Assembly: GCA_950295325.1 (NCBI GenBank) | Contig: OX485809.1 | Coordinates: 6,760,001-6,824,000 of the forward strand | Direction: 5' to 3' | Origin: Polytrichum commune | Taxonomy: Eukaryota > Streptophyta > Polytrichopsida > Polytrichales > Polytrichaceae | DNA length: 64,000 bases | The notes under the pieces: generated by a model | What the model was told of the DNA's origin: nothing | The model's input: the letters and a program-made list of their open reading frames with translations, nothing else | The model's database searches: none | In this document: positions 1 to 64,000 of the stretch, in pieces | Layout of the letters: every line of letters starts with the position of its first letter | How positions within the stretch are numbered: the stretch's first letter is position 1 | Position numbers and translations under genes: made by a program

Positions 1-2082
1 AAAAAAAGAATAAAAAACCACCTTGATGGTTGTGTGTAAACCGCACTTTCAGTCACGCCACCCAAAGGTCCGGGAACGTTGGCGTGACCGAAGTAGAGGC
101 TGCAGATGCTCTTTGAGTAGGGGATCCCTTGGGAGGTGAAGTCGGAGTGCCAATTTCTGGAGATTCGAGGCCTGGGGCACATGGTAGGTAGCAGGAGAAA
201 ACAAACTGCGCAGTCGTGCCTTTGCACTGTCACGAACGGCGCAGTGCATCCAGGAGAAGCGGCGCCAGAGAAAGTTAACTTCATTGAAAGAGAGAGTAAA
301 GAAAGGAAGAGAAAGACAAGGGCACTCCCTGAGCTGCAAAAGGCTAGCGCTGCCAGTGGACTGCGGCGACCTGCAGCCAACTCTCTGTCAGGATGAGCGG
401 CGCCAGGTACTGCATTTTGCTTACTTTCATTTTTAGGCTTATGTTATCATGGGTCACTAAACTTAACATAGTACATATGTGTCAACTTCCAAATTCTACT
501 TCCACCACCGTCGGTGGCAGGTGTAATGCAAGGAGGTCTATTGTATTGTGTCGTTAAATATAAAGTCTTCTGAATTGTGTTTCATACCTACCTACCTAGT
601 TTGATCTGATTCCAAAATAGTGGATAAGTTTCTTGCACATTCAAGTTTTCAACCGTTCTGCAGTTATGTAGTACTTAGAATACAGTGGTCGTTGCATGTT
701 GACAGGAAATATCTGGTCATCGGAGTTCATGATTCATTGGTGTGTAGTACATACTACATCATTCAGCGGTTGAACAAGAATTCAATGTCGGCCTCCAAGA
801 TTGGCGTGTGCTACTTAATTACTATGCATAGAAATGAACCAACCCTAATCAGGACCCTAATCTGAGATGAAGAGGCCTGACTGTGGCATCCAGTCCGCTC
901 AGGGTCCACGAATCCTGATGGCATCAAATCCATGAATAGCTGGCTCGAGCTGATTTTTTAAAATCTAATAATACCCATGAATAGCGCAGTGCCAAATCGC
1001 ATTATTCTAGTAGTCCGGATTTGCCACGTTGAGGGAAGCCTGCTCACAAGATTCCCAATCAGAGATTTACCAAAACACAGAATACAAGGGTATAAAATTG
1101 CTTCTACACATGTTGGTTGATCTGTTTGCCATGTCTGATCCATGCGTCTTTCCAAAAACAGTGTGCTGCTTCCCAATTCGGACTCTACTGGAAGTTCAAG
1201 CTCTCAAGATCTCAACCTTGGAGAGATTGTGTAGTTGTTCAGGTTTAAATTCGCCTTGACCCCACCGAGCAGATTTAGATGTTAGGACTTGTGGAAATTT
1301 TGCAGCAAGTCATCAAGTGCACTCTGATAAAACCTGCATTGAAGTTATATGCTGTGTTATCTCTCAATTTGCATGTAGCTGTTACATTTTTCACATCTAC
1401 AAGAATATTAAGTTATAATTTGCTCTACTTGTTCTACTTCCTTGGAGTAGATTCAAGTCCTGATGCATGATTTCACCAACCTGTATGAGAGTTGTTGGCT
1501 CCACAGTCAAAGTTTAACACAGAATTTTCTCATTCGGTTAGCAATTATGCTGAATCACGAAGATTGTCATTTTAAGTTTCACAGAATCAGAGTTACACAA
1601 CGCAAAAGTGCAGTGAAGGATTTGTGTCTATGTATGTCTCTTTAAGTGATCACATAGGCCCTTCCAGTTCCAGCTGTGATGTTCATAATTATTGAACATA
1701 GAATGAATGGTGTTGTCTATTTATATTTTGAGCACGTAGTCCAATCTCATCTCATCGTAAAACTTGTCTTTCTGGTGTCCCTTTCTTACCTACAAGCCTT
1801 GCCATGTATCACTCAAACCTATTAGGTAAGAATAACCGGTGTCCGATTAAGAAGAGTGACCACAGAAGGCATCTATGTAAGGAGATCAAAAAAAATTGTA
1901 TACTTTTTATGTATGTTTGTACAGTCAATGAAGTCAACACTACCTCAAAACTAGTAGTATCATTAAGTGTGTTATTGTTTTTACAGGTAGTGACAAAAGA
2001 TTGGCAATTAGGCAACATCATCACAAAGAGAATATCATTGGGTTTGGTGGAGGTTTCTAGCACTTGAAATTTGAACTCAGAA
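1..2082. other. 5' flank of the phytoglobin gene
   Basis: No supported coding exon was seen here. A possible untranslated first exon ends near 408 (GCGCCAG before GTACTG). An ATG at 395 would start MSGA, but joining it to either plausible acceptor near 2060-2080 meets a stop within a few codons, so it is not taken as the start. The rest is AT-rich sequence consistent with a long 5' UTR intron and upstream flank. Confidence 0.35.
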
Positions 2083-4786
2083 ATGGCATCACCAACTGAA
2101 AGTGCTCAGCTGACTTCGGGACCAGTAATTCCGAGTAACAAGCCTTCTCCTCAAAGATTTTCTTGAATTTATCCTACTCATATCACCAAGGGGAATTAGT
2201 ACTACTCTATTCTTGGTTGCTTTGAAACCATGGTATCTAGGTTAATGATAATTTGGTGCTAAAGTTTTGATGTATTGCATGACCAGGCAAGGATGTGGTC
2301 ACTCCGAAGGCATACTCAAAAGAGAGTGAGCAATTGGTGAAGCAGTCATGGGAAATTTTACGAAAGGACGCTCAAGCCAACGCTGTGGCTTTCTTCGCAA
2401 GGTGATTGCCGTTAAGTGTTTCTTTGCTTCGGCTTTTCATAAATATTTTTCTTCGAGTTTTTCATCTGCCACATGGCACTCTTACATTCCTTCAAAACCA
2501 CTACAATCCAACGTGGAAATTATAGTTTGATATCAAGTATGATAATCACAGTACTCAAACTCGCACTGTGTGTTGCTTGCCCTTGTCGATTGGCTGCAGT
2601 TGATCCTTATATCAGAGAACATACTACTATAATTGGAGAACGCATTGAAAGTTTGATAGTTTCTGTACTAAGGAATGGAGAATATTAAGGAGAGGAAAAT
2701 AGAGTTTCTTGGGGGCTAACCTCAACATGACTTTTTGTTAGGAATTGGTTGTTTTGGTGCAGGCTTGGAGGGAGTGTGGAGGTTTGGACGAAGAACATTT
2801 TAGATGGATTCATTGGAGGTTCAAACTTATTTTGGCATGTGAAGATGTGCTAAAATGAGTTTGGCCCTCAATGAATCTCACGAAATAGGTTGCTCTCCAT
2901 TCAAACTCAGACACTACCTCCGAGCATGCACCACAACTGGACAAAAATTCTTGAATCTGTATGTAAAACAACCAATAGAAAATCATATGGAACTAACTCC
3001 CGACTCTAATCTTCTGCAAGGTTCGAAGAGTGCTTACAGGTTGGAAGGTAACCTCACATAGAATGAGAAATTGGGAGGAAACCTAGAGGGAGAAGCAGAG
3101 TTTGTTGAGCATGCCAGCTTGTTCAATCAGCAGAGCACAGTCCATTCATCGATAGTAGAATAATTTATTTTTTTGGGGTGCATTGCAGGGTATTTGAAAT
3201 TGCGCCTGCAGCCAAGGCCTTATTTCCCTTCATGCAGGACACCAGTGTCCCATTTGAGCAGAACCCTAAACTCAGGAGCCATGCTCTGCTAGTCTTCAGC
3301 ATGGTAAGCAACTCAACTCATCTTCAAGCTCAGTATCTGAACTTTCAGTCGGCCTTTAAATTATAATAAACATTTCTACGATTAGTTTCTCAATCCCATT
3401 TTCTGAGTATATTTACCTTAACACTACAATTTCTTCACCAGATACAGATTCACCAGCACTAGTCGGATGTGTGATCAGCAGGGATAATTTTGTTCATGGC
3501 CATGGACCTATCTTGTCCCTGACTTGATATCTGTTTCTCTGGTGGATATAAGGAGATTTGGGTCATGAATGATAAGATTTAACTACCTAGACTTGATGGG
3601 AACCCAGTTTTGAAATCGAGTTACAGAACAGTAGGATGTGACATGAGATAGACGAAGGCAATAGTGGCCTCGGATTTTATTGTGGTGCTCCTATTTATGC
3701 AAGCTACAGGAAAACCAGATCGATATCTCAAGTATGAGAGGAAAAGAGCCATAATGAATGTTGACCCATAGAACTGATGTTGACCCATGATCTGATGATG
3801 AATATATCTTGTCAGACCGGTGATGCAGCATCACAATTAGGAGAAAAAGGTGCCTATGAAATTATAGAGCCTCAACTGAAGAAACTTGCTGCCAAGCATG
3901 TCAGCTCTGGAGTTGCTGATGCTCATTTTGAGGTAAGGCATCCATTTTTAAGTGTCCTGAAGCATATCACCGAGAAATTATGTCAACTTCATTTCTAAAA
4001 TAATTCACAGGTAATTAGAGTTGTCGCTTAACTCAATGGAACCCTTTGTCTGGAGTTGGTCTCCTATGGGTTTCCATCGGTTGTACTGCATACAATATTA
4101 ATAATTTCTTTCCACTCGTGGTGCATGCCCAGAGGTAGTGTTTGAATTTGAATGAATAGCAACCTGTTTCAGTTACTTGAAGGCCAAACACATGATTTTA
4201 GCAGCTCTTGACATGCCGAAATGAGTTTGACCCTCAATGAATTGATATAGAATGTTCTTTGTTCAAACCTCCACATCACTACCTCAAACCCTTCGCTACA
4301 AACTCATTGAACATGGAAGGTGTTGTATGCAAAACAACCAACTCCGGAGTCCTGACCAAAAGTCATGTCGAGGTAGAGATAACATTAATGTAGTCCATGT
4401 TGACCATGTCTGACTCCATCCTCTACATTGAGATTTCAAGTTAAATAATCCAGGAATGAGGTAGTAAACGAGCAGATAATCTCATCCTTGAAGGTAATGG
4501 AGGAACATGTAATAACTTTCGTCATCCAAGTCCTGACTGCAGCTCCTTGGGTTTTCAAATGGCTCCCACACATTTTCTTAAATCGATTCAATTGAAAAGG
4601 ATTGTTAATTGCAGTACTGCATGTGGTATACAGGTAGTTAAAGAAGCTTTGTTGCAGACAATCGAGGCAGGTCTGCCTGAGCTTTGGTCCCCAAAACTCA
4701 AACTGGCATGGTCCGATGCCTATGACACACTGGCAACAACCCTCAAAAATGAGATGCATGCTCAGGTGGCCGACGTCAAAGCCTGA
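2083..4786 (+). CDS. PGB: Phytoglobin (non-symbiotic plant haemoglobin), five coding exons
   Basis: Exons 2083-2134, 2287-2401, 3189-3303, 3816-3932 and 4634-4786, all with GT-AG introns and matching phases, give 183 residues. The fold is recognised from FEIAPAAK, the distal-side NPKLRSHA (His87) and the proximal-side AAKHVSSGVADAHFE (His122). The 35-residue spacing between the two histidines is that of plant haemoglobins. The protein ends in a helix rich in W and K (SPKLKLAWSDAYDTLA). Plant phytoglobins bind haem and oxygen in the cytosol and nucleus and scavenge nitric oxide; that role is family knowledge. Three introns sit at positions usual for plant globins. The extra intron after codon 17 separates a short Ser/Thr/Pro-rich leader from the globin fold. 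The start at 2083 is chosen because the reading frame upstream of exon 2 is closed by a stop and this is the only phase-compatible ATG exon seen. The leader exon is the least certain part. Confidence 0.9.
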
Positions 4787-4842
4787 TGGATGTCATGTAC
4801 ATATAATCAGCATCCGCGACTTTCAATTACAGTGCTCTAAGT

Positions 4843-4848
4843 AATAAA
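4843..4848 (+). terminator. Candidate polyadenylation signal of the phytoglobin gene
   Basis: AATAAA lies 57 bases after the stop codon in an AT-rich 3' region, a normal position for a plant near-upstream element. Confidence 0.5.
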
Positions 4849-5880
4849 GTATTTGAAATCCTAAATTCTTTGACTTTTCCCACCATGCATCAGGAGCAAA
4901 ATGCAGAATGATGGTGCTGTGAACTGATGATGATGCAAAATTTGTAATTAGCTTGGCACACCTGACCTTAATGTTTGTTGACCAATCTGGTAGCTGTGGT
5001 ATTAGATCCCATTGAGTCACATTAAGGAGAAGTTGTAAATTTTGTTTCTCTATTTCCACGCCTGTGCTTACCTAGCTAGGATGCTTGTATGCAAGTCTTA
5101 TCCCCACTCAAATGTTTGACAAATAAGTTCAAAAATTGCTACCAGTTGGAACACACACTAGTTGCAGACTCCTTTACGTTTTAGGTTTAGCAAGTTTGTG
5201 CTTAAGATTGTTCTTGTTCTTATTGATAGATGACACCAATTTGTGGATAGTGCAATGAGTGCATTTATGTGACTGCAAGGAAATTGAATTTCTTCAAAGG
5301 AAAACCATCGTGTACAATATGATTTTCTCCACCAAAGGATAAAGAGTGGTTTTCTTTACTATGCTTGCACCCATGTAGCTTATTTGATTCCTTGATATTT
5401 CTCACAATCAATCTAAGCTCGAGTCTTATATCGTATCTAGTATTTATTTTGGGCCCTTATGGCTTATGGGGTCAAATTTCTTAATTGGACACATATATTT
5501 GTGTGGTATAAGGCAACGCATGTGTTTATGAATGGACACCAGAAAGACATGTGTTGTGATGAGATTGGATGTAATCTTAAAATGTGGACATCATTCTAGG
5601 TTCAGTAGTTAGTAGAATTGAGGGGGTTTATGTGACTATTTACATAGAAAGAGAATCTTTACTTTGACCAAGCCTTGTAATTTATGCATCTCACCTCTGA
5701 TTTTGAAACTTGAAATGACAATCTTCATGGTTTACAATTGATGATGAGAGAATTCCCAATCCTATCCAACAACCATAATGTCCATCAAACCCATGTTGGT
5801 TATAGAGTCTAGCATTGGGGGGGATCTTGCTCCATAAATTATTGTGAGGTGAGGAAAATGATCTGTACATTAGTGAAATG
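4849..5880. other. Intergenic, no gene seen
   Basis: AT-rich sequence with stops in all frames. No domain, RNA gene or repeat family was recognised. Confidence 0.5.
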
Positions 5881-5889
5881 ATGTGAAAG

Positions 5890-6609
5890 CCTTGATGGGA
5901 ACTTTAAGGAAAGAAGTGGTAGTTGGAGTCACATGTTGGGAACTCAAATTCCATTTATTCAAGGCTTGGTGCTTCCCACTTTCATCTAAGGCACCGAAAT
6001 TTGGGGAGGTGACTTGAAAACCTCTCATTGGAAAGTCTTCGAGGAGGCATGAAGATGCATGTGATGTCTCACATCAAAGTGTGTTCTTCAACTACCTAGC
6101 ATATCTTACTTAGCCAAATATGAAGAATTTCCCATAGAATTATACACTCTCAAGCTTACTATGGGCTTTCAACAACAGCCCACCTCTCCCCCTCTTGGTT
6201 AGTCAGTAAAGCAACCACACTATCTTGAAACATATCGAACCCAACCACATCAAAAACAACATATGATGATATCAAGGAGGTTTTCCTTGTTAAAGAAAGG
6301 AACTCTTTTCATCTCTCTAGGAAGAAACCAATCACCTCCACCCCGAGAAAATTTCTAAAATATGAATGTGAATTATACTTGAAGCAACCATTGACTCCAC
6401 CACAACGCAAGATCATTATTTCCTACTGCACTTTGAACCATAGACTTGCCATTGAAACTGGACAATGGTCGACCATCCCTATCTCTAAAGATACTAGACT
6501 ATGCCACTTTTGCTCCTATAATGCAGCTGAAAATGAGGCACATTTCGTGTTGGAATGTCCCCTATATAACCCTATTAGTGACAAGTTTCCTCATTATTTG
6601 AGAATGTAG
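5890..6609 (+). pseudogene. Degenerate non-LTR retrotransposon (LINE-type) C-terminal fragment
   Basis: Conceptual translation gives pieces such as LPTFI, GTEIWGGD, PIELY and LKLTMGFQQ, broken by stops. They are followed by an open stretch (6379-6609) ending in a Cys/His cluster: CHFCSY, then AENEAHFVLECPLY. A C-x2-C...H-x4-C cluster at the end of a reverse-transcriptase polyprotein is typical of LINE-type elements. At least one TAA falls inside the upstream part, at the end of PTFI. No intact reverse-transcriptase core is present, so this is a remnant. Family assignment is by motif pattern only. Confidence 0.55.
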
Positions 6610-6616
6610 TTCCAAA

Positions 6617-7003
6617 AAGCCTCAAGTCTTTCTTTCAATCAAACCACCAAGTTCATATTAGCCTCTGTCTTACGGAGGCTACCGCACTCCGCCACTCTAG
6701 AGAATTAGCTGGTATGAAACCATCATGATGTACTTTCAATCCCATTAGCCTTTTTGACTTCGCGAACTTTAAAATCCATTTCAGTTCACTAGTTGTGAAG
6801 AAATAAAAATAAAAATAATACTCTATTAATATGAAATGAATTGAAGTTGATTCTAGAATCTTGGAAGCCAAAAAACGTATGGGATTGAATATAATGTTGT
6901 CAAATTGGCTAATTTTCTAGAGTGACGTAGTGTGGTAGCCTCCGTCAAATAAAAACTACTGTTAAGTTGATGGTCCAATTGAAAGAAAGACTTGAGTCTC
7001 CCC
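6617..7003. repeat. Foldback (long imperfect inverted repeat) next to the LINE fragment
   Basis: The left arm near 6617-6760 is matched in reverse complement by the right arm near 6862-7003. Clear blocks are CAAGTCTTTCTTTCAAT (left) against ATTGAAAGAAAGACTTG (right), GGAGGCTACC against GGTAGCCTCC, and CAATCCCAT against ATGGGATTG. The loop region is AT-rich. It begins about where the LINE frame ends, so it may be an inverted duplication of the element's tail, or a separate MITE. Confidence 0.6.
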
Positions 7004-9070
7004 AATACTCCATTTTCAAAAACCAATTGGAACTTATTCCCAATGGAGTAATCCCTATTGGGATATCACCCAGCTGCTGTGAAGAGGCTACTCGAAGTGC
7101 AGCTCAATGATCGCTTTCACGCGGTCGAGTTTGCCACTCTCATTTGTCGAGCTTTTGAGACCTTGTCCAACCTTTTGTATATTCTTGTCTACTCATTTCT
7201 GTGAGTTCTTGAGCGAATATCAGCAATGCCACTGTTCATTAGAATCATGCATTCACGAATTTTGTTTCACATCTCTGCCCTAAGATTCAAATCCTTCACC
7301 TCTGTGAGAAGTTTTGAATTCCCAGCCCTTTCAAGATCAAGGCCATGGATTGCACACCTTCTACAGCACAGAGCATTCATTCATTTACTTATTTATATTT
7401 CACTTTGGACAAGTCGGCTTAGTCGGTTGTTGAGAAAACATGGCATTGCTATCTCAGCCTTGACAAATGCAGCCCAAAAGCACGTCCAAGGAGTCATAGC
7501 TAATGTAGTGTTCAAGACCACTAAGGTATTTAGGCCTTACATAGTCACTATTCGTATTTGAACACCAAAAATATACACGTTATGATGCGATATTATAGGT
7601 AGTCCAGATAGATTACAGACACTATTATAAGTTCACTTGCTCACAAATGTGGGAATACTCATGTAATCACTTAAGAAGATACAGACTTTTCACTTTGACC
7701 TCTGGTAACTTGTGCATCTCAACCCCAATGCCTAAAATCTTGGAACAAAAATTGTGTGATCGCCAATCGTTACCTGGATGGGACACTTCTTGAACCAACC
7801 CCAGTCAAATTTGTGTGTGGAGTTAGGTGTACTCACAATAAAATAAAGCCACACACCTGATTGACACACATCGGTTTAACATTCATACGCGCAATTTGGA
7901 GCATCGTGATACCGGATTGCTGTATATCATCACAAAAAATTGGTTACCAAAAGTGCAGTGAGAACAAAGTGCAACAATGTTCCTTGAGGCCATCCTAAAC
8001 CCTAAACACACGACCGCTTTCTAATTGAGAACTAAGTAATCCTGGACAATCTCAAAGTTCTCGATGCAAGGAGCCAGTGTGAAGTGGAGGTTAGTTAGAT
8101 GTCTGTTTGTTCATCAGTACAAATTCGTGTGAGAATCAATCAATACGGATTGTACACATTCGCAGGACTCCCTGCAAAAAAAGCTCTGGCTTCTCACTTT
8201 GACACCAATTACAGAACTCTGAACCAGTAAGCTATTGTATTGTAGACTGAGATTTTCTTGGTTTCCCGCACAGGCCGCCGCCATCTTGGCACCTGTGCAA
8301 TAAAGAGTAGAAGACTGACATGCACGTTGCATTTTGCAGGTTGCCCATGTGTGTGTGCTTAAGTTACTTGGAATCATAAGCTCACTTATGCATCAGCACA
8401 CCCAGAAACCGACAACATAAGCATCAAGCATACTTCTCAATAATTCGTGTTTCCATTTATACATAAAAAAATTTGCAAGTTCAAGACGATTCCAACGCAT
8501 TAAAGAACACATCTGTTGAGTGCCATTTGCAGAAGTTATAAGGGTTTAATATTTTAGTTTGTAGGTGACCTAAATATATATATATATATATATATATATG
8601 GGTTTCAAAGTGTTCATGTGGTGTAAGGTTGAGGCATATGTAACCGATAGAATAAGAGAGTTTTCATTTGTTTAGGAAGGAGTAATAGTGGGGAATATTT
8701 TTTCTTGCAACGAGAAACAAATCCGAAGGAAAATGCGAAAATAATTTTTTTCTTTCCCATGAACCTGGAGATTGCTACAAAATGCGAAGTGGTATAGTTA
8801 GGGTAACACATAGTCGATCTATTGGTTAACCCATAACCACACATCTACATCTTAGTGCTTGGCTACGATGGTTGTCAAAAGTCTTATGAGGGTAACCAAT
8901 TATAAGTTGTCAACACATAAACCTTAACGTTGCTCACCTAAAAAATTTAGGTCTCATCCATGTTGGCGTTACAGTGAGCGGTTACATGGACGTGGTCAAT
9001 TATGGATGCCTCAACCTTACATCCTCATCATTGATATGCCTCTATTGTACAAAGGAATTGAAGTGTTGGT
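7004..9070. other. Intergenic, no gene seen
   Basis: Open frames here are short and lack recognisable domains. The only structure noted is the AT dinucleotide tract listed separately. Confidence 0.45.
8573..8599. repeat. AT dinucleotide microsatellite
   Basis: An uninterrupted alternation of A and T over about 27 bases. Confidence 0.95.
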
Positions 9071-9595
9071 CTAATGCTCCCTCCCCACCTGACTTTACCA
9101 AATAACCGAAGTCTATCCTAAAAACTAGGTAAAGCTCCCTTCGTTATAGGGGAGGCATCCAGCTATCCAATTCACCTACAATAACTTGCTCCAGAGATTT
9201 TTGAGTAGGTTTTAGTTAAGTAGCTTTCACACATGTTCATGTTTTTATCTACCAAGCAATGAATATGGTAGTTTTGGTCCCATCCCCAAATGCCTTACTA
9301 CTCATCTAACTTACCATCGGTTTTTGTTAATGGAGCTCCTTGTGCCCTCATAGTTAAGACTAAAAGCAACCAATCACAAGGGCGGGAGGCGACACTTTTA
9401 AAGGTCCTATATTCTTGCCTCATGTCTAGGTACCGATGGGAGGGTCGATGCTTGAGGCTTAAAACCTCCACTTTTAAACCATGCCACATCGTTTGCCAAC
9501 CGGGCCATGCACTAGATAATGTCGATGGTGTGAAGGCCATGTTCTTAGAACCAACTTTTAGGCTTAGCTAAAGTCAGGTGGGGAGGGGGCATTAG
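9071..9595. mobile_element. MITE-like element with about 27-bp terminal inverted repeats
   Basis: The left end (9071-9097) reads CTAATGCTCCCTCCCCACCT and continues GACTTTA. The right end (9569-9595) is its reverse complement with one mismatch. The 525-bp interior has no transposase, so this resembles a non-autonomous DNA transposon. A clear target-site duplication was not identified. Confidence 0.6.
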
Positions 9596-9801
9596 GTATA
9601 CATACTTTACATCACTCCAAATAAGTCGGCTCCCACCATTGTAAAATCAATCACCTAGGCACCCAACTGTTGGATCACTAGAAATGCAACGTGATAATCG
9701 CAGGCATGGAATTGATGGTCAATGTTGTGAACACTTCCAACTCCACAAAACAATGTTGACCGTTGGATCAAATTGGGATTACTCTTGTGTAGTTTGCAAC
9801 T

Positions 9802-9833
9802 GTAAACCCTAGTAAACCCTAAACCCTAAACCT
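9802..9833. repeat. Interstitial telomere-type repeat (CCCTAAA units)
   Basis: About three tandem AAACCCT units follow a degenerate one. This is the plant-type telomere unit and also the sequence of plant telo-box promoter motifs. Confidence 0.85.
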
Positions 9834-11400
9834 AAGTCATAAAAATCTACGAGGTCAACTGGACAATTACTCATGTCCACCTCAGCACATTAACGTGAGT
9901 CATCAATTTTCATAGAGTGACAAAGCAATCATAGAACAGAAGAATGGAAGCTTCCTGTTAAAAAAATAGTTGGTTCATAATTTGTTGTTTCTAGTGTTTT
10001 GTCTTCTGTATAATGTATTCCATGCATGAGTAGAGTCACCACCCACACTAAATTATCATATTAGTGTGGGTGGATAATTGATGTGAGCCACTTTAATTAT
10101 GGAGTTAGGTGAAAGTATGCGGGTCCGAGATGCCCAATCGTACTTCAAGTCTTCCATGGAGACCTTCAACCAAGCAATTATGTATTAGCTTAGTGACAAA
10201 AGTAGCATAAAAATATTTAGTCACCCACACATCACATGGTTTCCTACCAAAAAAAAAAAAAAAAATGTGGGCCACATTATTTTTAAACTACAAACTTGGC
10301 ATGCATGACAAATTAGCGAGACCCAGTTGATTCTCATCGTGGAGTACAGAATTATTGTGACCCACACTAATAAAACAATTTAGTGTGGTTGTCTTCAATA
10401 CAAGGAGTTATCTACATTGTAACAATCATAGAGTATGCAAGTGGCTTACAACTTAGCATAGCTTGGAGTAAGTACATCAATATGTAAAAAAATTGCATTG
10501 TCAAATATTTGTAGCACTTTCGTTGAATAGAATCTCAATACATTTGGTTTTAGTCATGTCCTTGACAACAATTTCTTCCATCTGGCCCATTTCTTTTCAT
10601 TTTCTTTTCTAACAAATCCGTTTCTTTATTAAGACTTTGAGGAATGGAAAAAATCCACTATAGTTTATGGGTCTTAAATGGTTACTTTCTTCTAATTAGG
10701 CCACTTCTCATCGGATATGAAACACGCGATTAGTACAAGATGATTAGCAAATTCAAAGTGAGGTTGTAGCCACTTTCCTCAAGAAATCTGGAGCTCGTAT
10801 AAATGGTTTTCTCCCTATTCAAGTGAGTAGTCTCGTGCTCATTATTTAGTCATGTAGGTCCCCTGCCCCCCCCCCCCCCCCCCCAATTTGTTGACTACTG
10901 AACCCAGATTGGTTATCATGTTTGAGCACACATATTAATCTCTTGAGTATTTGTTCTTGGAGCCACATCAAACATGCCACATACAGGTCACCTCATATGA
11001 AAGTATCCGAGTAAGGGTTATCAACTCTACTATGAGTTAACAAATTAGCACTACACCAAATATAGCATCATATTAGATGTCACCAACTCTTCTTCTTTTT
11101 GCTCAACCCTAAACCGCAACATGTAGTGTGATCAACACTAAATCCAAACCCAACATATTTGGTCACATCTTGTACACAATTTGGGCATCATAGATTAACA
11201 GTGTTGCGATTGATGTCACTTGCAAAGTGATTTTCCACCCAAACTTTCAATCATCCATGATAACAACAATTCACTGCAGGAATGTTAGGATGCAGAATAT
11301 TCCAAACCAAAAGTAGACGAGCCACTGAACATAAGTACTCATAAACTCATTCATACAAAGTGTTGTTAGGGAAAAAAATAACGAAACCAGAGTGACATGC
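9834..11400. other. Gene-poor AT-rich region
   Basis: Contains the short hairpin at 10039-10073, an A17 run at 10249-10265 and a C19 run at 10866-10884. No coding exon is supported. Confidence 0.5.
10039..10073. repeat. Perfect 13-bp-arm hairpin
   Basis: CCACCCACACTAA at 10039-10051 and its exact reverse complement at 10061-10073 flank a 9-base loop. A related CACACTAA...TTAGTGTGG pair recurs near 10,360-10,390, suggesting a small dispersed element. Confidence 0.7.
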
Positions 11401-11476
11401 ATAAAGCACCACATCATGGCACTAAACACACTATTTAGTGTACTTGGGAAAGGGGAAGGAGGAGTTGCCAGAGCAG

Positions 11477-11499
11477 AAGGAAGGAAGGAAGGAAGGAAG
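11477..11499. repeat. GGAA tetranucleotide tract
   Basis: Five to six tandem AGGA units. Confidence 0.85.
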
Positions 11500-11809
11500 C
11501 AGGCACCATGATAGGAGGCGGGTGGGGTCGAGTGCTTGGTTGTTGATCGCAATTCGTCCTGTGAGTTGATAGATTTGTGACGCGGACAAAAGTAAGTGCC
11601 AAAGCGGCCTATTATTTGGTGCATTGCTGGGAAGAATGACACCGTACCCAGCATTTGCGGAGGACAAGTGTGAGTGAATGTACCCACTCGGCGTCTTGGA
11701 ACTACTCTACTGACTTGGTAAAAAGAGGGCTCGGAGCGGACGTGGCAAAGTGGACGCAAGCAACCAAAGCCAAGCAAAGCCGACTCCTCCTCCGAACACG
11801 AGGGGGTAC

Positions 11810-11840
11810 TAAAGAGAGAGAGAGAACGAGAGAGAGAGAT
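11810..11840. repeat. GA-rich tract
   Basis: Interrupted GA repeats lie just upstream of a telomere-like tract at 11913-11939. GA tracts and telo-boxes are common in plant core promoters, but no adjoining gene could be supported. Confidence 0.6.
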
Positions 11841-11912
11841 TGGTGGGGTCATTCTCTTTCGAGGCGTTATCCTCTTGCCTACTAGTTTTTCTCAAGAGAA
11901 TTGTGTTCAGGA

Positions 11913-11939
11913 GGGTTTAGGGTTTCGGGTTTAGGGTTA
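11913..11939. repeat. Interstitial telomere-type repeat (TTTAGGG units)
   Basis: GGTTTAGGGTTTCGGGTTTA and the following bases give three near-tandem units, opposite in strand to the copy at 9.8 kb. Confidence 0.8.
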
Positions 11940-12590
11940 GTCATGTACACAAGGTGTCGACGACATCATTCCCTGACCCCAGACTTTTTTGAACTTACCC
12001 TTATGTGATTCGCGGCTCATCCATCTTACATGTGTAGGTGGCGGCCCCACAACCCTATACCGTACACCCCACAACAAGCAGTTGTTATGTTCAAACAATA
12101 CCTGTTGTTTTTGGTTTGATACCATTTACTTTTTCCGTGCGACAGCTGTGTTAAGTCTCTTTGGCTACCAAATGTAGAGTATGGGAGTTTGGGGAGATAA
12201 GCAAAGCGAACTTTCGTAGACGCATGGAACTAATGTAGGCTTTGTTTGTGCAACAAGTACTATCTAGAGTTTGCCAAACAATTGTATGGGCAACTACGTG
12301 TCCTCCTACTACCATATATCAATGTTCGCTCTACTTGATACATAGGTTACTTCGAAACACAACAATGTGTTCCCTTCATCTTTTTAACATCAACAAACCT
12401 CTACGACTGCATGCTTGAGGGAAATGCCTCATCTATGCCCATACAACCAACACCTAAAATGTGAGGTTAGTCATGTATATCAGGTGTCCACAACAACATG
12501 CCCTAACCCTAATTTGTTTTTTAAAACTTACCCTTCTATGATCCGAGGCTCATCCATCTTACATGTGTAGGTGGTGGCTTGTCATGTGCA
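11937..12590 (+). repeat. Pair of about 110-bp diverged direct repeats
   Basis: Copies at about 11,937-12,043 and 12,466-12,575 share GTTAGTCATGTA, CTTACCCTT, then GGCTCATCCATCTTACATGT and GTAGGTGG. They lie about 530 bp apart in the same orientation. They may be fragments of one transposon family; no coding sequence lies between them. Confidence 0.65.
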
Positions 12591-12723
12591 GGTATGGACC
12601 CTTTACTTTATCAAGTAAGGCCAAGCCAGCCCATCACATTGCCTTAGGCCATGGGTAATTTCCAATCTAGTAAATAGTTGAGGTATTTTGTCTTTCATGC
12701 TCTTGAGAACATATATATCTATC

Positions 12724-12724
<1 letters not shown>

Positions 12725-12770
<46 letters not shown>
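12725..12770. repeat. AG dinucleotide microsatellite
   Basis: About 23 uninterrupted AG units. Confidence 0.95.
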
Positions 12771-12772
<2 letters not shown>

Positions 12773-14600
12773 GAGCCTAAAAGTGACATTTTTATTAACA
12801 AATTCTATTTAGAGCATGTTCAAAAAGCATAGAAAAATTTCAAACAAATATCATAGAATCTCAATAAAACTATAAAGATCTACAGATTTTTTTTTCTTTC
12901 AAGAAATAATAAATATATATGTGCAAAGTCATTTTAAGATATGAACCTTTTACTGTCCACTAGGGGGATCTATTGATATTGGATTGTCATGTGAGAATCA
13001 CCACGAAGTCGGCATTATTGCGGGTGAGATTCTTCTATTCAATGAAGGTGTTGTCCCATTTTGTACATCACGTGCACTACCTCGTTGAGCGGATAGATTC
13101 TTGATTGGCCATTATGATTGGGCAAAGTTAGTGCTCTTCTTATAGCATTCTTGCATCCTTCTTACATTGCTACCATGAAAGGTAAAAGTGGTGTTATTTG
13201 TGCTTAATGTTACATATGATTAATTGCTTTTAAGAATGACTTACCGAAGGGTACCATTGCACTCACTTGTTGACAATTTAAGGATGAAAAATAAGTGTTG
13301 CCAAAAGGAAGGTGTTGCACTAAGGAACTGCTATCTTAATAGCCCATTTGTCCTCAACCAAGCTAGGACATATGTCCTTGGGGTATAGAGGAGCGGTAAT
13401 GCCTACCTATTGGGAGGTGGGCCATGATAAGAAGGAGAAAGTTTTAAAAAAAACGAGGGGATGTGTGGGTGGAGAATATATTCAAGTAGGGTAGATGGGG
13501 CGTTGGTGTTTGTCTAGTTTGCGTATATTGAGAATAAGGTAGGTGATGCATTTGATGGAATGGATTGGAGAGAAGACACGAGGGATTCAATTCTTGTTGG
13601 TGGCATTTTGTGGTGACAATTGTTACTCCAAGCGAAGTAACAACCCACAAGATTGGCCGGATCAGTGTACTACTCTAGTGCCTTCAAGTAATGACCTCCT
13701 ACTTCCTATAATGCAAAAAACTAATGTAGGGCCTGATACAAAGGATTAATGTAAAACACTACTGCATAACACGCAGAACATGAATACAAACTACGAATGC
13801 AAAATACTGATGTAGAAGACTAATACAGAGTTTCATGTAAAACATTAGCGCAAAGCCTAATACAAAACCTAATGCAGAAGAATAATGTTGAACATAGTGT
13901 AGAAGAATAATGTAGAAGGCTGATGCAGGAGACTAATGCAGAGTCTAATGTAAAATCTAATGCATGAAACTAATATAGAAGGTTAATGTAGAGGATTGAT
14001 GTCGAACATAATGAAAAAATCTAGTGCATAAAACTAATGTAGAAGACTAATGCAGATTACAATGCAGAACGTAATGCAGGAGACTAAGATAAAAAATTAA
14101 TGCAAAAGACTGATCCAACAATAATGTAAAGACTAATACATAAACTAGTATATAGACTAAGACAATAACTAATGGAGTAAAAAATTAAGTAATAATTTCT
14201 ACATCTTTTCTTAGGATACTTAGGATATCAAAGCTAATGCAACTAAACACTATATTCATTAATTAGAGACTTTTAGATGATTTTGAGACTATTTAAGGAC
14301 GCACATTTCAAATAAGAACTAGTAATTACGAACTAAAACTCGGAAATGTATAGGGTTGGAAACAATAATAAGACATAAAAGCATGGAATTGAACGAAAAT
14401 GTGAAGCATACATGAAAATATTGGCGTATGAAATGAGAAATGGTCATGAATGGAAGGCAAGATACGGATGATGAATGGAAATTGAATTAATTCAATTGGA
14501 ATGAAATACAAGGATAATGGAAAAACCATCAATGTCTTGGAGAACACGAAATAAAATCTAAAGTCATAGATAATATCTATTAGCCTTGAACCTATTTTTA
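12771..14600. other. Intergenic, no gene seen apart from a degenerate short repeat
   Basis: AT-rich, without a supported exon. The block near 13,715-14,190 is listed separately. Confidence 0.45.
13715..14190. repeat. Degenerate short tandem repeat based on ACTAATGCAGA
   Basis: Some 25-30 imperfect units of 10-25 bp alternate TAATGTAGAAGACTAATGCA-like phrases with single-base variation. This is an old, diverged minisatellite. No reading frame persists through it. Confidence 0.6.
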
Positions 14601-14619
14601 GTTTAGGGAGTCCGTCCCA

Positions 14620-15440
14620 CTATTTTTTTGTCGCGGCCATCTCTTTATTTTTGGCAGCCTCCATGGCCCTAAAAATCTCCGGCCCGCGGCTATAACCATT
14701 ACTGTTGACGGACCCGGAATATGTGCCGTTCTTCCATATAATATTATCCGGACGCGCTCCCGAATTGTACGAAGTGGTATGGTGAGTGGAATACGATTGC
14801 GTTTGGGAGACAGATTGTCTCGTGGTTCGCCGGACGGCCAAACAACGATCGGAATCGGAGGACGTGGCCTTGGGTGCCAGCCTATCCAAGGACGACATCG
14901 AGGAGGGATGGGCACCCATCGAGCGAGTAGCCACCTGCGAAAGAAAGCAAATTTAGTGGGATTAAATCAAAGGCTTCAACGGAGTGGGGGAAACGACGGC
15001 GGTTTGGGATGTATGTTCGTAAACATCGCGGCCACAAGGGAATGTAAACATGGGAGACAAGTAAACCAACGGCGGGAAATGTGGTAGGGGAGTAAAAGAA
15101 ATTGCACCTTGGCTTTCAGGCCGTTGACGGGGGGATCAATGCAAGGGGGACGAGCGACGTGGGAGGAGTTGGCAGGGGGAGGAGCGGAGGCGGAGGGGAG
15201 GGCTTCCATGCGGAGACGCCGGCTCGGACCGCGACGAGGGACACCGTCCTCCCTTGACGTCGTAGCCAAACGAACGAGAGTTCGTTTCTCTTTGGAGAGG
15301 GGAGAGGGCGAGGGTGCGCGCGTGCGCAAGTGGAGTTTGGGGGGAGGACTATTGACGACGCCGTCTTCGATCCCGACGTCACGGGAGTAATCCACGGCCG
15401 ACGCCGCGTCCACCGCCGAGAATTGGTAGAGGGATGGCAT
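14620..15440 (-). CDS. Unknown basic, Ser/Pro-rich protein, two exons
   Basis: Exon 1 runs from ATG at 15,440 to 15,108 (AAG before GTGCAA). Exon 2 runs from 14,934 (after TTTCGCAG) to a stop at 14,620. Both boundaries fall between codons. The product is 215 residues. It is rich in Ser, Pro, Arg and Thr with little predicted fold, starts MPSLYQFSAVDAASAVDYSR, and ends in a short charged helix (AMEAAKNKEMAATKK). The frame stays open another 53 codons upstream into the TTG/CAA microsatellite. The ATG at 15,440 is preferred because it excludes the poly-Cys tract. The GC content is higher than that of the surroundings. No domain is recognised; a structural or cytoskeleton-associated role would be a guess. 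Confidence 0.5.
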
Positions 15441-15538
15441 TCGGAAGTTCGACGCATCGCGCGAGGGGGAGGGAGGGGCCGAGCGGGGAATGAAAGGGCC
15501 ATCGAGGAGGGGGGCGTCGCAAGGCGGGGCAAACTGTG

Positions 15539-15582
<44 letters not shown>

Positions 15583-15583
15583 A
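15539..15583. repeat. CAA trinucleotide microsatellite
   Basis: About 15 tandem CAA units between the unknown gene and the phosphatase. All frames through it encode homopolymers and should not be annotated. Confidence 0.95.
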
Positions 15584-15657
15584 CATGACCAAAAGGCATC
15601 CAAAAAAGGAATTAGAAATGTGATCCACATGGAAACAAACAAATACACGGTGGCAAT

Positions 15658-16425
15658 TCAAATCAATTTATTGATTTTTGCAAGCCGCACGATGCTCTTA
15701 TATACATTGTCGCGGGGACTAAGCGCGGCGTTGCCGATGGGGTTGGACCTAACAAAATCGGGGATGCTCCCGGGGTGGAGCACTAGCATTCTAAGATAAG
15801 GTGCTAGCTTATCGACCAAAAAGGTATCTTTCCTATCGCCGGTCCAAGTGTCGGGGAAGACGACGGTGCCCGGGGGATTGAGGACGCTCTTCGTTGGGCT
15901 GTCATCGACGAGGAGGGTGTTCTCCGGCGTAGGCCAGTGTCCATGGGGGACCCCCTCGAGAATGGGGATGCCTTGCCACAACCTGGACCGGAGGACCTTG
16001 AGGAACTGTTGTCCCCCTCCTCGACCGCTGAACTTGGGCACGGGAAACCCCTTCTCGTCGACTAGATCGTCGCACGCATCTTGGCCGAGGACGAGGCATG
16101 GTCTCGGGAGGCCACGAAAGAGGAAGTCGACGATGGCCTCCGTGTTCTCCATGATCATGGAGCTCCAGACGACCACGTGAAAGAGGTCGAGCACCTCTTG
16201 AAGGAAGTCCCGCACGCCTGGACGGGCGCGGACGGCCTTGCGGTTTATCAGAGTGTCGAGCTGGCCGTCGTAGTCCATCTCGTCGGGTTGGCGGAAGGAA
16301 CGGGTGGGGACCTTGGGGATGTGTTGGGTGTGACACAACACCCCGTTAAGGTCAAGAACCAGGAAGGGCTTGTGACGGGTCTGAGGCCCACTCGCCGACG
16401 GGTTGCGATTTAACTTCGTGGGGTC
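15658..16425 (-). CDS. NIF/FCP1-type HAD-superfamily phosphatase (C-terminal exon)
   Basis: This exon begins at 16,425 after TTAATCACAG and encodes 255 residues to a stop at 15,658. It shows the FCP1-homology order. Motif I is FLVLDLNGVLCHTQ, in place of the usual DxDxT. Next comes ARPGVRDFLQEVLDLFHVVV with SSM of motif II, then TLLVDDSPTK of the C-terminal motif. Family members dephosphorylate phosphoserine in nuclear targets such as the RNA polymerase II tail. The second Asp of motif I is Asn here. Plant NIF-like proteins with DLNG are known, so catalysis may be altered or lost. The 5' exon or exons were not found; the region just upstream is filled with palindromes. The region lies 75 bp from the CAA tract and is convergent with nothing. 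Confidence 0.75.
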   Translation of the reverse strand, partial: DPTKLNRNPSASGPQTRHKPFLVLDLNGVLCHTQHIPKVPTRSFRQPDEMDYDGQLDTLINRKAVRARPGVRDFLQEVLDLFHVVVWSSMIMENTEAIVDFLFRGLPRPCLVLGQDACDDLVDEKGFPVPKFSGRGGGQQFLKVLRSRLWQGIPILEGVPHGHWPTPENTLLVDDSPTKSVLNPPGTVVFPDTWTGDRKDTFLVDKLAPYLRMLVLHPGSIPDFVRSNPIGNAALSPRDNVYKSIVRLAKINKLI

Positions 16426-16548
16426 CTGTGATTAACAATTTAACTAGTTCAATGATATGGTCCAATAAATAAATTAAAATTGCATTAAGGGAATGACGAG
16501 GGAGCGAGGGTTTAGAGTGCAATGCGAATGCGCTCAGAGGCACACTTC

Positions 16549-18669
16549 CGAACGCGCGTTCGTGAATGAGGGCTGCGGGTGGCGGCGCGCGTCATTTACG
16601 AACGTTCGTGAGTGAGTGAGATTACAGGCATAATCTACGAACGCTCGTTCATGAAGGAGGTGGACACTGGGTCGCACACATTTACGAACGAGCGTTCGTG
16701 ATTGAGGAAGGGGCATGCAAGAGTTTATAGAGACGCCAGACCATTCACAACACAGGGATTGAATAGACGATGCACAAAATTGGGAAAATCCGATGCAGAG
16801 ATAAACTGCTCATATATTAAATCCGTTGAATATTTACAAATGTCTCACGTGATAATCTATCACAATTTCCGTGTCCTACAAAATTGTCCTACAAAACTGG
16901 CAGGCCTAGGGTGTCACGCAGAAAAGGCTCGCGCGGGCCTCCTGATGCCGCCGGACATGAAGCGCCAATAACAAACGAGGGGGTTAGTTGGTTACAAACG
17001 CGTGTTCGTAAAATGAGAGGTATTCTCAGAGATGAGTTACCTCGTCATCGGGGGGAGGGGCAGCGGCGCTGGACCGAGCAGTTCCCTCCTCTTCGATTAA
17101 CGAACGCGCGTTCGTAACCTCCATCAGAGCAGCTGCCTCTGCCTCCATGGCCTCTGGTGCATGGCCAGCCTGGGACGCCTGGGTCTGTTCGATGAGATCC
17201 GCTTCGTCTTCGTCCCCGCCCAGGTCGAGAGTCTCCATGCGGACATCCTCCATCCGCGCAGAAGGATGCTGACAATGCTCAGGGCTCTCCACATCCATGC
17301 ACGCGATACATGCCGCATCATTGGGGCTCCCCTACGTGTCCTCCACAATGAGCATGTCAGTGTGTTCCGCAGTGTCATCGCCCCTCCTAGCAACTACCCT
17401 GTCTGCAGTTGAGGGCAGTCCTACCCTTGATGGGGGAGGGGTGAGGACTGCCGCACCTGAAGATTCACGAACGCGCGTTCGTAAATCTTCGTCCTCTCTT
17501 ATCGCCGCAGAGACCGCATCGTGCGAAGGCGTTGCCGTTGTTGCCAGTTCAGGTGGAAAGGGACTTCCAGCCGGTGTTGGATGCGCTCGGGGGTGGGATG
17601 GCCTTGCTTGGTACATTCCTGGCGAAGAGGACTGTGAGGGGTGTCCTACAGGGGGATAGGGGTAGGGCTGTTGCACCGGAGCAGACATGCTCTGCATGCT
17701 TCTCAGCATCTCGAAGATGGCGTCTGTCTTTGCGGCGGAATCCCTGAGCTCCTTCTCCAGCCTCGCCATTTGTCTGGCGCTCTCCTCCTGCGTTGCCGCC
17801 ATTTCCTCCTTCATCTTCTGCTCCAGCTTGGAGTTGAGCTCGGCAACTGTGAGGGATTCCTCCTTCACCCGCTTGTTCCTGTCGTACTCCACCCCCAGCT
17901 CGGACATGATGTCCATGTCCCCCTCGTCCTCGTCGGATACATCGATAATTGCCCCCGGCGGCAGCTCCACGTAGGGCGTCTTTTTCATCCTCCTCCTCGT
18001 GTTCCTGAAGAGGTCCAAGGATGGACGCGACCGTTGGTCGAGGAGGTCGAGTGTCTCCATCTTTGGCAACGAGGAGGTCCTGGGAGACCCCGACGTCGAG
18101 CATCCCCCAGGTGTGCCGAAGGGATCCAGTCCAGATACTCTTGCGGGGGCGACATCTTGGGTTGCCCCAGCAGACGACCCGGTGTAGCCCCCAGGAGTCC
18201 CATGGGGGTCTGAAGGCAGTCTTGATGGCGGCAGTAACAGCAGAGGAGTGACATCCAACGACTGGATGATCGCTTCAAGGTTAGCTGAGGGGGTGGGCTC
18301 GTCATCATCCGTGTCAATTACCGGCGTTCCCCCCTCCGATGGCAAGCTGAAGTCTGTCCTGGGGCCACTCATGTCACCCAGGTCCATCATTGACGCCTTT
18401 GCCCTGTGACGCTTGTACTCCTTTTCGTCGGTTGCGTCCAGATAGGAATTGACGACCAAGCCAAGCATCTGTAGCATAAACTAGAACATGTCAGCAAATA
18501 CGAACGTGCGTTCGTAAAAGTCAACAATCCCAATGACTTCATGTCTAACCTATTATTTCAGGTGCAGACCTTGGTCTTTACGAACGTGCGTTCGTAAATG
18601 TCAAGCTTAGTATGATAACTAGTATTACTAAGACTAATAGACCAATGAACATTACGAACGAACGTTCGT
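16549..18669. repeat. Cluster of ten 12-16 bp palindromes (ACGAACG-NN-CGTTCGT)
   Basis: Copies at 16549-16562, 16598-16609, 16637-16652 (imperfect), 16684-16699, 16994-17009 (imperfect), 17100-17115, 17467-17482, 18500-18515, 18580-18595 and 18654-18669. Central dinucleotides vary (CG, AG, TG, AA), and one copy lacks the centre. Flanks are usually TTT or ATT on the left and AAA or GAR on the right. Three copies sit in one 223-bp intron and two are read through in frame as part of an exon. None occurs within the 44-kb insertion. Confidence 0.9.
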
Positions 18670-19104
18670 AAACAAATGAGAGTGGGCTTACCATGGCCGC
18701 ATACAAAAACTTGCTGCCCCCGTATACGCTGTACACCGTCTCTCCATGGGTTGTCAAACTCTGGAGAATGGATATGTAGAATTCCAGCCTGAGTTCAACT
18801 GCGGGAATGACAGTAAATAACATCTCCTGGAATAGATCTTTGGGAGGTGGGTGCGGGATGTTGTATATCTTCTTGAATACATTGCTAGCCTTGATAGGGA
18901 CCCTCCCATCCCTTAGCTGGTTGAAGGTCAGGAAGACGAGGCTGACTGCTCCCACCTGCTTGTTTCCCCTGGCCTCGTTGATTACAACGATCCCTTCTGT
19001 CTTGGCGGGAACATAGGTGCTGTGGTAAATACTGTACTCGAACTTGATGGTCTTCTCGTACAGTTCCAGAATTTCCGACAGCCTCTCGTGCTGGACGACA
19101 CTTG
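17041..19104 (-). pseudogene. 3' part of an unknown multi-exon gene interrupted by the 44-kb insertion
   Basis: The exon at 19,104-18,692 begins at the insertion boundary and reads VVQHERLSEILELYEKTIKF, then ITYN-like hydrophobic and Pro-rich stretches, ending FLYAAM before GTAAGC. After a 223-bp intron, the exon starting at 18,468 opens MLGLVVNSYLDATDEKEYKR. It carries Ser/Pro-rich segments, an acidic patch (DVSDEDEGDMDI), and a coiled-coil-like helix of about 55 residues (AELNSKLEQKMKEEMAATQE onward). A TAG at 17,332 interrupts the frame, which then stays open through an acidic tail (DLGGDEDEADLIEQTQ) to a possible donor at 17,041 (GACGAG before GTAACT). No domain is recognised. Its upstream half is at 63,382-63,989. 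The composition suggests a nuclear or regulatory protein, but this is weak inference. Confidence 0.6.
19101..19104. other. Left copy of the CTTG target-site duplication
   Basis: CTTG directly precedes the left inverted end and recurs at 63,382-63,385 directly after the right end. Keeping a single copy restores the interrupted exon's frame. A GT/AC pair at the junctions means the duplication could also be counted as 2 bp. Confidence 0.75.
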
Positions 19105-19150
19105 TATGTGAGCGTAGAGCGTAGAGCGGAGAGCGGAGAGCGTAGATAAA
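19105..19150. repeat. Left terminal inverted repeat with AGAGCGG-type tandem units
   Basis: Seventeen terminal bases match the right end perfectly. Four to five 7-8 bp units follow (TAGAGCG, TAGAGCGG, AGAGCGG, AGAGCGT). Short subterminal tandem motifs of this kind serve as transposase-binding sites in several plant DNA transposon families. Confidence 0.85.
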
Positions 19151-19495
19151 ATAAAAATAGCAAACCTTCCAGATAAAAATAGGAATGTTTCAAAAATAGA
19201 CAAGAATATGCTTGGAATATTCCAGAATCTGCCAAACTTAGTAAAAAAATTGGACCTATTTCCGTGGGAATTATAGGTCATAAAAGAAACAAAAATGCCC
19301 TGAAATTGAAATGGTCTCACTAAGTTTGGAGACCGCGAGGTGGTTGAATTGTTAAAACCATGGATGATTACAAGAAAAAATCAATGAAAATGGATATTCT
19401 GAGATTGGTATAATTGAAGAATGAATCAATCAAAATACAAAGGAATCAAAATAATCAACTTCCTTCGTTTTTATTCATCACTTTTCTCTTTGTCT

Positions 19496-19502
19496 TATAT
19501 AT
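19496..19502 (+). promoter_or_regulatory. Candidate TATA box of the small charged-protein gene
   Basis: TATATAT lies 102 bases upstream of the ATG at 19,604. Confidence 0.4.
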
Positions 19503-19603
19503 GAGTCTACTCTATAGCTTGGAGTTTAGCAATTATCGTTTGTGGCCGAATAGATTATATATTGGACTCATACCCAACATCATTGTATATACACTTGCAT
19601 ACA

Positions 19604-20072
19604 ATGGGTGATGAAAGAGACATGTTTGCTGGATTAGGATGGGATAAGGAAATTAGAAGTCTAGCAGATCCTCATATTCCGGTTAATTTATCGCCGGAAT
19701 TTTCGTTTGCTGCTGGAAATCGAAGTAGTGATGACTACGACCTGACTCCATTTTCGCAGTCTACACAAGCATGGAGGTGGAGGACGCGGGAGGAACAAAA
19801 ACAACGTGAAAAAAAAAAAAAAAAAGCAGGAAGATGTGCCCGAGAATGACGCAGATTTGGATGAAGACAAATCGAACGAAACGGAGGAGGAGGTGAAGGT
19901 GGAAGGGGAATATTCGAAGTCTATTTCATTTCGCGAAAGGATGAGAGCCTTGCCGCCGCATCATCTTCCGCTGAAGGATCGAAAGAGAGATAAGACAGTT
20001 TCTTATATGGATTTGCTTCGACCGGGTCCACCTCCCTCGGATTCACCCAAGAAGTATGTAAAACGAAAATAG
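19604..20072 (+). pseudogene. Small highly charged protein, frame broken at an A17 run
   Basis: The first frame starts MGDERDMFAGLGWDKEIRSL and runs to the A17 tract at 19,809-19,825, where it would soon terminate. The next frame continues QEDVPENDADLDEDKSNETE and ends SPKKYVKRK at 20,072. With one A fewer the two join into 155 residues: an N-terminal ordered part, a basic patch (REEQKQREKKKKK), an acidic patch, then a Pro-rich basic tail. No family is recognised. Transcriptional slippage on the A-run, a genuine frameshift mutation or a sequencing error in the homopolymer could each explain it. A TATA-like motif lies upstream and AATAAA downstream near 20,117, so it looks like a real transcription unit of the element. 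Confidence 0.5.
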
Positions 20073-20233
20073 AGTTGATAGACAAATGATACATTGTAAT
20101 ACGATACTTTGAATGGAATAAACATAATCATTGAGATTATATCTTTATTATATCAATCAATTATTGCTTCACAAGAGGTCCTAAAATGGACACATATATC
20201 ATATCCCAATGTAGTGCTAGGTTGAGAGGAATT

Positions 20234-23200
20234 CTAGGAAGTAGATTGACTCAAGAGACCTCCCTCCATGATGAGTTTGACCTCATTGAAACTAAATGTC
20301 GGGGCGTGTATGAACAAATTCACTTCCGCATCCAAATTAGAAACCTTGACGAAGATGTAATACAGATGCTTACAATTCATATAAGAATTTCGTTTGCAGC
20401 CGAACTTGGAAATCATATCCAAGAAGTAGGCACAGTTGCACTCTGGAAGAGAACTCACTGTCACTTGGTAGATGGGTGGTTGGGGTTCTGATTTGGACTG
20501 CAGTGTGATAATGCAACCAAATCCCGGTTGAGGGATCATAGTTAACTTCAGAACAGTCGCATGCATAGCTTCAGCAGAGGCCACCATCTGCCTCTGCTTT
20601 GCCGAAGGTGCGCTGCTGGATCGCCGAACAAGCTTGGACAGTCTTGTGGTAGGGATGAAGTCGGGGTTTTCTGGAACACGGATTCGAGACATATCCAGCG
20701 GGGTCGCAGAGTTGGTGAAGAGTCGAGTCGGTGTGATGCGCTCCTTTGGTGGGAGTTGAAAACCTGCATTCTCAAGCGCAAAGATCTCCGAGCGGGTGAG
20801 GTTGGTACCAATCTTCACGGGCCAAATTGGGAGAATAGGTGGCTTCTAGTCATCAGCAGAGAACGGCATGACCCATTTCCGACGAGGGCCCTTGACGCAA
20901 CGCTCGATGTCGTCTGGACAAAAGACGAAGTCAGTGCGCTTCATAGATTGGAGTTTATAGTGATGCCACATACCGGTGTAGGTGGGCGCAGGGACGCTCT
21001 TGTTATTGGTGACGATTCTTGCGGTGCACTTCTTCTTTGTGCCCGCATGATTAGCCCAACAAGACTTCCCAGAGGTATAGGGTATGCGGGCAATATGCCA
21101 AAGAGAGACATCTACTTTGGTTTCTTGCACGGCGGTGACACGCTGGAAACCAAGTCCTGCAGGTAAAGGTACTTGAACCTCTTGTACAGAGGGGGAAGAC
21201 TCCTCAATGATAGTAGGCAGTGTTTCAGGTTGAGAGCGAGTGACTCGCTTACCGGGGGGAGGGCGAGAGAAGTTCACGGTATCCGGACGGTGGGTTTCGC
21301 CATCATCACCAATTGGAGTGTCGGGTCTTCGCTTCTGCGATCCAAACACCTCGGCGCCCTCAAGGTGTGGATCACGAGTGCAAAACTCTTCCCCACCGGG
21401 CATGTCAAGCAAGACCTTCTGCAACATTGTGGGGTCGCCAATACGTTGAGCTCGACGTTGAGCACCCCTGAGCTTGAGTTCTTCTTTGCTTGGACCGTCT
21501 CCGCCAATTCCACCTTTAAGGAACTGGTAGTATGCAACAACTTGTAAGAAGGCCCGAATGTAGTCGTCCACCGTAGCCACGTATAGATCTCCACCCTTGT
21601 TGCCGGAGGCTTGAAGCCACTTGTTGTGGACGGATTCCGCAAGATTGCAAGACAGCATCTCGGCCAACTGGTCTTGGGTTAAAACCTTTTCCTGATTGGA
21701 GAAATGAAGTGTTAGAATAGGCACAGAGAGAGGAAACCGAAACCATGAAGAACCAAAAATGAATCATGAAGGAGATGTACCAGTTCCATGAAACCACCCC
21801 ATTGAAGGTAGCGGAAGTGCCAGAAAGCAAGCCAGAGCTGAAGATGCTTGAGACCGTCCTCACTCGTACAATTCGATGACGCCCACCAAGCCTTGATAGC
21901 TAGGTACCTAGTCTCCGCCTCTTGCATAGAGGAAGCATTCCGATATTGAAGGCAAAGGTGTCTATGTTGGTCTTGTAAGTCATGCTTTATATACGATTTT
22001 GTATGCTTTTCGAGCGATTGTTTCCAATGAAAAAAACAAGTGCGCTCACGACCCTCCATGGGAACTTTGGGATCCCCCGAACCATACACAATGCGAACAG
22101 CGTTCCAATTGGCTTGGGCACTGTCGGCCATGAAGCCTATAAAGTTTGGATGTGGGATACCGTGACGGGCCATGACGTGGTTGAGGTTCTGCCAGAAGAG
22201 AACTTGGGCATCCTTATCCTCGGATTGGAAATCACAACATGAAATGGTCATGACCCGTTGATAAGTCCCATCGTAAACATGAGCGGCCATGGTGGTCCAC
22301 CCTTTGACCCGCTTGACGTGATCGGACATCATCCAGGCATTCTCGAGGTCCCCACCCGGTTGCATCCGACGAACCAAATCCACACCACTTCCAGGACCCA
22401 CCTCCGACATCTTGAAGACGAACACCTTGTCGGTATCGTCACCTTGTCCTGGGAATTGGTTCCGTTGGACGTAAGCCCAATTGCTAACGCCCCGGAGCTT
22501 TGCGATGCCATCCATAACACCGAACCTCCGCAAATATTTGAAAGAGGTAACCTTAGAGCGAAGGTTGGGGGAATTCAACTCTCTACAACTCTCAAACACA
22601 GGTTCGAGCTCTTTCAAGGAGAGGAGACGTTGTGTGTCATTATTACCAGAAAGGAGGAAATCACCTACAATGTCCTTGCTGGCTTCGAGGACGATCTTGC
22701 TGTACGTGGCTTGAGGAGAACGGTCAACGTGCTCCTCGAGAAGTGCATTGATACGCTTACGGCTGTCTCTGCAGTCTCCAACCTTGACTGGATGTTGATG
22801 AGTACCGATATGAATGCAGGCTCTTTGGGAGGACTCCTTCCCATGGACGTAGAAGATTTTGGCATCGCATAGTGCAATGCATTTGGGAGGTTGTTTGCAG
22901 ATCCTGCAAACAAGAGTAGATCCGGATGGCACAATGCCAGAGAGAGGGAAAGGATCTTTAGTGAAACCTTCAAATTCCGTGTCGTTGACCTTAGATGCAC
23001 GATGGGGTCGTTGAAGGTAATCACAACTAGGGTTTTGGCATTGGAGATTGTCGCGCACCTCTCCATGAGGAGTGCCCGAAACACCATGGGCACAAGGGGG
23101 ACCCCGGAGTGACACCCGGGACTTGTGGCGCCGTTGGTGAGAGGGCCCAAGTGATCCTAGTGTGGGTGAGGGCCCCGGGCGTTGGGAACGCCTCCCACCC

Positions 23201-24855
23201 ACGGAGACTAGGATGCACAAGGGTAAGGCCATAAGCTATGCGTAGCTCATGGCGTGGTGATTCTAGGATGCTCAAGAACACCTCAATCGGAGGTGTGAGC
23301 TAGGAGTTATGGCCATTTGAGTGGGGTGCTGTCCCGGGACAGCGCCCTGGTACAGCGGTGCCTGGGAGTGATTCCCGGGACTGCCAAGGTTCAAACAGGC
23401 ATAACTTCCTCAAGACTTGCTCAAATGGAGCAAGTGAGGAGTTCATCGGCATCTACGTGAAGCGTAGATGAAGATGGAGTGGTTGGTTGTTATGATCAGA
23501 CATCATACAAGGAAGTTATGATGGTCTGAAGCTGCTGGGGGGGTTCTAGGCCCAGCAGCTGAAGGAAAATGTCCACTTGGCCCCAACTCTTGGTAGAGAG
23601 ACAAGAGGTTGGTTGACGGTGGGGTAGGGGCCCCGCGTGAAGTCCTAGAGGCTTATATGGGTGAGGTGGTGTGGCCTCACCCACCCGAGGCCGAACGGCA
23701 AGGCCTCCATGGGCTTTGGCCTATTGTGAGGCCATAGTTGCCTAGTATGCTTCGGGTTGTTGTAGTGTTGCTCCGGCAACGCGATGATCAACATAGGATT
23801 GGACTTCCATGGATGGAAGTCCACATTGGGGAAATGGGTTACCGATTAAGGGGTGAGTCCCGAAAGCAAAGTAGGAGGGTTGGTTCCCTCCTATGAACTA
23901 TTGGTCCGGGGTAAGAGGAGCTATCCATTAGCATGGCGGAATGCGAATGGTTAGCGCTCGTAACCTTTGCTAGAAACGAAAATTGGCAAGATTGTTAAGG
24001 GACCTAGCAAGGGTTGCGACAGAGATGGCCAACACAGGCAGAGGAACGAAAGGCAAGGCCAACGTCGTTTGTAATGTTGGTGGTTTGAGTCTTAGTCCAA
24101 ACATGGCCATCATATTGCTTGTCCATGCCGTCCAAGGACTTGGCCCTGGTTTGAGAGGAAGAGACTTCTGCTGCAGGGAGGACAAATAACTGGGTACCAT
24201 CGAAACGAGGGGGAAGGTGATTAACTAATTGGATTTGTAGTTTATCGTAATCTAATTTCTTGAGGACGTTCTTACTACCTGGCATAGAACCAAGATGACG
24301 AAGACATTGAACAATAGGTTGAGGAGGCTTGGACGTAGAGGGTATTGAAGTAGGTGAAGGCACAGAGAGAGAAGGAGAGGGCGTTACATAGGCAGGAGAG
24401 GGAAACAAAAGAGGAGAATCATAAACTGCTACATCTTCATGCTGAACTGGTCCATCTTCATTCGAAGAATCAGACAAGTCTATAACGTTGTCTAGACCAG
24501 GCTCGGTCTTGACACTTATTACGGGAGGGGTGCTAAAGGCAGCAGTGGATGATCGAAGAGGAGTAAGGATTTCTGTCGACACTCCGATCTGAGAATCTGG
24601 CCAGCCACATACCCTATACTTTCCCGCGGCAAGCTCCCAAACTACAATGCCATTGTCGGATACCTTGGAGGTCTCATGGAAGGTATGAATGAGCAATCCA
24701 GTATCAGGATGGAAGATCTCACGCTCTACCCATATTGTATTGGGTTTGAAAGAGAACCTAATGCTAAGATGAAGCTCGGAGACAACAGCAATACCTCGTG
24801 CATCAATGGGGAAAAGAATGGGGACCCCGATGCCATGGGAATGAAGTTCGGCCAT
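20234..24855 (-). pseudogene. MULE-type transposase with WRKY-GCM1-like and SWIM zinc fingers (disrupted)
   Basis: It reads leftward in four pieces. (1) From ATG at 24,855: a 250-residue N-terminal region with an acidic stretch and a Pro/Ser-rich linker, ending at YDGHVWTKTQ (about 24,100), the tryptophan strand of a WRKY-GCM1 finger. (2) After an interruption, from about 23,110 to 21,781: the Cys pair CQNPSC and the ACIHIGTHQHPV His strand. This is followed by a DDE core, with D at 22,270-22,272 (VYDGTYQ), D at 22,123-22,125 (FMADSAQ) and CFFH at 22,028-22,039, the CxxH seen in MULEs. (3) After an 89-bp intron, 21,691-20,846. (4) In the same frame past a TAG at 20,846: a SWIM finger, CNC at about 20,435 and CKH at 20,367-20,375. 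WRKY-GCM1 plus MULE plus SWIM is an established architecture for plant transposases. The third acidic residue was not assigned with confidence. Confidence 0.75.
23060..24020. mobile_element. Roughly 0.9-kb GC-rich insertion splitting the zinc finger (possible solo LTR)
   Basis: Between the tryptophan half and the cysteine half of the WRKY-GCM1-like finger lies about 0.9 kb of GC-rich, non-coding sequence unlike the flanking transposase. It contains short inverted words such as GGGCCCC and TCCCGGGA and a TATATG near 23,656. No splice sites in good context frame it. An LTR or another small insertion is more likely than an intron, but the exact ends and a target duplication were not resolved. 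Confidence 0.4.
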
Positions 24856-25112
24856 CACAGCGAGGGGGATGTGCAAAGATGGGAATGAGAAAGAGGATGC
24901 TGAAAAGTGTGGAATACTTATCCATTGTACATATGCTTTAAAAAGGGTAAACAATGAACAGTGACCAAAAATACCGTAAACCCTAAATCTTGAACAGTGG
25001 CACTATAAAGGTCTGAGAGGGTTGGGGAAGGGTCTTTTTGGGAGCGAAGGAAAGGGATGTTGAGAGAGTAAAGAGTACAAAAAGGGAAGCAGAGCGGAAC
25101 TGGGACGCACAC
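24856..25112. promoter_or_regulatory. Shared divergent promoter of transposase and ParB/methylase-like gene
   Basis: The 257 bp between the two start codons carries TATAAA at 25,004-25,009, 104 bases before the plus-strand ATG. A TTTAAA at about 24,937 is usable by the minus strand. A CCCTAAA word near 24,980 resembles a plant telo-box. One region may control both genes. Confidence 0.5.
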
Positions 25113-25457
25113 ATGAAGGAACCAGAGCACAATACAGATTCCACAATAGATATAGGAAAGAAGCGGAAGAAGCGAAAGGGAGGATTGAGTTTCAGCAATT
25201 CGAAACAGAGGAGACGGAGAGAACTGAAGAAGAAGGAGGAATCGTACATAGAGGGTAGAGGAACCCCATCAGACGTGCAAAGCACAGGTGGAGAGAGCAA
25301 GAGAGGATCTTTGAAACGGCAATTGAATCTGCAGCCGATAGAGGAAGACCGGGAGGATAGTGAATCCCCCGCGGCATCTATGGAAGAAAGCGAGCAACCC
25401 AACAGTTCAAATCAAAGCGGATATCAGGAGGAGACAAGAGATGATTCCATTCTTATA
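25113..25457 (+). CDS. Exon 1 of the ParB/methylase-like gene (basic N-terminus)
   Basis: ATG at 25,113 opens 115 codons ending SILI before GTAAGA at 25,458, a strong donor between codons. The protein is hydrophilic. A run of Lys/Arg (GKKRKKRKGG, residues 15-24) looks like a nuclear localisation signal, and a second basic patch (KQRRRRELKKK) follows. The link to the exon at 54,884 is inferred. That exon has a good acceptor (TTTCTTTTTGTGTAG), no upstream exon between, and a matching phase. If right, intron 1 is 29.4 kb and consists almost wholly of satellite. If wrong, this is a separate small charged protein and the downstream gene starts at the ATG at 54,896. Confidence 0.5.
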
Positions 25458-26072
25458 GTAAGATTGTCGTTTAAGTTATATGAAAAATGGCATTTGAGGA
25501 TTCAATTTCAAGCAAACACGACAATGGAATGATTGTATGGTTAGGATAACGGACACATATCAGAAAGATTGAATATATGTTCAAACGGTGGTCTCGGCAC
25601 CGAGAGGGTACCTCCAGGAACCCTCAGTCACAGTCGAATGTTAGAATGGATATACGAGTCAAGGTTAAATTTGCGGCACATTTTAGTGTGCGCAATGGAT
25701 TGAGAGAGAATGAGGTTGGAGGATTTTGATAAAAGGTTCTTAAGCTTCATGGATGAATGAATATATGCTTTGGTAGTTCAATGTGTGGTTTGTTGGAGTT
25801 TGAGAGGGAAATGCATTAGTTGAAGGGGACCAGATTTTGTCATTTTGTGGAATGCTCCGAGGGGGAAAGCTTGACGATGACTAGGACTAGATTTTGGAGG
25901 AGCCAATGAGCTCTCGGCTCGGCTCCGAGAGGGTAAGGTTGAGGGGGTAAGGTAGAGAGGGACCCGATGTTGAGGTTGTGTGGAGGCGTCGAGTTCATGG
26001 TTGTGGGGCTCTCGGCACCAGGTGGTATGTTTTCTGAAGGACCAGATTTCGCATTGTTTCGAATGTTTGAGT
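25458..26072. repeat. Pre-satellite zone with CTCTCGG/CCGAGAG palindromes
   Basis: Diverged phrases of the satellite appear here (GACCAGATTTTG, CTCCGAGAGGGTAA). They are mixed with inverted motifs such as CTCGGCACCGAG near 25,595 and GGCTCCGAGAGG near 25,916. The same words return at the far end of the repeat block, near 60,540. Confidence 0.7.
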
Positions 26073-29000
26073 TAGCAATTTGATTCGGAGAGGCTAGGCA
26101 CTCAAGGGTAATGGACCAGATTTTGACTTTGTTGTGTATGCATGAGTTAGCACTTAGATTCCGAGAGGCCAGGCATTCAAGGGCCTTGGACCAAATTTCG
26201 CGTTGATCTGAATGTCTGAGTTAGCACTTAGATTTCGAGAGGCTAGGCACTCAAGGGTCTTGGACCAGATTACGCATTCTTTTGAATGTTTAGGTTACCA
26301 CTTAGATTCCGAGAGGCTAGGCCTTTCAAGGGTAATGGACCAGATTTTGACTTTGTTGTGTATGCTTGAGTTAGCACTTAGATTCCGAGAGGCCAGGCAT
26401 TCAAGGGCCTTGGACCAGATTTCGCGTTGATTTGAATGTTTGAGTTAGCACTTAGATTTCGAGAGGCTAGGCACTCAAGGGTCTTGGACCAGATTACGCA
26501 TTGTTTTGAATGTTTAGGTTAGCACTTAGATTCCGAGAGGCTAGGCCTTTCAAGGGTAATGGACCAGATTTTGACTTTGTTGTTTATGCTTGAGTTAGCA
26601 CTTAGATTCCGAGAGGCTAGGCACTCAAGGGTCTTGGACCAGATTTTGACTTTGTTGTGTATGCTTGAATTAGCACTTAGATTCCGAGAGGCTAGGCACT
26701 CAAGGGTAATGGGCCAGATTTCGCATTGTTTTGAATGTTTGAGTTAGCACTTAGATTCCGAGAGGCTAGGCACTCAAGGGTCTTGGACCAGATTTTGACT
26801 TTGTTGTGTATGCTTGATTTAGCACTTACATTCCGAGAGGCTAGGCATTCAAGGGTCTTGGACCAGATTTTCGCTTTGATTTGTATGTTTGAGTTAGCAC
26901 TTAGATTCCGAGAGGCTAGGCCTCTCAAGCGTCATGGACCAGATTTCGCATTGTTTTGTATGTTTGAGTTAGCACTTAGATTCCGAGAGGCTAGGCCTTT
27001 GAAGGGTAATGGACCAGATTTCGCATTGTTTTGAATGTTTGAGTTAGCACTTAGATTCCGAGAGGCTAGGCACTCAAGGGTCTTGGACCAGATTTTGACT
27101 TTGTTGTGTATGCTTGAGTTAGCACTTAGATTCCGAGAGGCTAGGCCCTTTCAAGGGTCATGGACCAGATTTCGCATTGTTTTGTATGTTTGAGTTAGCA
27201 CTTAGATTCCGAGAGGCTAGGCACTCAAGGGTAATGGGCCAGATTTCGCATTCTTTTGAATGTTTGAGTTAGCACTTAGATTCCGAGAGGCTAGGCACTC
27301 AAGGGTCTTGGACCATGTTTTGACTTTGTTGTGTATGCTTGAGTTAGCACTTAGATTCCGAGAGGCTAGGCACTCAAGGGTCTTGGACCAGATTTTGACT
27401 TTGTTGTGTATGCTTGAGTTAGCACTTAGATTCCGAGAGGCTAGGCACTCAAGGGTCTTGGACCAGATTTTGACTTTGTTGTGTATGCTTGAGTTAGCCC
27501 TTAGATTCCGAGAGGCTAGGCACTCAAGGGTAATGGGCCAGATTTCGCATTGTTTTGAATGTTTGAGTTAGCACTTAGATTCCGAGAGGCTAGGCACTCA
27601 AGGGTAATGGGCCAGATTTCGCATTGTTTTGAATGTTTGAGTTAGCACTTAGATTCCGAGAGGCTAGGCACTCAAGGGTAATGGACCAGATTTTGACTTT
27701 GTTGTGTATGCTTGAATTAGCACTTAGATTCCGAGAGGCTAGGCACTCAAGGGTAATGGACCAGATTTTGACTTTGTTGTGTATGCTTGAGTTAGCACTT
27801 AGATTCCGAGAGGCTAGGCCTTTCAAGGGTCTTGGACCAGATTTTGACTTTGTTGTGTATGCTTGAATTAGCACTTAGATTCCGAGAGGCTAGGCACTCA
27901 AGGGTAATGGGCCAGATTTCGCATTGTTTTGAATGTTTGAGTTAGCACTTAGATTCCGAGAGGCTAGGCACTCAAGGGTCTTGGACCAGATTTTGACTTT
28001 GTTGTGTATGTTTGAGTTAGCACTTAGATTCCGAGAGGCTAGGCATTCAAGGGTCTTGGACCAGATTTTCGCTTTGATTTGTATGTTTGAGTTAGCACTT
28101 AGATTCCGAGAGGCTAGGCCTTTCAAGGGTAATGGGCCAGATTTCGCATTGTTTTCAATGTTTGTGTTAGCACTTAGATTCCGAGAGGCTAGGCCTTTGA
28201 AGGGTAATGGGCCAGATTTCGCATTGTTTTGAATGTTTGAGTTAGCACTTAGATTCCGAGAGGCTAGGCACTCAAGGGTCTTGGACCAGATTTTGACTTT
28301 GTTGTGTATGCTTGAGTTAGCACTTAGATTCCGAGAGGCTACGACCTTTCAAGGGTCATGGACCAGATTTCGCATTGATTTGTATGTTTGAGTTAGCACT
28401 TAGATTCCGAGAGGCTAAGCATTCAAGGGTCTTGGACCAGATTTTCGCTTTGATTTGTATGTTTGAGTTAGCACTTAGATTCCGAGAGGCTAGGCCTTTG
28501 AAGGGTAATGGACCAGATTTCGCATTGTTTTGAATGTTTGAGTTAGCACTTAGATTCCGAGAGGCTAGGCACTCAAGGGTCTTGGACCAGATTTTGACTT
28601 TGTTGTGTATGCTTGAGTTAGCACTTAGATTCCGAGAGGCTAGGCCCTTTCAAGGGTCATGGACCAGATTTCGCATTGTTTTGTATGTTTGAGTTAGCAC
28701 TTAGATTCCGAGAGACTAGGCACTCAAGGGTAATGGGCCAGATTTCGCATTCTTTTGAATGTTTGAGTTAGCACTTAGATTCCGAGAGGCTAGGCACTCA
28801 AGGGTCTTGGACCATGTTTTGACTTTGTTGTGTATGCTTGAGTTAGCACTTAGATTCCGAGAGGCTAGGCACTCAAGGGTCTTGGACCAGATTTTGACTT
28901 TGTTGTGTATGCTTGAGTTAGCACTTACATTCCGAGAGGCTAGGCATTCAAGGGTCTTGGACCAGATTTTCGCTTTGATTTGTATGTTTGAGTTAGCACT

Positions 29001-30439
29001 TAGATTCCGAGAGGCTAGGCCTCTCAAGCGTCATGGACCAGATTTCGCATTGTTTTGTATGTTTGAGTTAGCACTTAGATTCCGAGAGGCTAGGCCTTTG
29101 AAGGGTAATGGACCAGATTTCGCATTGTTTTGAATGTTTGAGTTAGCACTTAGATTCCGAGAGGCTAGGCACTCAAGGGTAATGGACCAGATTTTGACTT
29201 TGTTGTGTATGCTTGAGTTAGCACTTAGATTCCGAGAGGCTAGGCCTTTCAAGGGTCTTGGACCAGATTTTGACTTTGTTGTGTATGCTTGAATTAGCAC
29301 TTAGATTCCGAGAGGCTAGGCACTCAAGGGTAATGGGCCAGATTTCGCATTGTTTTGAATGTTTCAGTTAGCACTTAGATTCCGAGAGGCTAGGCACTCA
29401 AGGGTCTTGGACCAGATTTTGACTTTGTTGTGTATGTTTGAGTTAGCACTTAGATTCCGAGAGGCTAGGCATTCAAGGGTCTTGGACCAGATTTTCGCTT
29501 TGATTTGTATGTTTGAGTTAGCACTTAGATTCCGAGAGGCTAGGCCTTTCAAGGGTAATGGGCCAGATTTCGCATTGTTTTCAATGTTTGTGTTAGCACT
29601 TAGATTCCGAGAGGCTAGGCCTTTGAAGGGTAATGGGCCAGATTTCGCATTGTTTTGAATGTTTGAGTTAGCACTTAGATTCCGAGAGGCTAGGCACTCA
29701 AGGGTCTTGGACCAGATTTTGACTTTGTTGTGTATGCTTGAGTTAGCACTTAGATTCCGAGAGGCTAGGCCCTTTCAAGGGTCATGGACCAGATTTCGCA
29801 TTGTTTTGTATGTTTGAGTTAGCACTTAGATTCCGAGAGGCTAGGCAAGCAAGGGTAATGGGCCAGATTTCGCATTCTTTTGAATGTTTGAGTTAGCACT
29901 TAGATTCCGAGAGGCTAGGCACTCAAGGGTCTTGGACCATATTTTGACTTTGTTGTGTATGCTTGAGTTAGCACTTAGATTCCGAGAGGCTAGGCACTCA
30001 AGGGTCTTCGACCAGATTTTGACTTTGTTGTGTATGCTTGAGTTAGCACTTAGATTCCGAGAGGCTAGGCCTTTCAAGGGTCATGGACCAGATTTCGCAT
30101 TGTTTTGAATGTTTGAGTTAGCACTTAGATTCCGAGAGGCTAGGCACTCAAGGGTCTTGGACCATATTTTGACTTTGTTGTGTATGCTTGAGTTAGCACT
30201 TAGATTCCGAGAGGCTAGGCACTCAAGGGTCTTCGACCAGATTTTGACTTTGTTGTGTATGTTTGAGTTAGCACTTAGATTCCGAGAGGCTAGGCCTTTC
30301 AAGGGTCATGGACCAGATTTCGCATTGTTTTGAATGTTTGAGTTAGCACTTAGATTCCGAGAGGCTAGGCACTCAAGGGTCTTGGACCAGATTTTGACTT
30401 TGTTGTGTATGCTTGAATTAGCACTTAGATTCCGAGAGG

Positions 30440-33400
30440 CTAGGCACTCAAGGGTAATGGGCCAGATTTCGCATTGTTTTGAATGTTTGAGTTAGCACTT
30501 AGATTCCGAGAGGCTAGGCCTTTCAAGGGTAATGGACCAGATTTCGCATTGTTTTGAATGTTTGAGTTAGCACTTAGATTCGGAGAGGCTAGGCATTCAA
30601 GGGTCTTGGACCAGATTTTCCCTTTGATTTGTATGTTTGAGTTAGCACTTAGATTCCGAGAGGCTAGGCCTTTGAAGGGTAATGGACCAGATTTCGCATT
30701 GTTTTGAATGTTTGAGTTAGCACTTAGATTCCGAGAGGCTAGGCATTCAAGGGTGTTGGACCAGATTTTCGCTTTGATTTGTATGTTTGAGTTAGCACTT
30801 AGATTCCGAGAGGCTAGGCCTTTCAAGGGTCATGGACCAGATTTCGCATTGTTTTGAATGTTTGAGTTAGCACTTAGATTCCGAGAGGCTAGGCACTCAA
30901 GGGTCTTGGACCAGATTTTGACTTTGTTGTGTATGCTTGAATTAGCACTTAGATTCCGAGAGGCTAGGCACTCAAGGGTAATGGGCCAGATTTCGCATTG
31001 TTTTGAATGTTTGAGTTAGCACTTAGATTCCGAGAGGCTAGGCACTCAAGGGTCTTGGACCAGATTTTGACTTTGTTGTGTATGCTTGAGTTAGCACTTA
31101 CATTCCGAGAGGCTAGGCCTTTGAAGAGTAATGGACCAGATTTCGCATTGTTTTGAATGTTTGAGTTAGCACTTAGATTCCGAGAGGCTAGGCACTCAAG
31201 GGCGTTGGACCAGATTTTGACTTTGTTGTGTATGTTTGAGTTAGCACTTAGATTCCGAGAGGCTAGGCCTTTCAAGGGTAATGGACCAGATTTCGCATTG
31301 TTTTGAATGTTTGAGTTAGCACTTAGATTCCGAGAGGCTAGGCATTCAAGGGTCTTGGACGAGATTTTCGCTTTGATTTGTATGTTTGAGTTAGCACTTA
31401 GATTCCGAGAGGCTAGGCCTTTGAAGGGTAATGGACCAGATTTCGCATTGTTTTGAATGTTTGAGTTAGCACTTAGATTCCGAGAGGCTAGGCATTCAAG
31501 GGTCTTGGACCAGATTTTCGCTTTGATTTGTATGTTTGAGTTAGCACTTAGATTCCGAGAGGCTAGGCCTTTCAAGGGTCATGGACCAGATTTCGCATTG
31601 TTTTGAATGTTTGAGTTAGCACTTAGATTCCGAGAGGCTAGGCACTCAAGGGTCTTGGACCAGATTTTGACTTTGTTGTGTCTGCTTGAATTAGCACTTA
31701 GATTCCGAGAGGCTAGGCACTCAAGGGTAATGGGCCAGATTTCGCATTGTTTTGAATGTTTGAGTTAGCACTTAGATTCCGAGAGGCTAGGCACTCAAGG
31801 GTCTTGGACCAGATTTTGACTTTGTTGTGTATGTTTGAGTTAGCACTTAGATTCCGAGAGGCTAGGCATTCAAGGGTCTTGGACCAGATTTTCGCTTTGA
31901 TTTGTATGTTTGAGTTAGCACTTAGATTCCGAGAGGCTAGGCCTTTCAAGGGTCATGGACCAGATTTCGCATTGTTTTGAATGTTTGAGTTAGCACTTAG
32001 ATTCCGAGAGGCTAGGCACTCAAGGGTCTTGGACCAGATTTTGACTTTGTTGTGTATGTTTGAGTTAGCACTTAGATTCCGAGAGGCTAGGCCTTTCAAG
32101 GGTCATGGACCAGATTTCGCATTGTTTTGAATGTTTGAGTTAGCACTTAGATTCCGAGAGGCTAGGCACTCAAGGGTCTTGGACCAGATTTTGACTTTGT
32201 TGTGTATGCTTGAATTAGCACTTAGATTCCGAGAGGCTAGGCACTCAAGGGTAATGGGCCAGATTTCGCATTGTTTTGAATGTTTGAGTTAGCACTTAGA
32301 TTCCGAGAGGCTAGGCCTTTCAAGGGTAATGGACCAGATTTCGCATTGTTTTGAATGTTTGAGTTAGCACTTAGATTCGGAGAGGCTAGGCATTCAAGGG
32401 TCTTGGACCAGATTTTCCCTTTGATTTGTATGTTTGAGTTAGCACTTAGATTCCGAGAGGCTAGGCCTTTGAAGGGTAATGGACCAGATTTCGCATTGTT
32501 TTGAATGTTTGAGTTAGCACTTAGATTCCGAGAGGCTAGGCATTCAAGGGTCTTGGACCAGATTTTCGCTTTGATTTGTATGTTTGAGTTAGCACTTAGA
32601 TTCCGAGAGGCTAGGCCTTTCAAGGGTCATGGACCAGATTTCGCATTGTTTTGAATGTTTGAGTTAGCACTTAGATTCCGAGAGGCTAGGCACTCAAGGG
32701 TCTTGGACCAGATTTTGACTTTGTTGTGTATGCTTGAATTAGCACTTAGATTCCGAGAGGCTAGGCACTCAAGGGTAATGGGCCAGATTTCGCATTGTTT
32801 TGAATGTTTGAGTTAGCACTTAGATTCCGAGAGGCTAGGCACTCAAGGGTCTTGGACCAGATTTTGACTTTGTTGTGTATGCTTGAGTTAGCACTTACAT
32901 TCCGAGAGGCTAGGCCTTTGAAGAGTAATGGACCAGATTTCGCATTGTTTTGAATGTTTGAGTTAGCACTTAGATTCCGAGAGGCTAGGCACTCAAGGGC
33001 GTTGGACCAGATTTTGACTTTGTTGTGTATGTTTGAGTTAGCACTTAGATTCCGAGAGGCTAGGCCTTTGAAGGGTAATGGACCAGATTTCGCATTGTTT
33101 TGAATGTTTGAGTTAGCACTTAGATTCCGAGAGGCTAGGCATTCAAGGGTCTTGGACGAGATTTTCGCTTTGATTTGTACGTTTGAGTTAGCACTTAGAT
33201 TCCGAGAGGCTAGGCCTTTGAAGGGTAATGGACCAGATTTCGCATTGTTTTGAATGTTTGAGTTAGCACTTAGATTCCGAGAGGCTAGGCATTCAAGGGT
33301 CTTGGACCAGATTTTCGCTTTCATTTGTATGTTTGAGTTAGCACTTAGATTCCGAGAGGCTAGGCCTTTCAAGGGTCATGGACCAGATTTCGCATTGTTT

Positions 33401-34050
33401 TGAATGTTTGAGTTAGCACTTAGATTCCGAGAGGCTAGGCACTCAAGGGTCTTGGACCAGATTTTGACTTTGTTGTGTATGCTTGAATTAGCACTTAGAT
33501 TCCGAGAGGCTAGGCACTCAAGGGTAATGGGCCAGATTTCGCATTGTTTTGAATGTTTGAGTTAGCACTTAGATTCCGAGAGGCTAGGCACTCAAGGGTC
33601 TTGGACCAGATTTTGACTTTGTTGTGTATGCTTGAGTTAGCACTTACATTCCGAGAGGCTAGGCCTTTCAAGGGTAATGGACCAGATTTCGCATTGTTTT
33701 GAATGTTTGAGTTAGCACTTAGATTCCGAGAGGCTAGGCACTCAGGGGTCTTGGACCAGATTTTGACTTTGTTGTGTATGTTTGAGTTAGCACTTAGATT
33801 CCGAGAGGCTAGGCATTCAAGGGTCTTGGACCAGATTTTCGCTTTGATTTGTATGTTTGAGTTAGCACTTAGATTCCGAGAGGCTAGGCCTTTCAAGGGT
33901 CGTGGACCAGATTTCGCATTGTTTTGAATGTTTGAGTTAGCACTTAGATTCCGAGAGGCTAGGCACTCAAGGGTCTTGGACCAGATTTTGACTTTGTTGT
34001 GTATGCTTGAATTAGCACTTAGATTCCGAGAGGCTAGGCACTCAAGGGTA
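30440..34050 (+). repeat. Higher-order repeat, 1,797-bp period, two copies
   Basis: The variant order at 30,440-31,575 recurs at 32,237-33,372 with nearly all private variants kept, for example a rare TTCGGAGAGG core and a GACGAGATT variant. That is 24 monomers per block. Confidence 0.8.
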
Positions 34051-37000
34051 ATGGGCCAGATTTCGCATTGTTTTGAATGTTTGAGTTAGCACTTAGATTC
34101 CGAGAGGCTAGGCACTCAAGGGTCTTGGACCAGATTTTGACTTTGTTGTGTATGCTTGAATTAGCACTTAGATTCCGAGAGGCTAGGCACTCAAGGGTAA
34201 TGGGCCAGATTTCGCATTGTTTTGAATGTTTGAGTTAGCACTTAGATTCCGAGAGGCTAGGCACTCAAGGGTCTTGGACCAGATTTTGACTTTGTTGTGT
34301 ATGCTTGAGTTAGCACTTACATTCCGAGAGGCTAGGCCTTTCAAGGGTAATGGACCAGATTTCGCATTGTTTTGAATGTTTGAGTTAGCACTTAGATTCC
34401 GAGAGGCTAGGCACTCAAGGGTCTTGGACCAGATTTTGACTTTGTTGTGTATGTTTGAGTTAGCACTTACATTCCGAGAGGCTAGGCCTTTCAAGGGTAA
34501 TGGACCAGATTTCGCATTGTTTTGAATGTTTGAGTTAGCACTTAGATTCCGAGAGGCTAGGCATTCAAGGGTCGTGGACCAGATTTTCGCTTTGATTTGT
34601 ATGTTTGAGTTAGCACTTAGATTCCGAGAGGCTAGGCCTTTGAAGGGTAATGGACCAGATTTCGCATTGTTTTGAATGTTTGAGTTAGCACTTAGATTCC
34701 GAGAGGCTAGGCATTCAAGGGTCTTGGACCAGATTTTCGCTTTGATTTGTATGTTTGAGTTAGCACTTAGATTCCGAGAGGCTAGGCCTTTCAAGGGTCA
34801 TGGACCAGATTTCGCATTGTTTTGAATGTTTGAGTTAGCACTTAGATTCCGAGAGGCTAGGCACTCAAGGGTCTTGGACCAGATTTTGACTTTGTTGTGT
34901 ATGCTTGAATTAGCACTTAGATTCCGAAAGGCTAGGCACTCAAGGGTAATGGGCCAGATTTCGCATTGTTTTGAATGTTTGAGTTAGCACTTAGATTCCG
35001 AGAGGCTAGGCATTCAAGGGTCTTGGACCAGATTTTCGCTTTGATTTGTATGTTTGAGTTAGCACTTAGATTCCGAGAGGCTAGGCCTTTGAAGGGTAAT
35101 GGACCAGATTTCGCATTGTTTTGAATGTTTGAGTTAGCACTTAGATTCCGAGAGGCTAGGCATTCAAGGGTCTTGGACCAGATTTTCGCTTTGATTTGTA
35201 TGTTTGAGTTAGCACTTAGATTCCGAGAGGCTAGGCAGTCAAGGGTCTTGGACCAGATTTTGACTTTGTTGTGTATGCTTGAATTAGCACTTAGATTCCG
35301 AGAGGCTAGGCACTCAAGGGTAATGGGCCAGATTTCGCATTGTTTTGAATGTTTGAGTTAGCGCTTAGATTCCGAGAGGCTAGGCACTCAAGGGTCTTGG
35401 ACCAGATTTTGACTTTGTTGTGTATGCTTGAATTAGCACTTAGATTCCGAGAGGCTAGGCACTCAAGGGTAATGGGCCAGATTTCGCATTGTTTTGAATG
35501 TTTGAGTTAGCACTTAGATTCCGAGAGGCTAGGCACTCAAGGGTCTTGGACCAGATTTTGACTTTGTTGTGTATGCTTGAGTTAGCACTTACATTCCGAG
35601 AGGCTAGGCCTTTCAAGGGTAATGGACCAGATTTCGCATTGTTTTGAATGTTTGAGTTAGCACTTAGATTCCGAGAGGCTAGGCACTCAAGGGTCTTGGA
35701 CCAGATTTTGACTTTGTTGTGTATGTTTGAGTTAGCACTTACATTCCGAGAGGCTAGGCCTTTCAAGGGTAATGGACCAGATTTCGCATTGTTTTGAATG
35801 TTTGAGTTAGGACTTAGATTCCGAGAGGCTAGGCATTCAAGGGTCGTGGACCAGATTTTTGCTTTGATTTGTATGTTTGAGTTAGCACTTAGATTCCGAG
35901 AGGCTAGGCCTTTGAAGGGTAATGGACCAGATTTCGCATTGTTTTGAATGTTTGAGTTAGCACTTAGATTCCGAGAGGCTAGGCACTCAAGGGTCTTGGA
36001 CCAGATTTTGACTTTGTTGTGTATGCTTGAGTTAGCACTTACATTCCGAGAGGCTAGGCCTTTCAAGGGTAATGGACCAGATTTCGCATTGTTTTGAATG
36101 TTTGAGTTAGCACTTAGATTCCGAGAGGCTAGGCACTCAAGGGTCTTGGACCAGATTTTGACTTTGTTGTGTATGTTTGAGTTAGCACTTACATTCCGAG
36201 AGGCTAGGCCTTTCAAGGGTAATGGACCAGATTTCGCATTGTTTTGAATGTTTGAGTTAGCACTTAGATTCCGAGAGGCTAGGCATTCAAGGGTCTTGGA
36301 CCAGATTTTCGCTTTGATTTGTATGTTTGAGTTAGCACTTAGATTCCGAGAGGCTAGGCCTTTGAAGGGTAATGGACCAGATTTCGCATTGTTTTGAATG
36401 TTTGAGTTAGCACTTAGATTCCGAGAGGCTAGGCATTCAAGGGTCTTGGACCAGATTTTCGCTTTGATTTGTATGTTTGAGTTAGCACTTAGATTCCGAG
36501 AGGCTAGGCCTTTCAAGGGTCATGGACCAGATTTCGCATTGTTTTGAATGTTTGAGTTAGCACTTAGATTCCGAGAGGCTAGGCACTCAAGGGTCTTGGA
36601 CCAGATTTTGACTTTGTTGTGTATGCTTGAATTAGCACTTAGATTCCGAGAGGCTAGGCACTCAAGGGTAATGGGCCAGATTTCGCATTGTTTTGAATGT
36701 TTGAGTTAGCACTTAGATTCCGAGAGGCTAGGCACTCAAGGGTCTTGGACCAGATTTTGACTTTGTTGTGTATCCTTGAATTAGCACTTAGATTCCGAGA
36801 GGCTAGGCACTCAAGGGTAATGGGCCAGATTTCGCATTGTTTTGAATGTTTGAGTTAGCACTTAGATTCCGAGAGGCTAGGCACTCAAGGGTCTTGGACC
36901 AGATTTTGACTTTGTTGTGTATGCTTGAGTTAGCACTTACATTCCGAGAGGCTAGGCCTTTCAAGGGTAATGGACCTGATTTCGCATTGTTTTGAATGTT

Positions 37001-38699
37001 TGAGTTAGCACTTAGATTCCGAGAGGCTAGGCACTCAAGGGTCTTGGACCAGATTTTGACTTTGTTGTGTATGTTTGAGTTAGCACTTAGATTCCGAGAG
37101 GCTAGGCCTTTCAAGGGTAATGGACCAGATTTCGCATTGTTTTGAATGTTTGAGTTAGCACTTAGATTCCGAGAGGCTAGGCATTCAAGGGTCTTGGACC
37201 AGATTTTCGCTTTGATTTGTATGTTTGAGTTAGCACTTAGATTCCGAGAGGCTAGGCCTTTGAAGGGTAATGGACCAGATTTCGCATTGTTTTGAATGTT
37301 TGAGTTAGCACTTAGATTCCGAGAGGCTAGGCACTCAAGGGTCTTGGACCAGATTTTGACTTTGTTGTGTATGCTTGAATTAGCACTTAGATTCCGAGAG
37401 GCTAGGTACTCAAGGGTAATGGGCCAGATTTCGCATTGTTTTGAATGTTTGAGTTAGCACTTAGATTCCGAGAGGCTAGGCACTCAAGGGTCTTGGACCA
37501 GATTTTGACTTTGTTGTGTATGCTTGAATTAGCACTTAGATTCCGAGAGGCTAGGCACTCAAGGGTAATGGGCCAGATTTCGCATTGTTTTGAATGTTTG
37601 AGTTAGCACTTAGATTCCGAGAGGCTAGGCACTCAAGGGTCTTGGACCAGATTTTGACTTTGTTGTGTATGCTTGAGTTAGCACTTACATTCCGAGAGGC
37701 TAGGCCTTTCAAGGGTAATGGACCAGATTTCGCATTGTTTTGAATGTTTGAGTTAGCACTTAGATTCCGAGAGGCTAGGCACTCAAGGGTCTTGGACCAG
37801 ATTTTGACTTTGTTGTGTATGTTTGAGTTAGCACTTACATTCCGAGAGGCTAGGCCTTTCAAGGGTGATGGACCAGATTTCGCATTGTTTTGAATGTTTG
37901 AGTTAGCACTTAGATTCCGAGAGGCTAGGCATTCAAGGGTCGTGGACCAGATTTTCGCTTTGATTTGTATGTTTGAGTTAGCACTTAGATTCCGAGAGGC
38001 TAGGCCTTTGAAGGGTAATGGACCAGATTTCGCATTGTTTTGAATGTTTGAGTTAGCACTTAGATTCCGAGAGGCTAGGCATGCAAGGGTCTTGGACCAG
38101 ATTTTCGCTTTGATTTGTATGTTTGAGTTAGCACTTAGATTCCGAGAGGCTAGGCCTTTCAAGGGTAATGGACCAGATTTCGCATTGTTTTGAATGTTTG
38201 AGTTAGCACTTAGATTCCGAGAGGCTAGGCACTCAAGGGTAATGGGCCAGATTTCGCATTGTTTTGAATGTTTGAGTTAGCACTTAGATTCCGAGAGGCT
38301 AGGCAGTCAAGGGTCTTGGACCAGATTTTGACTTTGTTGTGTATGCTTGAATTAGCACTTAGATTCCGAGAGGCTAGGCACTCAAGGGTAATGGGCCAGA
38401 TTTCGCATTGTTTTGAATGTTTCAGTTAGCACTTAGATTCCGAGAGGCTAGGCACTCAAGGGTCTTGGACCAGATTTTGACTTTGTTGTGTATGTTTGAG
38501 TTAGCACTTAGATTCCGAGAGGCTAGGCATTCAAGGGTCTTGGACCAGATTTTCACTTTGATTTGAATGTTTGAGTTAGCACTTAGATTCCGAGAGGCTA
38601 GGCCTTTCAAGGGTCATGGACCAGATTTCGCATTGTTTTGAATGTTTGAGTTAGCACTTAGATTCCGAGAGGCTAGGCACTCAAGGGTCTTGGACCAGA

Positions 38700-41600
38700 T
38701 TTTGACTTTGTTGTGTATGCTTGAATTAGCACTTAGATTCCGAGAGGCTAGGCACTCAAGGGTAATGGGCCAGATTTCGCATTGTTTTGAATGTTTGAGT
38801 TAGCACTTAGATTCCGAGAGGCTAGGCACTCAAGGGTCTTGGACGAGATTTTGACTTTGTTGTGTATGCTTGAGTTAGCACTTAGATTCCGAGAGGCTAG
38901 GCATTCAAGGGTCTTGGACCAGATTTTCGCTTTGATTTGTATGTTTGAGTTAGCACTTAGATTCCGAGAGGCTAGGCCTTTGAAGAGTAATGGACCAGAT
39001 TCCGCATTGTTTTGAATGTTTGAGTTAGCACTTAGATTCCGAGAGGCTAGGCATCCAAGGGTCTTGGACCAGATTTTCGCTTTGATTTGTATGTTTGAGT
39101 TAGCACTTAGATTCCGAGAGGCTAGGCCTTTCAAGGGTCATGGACCAGATTTCGCATTGTTTTGAATGTTTGAGTTAGCACTTAGATTCCGAGAGGCTAG
39201 GCATTCAAGGGTCTTGGACCAGATTTTCGCTTTGATTTGTATGTTTGAGTTAGCACTTAGATTCCGAGAGGCTAGGCCTTTCAAGGGTCATGGACCAGAT
39301 TTCGCATTGTTTTGAATGTTTGAGTTAGCACTTAGATTCCGAGAGGCTAGGCACTCAAGGGTCTTGGACCAGATTTTGACTTTGTTGTGTATGCTTGAAT
39401 TAGCACTTAGATTCCGAGAGGCTAGGCCTTTGAAGGGTAATGGACCAGATTTCGCATTGTTTTGAATGTTTGAGTTAGCACTTAGATTCCGAGAGGCTAG
39501 GCATTCAATGGTCTTGGACCAGATTTTCGCTTTGATTTGTATGTTTGAGTTAGCACTTAGATTCCGAGAGGCTAGGCCTTTGAAGAGTAATGGACCAGAT
39601 TTCGCATTGTTTTGAATGTTTGAGTTAGCACTTAGATTCCGAGAGGCTAGGCACTCAAGGGCGTTGGACCAGATTTTGACTTTGTTGTGTATGTTTGAGT
39701 TAGCACTTAGATTCCGAGAGGCTAGGCCTTTCAAGGGTAATGGACCAGATTTCGCATTGTTTTGAATGTTTGAGTTAGCACTTAGATTCCGAGAGGCTAG
39801 GCACTCAAGGGTCTTGGACCAGATTTTGACTTTGTTGTGTATGCTTGAATTAGCACTTAGATTCCGAGAGGCTAGGCACTCAAGGGTAATGGGCCAGATT
39901 TCGCATTGTTTTGAATGTTTGAGTTAGCACTTAGATTCCGAGAGGCTAGGCACTCAAGGGTCTTGGACCAGATTTTGACTTTGTTGTGTATGCTTGAGTT
40001 AGCACTTACATTCCGAGAGGCTAGGCCTTTCAAGGGTAATGGACCAGATTTTGACTTTGTTGTTTATGCTTGAGTTAGCACTTAGATTCCGAGAGGCTAG
40101 GCACTCAAGGGTCTTGGACCAGATTTTGACTTTGTTGTGTATGCTTGAATTAGCACTTAGATTCCGAGAGGCTAGGCACTCAAGGGTAATGGGCCAGATT
40201 TCGCATTGTTTTGAATGTTTGAGTTAGCACTTAGATTCCGAGAGGCTAGGCACTCAAGGGTCTTGGACCAGATTTTGACTTTGTTGTGTATGCTTGATTT
40301 AGCACTTACATTCCGAGAGGCTAGGCATTCAAGGGTCTTGGACCAGATTTTCACTTTGATTTGAATGTTTGAGTTAGCACTTAGATTCCGAGAGGCTAGG
40401 CCTTTCAAGGGTCATGGACCAGATTTCGCATTGTTTTGAATGTTTGAGTTAGCACTTAGATTCCGAGAGGCTAGGCACTCAAGGGTCTTGGACCAGATTT
40501 TGACTTTGTTGTGTATGCTTGAATTAGCACTTAGATTCCGAGAGGCTAGGCACTCAAGGGTAATGGGCCAGATTTCGCATTGTTTTGAATGTTTGAGTTA
40601 GCACTTAGATTCCGAGAGGCTAGGCACTCAAGGGTCTTGGACGAGATTTTGACTTTGTTGTGTATGCTTGAGTTAGCACTTAGATTCCGAGAGGCTAGGC
40701 ATTCAAGGGTCTTGGACCAGATTTTCGCTTTGATTTGTATGTTTGAGTTAGCACTTAGATTCCGAGAGGCTAGGCCTTTGAAGAGTAATGGACCAGATTC
40801 CGCATTGTTTTGAATGTTTGAGTTAGCACTTAGATTCCGAGAGGCTAGGCATCCAAGGGTCTTGGACCAGATTTTCGCTTTGATTTGTATGTTTGAGTTA
40901 GCACTTAGATTCCGAGAGGCTAGGCCTTTCAAGGGTCATGGACCAGATTTCGCATTGTTTTGAATGTTTGAGTTAGCACTTAGATTCCGAGAGGCTAGGC
41001 ATTCAAGGGTCTTGGACCAGATTTTCGCTTTGATTTGTATGTTTGAGTTAGCACTTAGATTCCGAGAGGCTAGGCCTTTCAAGGGTCATGGACCAGATTT
41101 CGCATTGTTTTGAATGTTTGAGTTAGCACTTAGATTCCGAGAGGCTAGGCACTCAAGGGTCTTGGACCAGATTTTGACTTTGTTGTGTATGCTTGAATTA
41201 GCACTTAGATTCCGAGAGGCTAGGCCTTTGAAGGGTAATGGACCAGATTTCGCATTGTTTTGAATGTTTGAGTTAGCACTTAGATTCCGAGAGGCTAGGC
41301 ATTCAATGGTCTTGGACCAGATTTTCGCTTTGATTTGTATGTTTGAGTTAGCACTTAGATTCCGAGAGGCTAGGCCTTTGAAGAGTAATGGACCAGATTT
41401 CGCATTGTTTTGAATGTTTGAGTTAGCACTTAGATTCCGAGAGGCTAGGCACTCAAGGGCGTTGGACCAGATTTTGACTTTGTTGTGTATGTTTGAGTTA
41501 GCACTTAGATTCCGAGAGGCTAGGCCTTTCAAGGGTAATGGACCAGATTTCGCATTGTTTTGAATGTTTGAGTTAGCACTTAGATTCCGAGAGGCTAGGC

Positions 41601-41700
41601 ACTCAAGGGTCTTGGACCAGATTTTGACTTTGTTGTGTATGCTTGAATTAGCACTTAGATTCCGAGAGGCTAGGCACTCAAGGGTAATGGGCCAGATTTC
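38700..41700 (+). repeat. Higher-order repeat, 1,798-bp period, two copies
   Basis: The block containing rare variants GACGAGATTTTGAC, CAGATTCCGC and CATCCAAGGG at 38,748-39,734 recurs at 40,546-41,532, again 24 monomers later. Confidence 0.85.
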
Positions 41701-42639
41701 GCATTGTTTTGAATGTTTGAGTTAGCACTTAGATTCCGAGAGGCTAGGCACTCAAGGGTCTTGGACCAGATTTTGACTTTGTTGTGTATGCTTGAGTTAG
41801 CACTTACATTCCGAGAGGCTAGGCCTTTCAAGGGTAATGGACCAGATTTCGCATTGTTTTGAATGTTTGAGTTAGCACTTAGATTCCGAGAGGCTAGGCA
41901 CTCAAGGGTCTTGGACCAGATTTTGACTTTGTTGTGTATGTTTGAGTTAGCACTTACATTCCGAGAGGCTAGGCCTTTCAAGGGTAATGGACCAGATTTC
42001 GCATTGTTTTGAATGTTTGAGTTAGCACTTAGATTCCGAGAGGCTAGGCCTTTGAAGGGTCATGGACCAGATTTCGCATTGTTTTGAATGTTTGAGTTAG
42101 CACTTAGATTCCGAGAGGCTAGGCACTCAAGGGTAATGGGCCAGATTTCGCATTGTTTTGAATGTTTGAGTTAGCACTTAGATTCCGAGAGGCTAGGCAC
42201 TCAAGGGTCTTGGACCAGATTTTGACTTTGTTGTGTATGCTTGAATTAGCACTTAGATTCCGAGAGGCTAGGCACTCAAGGGTAATGGGCCAGATTTCGC
42301 ATTGTTTTGAATGTTTCAGTTAGCACTTAGATTCCGAGAGGCTAGGCACTCAAGGGTCTTGGACCAGATTTTGACTTTGTTGTGTATGTTTGAGTTAGCA
42401 CTTAGATTCCGAGAGGCTAGGCATTCAAGGGTCTTGGACCAGATTTTCGCTTTGATTTGAATGTTTGAGTTAGCACTTAGATTCCGAGAGGCTAGGCCTT
42501 TCAAGGGTCATGGACCAGATTTCGCATTGTTTTGAATGTTTGAGTTAGCACTTAGATTCCGAGAGGCTAGGCACTCAAGGGTCTTGGACCAGATTTTGAC
42601 TTTGTTGTGTATGCTTGAATTAGCACTTAGATTCCGAGA

Positions 42640-45600
42640 GGCTAGGCACTCAAGGGTAATGGGCCAGATTTCGCATTGTTTTGAATGTTTGAGTTAGCAC
42701 TTAGATTCCGAGAGGCTAGGCACTCAAGGGTCTTGGACAGGATTTTGACTTTGTTGTGTATGCTTGAGTTAGCACTTAGATTCCGAGAGGCTAGGCATTC
42801 AAGGGTCTTGGACCAGATTTTCGCTTTGATTTGTATGTTTGAGTTAGCACTTAGATTCCGAGAGGCTAGGCCTTTGAAGGGTAATGGACCAGATTTCGCA
42901 TTGTTTTGAATGTTTGAGTTAGCACTTAGATTCCGAGAGGCTAGGCATCCAAGGGTCTTGGACCAGATTTTCGCTTTGATTTGTATGTTTGAGTTAGCAC
43001 TTAGATTCGGAGAGGCTAGGCCTTTCAAGGGTCATGGACCAGATTTCGCATTGTTTTGAATGTTTGAGTTAGCACTTAGATTCCGAGAGGCTAGGCATTC
43101 AAGGGTCTTGGACCAGATTTTCGCTTTGATTTGTATGTTTGAGTTAGCACTTAGATTCCGAGAGGCTAGGCCTTTCAAGGGTCATGGACCAGATTTCGCA
43201 TTGTTTTGAATGTTTGAGTTAGCACTTAGATTCCGAGAGGCTAGGCACTCAAGGGTCTTGGACCAGATTTTGACTTTGTTGTGTATGCTTGAATTAGCAC
43301 TTAGATTCCGAGAGGCTAGGCCTTTCAAGGGTCATGGACCAGATTTCGCATTGTTTTGAATGTTTGAGTTAGCACTTAGATTCCGAGAGGCTAGGCATTC
43401 AAGGGTCTTGGACCAGATTTGCGCTTTGATTTGTATGTTTGAGTTAGCACTTAGATTCCGAGAGGCTAGGCCTTTGAAGAGTAATGGACCAGATTTCGCA
43501 TTGTTTTGAATGTTTGAGTTAGCACTTAGATTCCGAGAGGCTAGGCACTCAAGGGCGTTGGACCAGATTTTGACTTTGTTGTGTATGTTTGAGTTAGCAC
43601 TTAGATTCCGAGAGGCTAGGCCTTTCAAGGGTAATGGACCAGATTTCGCATTGTTTTGAATGTTTGAGTTAGCACTTAGATTCCGAGAGGCTAGGCACTC
43701 AAGGGTCTTGGACCAGATTTTGACTTTGTTGTGTATGCTTGAATTAGCACTTAGATTCCGAGAGGCTAGGCACTCAAGGGTAATGGGCCAGATTTCGCAT
43801 TGTTTTGAATGTTTGAGTTAGCACTTAGATTCCGAGAGGCTAGGCACTCAAGGGTCTTGGACCAGATTTTGACTTTGTTGTGTATGCTTGAATTAGCACT
43901 TAGATTCCGAGAGGCTAGGCACTCAAGGGTAATGGGCCAGATTTCGCATTGTTTTGAATGTTTGAGTTAGCACTTAGATTCCGAGAGGCTAGGCACTCAA
44001 GGGTCTTGGACCAGATTTTGACTTTGTTGTGTATGCTTGAGTTAGCACTTACATTCCGAGAGGCTAGGCCTTTCAAGGGTAATGGACCAGATTTCGCATT
44101 GTTTTGAATGTTTGAGTTAGCACTTAGATTCCGAGAGGCTAGGCACTCAAGGGTCTTGGACCAGATTTTGACTTTGTTGTGTATGCTTGAATTAGCACTT
44201 AGATTCCGAGAGGCTAGGCACTCAAGGGTAATGGGCCAGATTTCGCATTGTTTTGAATGTTTCAGTTAGCACTTAGATTCCGAGAGGCTAGGCACTCAAG
44301 GGTCTTGGACCAGATTTTGACTTTGTTGTGTATGTTTGAGTTAGCACTTAGATTCCGAGAGGCTAGGCATTCAAGGGTCTTGGACCAGATTTTCGCTTTG
44401 ATTTGTATGTTTGAGTTAGCACTTAGATTCCGAGAGGCTAGGCCTTTCAAGGGTCATGGACCAGATTTCGCATTGTTTTGAATGTTTGAGTTAGCACTTA
44501 GATTCCGAGAGGCTAGGCACTCAAGGGTCTTGGACCATATTTTGACTTTGTTGTGTATGTTTGAGTTAGCACTTACATTCCGAGAGGCTAGGCCTTTCAA
44601 GGGTAATGGACCAGATTTCGCATTGTTTTGAATGTTTGAGTTAGCACTTAGATTCCGAGAGGCTAGGCCTTTCGAGGGTCATGGACCAGATTTCGCATTG
44701 TTTTGAATGTTTGAGTTAGCACTTAGATTCCGAGAGGCTAGGCACTCAAGGGTCTTGGACCAGATTTTGACTTTGTTGTGTATGCTTGAATTAGCACTTA
44801 GATTCCGAGAGGCTAGGCACTCAAGGGTAATGGGCCAGATTTCGCATTGTTTTGAATGTTTGAGTTAGCACTTAGATTCCGAGAGGCTAGGCCTTTCAAG
44901 GGTAATGGACCAGATTTCGCATTGTTTTGAATGTTTGAGTTAGCACTTAGATTCCGAGAGGCTAGGCCTTTGAAGGGTCATGGACCAGATTTCGCATTGT
45001 TTTGAATGTTTGAGTTAGCACTTAGATTCCGAGAGGCTAGGCACTCAAGGGTAATGGGCCAGATTTCGCATTGTTTTGAATGTTTGAGTTAGCACTTAGA
45101 TTCCGAGAGGCTAGGCACTCAAGGGTCTTGGACCAGATTTTGACTTTGTTGTGTATGCTTGAATTAGCACTTAGATTCCGAGAGGCTAGGCACTCAAGGG
45201 TAATGGGCCAGATTTCGCATTGTTTTGAATGTTTCAGTTAGCACTTAGATTCCGAGAGGCTAGGCACTCAAGGGTCTTGGACCAGATTTTGACTTTGTTG
45301 TGTATGCTTGAATTAGCACTTAGATTCCGAGAGGCTAGGCACTCAAGGGTAATGGGCCAGATTTCGCATTGTTTTGAATGTTTCAGTTAGCACTTAGATT
45401 CCGAGAGGCTAGGCACTCAAGGGTCTTGGACCAGATTTTGACTTTGTTGTGTATGTTTGAGTTAGCACTTAGATTCCGAGAGGCTAGGCATTCAAGGGTC
45501 TTGGACCAGATTTTCGCTTTGATTTGTATGTTTGAGTTAGCACTTAGATTCCGAGAGGCTAGGCCTTTCAAGGGTCATGGACCAGATTTCGCATTGTTTT

Positions 45601-48600
45601 GAATGTTTGAGTTAGCACTTAGATTCCGAGAGGCTAGGCACTCAAGGGTCTTGGACCAGATTTTGACTTTGTTGTGTATGTTTGAGTTAGCACTTAGATT
45701 CCGAGAGGCTAGGCATTCAAGGGTCTTGGACCAGATTTTCGCTTTGATTTGAATGTTTGAGTTAGCACTTAGATTCCGAGAGGCTAGGCCTTTCAAGGGT
45801 CATGGACCAGATTTCGCATTGTTTTGAATGTTTGAGTTAGCACTTAGATTCCGAGAGGCTAGGCACTCAAGGGTCTTGGACCAGATTTTGACTTTGTTGT
45901 GTATGCTTGAATTAGCACTTAGATTCCGAGAGGCTAGGCACTCAAGGGTAATGGGCCAGATTTCGCATTGTTTTGAATGTTTGAGTTAGCACTTAGATTC
46001 CGAGAGGCTAGGCACTCAAGGGTCTTGGACAGGATTTTGACTTTGTTGTGTATGCTTGAGTTAGCACTTAGATTCCGAGAGGCTAGGCATTCAAGGGTCT
46101 TGGACCAGATTTTCGCTTTGATTTGTATGTTTGAGTTAGCACTTAGATTCCGAGAGGCTAGGCCTTTGAAGGGTAATGGACCAGATTTCGCATTGTTTTG
46201 AATGTTTGAGTTAGCACTTAGATTCCGAGAGGCTAGGCATCCAAGGGTCTTGGACCAGATTTTCGCTTTGATTTGTATGTTTGAGTTAGCACTTAGATTC
46301 GGAGAGGCTAGGCCTTTCAAGGGTCATGGACCAGATTTCGCATTGTTTTGAATGTTTGAGTTAGCACTTAGATTCCGAGAGGCTAGGCATTCAAGGGTCT
46401 TGGACCAGATTTTCGCTTTGATTTGTATGTTTGAGTTAGCACTTAGATTCCGAGAGGCTAGGCCTTTCAAGGGTCATGGACCAGATTTCGCATTGTTTTG
46501 AATGTTTGAGTTAGCACTTAGATTCCGAGAGGCTAGGCACTCAAGGGTCTTGGACCAGATTTTGACTTTGTTGTGTATGCTTGAATTAGCACTTAGATTC
46601 CGAGAGGCTAGGCCTTTCAAGGGTCATGGACCAGATTTCGCATTGTTTTGAATGTTTGAGTTAGCACTTAGATTCCGAGAGGCTAGGCATTCAAGGGTCT
46701 TGGACCAGATTTGCGCTTTGATTTGTATGTTTGAGTTAGCACTTAGATTCCGAGAGGCTAGGCCTTTGAAGAGTAATGGACCAGATTTCGCATTGTTTTG
46801 AATGTTTGAGTTAGCACTTAGATTCCGAGAGGCTAGGCACTCAAGGGCGTTGGACCAGATTTTGACTTTGTTGTGTATGTTTGAGTTAGCACTTAGATTC
46901 CGAGAGGCTAGGCCTTTCAAGGGTAATGGACCAGATTTCGCATTGTTTTGAATGTTTGAGTTAGCACTTAGATTCCGAGAGGCTAGGCACTCAAGGGTCT
47001 TGGACCAGATTTTGACTTTGTTGTGTATGCTTGAATTAGCACTTAGATTCCGAGAGGCTAGGCACTCAAGGGTAATGGGCCAGATTTCGCATTGTTTTGA
47101 ATGTTTGAGTTAGCACTTAGATTCCGAGAGGCTAGGCACTCAAGGGTCTTGGACCAGATTTTGACTTTGTTGTGTATGCTTGAATTAGCACTTAGATTCC
47201 GAGAGGCTAGGCACTCAAGGGTAATGGGCCAGATTTCGCATTGTTTTGAATGTTTGAGTTAGCACTTAGATTCCGAGAGGCTAGGCACTCAAGGGTCTTG
47301 GACCAGATTTTGACTTTGTTGTGTATGCTTGAGTTAGCACTTACATTCCGAGAGGCTAGGCCTTTCAAGGGTAATGGACCAGATTTCGCATTGTTTTGAA
47401 TGTTTGAGTTAGCACTTAGATTCCGAGAGGCTAGGCACTCAAGGGTCTTGGACCAGATTTTGACTTTGTTGTGTATGCTTGAATTAGCACTTAGATTCCG
47501 AGAGGCTAGGCACTCAAGGGTAATGGGCCAGATTTCGCATTGTTTTGAATGTTTCAGTTAGCACTTAGATTCCGAGAGGCTAGGCACTCAAGGGTCTTGG
47601 ACCAGATTTTGACTTTGTTGTGTATGTTTGAGTTAGCACTTAGATTCCGAGAGGCTAGGCATTCAAGGGTCTTGGACCAGATTTTCGCTTTGATTTGTAT
47701 GTTTGAGTTAGCACTTAGATTCCGAGAGGCTAGGCCTTTCAAGGGTCATGGACCAGATTTCGCATTGTTTTGAATGTTTGAGTTAGCACTTAGATTCCGA
47801 GAGGCTAGGCACTCAAGGGTCTTGGACCATATTTTGACTTTGTTGTGTATGTTTGAGTTAGCACTTACATTCCGAGAGGCTAGGCCTTTCAAGGGTAATG
47901 GACCAGATTTCGCATTGTTTTGAATGTTTGAGTTAGCACTTAGATTCCGAGAGGCTAGGCCTTTCGAGGGTCATGGACCAGATTTCGCATTGTTTTGAAT
48001 GTTTGAGTTAGCACTTAGATTCCGAGAGGCTAGGCACTCAAGGGTCTTGGACAGGATTTTGACTTTGTTGTGTATGCTTGAATTAGCACTTAGATTCCGA
48101 GAGGCTAGGCACTCAAGGGTAATGGGCCAGATTTCGCATTGTTTTGAATGTTTGAGTTAGCACTTAGATTCCGAGAGGCTAGGCCTTTCAAGGGTAATGG
48201 ACCAGATTTCGCATTGTTTTGAATGTTTGAGTTAGCACTTAGATTCCGAGAGGCTAGGCCTTTGAAGGGTCATGGACCAGATTTCGCATTGTTTTGAATG
48301 TTTGAGTTAGCACTTAGATTCCGAGAGGCTAGGCACTCAAGGGTAATGGGCCAGATTTCGCATTGTTTTGAATGTTTGAGTTAGCACTTAGATTCCGAGA
48401 GGCTAGGCACTCAAGGGTCTTGGACCAGATTTTGACTTTGTTGTGTATGCTTGAATTAGCACTTAGATTCCGAGAGGCTAGGCACTCAAGGGTAATGGGC
48501 CAGATTTCGCATTGTTTTGAATGTTTCAGTTAGCACTTAGATTCCGAGAGGCTAGGCACTCAAGGGTCTTGGACCAGATTTTGACTTTGTTGTGTATGCT

Positions 48601-49200
48601 TGAATTAGCACTTAGATTCCGAGAGGCTAGGCACTCAAGGGTAATGGGCCAGATTTCGCATTGTTTTGAATGTTTCAGTTAGCACTTAGATTCCGAGAGG
48701 CTAGGCACTCAAGGGTCTTGGACCAGATTTTGACTTTGTTGTGTATGTTTGAGTTAGCACTTAGATTCCGAGAGGCTAGGCATTCAAGGGTCTTGGACCA
48801 GATTTTCGCTTTGATTTGTATGTTTGAGTTAGCACTTAGATTCCGAGAGGCTAGGCCTTTCAAGGGTCATGGACCAGATTTCGCATTGTTTTGAATGTTT
48901 GAGTTAGCACTTAGATTCCGAGAGGCTAGGCACTCAAGGGTCTTGGACCAGATTTTGACTTTGTTGTGTATGTTTGAGTTAGCACTTACATTCCGAGAGG
49001 CTAGGCCTTTCAAGGGTAATGGACCAGATTTCGCATTGTTTTGAATGTTTGAGTTAGCACTTAGATTCCGAGAGGCTAGGCCTTTCGAGGGTCATGGACC
49101 AGATTTCGCATTGTTTTGAATGTTTGAGTTAGCACTTAGATTCCGAGAGGCTAGGCACTCAAGGGTCTTGGACCAGATTTTGACTTTGTTGTGTATGCTT
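42640..49200 (+). repeat. Higher-order repeat, 3,292-bp period, two copies
   Basis: Rare variants GACAGGATTTTGAC (42,7xx and 46,0xx), CAGATTTGCGC (43,4xx and 46,7xx) and CTTTCGAGGG (44,6xx and 47,9xx) each recur exactly 3,292 bp apart. This shows a 44-monomer block duplicated in tandem. Confidence 0.85.
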
Positions 49201-52200
49201 GAATTAGCACTTAGATTCCGAGAGGCTAGGCACTCAAGGGTAATGGGCCAGATTTCGCATTGTTTTGAATGTTTGAGTTAGCACTTAGATTCCGAGAGGC
49301 TAGGCCTTTCAAGGGTAATGGACCAGATTTCGCATTGTTTTGAATGTTTGAGTTAGCACTTAGATTCCGAGAGGCTAGGCACTCAAGGGTCTTGGACCAG
49401 ATTTTGACTTTGTTGTGTATGCTTGAATTAGCACTTAGATTCCGAGAGGCTAGGCACTCAAGGGTAATGGGCCAGATTTCGCATTGTTTTGAATGTTTGA
49501 GTTAGCACTTAGATTCCGAGAGGCTAGGCACTCAAGGGTCTTGGACCAGATTTTGACTTTGTTGTGTATGCTTGAATTAGCACTTAGATTCCGAGAGGCT
49601 AGGCACTCAAGGGTAATGGGCCAGATTTCGCATTGTTTTGAATGTTTCAGTTAGCACTTAGATTCCGAGAGGCTAGGCACTCAAGGGTCTTGGACCAGAT
49701 TTTGACTTTGTTGTGTATGTTTGAGTTAGCACTTAGATTCCGAGAGGCTAGGCATTCAAGGGTCTTGGACCAGATTTTCGCTTTGATTTGTATGTTTGAG
49801 TTAGCACTTAGATTCCGAGAGGCTAGGCCTTTCAAGGGTCATGGACCAGATTTCGCATTGTTTTGAATGTTTGAGTTAGCACTTAGATTCCGAGAGGCTA
49901 GGCACTCAAGGGTCTTGGACCAGATTTTGACTTTGTTGTGTATGTTTGAGTTAGCACTTACATTCCGAGAGGCTAGGCCTTTCAAGGGTAATGGACCAGA
50001 TTTCGCATTGTTTTGAATGTTTGAGTTAGCACTTAGATTCCGAGAGGCTAGGCCTTTCGAGGGTCATGGACCAGATTTCGCATTGTTTTGAATGTTTGAG
50101 TTAGCACTTAGATTCCGAGAGGCTAGGCACTCAAGGGTCTTGGACCAGATTTTGACTTTGTTGTGTATGCTTGAATTAGCACTTAGATTCCGAGAGGCTA
50201 GGCACTCAAGGGTAATGGGCCAGATTTCGCATTGTTTTGAATGTTTGAGTTAGCACTTAGATTCCGAGAGGCTAGGCACTCAAGGGTAATGGGCCAGATT
50301 TCGCATTGTTTTGAATGTTTGAGTTAGCACTTAGATTCCGAGAGGCTAGGCACTCAAGGGTCTTGGACGAGATTTTGACTTTGTTGTGTATGCTTGAGTT
50401 AGCACTTACATTCCGAGAGGCTAGGCATTCAAGGGTCTTGGACCAGATTTTCGCTTTGATTGTATGTTTGAGTTAGCACTTAGATTCCGAGAGGCTAGGC
50501 CTTTGAAGGGTAATGGACCAGATTTCGCATTGTTTTGAATGTTTGAGTTAGCACTTAGATTCCGAGAGGCTAGGCATTCAAGGGTCTTGGACCAGATTTT
50601 CGCTTTGATTTGTATGTTTGAGTTAGCACTTAGATTCCGAGAGGCTAGGCCTTTGAAGGGTAATGGACCAGATTTCGCATTGTTTTGAATGTTTGAGTTA
50701 GCACTTAGATTCCGAGAGGCTAGGCATTCAAGGGTCTTGGACCAGATTGTCGCTTTGATTTGTATGTTTGAGTTAGCACTTAGATTCCGAGAGGCTAGGC
50801 ATTCAAGGGTCTTGGACCAGATTTCGCATTATTTTGAATGTTTGAGTTAGCACTTAGATTCCGAGAGGCTAGGCACTCAAGGGTAATGGGCCAGATTTCG
50901 CATTATTTTGAATGTTTGAGTTAGCACTTAGATTCCGAGAGGCTAGGCACTCAAGGGTCTTGGACCAGATTTTGACTTTGTTGTGTATGCTTGAGTTAGC
51001 ACTTACATTCCGAGAGGCTAGGCCTTTCAAGGGTAATGGACCAGATTTCGCATTGTTTTGAATGTTTGAGTTAGCACTTAGATTCCGAGAGGCTAGGCAC
51101 TCAAGGGCGTTGGACCAGATTTTGACTTTGTTGTGTATGTTTGAGTTAGCACTTAGATTCCGAGAGGCTAGGCCTTTCAAGGGTAATGGACCAGATTTCG
51201 CATTGTTTTGAATGTTTGAGTTAGCACTTAGATTCCGAGAGGCTAGGCATTCAAGGGTCTTGGACCAGATTTTCGCTTTGATTTGTATGTTTGAGTTAGC
51301 ACTTAGATTCGGAGAGGCTAGGCCTTTGAAGGGTAATGGACCAGATTTCGCATTGTTTTGAATGTTTGAGTTAGCACTTAGATTCTGAGAGGCTAAGCAT
51401 TCAAGGGTCTTGGACCAGATTTTCGCTTTGATTTGTATGTTTGAGTTAGCACTTAGATTCCGAGAGGCTAGGCCTTTCAAGGGTCATGGACCAGATTTCG
51501 CATTGTTTTGAATGTTTGAGTTAGCACTTAGATTCCGAGAGGCTAGGCACTCAAGGGTCTTGGACCAGATTTTGACTTTGTTGTGTATGCTTGAGTTAGC
51601 ACTTAGATTCCGAGAGGCTAGGACCTTTCAAGGGTCATGGACCAGATTTCGCATTGTTTTGTATGTTTGAGTTAGCACTTAGATTCCGAGAGGCTAGGCA
51701 CTCAAGGGTAATGGGCCAAATTTCGCATTATTTTGAATGTTTGAGTTAGCACTTAGATTCCGAGAGGCTAGGCACTCAAGGGTCTTGGACCAGATTTTGA
51801 CTTTGTTGTGTATGCTTGAGTTAGCACTTAGATTCCGAGAGGCTAGGCACTCAAGGGCGTTGGACCAGATTTTGACTTTGTTGTGTATGTTTGAGTTAGC
51901 ACTTACATTCCGAGAGGCTAGGCCTTTCAAGGGTAATGGACCAGATTTCGCATTGTTTTGAATGTTTGAGTTAGCACTTAGATTCCGAGAGGCTAGGCAT
52001 TCAAGGGTCTTGGACCAGATTTTCGCTTTGATTTGTATGTTTGAGTTAGCACTTAGATTCCGAGAGGCTAGGCCTTTGAAGGGTAATGGACCAGATTTCG
52101 CATTGTTTTGAATGTTTGAGTTAGCACTTAGATTCTGAGAGGCTAGGCATTCAAGGGTCTTGGACCAGATTTTCGCTTTGATTTGTATGTTTGAGTTAGC

Positions 52201-54883
52201 ACTTAGATTCCGAGAGGCTAGGCCTTTCAAGGGTCATGGACCAGATTTCGCATTGTTTTGAATGTTTGAGTTAGCACTTAGATTCCGAGAGGCTAGGCAC
52301 TCAAGGGTCTTGGACCAGATTTTGACTTTGTTGTGTATGCTTGAGTTAGCACTTAGATTCCGAGAGGCTAGGACCTTTCAAGGGTCATGGACCAGATTTC
52401 GCATTGTTTTGTATGTTTGAGTTAGCACTTAGATTCCGAGAGGCTAGGCATTCAAGGGTAATGGGCCAGATTTCGCATTATTTTGAATGTTTGAGTTAGC
52501 ACTTAGATTCCGAGAGGCTAGGCACTCAAGGGTCTTGGACCAGATTTTGACTTTGTTGTGTATGCTTGAATTAGCACTTAGATTCCGAGAGGCTAGGCAC
52601 TCAAGGGTAATGGGCCAGATTTCGCATTGTTTTGAATGTTTGAGTTAGCACTTAGATTCCGAGAGGCTAGGCACTCAAGGGTCTTGGACCAGATTTTGAC
52701 TTTGTTGTGTATGCTTGAATTAGCACTTAGATTCCGAGAGGCTAGGCACTCAAGGGTAATGGGCCAGATTTCGCATTGTTTTGAATGTTTCAGTTAGCAC
52801 TTAGATTCCGAGAGGCTAGGCACTCAAGGGTCTTGGACCAGATTTTGACTTTGTTGTGTATGTTTGAGTTAGCACTTAGATTCCGAGAGGCTAGGCATTC
52901 AAGGGTCTTGGACCAGATTTTCGCTTTGATTTGAATGTTTGAGTTAGCACTTAGATTCCGAGAGGCTAGGCCTTTCAAGGGTCATGGACCAGATTTCGCA
53001 TTGTTTTGAATGTTTGAGTTAGCACTTAGATTCCGAGAGGCTAGGCACTCAAGGGTCTTGGACCAGATTTTGACTTTGTTGTGTATGCTTGAATTAGCAC
53101 TTAGATTCCGAGAGGCTAGGCACTCAAGGGTAATGGGCCAGATTTCGCATTGTTTTGAATGTTTGAGTTAGCACTTAGATTCCGAGAGGCTAGGCACTCA
53201 AGGGTCTTGGACGAGATTTTGACTTTGTTGTGTATGCTTGAGTTAGCACTTAGATTCCGAGAGGCTAGGCATTCAAGGGTCTTGGACCAGATTTTCGCTT
53301 TGATTTGTATGTTTGAGTTAGCACTTAGATTCCGAGAGGCTAGGCCTTTGAAGGGTAATGGACCAGATTTCGCATTGTTTTGAATGTTTGAGTTAGCACT
53401 TAGATTCCGAGAGGCTAGGCATCCAAGGGTCTTGGATCAGATTTTCGCTTTGATTTGTATGTGTGAGTTAGCACTTAGATTCGGAGAGGCTAGGCCTTTC
53501 AAGGGTCATGGACCAGATTTCGCATTGTTTTGAATGTTTGAGTTAGCACTTAGATTCCGAGAGGCTAGGCATTCAAGGGTCTTGGACCAGATTTTCGCTT
53601 TGATTTGTATGTTTGAGTTAGCACTTAGATTCCGAGAGGCTAGGCCTTTCAAGGGTCATGGACCAGATTTCGCATTGTTTTGAATGTTTGAGTTAGCACT
53701 TAGATTCCGAGAGGCTAGGCCTTTCAAGGGTCATGGACCAGATTTCGCATTGAGTTGTATGTTTGAGTTAGCACTTAGATTCCGAGAGGCTAGGCCTTTG
53801 AAGGGTAATGGGCCAGATTTCGCATTGTTTTGAATGTTTGAGTTAGCACTTAGATTCCGAGAGGCTAGGCACTCAAGGGTCTTGGACCAGATTTTGACTT
53901 TGTTGTGTATGCTTGAGTTAGCACTTAGATTCCGAGAGGCTAGGCACTCAAGGGTCTCGGACCAGATTTTGACTTTGTTGTGTATGCTTGAGTTAGCACT
54001 TAGATTCCGAGAGGCTAGGCATTCAAAGGTCTTGGACCATATTTTCGCTTTGATTTGTATGTTTGAGTTAGCACTTAGATTCTGAGAGGCTAGGCCTTTC
54101 AAGGGTCATGGACCAGATTTCGCATTGATTTGTATGTTTGAGTTAGCACTTAGATTCCGAGAGGCTAGGCCTGTGAAGGGTAATGGACCAGATTTCGCAT
54201 TGTTTTGAATGTTTGAGTTAGCACTTAGATTCCCGGAGGCTAGGCCTTTCAAGGGTAATGGACCAGATTTCGCATTGTTTTGAATGTTTGAGTTAGCACT
54301 TAGATTCGGAGGGCTAGGCCTTTCAAGGGTAATGGACCAGATTTTGACTTTGTTGTGTATGCTTGAGTTAGCACATAGATTCCGAGAGGCTAGGCATTCA
54401 AGGGTCTTGGACCATATTTCGCGTTGATTTGAATGTTTGAGTTATCACTTTGATTCCGAGAGGCTAGGCCTTTCAAGGGTCTTGGACCAGATTTTGACTT
54501 TGTTGTGTATGCTTGAGTTAGCACTTAGATTCCGAGAGGCTAGGCACTCAAGGGTAATGGACCAGATTTCGCATTGTTTTGAATGTTTGAGTTAGCACTT
54601 AGATTCCGAGAGGCTAGGCCTTTCAAGGGTCTTGGACCAGATTTTCGCATTGATTTGAATGTTTGAGTGACCACTTAGATTCCGAGAGTCTAGGCCTTTC
54701 AAGGGTAATGGACCAAATTTTGACTTTGTTGTGTATGCTTGAGTTAGCACTTAGATTCGGAGAGGCTAGGCCTTTCAAGGGTCCTGGACCAGATTTTGAC
54801 TTTGTTGTGGATGCTTGAGTTAGCAGTTAGATTCCGAGAGGTTAGGCAATCAAGGGTAATGTCTAACTTTTCTTTTTGTGTAG

Positions 54884-57800
54884 GAGTCTCAAGCTATGGA
54901 TCTCATTCTCTCCGAGGATCCATCCACAGATGCCCATGTTCTTCAATTGGAGCCTGCCGAGGTGGAAGTTGATCCACTTGTCGATGTCCAACCGGGAAAG
55001 GTGTTCTCTATGTGAACTCTTCCTTTTGTTTCCAAGCACTCCCGGTACCTTGGCTTTCAATATATTTTGGGCTTAATCTCATATCTTTGTTTCCACCCTT
55101 GTAGATTGATTCACCTCATCAATCTGACCCCGTGCGTCCTCTTGATGAGTCTACTGCGGAGGAGACTGAGCTCGAGATTCGGAGATCCCAAAAAGAAGAC
55201 TCTATCGGTGTGATTCATAGGGTTCGCATCAAACCTCTTGCTAAGTCACATTTCTCTATTCCATTGTGCCGCTTGCAATGTCTTCCTCTTGTTCGCCCCA
55301 TCAGCAAGGTCGATGTTGCTCGGCTGCAAAACGAATTTGTCATGGGTTACCGTGACGGTGACCGTGCAATGTATGTCTCTCCCTACAACAACCTTGATGA
55401 GGTGCTTCTAGTTTCGGATGACATTCGAGCCTCCTGGAGTTCACTATGGCAGGAGTCTAGTGATGAGTTTGATTCCATGCTCGAGAAGGATTCCGACCTC
55501 TCTCAATTTGTTGGCAAGATGTTTTTCGTGTGAGAGGGGAATCATCGCTTGACGGCTTGGCTTAGACACATTAACAAGCACCATTCCATGGACAAAGATT
55601 GGCACATCTCCGTGGACTGCATTGTTGTCGACCCGAGAAACTGTGCTGCCGTCTTCCTTAATGCAATGAATGACATCAACTGGTAAGTTTGTTTTTGTTT
55701 GGGTTCTTATTGTTTGTTTTCCTTTCTCAAAATTTTTCATCTTTTGTTTCTCGCTTACTTATTCCTAGTAGGTCCACGGAGCACGACCATGTCAAGGACA
55801 ACCTTCCCGCCAAGCTCCTCCGCATTCGAACATTTGGGAAGATGAAACTTGAGGAGTTCAAGGACCTCATTTCTCCCCAAGACTACAAGACTTGCGAGGC
55901 CAAAATGCTAAAAACTCCAACTTGGTATCCTCTTACCTTGGACATATTCGTCAAATTCTTGTATAAGGTGATTCTCCCTCCCCTTCCTTTTGCTTTGATA
56001 GCCCACAAGCATGTGTTCATACTTGCCATCTTACCCTCCAAAGACAATGACATATATGGGCTTATGCCTTTCTTCTCTTCATTTCTGTCATTCATTTTCA
56101 CTTCTCTTTGTGTGTTTTAGAGAGAGATCTTGAACGCAGCCGACACTGCAGCAAGGTTGTACCGGGAGAATACACCCGAATCCCGCAGGTCAGCTACCGA
56201 AATTTGGGATACTATGACCAAAGCGCAAGAGAAACTCATCAAGAGTATTCGGACTCGAAATTTCGAGAAGTTCATTTCCGTCGCCCACAAGGATAATGGC
56301 GAAGACTTCTTCTATGAGGTGCGCCTCCGATTTGTTTTACTTTTGGCTTTCAACTTCATCTTTCATCCATTCTAGTTTCATCTTTCTTACACTCTCATAT
56401 GTTGCAGATTGACCGTCATTTTTCCACCTTCATGTACCCCGATATGACGATAGAAAAACTTCAAAAGGTGGCAACCACCCATGTCGATGCCTGTTTCAAA
56501 GCCAAGTGGCTTCGGTGGTGGAATTCTCCCGCCAAGGTCAAAATGGAAAATCAATTCCCCTCTTCTCTTCCTCTCCGTGAGAAAGTCCTTGACGACTGGC
56601 TTAACAAAGCTTCTTTTTGGGCACAGGTACATCTTCATCTTTTGTGTCTTCTTGTTTGTTAGTTTCTCTCATTTCCATATCTAACTGTTGGTCTCTCTTT
56701 ATATAGTTGGAGAAGGGCGTTGAGGCTGAGATTGCATCGTTTGAGAACGAGTTGTCCGTGGACATTGATTGGAATTCCACGGAGATTTTACACCCGTCCA
56801 ATTATGTTGAGCATTGGAGGCTCATTTTGTGGGACAAGGCTTTCCGGGTGTATTTTGAGGACAAGGCCGATTTAACATTTAGTAAAGGCCTTGACCTCTT
56901 CGAGTTCGACGAAGGCCCCATCGCCATCAAACGCGTTGCTTATTGGTACTCTTTTCCTTTAATTTTTTTCATCGCTTTCGTTTCCTTTCCACGGCAATTT
57001 TCTTACTCTATGTTTTCCATTTTCTAGGTACATTCACCGCGAGCTCTTTGTGAAGAATGTTTTGCCTCCTTCGTCCTTGCCCGCTTTCCTTTTGGAGTGG
57101 ATCGATGTCCACTCCAATCTTTGTGTCTATACGGCCATGCAAGTTGCAAAGTTTCCACCCTCGCACTTGAAGGAATGTGGTTGGTATTTGGATTGCTCTC
57201 GTGCATTTGTGCCCGATGAAGAAGAAGCCCTTTACGGCAGCCTTGTGAACTCCGGCCCCGACGTCATTGAATTGGATGAGGAGCCAGATGAACCTACTCC
57301 CGCTCCTCCATCGGTTGAGAAGGATGTTGCGCCCTTCAAGGGTAGAGGCAGAGGTAAGAAGGCTCTCGCCCATGCCTCTTCTCAAGTTTCCTCACGTTCT
57401 AATGCCAAGGCCTCCGTTCAACGCAATGTTCCTCCAGCCACCACCGTGGTTGGAAGTCCCACCGCCACTCCATCTGCCGCCCTCGCCAATCCGGTAGTTG
57501 CTCCTTCTCATAGCGGTGTAACCATTCCATCTGTGCCTCGCAAGCGGAAGGCTGTTGCACCTGATACGTCGGCAACTTCCTCCGACATGTCATCTTGCCA
57601 TTCTTTGATTGAGAATGTGGACATGGGGGAGCTCATTGAGGATCTCATGAAGACCAAAGTTCCACCTCCGGCCTACCGACGCATCCAAGACTTCCTAACA
57701 AAGGTTTGTGTGCATTGTTTTATTCTTTCATTCAATGTATTTCATCATTTTCTTATTTTTTGACTTTCTTTGCATTTTGACCTTTCAGGTTGGAGCGGGT

Positions 57801-59131
57801 CGTACTCGTCCAAACACCAAGCATAAGGTTCACACGGGCATTGATCTCCTGTTTGCAGATGTGCCCGAGAACCTACGTGTTCCGGGCATCACTTCCTCAT
57901 CCTCGGATGTTCCTCACTGGAACATCCGCTCAGCCACTTACTTCGAGGTTCTGTTTGCATTCGCGAATGCCAACCTTCATGACGATGGCGTCCTCGTCTT
58001 TGCGCATGCTGCCGATCCAGAGGTTTCGAGATCAATTCATAACTGGGCTCACACAGAGGATTTCTATGTTGCCGAGGACTGGTTCGGCATGAGCGACCTC
58101 GATCTTCAATCTCCCTCTAATCCGTCTGAACTGGTACTTCTTCTTGGCCTTCATCCATTTTCATTCATAGTCTTTTTGTTTTGTTCTTGTTTTCCTAACT
58201 CTAGCTTTCACAATTTGCGCAGACTCGGAAATTTTTCATCAAGGTACTTGTGCGGAACCGGTCCGTTTTGAATGTCCGCACGTCGGACTTCATGGACATG
58301 GGCTACAATCTCAAACGAGATGATTGGCTCAACAACTTCACCGATTTGAAAAACCAATCCGTGAGGGTCGACGGGGTGTCTTGGAGAGGCGCCCGTGAAA
58401 AGCGTCCGGAATTTTTTTCGATCCTTTTCTCCGCCCTCACAGATAAGGACGACATTATATTGGATTGGCAGTGTGGTGTTGGTTCGTTCTTCTTCTCTAG
58501 TTTTTCTCATTTTTTTTCCTTTTGGATTTTTTGTTTTCATTTGTAATCGGTTGCTTATTCATTTCCCAATGCTAATCCCTTCGCATTTTGTTTGTTTAGG
58601 AGGTTCCATAATAGCATGCCGCTCCATTCAACGCCATATTGTGGCGCTTGAATCCGACATTGATGTCTTCAAGTCCATCCTCCTCCCCCTTCGCGAGCCT
58701 GACCAAGAACAAACCTCTCAACCCGCCGCCCCTCAACGAGGCTCCGTTTTTGCTCCTCTTCCTCGAAAGATGGCCAAGCGCAATTTCGATTTGCTCTGTG
58801 AGTAAGTTCGTTCGTTGATTCTACCTTGTTTTCCTTTGTATCTTCAAGTGTTTGACATAGATACATGTGCTCATGTTTTTTTCTTTTTTCATCTATGTAC
58901 AGAGTTCAAATTAAAAGCCCCATCCGCTTTCTTAATGCGGAGATTTTTGCAACGCCTTCGGCGACGTTCGAGCTCCCTCCTTATGCTTCAGAGCTTGCCC
59001 ATCGTTTGGCCGAAGCACCATCCCCACCTCCTAGTCGCATCCGGCCTTACAACAAACTAGTATTGGATTTCCTAGACATAGAGGCAGAGCAGGGCGAGGA
59101 AAGTGATAGACATAGTAGTCATAGTGGTTGA
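54884..59131 (+). pseudogene. ParB-like plus N6/N4 DNA methylase-like protein, exons 2-12 (one in-frame TGA)
   Basis: Exons: 54884-55000, 55105-55682, 55772-55967, 56121-56318, 56408-56626, 56707-56945, 57028-57703, 57789-58133, 58223-58481, 58600-58801, 58903-59131. All are GT-AG and in phase; with exon 1 they give about 1,200 residues. Exon 3 holds a ParB/sulfiredoxin-like core: RPISKVDVARLQ, then EGNHRLTAWLRHI, where GNHR matches the GxHR/GERR nucleotide-binding box. A TGA at 55,531 stands exactly before EGNHR, probably from TGG. A helical region and a Pro/Ala-rich linker (exon 8) follow. Exons 9-11 resemble a beta-class DNA methylase, with a motif IV-like LLFADVPENL followed by a motif I-like LDWQCGVGGS and IVALESD. 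DPPY is not intact, so methyl transfer is doubtful. ParB fused to DNA methylase is well known in phages and prokaryotes. Confidence 0.65.
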
Positions 59132-59266
59132 CTACGATTCGTGCATCTCTAACCCCATTTCATATGTATTGCGTTTGCTATACTTTTTATAAAAGTGTTT
59201 TATGAATTTCAATTTTCCTTTTGCAATCCCATATATCTCCTTGGTCGTCTTATGTTGGTGTTTGAG
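59132..59266. other. 3' region of the ParB/methylase-like gene
   Basis: AT-rich sequence between the stop codon and the inverted satellite. No canonical AATAAA was seen. Confidence 0.5.
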
Positions 59267-60490
59267 GCTAGCCTCTCGGAATCTAAGTGCTAACTCAAAC
59301 ATTCAAAACAATGCGAAATCTGGTCCAAGACCCTTGACTGCCTAGCCTCTCGGAATCTAAGTGCTAACTCAAGCATACACAACAAAGTCAAAATCTGGTC
59401 CATTACCCTTGAAAGGCCTAGCCTCTCGGAATCTAAGTTCTAACTCAAGCATACACAACAAAGTCAAAATCTGGTCCAAGACCCTTGAGTGCCTAGCCTC
59501 TCGGAATCTAAGTGCTAACTCAAACATTCAAAACAATGCGAAATCTGGTCCATTACCCTTCAAAGGCCTAGCCTCTCGGAATCTAAGTGCTAACTCAAGC
59601 ATGCACAAGAAAGTCAAAATCTGGTCCATGACCCTTGAGTGCCTAGCCTCTCGGAATCTAAGTGCTAACTCAAACATACAAAACAATGCGAAAATCTGGT
59701 CCAAGACCCTTGAATGCCTAGCCTCTCGGAATCTAAGTGCTAACCCAAACATTCAAAACAATCCGAAATCTGGTCCAAGACCCTTGAAAGGCCTAGCCTC
59801 TTGGAATCTCAGTGCTAACCCAAACATTCAAAGCAATGCGAAATCTGGTCCATGACCCTTGAAAGGCCTAGCCTCTCGGAATCTAAGTGCTAACTCAAAC
59901 ATACAAATCAATGCGAAATTTGGTCCATGTCCCTTGAAAGGGCCTAGCCTCTCGGAATCTAAGTGCTAACTCAAACATACAAATCAATGCGAAATCTGGT
60001 CCATGACCCTTGAAAGGCCTAGCCTCTTGGAATCTAAGTGCTAACTCAAACATACAAATCAAAGCGAAAATCTGGTCCAAGACCCTTGAATGCCTAGCCT
60101 CTCGGAATCTAAGTGCTAACCCAAACATTCAAAACAATGCGAAATCTGGTCCATGACCCTTGAAAGGCCTAGCCTCTCGGAATCTAAGTGCTAACTCAAA
60201 CATACAATTCAAAGCGAAAATCTGGTCCAAGACCCTTGAATGCCTAGCCTCTCGGAATCTAAGTGCTAACCCAAACATTCAAAACAATGCGAAATCTGGT
60301 CCAAGACCCTTGAAAGGCCTGGCCTCTCGGAATCTAAGTGCTAACTCAAGCATTCAATTCAATGCGAAATCTGGTCCATTAGCCTTGAAAGGCCTAGCCT
60401 CTCGGAAACTAAGTGCTAACTCAAACATTCAAATCAATGCGAAATCTGGTCCATTAGCCTTGAAAGGCCTAGCCTCTCGGAATCTAAGTG
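59267..60490 (-). repeat. Inverted 1.2-kb satellite array (about 16 copies of the 75-bp unit)
   Basis: The same unit as the main array, but in reverse complement (GCCTCTCGGAATCTAAGTGC). It has more single-base variants (CTTGGAATCTC, CGGAAACTAAG) than the main array. Together the two arrays flank the downstream exons of the ParB/methylase-like gene in inverted orientation. Confidence 0.95.
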
Positions 60491-60529
60491 GCCACATTTT
60501 GTATGAAAGGGGGAGGTTAGATTTTTTGT

Positions 60530-61100
60530 TGGGTAGGCTCTCGGCTCCGAGAGGGTAATCCCTTGGGCTCTGGGACCAGATATTGTTTCAATGTGGGTGG
60601 TTACATGTTTGGTTGGGTAGGCTCTCGGCTAGTTAGTGTAGAGCCTTAGTTAGAGGGGCCAGATTTTGGATGAATGTGAAAGCCTTCATGTTCTGTTAGT
60701 TTAGGCTCTCGGCTAGGTAGTCTAAGGTCTTAGTTAGGGGGGCCATATTTTGGATGAATGTGAAAGCCTTCAAGTTCTGTTAGTTTAGGCTCTCGGCTAG
60801 TTAGTGTAGAGTCTTAGTTAGAGGGGCCAGATTTTGGATGAATGTGAAAGCCTTCAAGTTCTGCTAGTTTAGGCTCTCGGCTAGTTAGTTCAAGGTCTTA
60901 GTTATATGGGGCTATATTCTGGATCAATGTGAAAGCTTAGAGGTCATGTTTGTTTAGGCTCCCGGCTAGTTAGTGAAGGTCTTAGTTATAGGGGGCCATA
61001 TTTTGGATGAATGTGAAAGCTTCAAGGTTATGTTTGTTTAGGCTCTCGGCTAGTTAGTTCAAGGTCTTAGTTATAGGGGGCCATGTATTGGATGAGGGGT
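60530..61100 (+). repeat. 84-bp tandem repeat (about six copies)
   Basis: GGCTCTCGGCTAG recurs at 60,620, 60,704, 60,788, 60,872, 60,957 and 61,041. Each is followed by GGGGCCAGATTTTGGATGAA-like sequence. Shared words (CCAGATTTTG, CTCTCGG) link it to the 75-bp satellite and to the zone left of the main array. Confidence 0.85.
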
Positions 61101-61348
61101 TCATCATATGGTGGTCTAGCCCGGATCCTCTACTTGAGTTTTGATTCACCCCTTTAATACAAGGCAATCAAACCAAATATACTACCAATCATAGACACCT
61201 CACCTTTCTCCCTTTTCACATTAGACCCTTAACAAATGCAATGACTTGGGTAACTATATATCAGCCACAAATGGTTGCAAGCTCATATTCATGCAAGCGT
61301 CACTAAAGGTGCGTCTCTTGGCCTCTCTTCATGTTTTGTTTGCTCTTG

Positions 61349-62225
61349 AGTAGCATTTGGCTTGTGATTGTGAATTTGTTGGCTTGGACTTCAACTCTGA
61401 TCTTTTGAGGTTAGGCCAGATTATCAACTTGTGAGGTTCAATGGCCTTCAGTAGCATTTGGCTTGTGATTGTGAATTTGTTGGCTTGGACTTCAACTCTG
61501 ATCTTTTGAGGTTAGGCCAGATTATCAACTTGTGAGGTTCAATGGCCTTCAGTAGCATTTGGCTTGTGATTGTGAATTTGTTGGCTTCGACTTCAAATCT
61601 GATCTTTTGAGGTTAGGCCAGATTATCAACTTGTGAGGTTCAATGGCCTTCAGTAGCATTTGGCTTGTGATTGTGAATTTGTTGGCTTAGACTTCAAATA
61701 TGATCTTTTGAGGTTAGGCCAGATTATCAACTTGTGAGGTTCAATGGCCTTGAGTAGCATTTGGCTTGTGATTGTGAATTTGTTGGCTTAGACTTCAAAT
61801 ATGATCTTTTGAGGTTAGGCCAGATTATCAACTTGTGAGGTTCAATGGCCTTCAGTAGCATTTGGCTTGTGATTGTGAATTTGTTGGCTTAGACTTCAAA
61901 TATGATCTTTTGAGGTTAGGCCAGATTATCAACTTGTGAGGTTCAATGGCCTTGAGTAGCATTTGGCTTGTGATTGTGAATTTGTTGGCTTAGACTTCAA
62001 ATATGATCTTTTGAGGTTAGGCCAGATTATCAACTTGTGAGGTTCAATGGCCTTCAGTAGCATTTGGTTTGTGATTGTGAATTTGTTGGCTTAGACTTCA
62101 AATATGATCTTTTGAGGTTAGGCCAGATTATCAACTTGTGAGGTTCAATGGCCTTCAGTAGCATTTGGCTTGTGATTGTGAATTTGTTGGTTTAGACTTC
62201 AAATCTGATTTTGTGATGGTAGGTC
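61349..62225 (+). repeat. 101-bp tandem repeat (8.7 copies)
   Basis: AGTAGCATTTGGCTTGTGAT starts units at 61,349, 61,450, 61,551, 61,652, 61,753, 61,854, 61,955, 62,056 and 62,157, with only a few substitutions between units. It directly precedes the small F-box-like gene and may be part of its promoter. Confidence 0.95.
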
Positions 62226-62278
62226 TATATTTACATGTTGAGATATTGGAGGACTCAAGCACTATCCTCATATTCAAG

Positions 62279-62965
62279 ATGCCGTGGATAGGTAAGTTCA
62301 TTTGGCCCTACATTATGAAGTTCATTTTTGTTTGATTTTATAGCCACAACATTTGTGTTCAATCCACATTTGAATTGTGTTGGTTAATTCTGATTTAATT
62401 AAATTCTGGTTGTGTGTTTCAATGTGTTTCAGGGGGTAACGCGAAAACTCGCCGATTCGTTTTGGATGTGCCACACGTATTGCAGCTGGATTTAGATGTG
62501 CAGTTGTCCGTACTAGTGCCCAACTTAGTGTTGGGTGCCGCAAAAGATTTGATTGGCCGGGAGAGGGCATTTGATACCAAACGCCGTTTGGTTTTAATCG
62601 GGAAACTGCGGCTATGTTGCAAGGCTTGGAAGCGGATTGTGGATAGCACTGTGGAATACAATGCTCTTCGTCTGGCGGCGCATGAGTTTAGGATGGGTCC
62701 ACATGGGATGCCAGAGTTGTATTTGCCACGCGAGCATAACCTGGTTAAATTGTTTAAATTGAACTTCATGTTGTTTTCAGAGAGCCGGCACGTCACCTCG
62801 AGAATTTTCCAGAGGATTTTGAGGTCGGAGTTGGGGGATTTGTCTTTGCGGTCTTTGGCTAAGCTAAGGACTGAGCTGGAAGCCTCTTATGGTGCGGAGA
62901 ATATGTATGGCATGTTCTTTGGGCCATCTTGGCCATATTGGACATGCCCGGCAAATAGGGTGTAG
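62279..62965 (+). CDS. Small F-box-like protein, two exons
   Basis: Exon 1 (62,279-62,291) encodes MPWI and one base. After a GTAAGT donor and a TGTTTCAG acceptor, exon 2 (62,433-62,965) continues GGNAKTRRFVLDVPHVLQLD to a stop, giving 181 residues. Residues about 55-85 (RLVLIGKLRLCCKAWKRIVD) resemble the second half of an F-box, where a Cys-Lys-x-Trp core recruits SKP1 in ubiquitin ligases. The N-terminal half of the box is weak and no substrate-binding repeats follow. The rest (HNLVKLFKLNFMLFSESRHV) is unrecognised. The gene is intact, unlike the larger genes of the element, and sits about 0.4 kb from the right terminal repeat. Confidence 0.55.
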
Positions 62966-63300
62966 ATGGCCGAAAACTACAGTATATAGCTACTTGAACT
63001 GACTACCCATTTTTGTAACTTTTGAGGTTGGCTACAATTTGTTGACCAATAATATATTTTGTGTATGGTATTTTGATTTAAATTTGGTGACGTCAGCCCT
63101 AATGGAATATGATACATTTGAAACAAATACTATAAGATGTTTGATAAAAAATGCAATCTTCCATGCCTATAGGATCCGTTGGTTTCTCGAACAATTTTGG
63201 GTTATTATGTCCACGGGAATGGGGTGCATTTCCAAATATAGAATTCCATCTATCTCTAATTCCACGGAAATAGGCACTGCTTCTCCTAAAATTACCCAAC
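62966..63300. other. Subterminal region of the right end
   Basis: AT-rich and non-coding. Contains the reverse complement of CCTATTTCCGTGG near 63,262, a motif also found near 19,250 at the same side of the left end. Confidence 0.55.
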
Positions 63301-63310
63301 AAAATCTATA

Positions 63311-63332
63311 TTTTCCGCTCTCCAATCTCCGT

Positions 63333-63370
<38 letters not shown>

Positions 63371-63381
63371 ACGCTCACATA
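63311..63381. repeat. Right terminal inverted repeat with CCGCTCT tandem units
   Basis: About eight CCGCTCT units (reverse complement of AGAGCGG) end in CGCTCTACGCTCACATA, the exact mirror of the left end. Confidence 0.85.
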
Positions 63382-63385
63382 CTTG
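63382..63385. other. Right copy of the CTTG target-site duplication
   Basis: CTTG immediately follows the right inverted end and matches 19,101-19,104. Confidence 0.75.
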
Positions 63386-64000
63386 AGTTTCCCCTCTCGT
63401 GCTCGACAATCCATAGCCAAACGTGGGGCTCCCTCATGGCAGGAGATTTGTACTCCATGAACTTGGCCATGAATGGGTTGTAGAATGGCAGGTCCTTTGT
63501 CCCGCGGCTCGACGCACCCGGGATGCTCCTGAAATCGATCAGGGCAAATGGGCATCCCCGTCGGTCCTCCCTAACATCCGCCCTGGTGAAGCTACCATCC
63601 CACTTAGAGAATGTGGTCCTCTCCAGGCCGGTGGTGACAGTGCAAAACCTCGCCACTCCTTCGAATGTTGCTGTCCTCTTCCTCTCCAATTTTTTTTTAT
63701 AAAAGCCCACCTCCTGGGCATCCGTCTCGGACTTCTTAGTCCGTTTGTTGCCCTTCAGTTTCAAAGATGCGGCGTGCTCCCTGACCAGACTTCGCATTGA
63801 GGGGCCTCTAATATTAAAGGCTTGCTTGAACACCTTCCAGTGATTCCACTTCACGTCGCTGTCGACGTCGAAGATTTGGTATTGAGGTGCCAGTGCGCTC
63901 AATTCCCTCATTGCTGCTGTCTTCAGCTTTCGATGCTCGCACCACTCCTTGATGGAGTACGTCCCGGGCTTGTGCTTGGGTCTCTTCAAAAATATTTTTG
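63382..64000 (-). pseudogene. 5' part of the gene split by the 44-kb insertion (upstream exons outside the window)
   Basis: An open frame enters from the window's right edge and reads leftward: KRPKHKPGTYSIKEWCEHRK, later WNHWKVFKQAFNIRG, a basic segment (LKGNKRTKKSET, KKKLERKRTATF), DFRSIPGASS and PHVWLWIVEHERGNS. It then runs into the right terminal repeat and stops (AGT ATG TGA). The frame continues exactly into the exon at 19,104 if the insertion is removed. No Met start is seen, so further 5' exons should lie beyond 64,000. The product is unknown. Basic stretches and aromatic residues are compatible with a nucleic-acid-binding protein, but no motif proves it. Confidence 0.65.

Follow-up and report, generated by a model that had tools for sequence, protein, structure and literature searches.

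What kind of insertion splits an exon in the window (the whole stretch of 64,000 nucleotides of Polytrichum commune DNA that was analysed), and what makes it 44 kb long? The sequence-only reading had proposed a giant DNA transposon with cargo at 19101-63385, with 17-bp perfect inverted ends and CTTG duplicated on both sides. The inverted ends were found as described (TATGTGAGCGTAGAGCG, once per strand, at 19105 and 63365), as were the AGAGCGG-type heptamer tandems inside both ends (19110-19146 and 63314-63376). The boundaries had to be moved: in other copies of the same genome the common sequence reaches further outward (left GGACGACACTTG, right CTTGAGTTTCCC, with TTTCAC as a right-end variant in one copy), so the element was taken to span 19093-63393 (44,301 bp) and the target site duplication to be the 10-mer CTCTCGTGCT. 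CTTG does occur on both sides but was ruled out as the target duplication, since other copies carry it within their termini, where it is part of the imperfect ends. The boundary features and the interrupted gene are as follows.

17332-19092, minus strand: downstream half of the interrupted repeat gene, with its coding part and a flanking ORF
19083-19092, unstranded: target site duplication CTCTCGTGCT, left, perfect 10-mer
19093-63393, unstranded: whole element, outer ends as in other copies, 44,301 bp
19093-19121, plus strand: left terminal repeat, from alignment; perfect over the inner 17 bp, unlike the right end over the outer 12 bp
19110-19146, unstranded: subterminal heptamer tandem GAGCGTA/GAGCGGA, left
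63314-63376, unstranded: subterminal heptamer tandem TCCGCTC, right
63365-63393, minus strand: right terminal repeat, from alignment with the left end
63394-63403, unstranded: target site duplication CTCTCGTGCT, right, perfect 10-mer
63394-64000, minus strand: interrupted repeat gene, upstream half

The terminal repeats are thus about 29 bp long and imperfect, with heptamers in addition, and a 10-bp match at one given pair of positions is expected by chance at about 1e-6. The corrected empty site was found at nine loci with 97-100% identity over 440 of 440 bases; these are paralogues of the interrupted gene in the same genome, with the exon uninterrupted. As members of a repeat gene family they do not bear out the restoration of the frame by excision that the sequence-only reading had proposed. 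The two minus-strand half-exons are in the same frame and the split of one exon is real, but the predicted join (...HERGNS-SVVQHER...) did not hold, as the protein reads WIVEHERLSE in seven of the eight empty sites fetched and WIVEHKRLSE in the other. The written join HERGNSSVVQHERLSE was rejected, its ten surplus residues being element ends and duplicated target; the frame was kept in it only because the two errors sum to 30 bp. That a transposon was inserted here with a 10-bp duplication is close to certain. The gene that it entered belongs to another repeat family, for which a first look gave 308 candidates; as the exon is itself part of that family, the target was not necessarily an ordinary host gene. 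The interrupted gene was also tried as a homologue of the element's own accessory gene and rejected, as blastp and hhalign gave nothing usable and the likeness was by eye only.

Further copies with the same ends were searched for in the genome. The left terminus gave 250 matches at up to 2 mismatches (0 for a reversed control) and the right terminus 104 at up to 1 mismatch (0 for the control). Nearest same-strand ends were paired, which yielded at least 61 copies of 4-74 kb, most of them 12-64 kb; mispairing is possible under this rule, and the 61 pairs are a lower bound. Thirty pairs were examined, of which 25 carried a perfect 10-bp duplication, one had a single mismatch and four had none; perfect duplications also flanked other large copies at other loci (64.1, 59.4, 48.5, 47.3 and 45.3 kb). 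One pair, at C1 65.36-65.55 Mb with its ends 196 kb apart, was rejected, its flanks differing at 6 of 10 positions. The reading as a giant DNA transposon with cargo was borne out by the ends common to many copies, the perfect duplications and the paralogous empty sites. There are many copies, insertion duplicates 10 bp, copies with open frames exist, and by the look of its copies the family is large and recently active. Nested LTRs are present in other copies too. A 4.1-kb copy has both ends and a perfect duplication and lacks the transposase gene, which fits movement in trans.

The element has a backbone of about 12 kb, with the transposase gene on one strand and an accessory gene on the other. 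The coding segments, and an insertion nested in one of them, are as follows.

19604-20072, plus strand: small accessory ORF1; 81 codons before a stop in the window, 155 codons in copy L073
20234-21691, minus strand: transposase exon 2; E715 as candidate residue, a SWIM-like CxC...CxH closing the exon; dN/dS between classes 0.12
21781-24855, minus strand: transposase exon 1; D533, D582 and C611/H614 (L073 numbering), split by a probable solo LTR; dN/dS between classes 0.17
23049-24021, unstranded: probable solo LTR, a nested insertion that copy L069 lacks; TG...CA, with GAGAT duplicated (5 bp)
55117-58800, plus strand: nine-exon accessory gene; ParB-like start (by eye), DNA-methyltransferase-like end
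55117-55682, 55772-55967, 56121-56318, 56408-56626 and 56707-56945, plus strand: accessory exons 1-5 (approximate)
57028-57703, 57789-58133, 58223-58481 and 58600-58800, plus strand: accessory exons 6-9 (approximate)
62399-62965, plus strand: right-most exon, coding; F-box-like match weak (E 0.015) and under the cut-off

Classes A and B have transposases that are 92-94% alike, and the window copy carries one in-frame stop in exon 2 (20846-20848). Among the best 64 of 2,393 first-look tblastn candidates, 45 of 65 rows were stop-free and the top score was common to four loci, the query's own included. A sister lineage, whose elements were recognised through the left end only (one base different from the family's), showed 53-62% transposase identity along the greater part of exon 1 in six of eight fetched loci. 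ORF1 gave dN/dS values of 0.44, 0.68 and 1.03 in three short comparisons, with little sign of constraint, and the shared part of the right-most exon gave 0.44 over 78 codons; both genes are weakly constrained at most.

By eye, the transposase has a D533, D582, E715 triad in the order D-D-(CxxH)-E and a CxCx19CxH end, and it looks like a divergent DDE-like transposase with a SWIM-like end. Single and spliced ORFs gave no row over the cut-off in Pfam or NCBIfam (for the transposase the only Pfam row, FERM_M at E 0.0077, was below the cut-off and taken as chance), exon 2 had no Pfam match, no match to the transposase was found in PDB, and hmmscan at E up to 10 listed no MULE family. A genome search with PF10551 gave at least 150 matches (150 of 271 candidates scored), none of them in the window. 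Alignment by hhalign with six MULE stretches of this genome gave P 0.0043 and a probability of 7.9% with a shallow profile, and P 0.026 and 1.9% with fewer rows; AlphaFold2 on one window sequence reached a pLDDT of 33 and was unusable. The profile misses and the weak hhalign result would fit a separate DDE superfamily with 10-bp duplications and no relation to MULEs. We regard this as unlikely: the duplication, perfect in 25 of the 30 pairs, falls within the 8-11 bp of MULE target duplications (PMC6446971, available text), and the order of the triad and the CxC...CxH end, as judged by eye, argue against it. The family is probably a cut-and-paste DNA transposon, MULE-like by its 10-bp duplications and transposase layout.

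The size of the window copy comes mainly from tandem arrays, the largest of which lies between the transposase and accessory genes.

26039-54861, plus strand: satellite array of 385 units of 75 bp, flanked by the 5' ends of the divergently oriented genes
59268-60490, minus strand: second array of the 75-bp unit, inverted, 16 copies
60618-61095, plus strand: 84-bp tandem array
61345-62223, plus strand: 101-bp tandem array

Together the arrays make up about 71% of the 44-kb element (main array, 28.8 kb), which offers a simple reason for giant DNA transposons. Matches of the 75-bp satellite listed elsewhere fall in or beside elements of the family, with satellite-to-end distances that are upper bounds from the known-end subset (32 left and 13 right ends). 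Among the matches listed, all 13 loci with a type-A accessory gene (at least 97%) had the satellite within 5 kb, and 21 of 22 more diverged loci had none within 1 Mb. Annotation should take two warnings from this: a satellite may be part of a transposon, and short repeats at the ends may mask where the element really stops. An Rfam search of the window gave nothing useful.

In the 16-19-kb class (class B) the arrays are built around a 22-bp palindrome, GAGGCCTCGGATCCGAGGCCTC, with 2,678 sites genome-wide and 0 for a control. The sister elements carry other array palindromes, CTGTCGGATCCGACAG and GGGTGCCGTTAACGGCACCC. The class-A and class-B arrays have no blastn similarity. An element protein could have its targets in such array sites, for which we put the chances at even. 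The arrays might instead be selfish or neutral satellites growing by unequal exchange or slippage, with palindromes kept by homogenisation or hairpin-driven replication. Recent growth is evident in the window, because exact repeats of at least 300 bp cover 71% of its array (lags of, e.g., 3,292 and 1,798 bp); a repeated palindrome was looked for in the array of the window class and not found, the conserved block of the 75-bp unit being broad (the motif window ranks 8th of 63); and the class-B array is in part similar to a stretch of the nested LTR (78-80% over 183-204 bp), so that array units can arise from chance sequence. On the other side, a single palindrome with sharp borders recurs in the class-B units, which measure 96, 117 and 127 bp (98.7% against 59-68% in the flanks), and the sister lineages have other palindromes and, in four loci, an array that likewise lies upstream of the transposase gene. 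Selfish or neutral growth is an unlikely account of the arrays.

The accessory gene has nine exons with GT-AG borders, common to both classes at 61% protein identity. The sequence-only reading had called it methylase-like; the profile resemblance stands, though weakly, and the catalytic motif does not. A PDB search with the protein gave seven rows, the four best of which were DNA amino-methyltransferases (best E 0.0038); the region of the SAM-binding loop (motif I, DWQCGVGGS...ALESD) aligned with these enzymes and matched PHROG at E 0.015. In motif IV, DPPY is replaced by DVPE or DIPE in class-A and class-B copies and by such variants as DMPD, DVPD or NVPK where copies are decayed, and the aromatic residue of the DPPY-type motif is required for catalysis in these methyltransferases. 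No Pfam family was found for the protein. Its start resembles ParB by eye (IPLCRLR...GNHRLTAW), with no match in Pfam or PDB, and a genome search with PF02195 (ParB_N) gave no match at the window gene; nor did PF01555, an absence that says little as motif I is split by an intron there. Recent constraint on the gene is weak or partly relaxed, since dN/dS within class A was 0.40-0.54 (five pairs); between classes dS is saturated and the low dN/dS value is rough. Stops (one or more each) were present in four of seven class-A or class-B copies checked, and the window copy has one in frame in exon 1.

The accessory protein could also be a working N6-adenine or N4-cytosine methyltransferase, with the ParB-like part guiding it to the arrays so that the element becomes methylated. 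Methylation of the own element has been proposed for ParB-methyltransferase proteins of algal transposons, and the domain order and the strand opposite the transposase are as in the Ectocarpus Sola1-1 gene (PMC12477816, available text). The motif I alignment would suit this role as well; the loss of DPPY makes it improbable. Still less probable is that the transposase itself binds the array sites as additional recognition sequences. Transposases with zinc-binding ends do bind subterminal repeats in other families, and the satellite matches that were listed are found within elements or next to them; but the transposase is 92-94% alike in classes A and B, whose arrays have no blastn similarity, and it is the accessory gene that differs together with the array. 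That the 44 kb is partly an assembly artefact, with the array collapsed or expanded, can be given little credence: the array does contain exact repeats of several kb, of the type that assemblers get wrong, but ends, genes and duplication are independent of it, and copies of 45.3-64.1 kb with perfect duplications lie elsewhere.

On balance we favour a MULE-like transposon whose arrays may serve as sites for an element-encoded accessory protein. The DDE/SWIM-like transposase would act on the short terminal repeats and heptamers, and would do so in trans for broken copies such as the window's. The accessory protein may bind conserved sites in the array of its own lineage and, once bound, keep the element promoters open or mark its own DNA, in the manner of VANC in VANDAL transposons; by this analogy it would read the array sites as self-recognition sites. 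That the array-binding protein is the accessory one, specifically, we hold at somewhat below an even chance. Between classes, similarity remains at about 90% for the transposase and for both ends while array and accessory gene differ, as if these last two had been swapped as one module. A more tentative form of the reading, somewhat doubtful as a whole, is self-recognition of the ParB/parS kind: each lineage would have private array sites along with a ParB-like protein that fits them and whose methyltransferase is disarmed; sites and protein would be inherited together and exchanged as a single unit, and repeated growth of the arrays would have made the transposons giant.

A literature search for the same element in print found none. 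Among known systems, MULEs share with the family the DDE order with CxxH and the SWIM-like C-terminus (by eye) and the GG...CC ends, compared with GGG...CCC in barley Abermu (PMC9168764, available text). In contrast, the Pfam MULE model misses the family transposase and the terminal repeats are only about 29 bp, with the outer 12 bp unequal, although short terminal repeats also occur among MULEs (table of PMC6446971, as available). Most paired copies (12-64 kb) far exceed Abermu, which at 8.2 kb is called much larger than other MULEs (PMC9168764, available text). Pack-MULEs likewise have MULE-type ends that enclose non-transposase sequence, and their sizes are set against 7 kb (PMC6431247, available text); unlike in them, host gene capture was not recognised in the element in an unsystematic look.

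In VANDAL elements of Arabidopsis the accessory gene VANC shares the element with the transposase gene, and short motifs are amassed in non-coding tandem repeats, with motif and protein varying by lineage (PMC5735166, available text). The combination of accessory gene and array motif in one element is clear in class B and weaker in the window class, and in the sister elements it concerns the arrays only. As a difference, the accessory protein here looks ParB/methyltransferase-like, and its likeness to VANC is one of layout; the main array of the window reaches 28.8 kb, and palindromes form the motifs in class B and in two sister groups.

Sola elements make 4-bp duplications, from which the 10-bp duplications of the moss family differ, as does its transposase. 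Ectocarpus Sola1-1_Ec32 and its red and green algal relatives are nonetheless alike in being giant DNA transposons with nested TEs, broken transposases and, on the strand opposite the transposase, an accessory gene for a ParB- and methyltransferase-like protein, which was suggested to bind and modify its own element (PMC12477816, available text). In the moss family the catalytic motif is degenerate and the ParB part putative, and there are element-specific palindromic arrays, which the available text of PMC12477816 does not mention for the algal elements. The algal proposal there came without a given target sequence; in the moss, candidate targets are visible as sharply bounded, lineage-specific palindromes in the element arrays, so that a binding assay could put the idea to a direct test.

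The element in the window was delimited against ten candidate end pairs from the same genome. The features on which the sequence-only reading had relied (a 17-bp inverted sequence, heptamer tandems, CTTG on both sides and in-frame half-exons) were all present, but its boundaries, 19101-63385, lay too far in, homology among the pairs extending outward. Left ends start with GGACGACACTTGTATGT and right ends terminate in CACATACTTGAGTTTCCC (TTTCAC in one of ten), which places the element at 19093-63393 (44,301 bp) with one copy of the duplicated target, CTCTCGTGCT, on each side; CTTG, formerly taken as the duplication, falls within the element. The boundary had been missed because, although the inner 17 bp of the two termini are the same, their outer 12 bp correspond only in patches.

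Removal of the element and one 10-mer gave the predicted empty site ...LWIVEHERLSEILEL... The joined 440 bases matched nine loci over 440/440 at 97-100% and thirty further loci at 81-82% over most of the query, the fortieth row being the window itself. Uninterrupted paralogues, proposed earlier as a check, were thus found, but the join predicted earlier, HERGNSSVVQHER, has ten residues too many: of eight fetched empty-site loci, seven read HERLSE and one HKRLSE. The loci are paralogous copies within a repeat-gene family, for which the genome search gave 308 first-look candidates, and so document the state before insertion, not excision. One copy of this gene family (L028) has a 744-residue open frame, for which no family exceeded a cut-off in Pfam or NCBIfam. 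At 39.39 Mb on contig C7, the flank of another copy of the element (L001/L069) closely matches in translation, by eye, the ORF at window 17332-18480; this copy, a giant, appears to be inserted further downstream in the same gene family, and as the second copy there suggests a possible target preference. AG and AAC microsatellites and a degenerate 13/63-bp tandem lie outside the element, at 12725-12770, 15539-15582 and 13858-14076. Gene parts and arrays were as follows.

17332-19092 and 63394-64000: interrupted gene, two parts, of a repeat family (relatives L021-L028)
26039-54861: 75-bp array, 385 copies (TRF)
Second 75-bp array, inverted (TRF)
84-bp and 101-bp arrays (TRF)

The insertion belongs to a family with open and near-identical copies. 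Other copies with its ends, as anticipated, were present: the left-end pattern gave 250 genome matches with two mismatches allowed (0 for the reversed pattern), and the right-end pattern 104 with one (control, 0). Same-strand ends no more than 150 kb apart were paired from 100 left and 100 right ends among the matches listed, with two extra left ends derived from another search, which yielded at least 61 copies. Their lengths run from 4.1 to 73.8 kb with a median of 17.8 kb; 24 exceed 20 kb and 9 exceed 40 kb. A candidate pair 196 kb apart was discarded as not a pair. Flanks were inspected for 30 of the 61 pairs (the window, nine and twenty fetched pairs): the 10-bp duplication was perfect in 25 and had one mismatch in one, and the remaining four (23.4, 48.6, 50.6 and 73.8 kb), with 5-9 mismatches, may be mispaired or rearranged. 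The 25 perfect duplications all differ, with no strong consensus, and the largest pair having one measures 64,062 bp. In the 4.1-kb copy, about 1.1 kb at the left and 3 kb at the right survive, flanked by a perfect duplication, as expected for a deletion derivative moved in trans.

Reading inward from its left end, the element has heptamers, then a small ORF on the plus strand, the transposase gene (minus strand, two exons) and the main array; these are followed by the accessory gene (plus strand, nine exons), more arrays, a last exon at the far right and a second set of heptamers. Transposase exon 1 (24855-21781) is interrupted by a 973-bp segment running from TG to CA between 5-bp duplicates (GAGAT), not present in copy L069 and repeated as same-strand pairs in copies L070 and L071; a solo LTR is the preferred interpretation. 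Such 0.97-kb LTR pairs lie at 3873-6067 in L070 and 2730-8016 in L071, one pair about 230 bp apart, so nested LTR elements contribute to the size of giant copies. With exon 1 split and one in-frame stop each in exon 2 and the accessory gene, the window copy is probably non-autonomous at present.

The transposase is under constraint: between the window's class (A, with the 75-bp satellite) and a 16-19-kb class with palindrome arrays (B), dN/dS was 0.17 for exon 1 (696 codons) and 0.12 for exon 2 (484 codons). Copy L073 encodes 696 + 485 residues with no stop in either exon, and in a genome search with exon 1 (64 best of 2,393 first-look candidates) 45 of 65 rows were stop-free, four loci, the query's own among them, tying at the top score. 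A relative adjoins the left ends of sister elements (GGACGAG-type, one base different) in six of eight fetched loci, with 53-54% identity over exon 1 in four and, in two others, 61-62% over residues 190-694 and 35-36% before. Candidate catalytic and zinc residues (D533, D582, C611/H614, E715) and a C-terminal CxCx19CxH were assigned by eye. Nothing exceeded a cut-off in Pfam or NCBIfam (FERM_M, E 0.0077, was below its own). A PF10551 search of the genome gave at least 150 matches (150 of 271 candidates scored), the window absent among the matches listed, and hhalign against six MULE stretches of the same genome gave P 0.0043 and probability 7.9%; the transposase is therefore called MULE-like and not assigned as a MULE.

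Arrays account for 31,403 bp of the element's 44,301 bp; once the LTR is also subtracted, 11.9 kb is left. Exact repeats of at least 300 bp (lags 3,292 and 1,798 bp) cover 71% of the main array, a sign of recent segmental growth, and the 75-bp unit shows conservation over a broad block that takes in CCGAGAGGCTAGG (98.4% versus 88.6%, rank 8 of 63). Arrays and palindromes are situated within elements among the matches listed. The best 150 of 170 satellite matches formed 19 clusters, 17 no more than 20 kb from a family end and two beside a type-A accessory gene. Accessory-gene search pieces were merged into 35 loci: among the matches listed, all 13 at 97% or more had satellite within 5 kb, and 21 of 22 at 74-89% had none within 1 Mb, the remaining one lying 9.4 kb from satellite, next to a type-A copy. 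In that search C61:8279-10886 and C7:39384408-39387015 scored equally, so contig C61 may duplicate part of the element on C7.

Class B arrays have 96-, 117- and 127-bp units with one perfect palindrome in common, GAGGCCTCGGATCCGAGGCCTC; no repeated palindrome was found in the window's class. Counting sites with as many as three mismatches, two class B copies carry 28 and 55, of which 23 and 39 are exact, and over 61 distinct sites palindrome columns were 98.7% conserved versus 68% and 59% in the 40-bp flanks. With one mismatch allowed, the genome contains 2,678 sites, against 0 for the pattern read backwards; among the matches listed, 64 of 65 distinct sites lay inside three paired elements. 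Among seven sister stretches, CTGTCGGATCCGACAG occurs in four, within arrays of 170-171 bp, and GGGTGCCGTTAACGGCACCC in one, within arrays of 234 bp; the other two lack a repeated palindrome; the array is upstream of the transposase start in four of the five that bear one (those four fetched with the start). Part of the class B array (183-204 bp; L073 7358-8047, L076 2479-3264) is 78-80% like LTR positions 293-495, so array units may begin as chance sequence, a nested LTR being a possible source.

The main array occupies the interval separating the two divergent gene starts in class A as in class B. Between the classes, ends and transposase have about 90% similarity while array and accessory gene differ together, which looks like a single module exchanged between lineages. 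The accessory genes of the two classes have the same nine exons, all bounded by GT-AG (class B copy L076 is missing some of exons 5 and 6). In class A, all nine are open in L079 and L081 and the portion present in L082; stops occur in L074, L080, L083 and the window. Seven older copies, all with stops and several with splice sites lost, were aligned and left out of dN/dS, which was 0.40 to 0.54 within class A (five pairs) and about 0.1 between classes, a rough value because dS is near 3 and saturated.

A profile of the last 269 accessory columns (three rows, one a hand-made composite) gave seven PDB rows: two adenine-specific DNA methyltransferase chains (E 0.0038), two N4-cytosine enzymes (E 0.38 and 0.41), and two tyrosine phosphatase chains with an isoaspartate methyltransferase (E 0.63-1.9). 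All four DNA methyltransferase rows align at the SAM-loop region; the PHROGs match had E 0.015, and the DPPY-type motif position reads DVPE or DIPE. The protein start is ParB-like by eye only, with no match in Pfam or PDB. The genome's four ParB_N matches are on small contigs C10, C12 and C23, and its three strongest N6/N4 methyltransferase matches, in frames without stops, on C10 and C12; these three contigs look like bacterial or phage contamination. On chromosomes PF01555 exceeded its cut-off in 577-residue frames (e.g. C1:9662150-9662797, C4:44111740-44111898), with about a hundred weak matches, mostly to motif I alone (profile about 163-196), many in 119-residue frames; these are large methyltransferase-like gene families, perhaps of other transposons.

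A literature search of open-licence papers returned no earlier description of the element or its palindromic arrays. Excerpts of PMC6446971 supplied the MULE duplication length and domain table; giant transposons are reviewed in PMC6431247 and a barley MULE is treated in PMC9168764, both likewise consulted as excerpts. The closest gene to the moss accessory gene, going by the excerpted text of PMC12477816, is that of Ectocarpus Sola1-1, a ParB-like and methyltransferase protein encoded opposite the transposase. The closest working parallel is provided by VANDAL elements, whose VANC proteins, according to excerpts of PMC5735166, bind short motifs accumulated in tandem repeats and lift silencing; by analogy, the element's accessory protein would bind array sites, giving anti-silencing.

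Follow-up and report, generated by a model that had tools for sequence, protein, structure and literature searches.

The window, by which we mean the whole stretch of 64,000 nucleotides analysed here, contains a DNA transposon that carries a transposase-like gene, long tandem arrays and a spliced gene whose product combines a ParB-type domain with a methylase-derived domain (Table 1).

A large transposon and its ParB-methylase gene

Joining the flanks across 19093-63393 restores an open minus-strand frame, and the 10-bp target-site duplication CTCTCGTGCT flanks both ends and has no other occurrence on either strand of the window. Comparison with other copies places the right end at 63393, up to which the copies agree and beyond which their flanks diverge. 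The terminal inverted repeats are imperfect: a 39-bp stretch that starts at the 12th base matches at 97%, while the outermost 11 bp match poorly and the exact left end therefore rests on the target duplication. Both ends were located in one copy only, that of the window. In this one copy the duplication falls within the 8-11 bp typical of MULE elements, a superfamily assignment that we considered but did not make.

We note that a 7-bp microsatellite (GAGCGGA/GAGCGTA) occupies both element ends (19110-19146 and 63314-63376) and that its length at the right end varies between copies. The minus-strand frame split by the element joins 63404-63989 (-) to 18689-19092 (-); by eye its C-terminal part (VYSVYGGSKFLYAAM then LGLVVNSYLDATDEKEY) reads as another methylase-like motif I/II, and Pfam gives FecR_C alone for this frame, at E 0.11. 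Outside the element, a NIF/FCP1-type phosphatase domain lies at 15658-16341 (-) (E 3e-12).

The pieces of the transposase-like gene have no Pfam match, and inspection by eye reveals a CxC...CxH (SWIM-like) pattern near 20366-20440. The gene is likely a transposase, a call that rests on its position, its co-occurrence with the ParB gene and this zinc-finger-like pattern. The ORF near the right end bears a weak F-box resemblance (E 0.015, under the curated cut-off).

The ParB gene was modelled with 11 exons, all introns being GT-AG, 80-153 bp long and T-rich (50% T vs 27% in exons). A splice-acceptor-like AG at 54882-54883 leaves space for an additional 5' exon, and none was found. The whole model holds one internal stop, an in-frame TGA immediately 5' of the sequence EGNHRLTAW, against a mean of 39 and a minimum of 26 in 300 Markov-1 simulations of the same length and dinucleotide make-up. 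So low a stop count rules out a chance-ORF origin of the model. The initial annotation had proposed a spliced, intron-rich gene at 55105-58801, carried as transposon cargo. The spliced gene is indeed there on the plus strand, although its extent is wider than proposed, and its place inside an element with a target duplication and a linked transposase-like gene supports its carriage by a transposon. EGNHRLTAW, then assigned to exon 3, lies in exon 2 of our model, and the TGA preceding it had gone unmentioned.

In relatives the position of this TGA is held by a sense codon, tryptophan in 105 of the 110 aligned there. Among 20 genome copies fetched, two (L032 and L034) are stop-free across all 11 exons; over the codons covered, several copies being partly covered, 14 have at least one stop and 6 have none. 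Intact copies of the gene thus exist, and the window copy is broken. In L036, L037, L038, L039 and L040, a 106-bp unit is repeated 3-4 times in tandem within intron 3.

Table 1. Features of the element and of its ParB-methylase gene, in window coordinates.
Feature	Position	Strand	Basis
Left target-site duplication CTCTCGTGCT	19083..19092	+	two occurrences in window, both at element ends
Whole element, 44,301 bp	19093..63393		termini, target-site duplication, empty-site reading frame restored
Left terminal inverted repeat with 7-bp GAGCGNA units	19093..19146	+	39 bp at 97% to right end
Transposase-like gene in pieces (ORFs 24004-24954, 21712-23232, 20846-21724, 20234-20818)	20234..24954	-	ORFs, co-occurrence of piece 21820-22460
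75-bp array, 385 copies, 28.8 kb, with CCGAGAGG and CCAGATTT boxes	26039..54861	+	tandem repeat analysis
11-exon ParB gene, 1081 residues, one premature stop	54896..59131	+	spliced model and copy comparison
Exon 2, ParB/Srx-fold domain with GNHR motif	55105..55682	+	relatives' alignment and structure prediction
In-frame TGA of window copy	55531..55533	+	gene model, copy comparison
Exon 8, motif IV region FADVPENL	57789..58133	+	relatives' alignment, profile comparison with YhdJ
Exon 9, stretch between motifs and start of motif I	58223..58481	+	exon search, profile comparison
Exon 10, remainder of motif I and ALESD (motif II-like)	58600..58801	+	sequence matches, profile comparison
75-bp array, inverted orientation, 16 copies	59268..60490	-	tandem repeat analysis
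84-bp array	60618..61095	+	tandem repeat analysis
101-bp array	61345..62223	+	tandem repeat analysis
ORF recurring downstream of ParB gene in other copies	62414..62965	+	ORF list, copy comparison
Right terminal inverted repeat, inward reading GGGAAACTCAAGTATGTGAGCG, similar in other copies compared	63314..63393	-	copy comparison
Right target-site duplication CTCTCGTGCT	63394..63403	+	pairs with left copy

A ParB/Srx fold joined to a methylase-derived domain

Structure prediction and structure search give the first domain a ParB-N/sulfiredoxin fold, as the initial annotation had anticipated from the GNHR motif. Nucleotide-bound ParB structures are among its best structural matches, and Foldseek ranks sulfiredoxin as high as ParB. 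The G-x-x-R motif (GERR/GNHR-type) marks the nucleotide site in the ParB/Srx superfamily, and it is present and conserved here: among the relatives aligned at each position, G is kept in 106/110, N in 108/109, H in 105/108 and R in 93/107. Sequence searches of the ParB part against Pfam, NCBIfam, PHROGs and PDB gave nothing useful, and Pfam found no HTH domain in the protein.

In the second domain, a motif IV-like FADVPENL in exon 8 precedes a motif I-like DIILDWQCGVGGSII across exons 9-10, which is the permuted order of beta-class methylases proposed at the outset. Matches of single sequences are weak and map to the motif I side: CcrM at E 0.006, a PHROG methyltransferase at 8e-4, and PDB 5hfj/5hek at E 0.008 (labelled DpnA by the sequence tool and M1.HpyAVI by the structure tool). 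Phage records give 124 weak matches to the methylase half (best E 2e-3), and among the best 12 are 8 annotated methylases and 1 replication initiator. We compared a family profile of 141 rows, 91 after filtering, with an 85-sequence profile of YhdJ and 84 relatives, for which 130 loci were fetched. The motif I-II alignment scores 38.3 (P 2.4e-5, probability 75%) and the separate motif IV alignment 25.2 (P 0.0023, probability 12.5%), against maxima of 24.5 and 21.1, respectively, in 60 column shuffles; both are colinear with YhdJ. A global-mode run of the exon 8 half returned a nonsensical alignment. The comparisons argue for homology to beta-class N6/N4 DNA methylases, with good support at motif I and modest support at motif IV, and so uphold the relation first proposed. 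The order of motif IV then I is shared with YhdJ, CcrM and M1.HpyAVI, with sequence matches that are weak but consistent; unlike these enzymes, the present protein has DVPE for DPPY, is joined to a ParB-type domain and is encoded by a spliced eukaryotic gene. A structure model of the methylase half (P0121, with an intron retained and exon 10 missing) reached pLDDT 59 without a usable fold match. The fold prediction suggested by the initial annotation as a refuting check thus returned the ParB/Srx fold for one half and a low-confidence model, with no fold call, for the other, and did not give the outcome named there as refuting, a lack of both folds.

Amino-methylases need the aromatic residue of motif IV. 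In the relatives, the motif IV consensus is F-A-D-[VI]-P-E-N-L (F 55/55, D 48/55, N 60/60): a catalytic (D/S)PPY-type motif is absent and most relatives have D[VI]PE, the aromatic position of DPPY being E in 48/59 and K in 9/59. The 20 fetched genome copies agree, 17 of them reading DVPE; L043 has CPE, L044 has NVPK and L049 ends before VPE. Because DPPY reads DVPE in most relatives, catalysis by this domain is doubtful, and the alignments suggest that the methylase half is no longer catalytic in this lineage.

We therefore consider it rather unlikely that the protein is an active N6-adenine or N4-cytosine DNA methylase, aimed by its ParB-like domain and marking element DNA, as the initial annotation had supposed and as has also been suggested for algal proteins. 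The altered motif IV speaks against this role in relatives and genome copies alike. In its favor, the residues on the SAM side are kept in relatives (D 46/50, G 47/47, E of ALE 31/34), which amounts to conservation of D..CGVGG in the motif I region and of the acid in ALE; in most diverged copies the strongest constraint measured falls on exons 8-10; and position 2 of motif IV varies in viral YhdJ relatives (DLPY and DIPY in L169 and L178). The Ectocarpus protein discussed below is predicted to be of N4C/N6A type (PMC12477816).

Copies, relatives and selection

Exon 8 matches at least 40 places in the genome (the best 40 of 111 candidates), and 10 of the 40 scored copies, besides the window, are 97-99% identical to it. 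In 9 of the 11 closest copies, the same transposase-like gene (among its best 40 of 618 candidates) lies 6.7-43 kb upstream with its match on the same strand; in the window the transposase-like gene is on the minus and the ParB gene on the plus strand. Among the matches listed, a right-end fragment lies downstream within 60 kb in 7 of the 11 closest copies, and no transposase match within 60 kb of any of the 11 has the wrong side or strand.

Of the 40 scored exon-8 copies, 19 sit on contig C4, 18 of them at 80-84% identity, which suggests that copies accumulate on this one chromosome. A second transposase-like subfamily, 96% identical, makes up 28 of the 40 listed transposase matches (e.g., C3:9952778 and C3:9965483), and 11 of its members have a right-end fragment 12-31 kb away among the matches listed.

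With copy L032 as reference, and with copies bearing stops included and their stop codons skipped, dN/dS across exons 8-10 is 0.09-0.23 in all 10 diverged copies (L041-L050). It is 0.07-0.33 in exon 2, measurable in 6 of these 10, and 0.25-0.64 in exon 7, the linker. Over the whole gene the diverged copies give 0.14-0.34 at dS 0.2-1.0; close copies (L031, L033-L040 and the window), with few changes, give 0.37-0.70. These ratios indicate that the gene is under purifying selection across diverged copies.

The same measurements bear on the idea that the gene is passenger cargo, captured by the element and without a role in the element's life. Transposons often carry captured genes, and 11 transposase copies with a right-end fragment within 60 kb have no ParB-gene copy among the 40 listed. 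However, these may contain genes too diverged to rank among the 40 scored matches, and both the purifying selection at such divergence and the linkage of the transposase-like gene in 9 of the 11 closest copies, among the matches listed, argue against a mere passenger, an explanation to which we give little weight.

The full-length protein query had no database match at E <= 0.001. Exon-level searches succeeded where it failed because many of the database proteins are exon-sized ORFs; those inspected often extend into introns. With exon 2 as query, 179 of 222 candidate proteins reached E <= 1, the best 120 being 49-96% identical; with exons 8-10, 144 of 427 candidates reached E <= 10, of which the best 120 were listed. 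No relatives were confirmed among viral contigs with exon 8 or with the exon 2 profile, in prokaryote genomes with the exon 2 profile, or among phage records for the ParB part. Recent capture from a phage or bacterium, or contamination, is therefore unsupported.

Motif-rich arrays and a proposed role

Several diverged copies have neighbouring arrays with motifs in common: CCGAGAGG, in many cases as the palindrome CTCTCGGNNCCGAGAG, and CCAGATTTTG. Among 16 array units hand-picked from the window and related loci, the 16-bp palindrome occurs with at most 2 mismatches in 8 (4 exact) and is absent in the other 8; the window's own 75-bp unit has a half site only. In a set of seven units, CCGAGAGG is present in 7/7 and CCAGATTT in 5/7, against at most 4/7 for 8-letter words in 200 shuffles, although the units were chosen after a first look at the motifs rather than blind and shared ancestry could also explain the common words. 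Binding or tethering of the arrays by the protein is possible and fits their richness in motifs.

Taking together the gene, the element, the ParB fold, the methylase homology, the purifying selection and the co-occurrence with the transposase-like gene, we propose, with a probability of roughly 50%, that the gene encodes a DNA-binding helper or anti-silencing protein of the element that acts on the arrays. The proposal has several steps: (I) the ParB gene would serve a large DNA transposon as its second gene, a helper; (II) its protein pairs a ParB/Srx-type domain with one derived from a beta-class DNA methylase, in which DVPE stands in place of the catalytic motif and which may now recognise DNA instead of methylating it; (III) the protein would load on the CCGAGAGG and CCAGATTTTG sites of the arrays; and (IV) its coverage of the arrays would prevent silencing of the element or help unite the element ends.

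Such a mode of action would resemble that of the VANC proteins of Arabidopsis VANDAL transposons, or that of TnpA-type helpers. We know of no ParB or methylase domain in VANC proteins; here, unlike in VANC21, ParB and methylase-derived domains are present, and the likeness is one of description. According to the published account, VANC proteins bind a short motif that is spread through tandem repetition, and their action leads to a loss of DNA methylation; VANC21, like the present gene, is a non-transposase element gene, and its short target motifs build up in tandem arrays that vary from one related element to another (PMC5735166).

A bolder version, which we offer tentatively as the less probable of the two, would have a methylase turned sequence-reading pseudoenzyme and a ParB-type nucleotide switch together coat tens of kb of palindromic array sites, a parS-like self-recognition protecting or mobilising a plant transposon, with sites and protein co-evolving between subfamilies. 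It also seems improbable, though conceivable, that the protein is a ParB-like partition or tethering factor, spreading in a nucleotide-dependent manner from palindromic parS-like array sites and holding copies at a nuclear site or clustering them. The ParB-N fold with its nucleotide-bound matches and the array palindrome are what such a factor would have, whereas the lack of an HTH domain by Pfam and the Foldseek result placing sulfiredoxin level with ParB count against it.

By domain make-up the gene belongs with the reported ParB-methyltransferase accessory proteins of transposons. PMC12477816 describes one of 1104 residues from the Sola1-1_Ec32 transposon of Ectocarpus and cites similar proteins for green and red algae (as Iyer et al. 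2011; Petroll et al. 2025). As there described, the Ectocarpus protein, like the present one, unites a ParB-like domain with an N4C/N6A methyltransferase domain and is encoded within a giant DNA transposon, on the strand opposite the transposase (here an inferred one). Unlike the Ectocarpus system as described there, ours shows DVPE as its catalytic motif, and a 44-kb element with arrays over tens of kb, flanked by a 10-bp target duplication in a plant-looking host. A further parallel is N4CMT of bdelloid rotifers (PMC8885841), a bacterial amino-methyltransferase captured by a eukaryote; this enzyme is active, carries a fused chromodomain and contributes to transposon silencing; the present protein, in contrast, is transposon-borne and has an altered motif IV.

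Our literature search found no description of a plant protein of this kind, of one in which motif IV is altered, or of a connection with motif-rich arrays, and land plants, mosses and bryophytes go unmentioned in the available text of PMC12695648. ParB-methyltransferase transposon proteins are already known from brown, green and red algae; new here are the altered catalytic motif, the motif-rich arrays and the apparent plant genome, to which the range of these proteins is extended from algae. Selection keeps the protein across diverged copies. The shared array motifs make binding directly testable, and long-read methylation data on the close copies of this one genome could separate anti-silencing, methylation and tethering.
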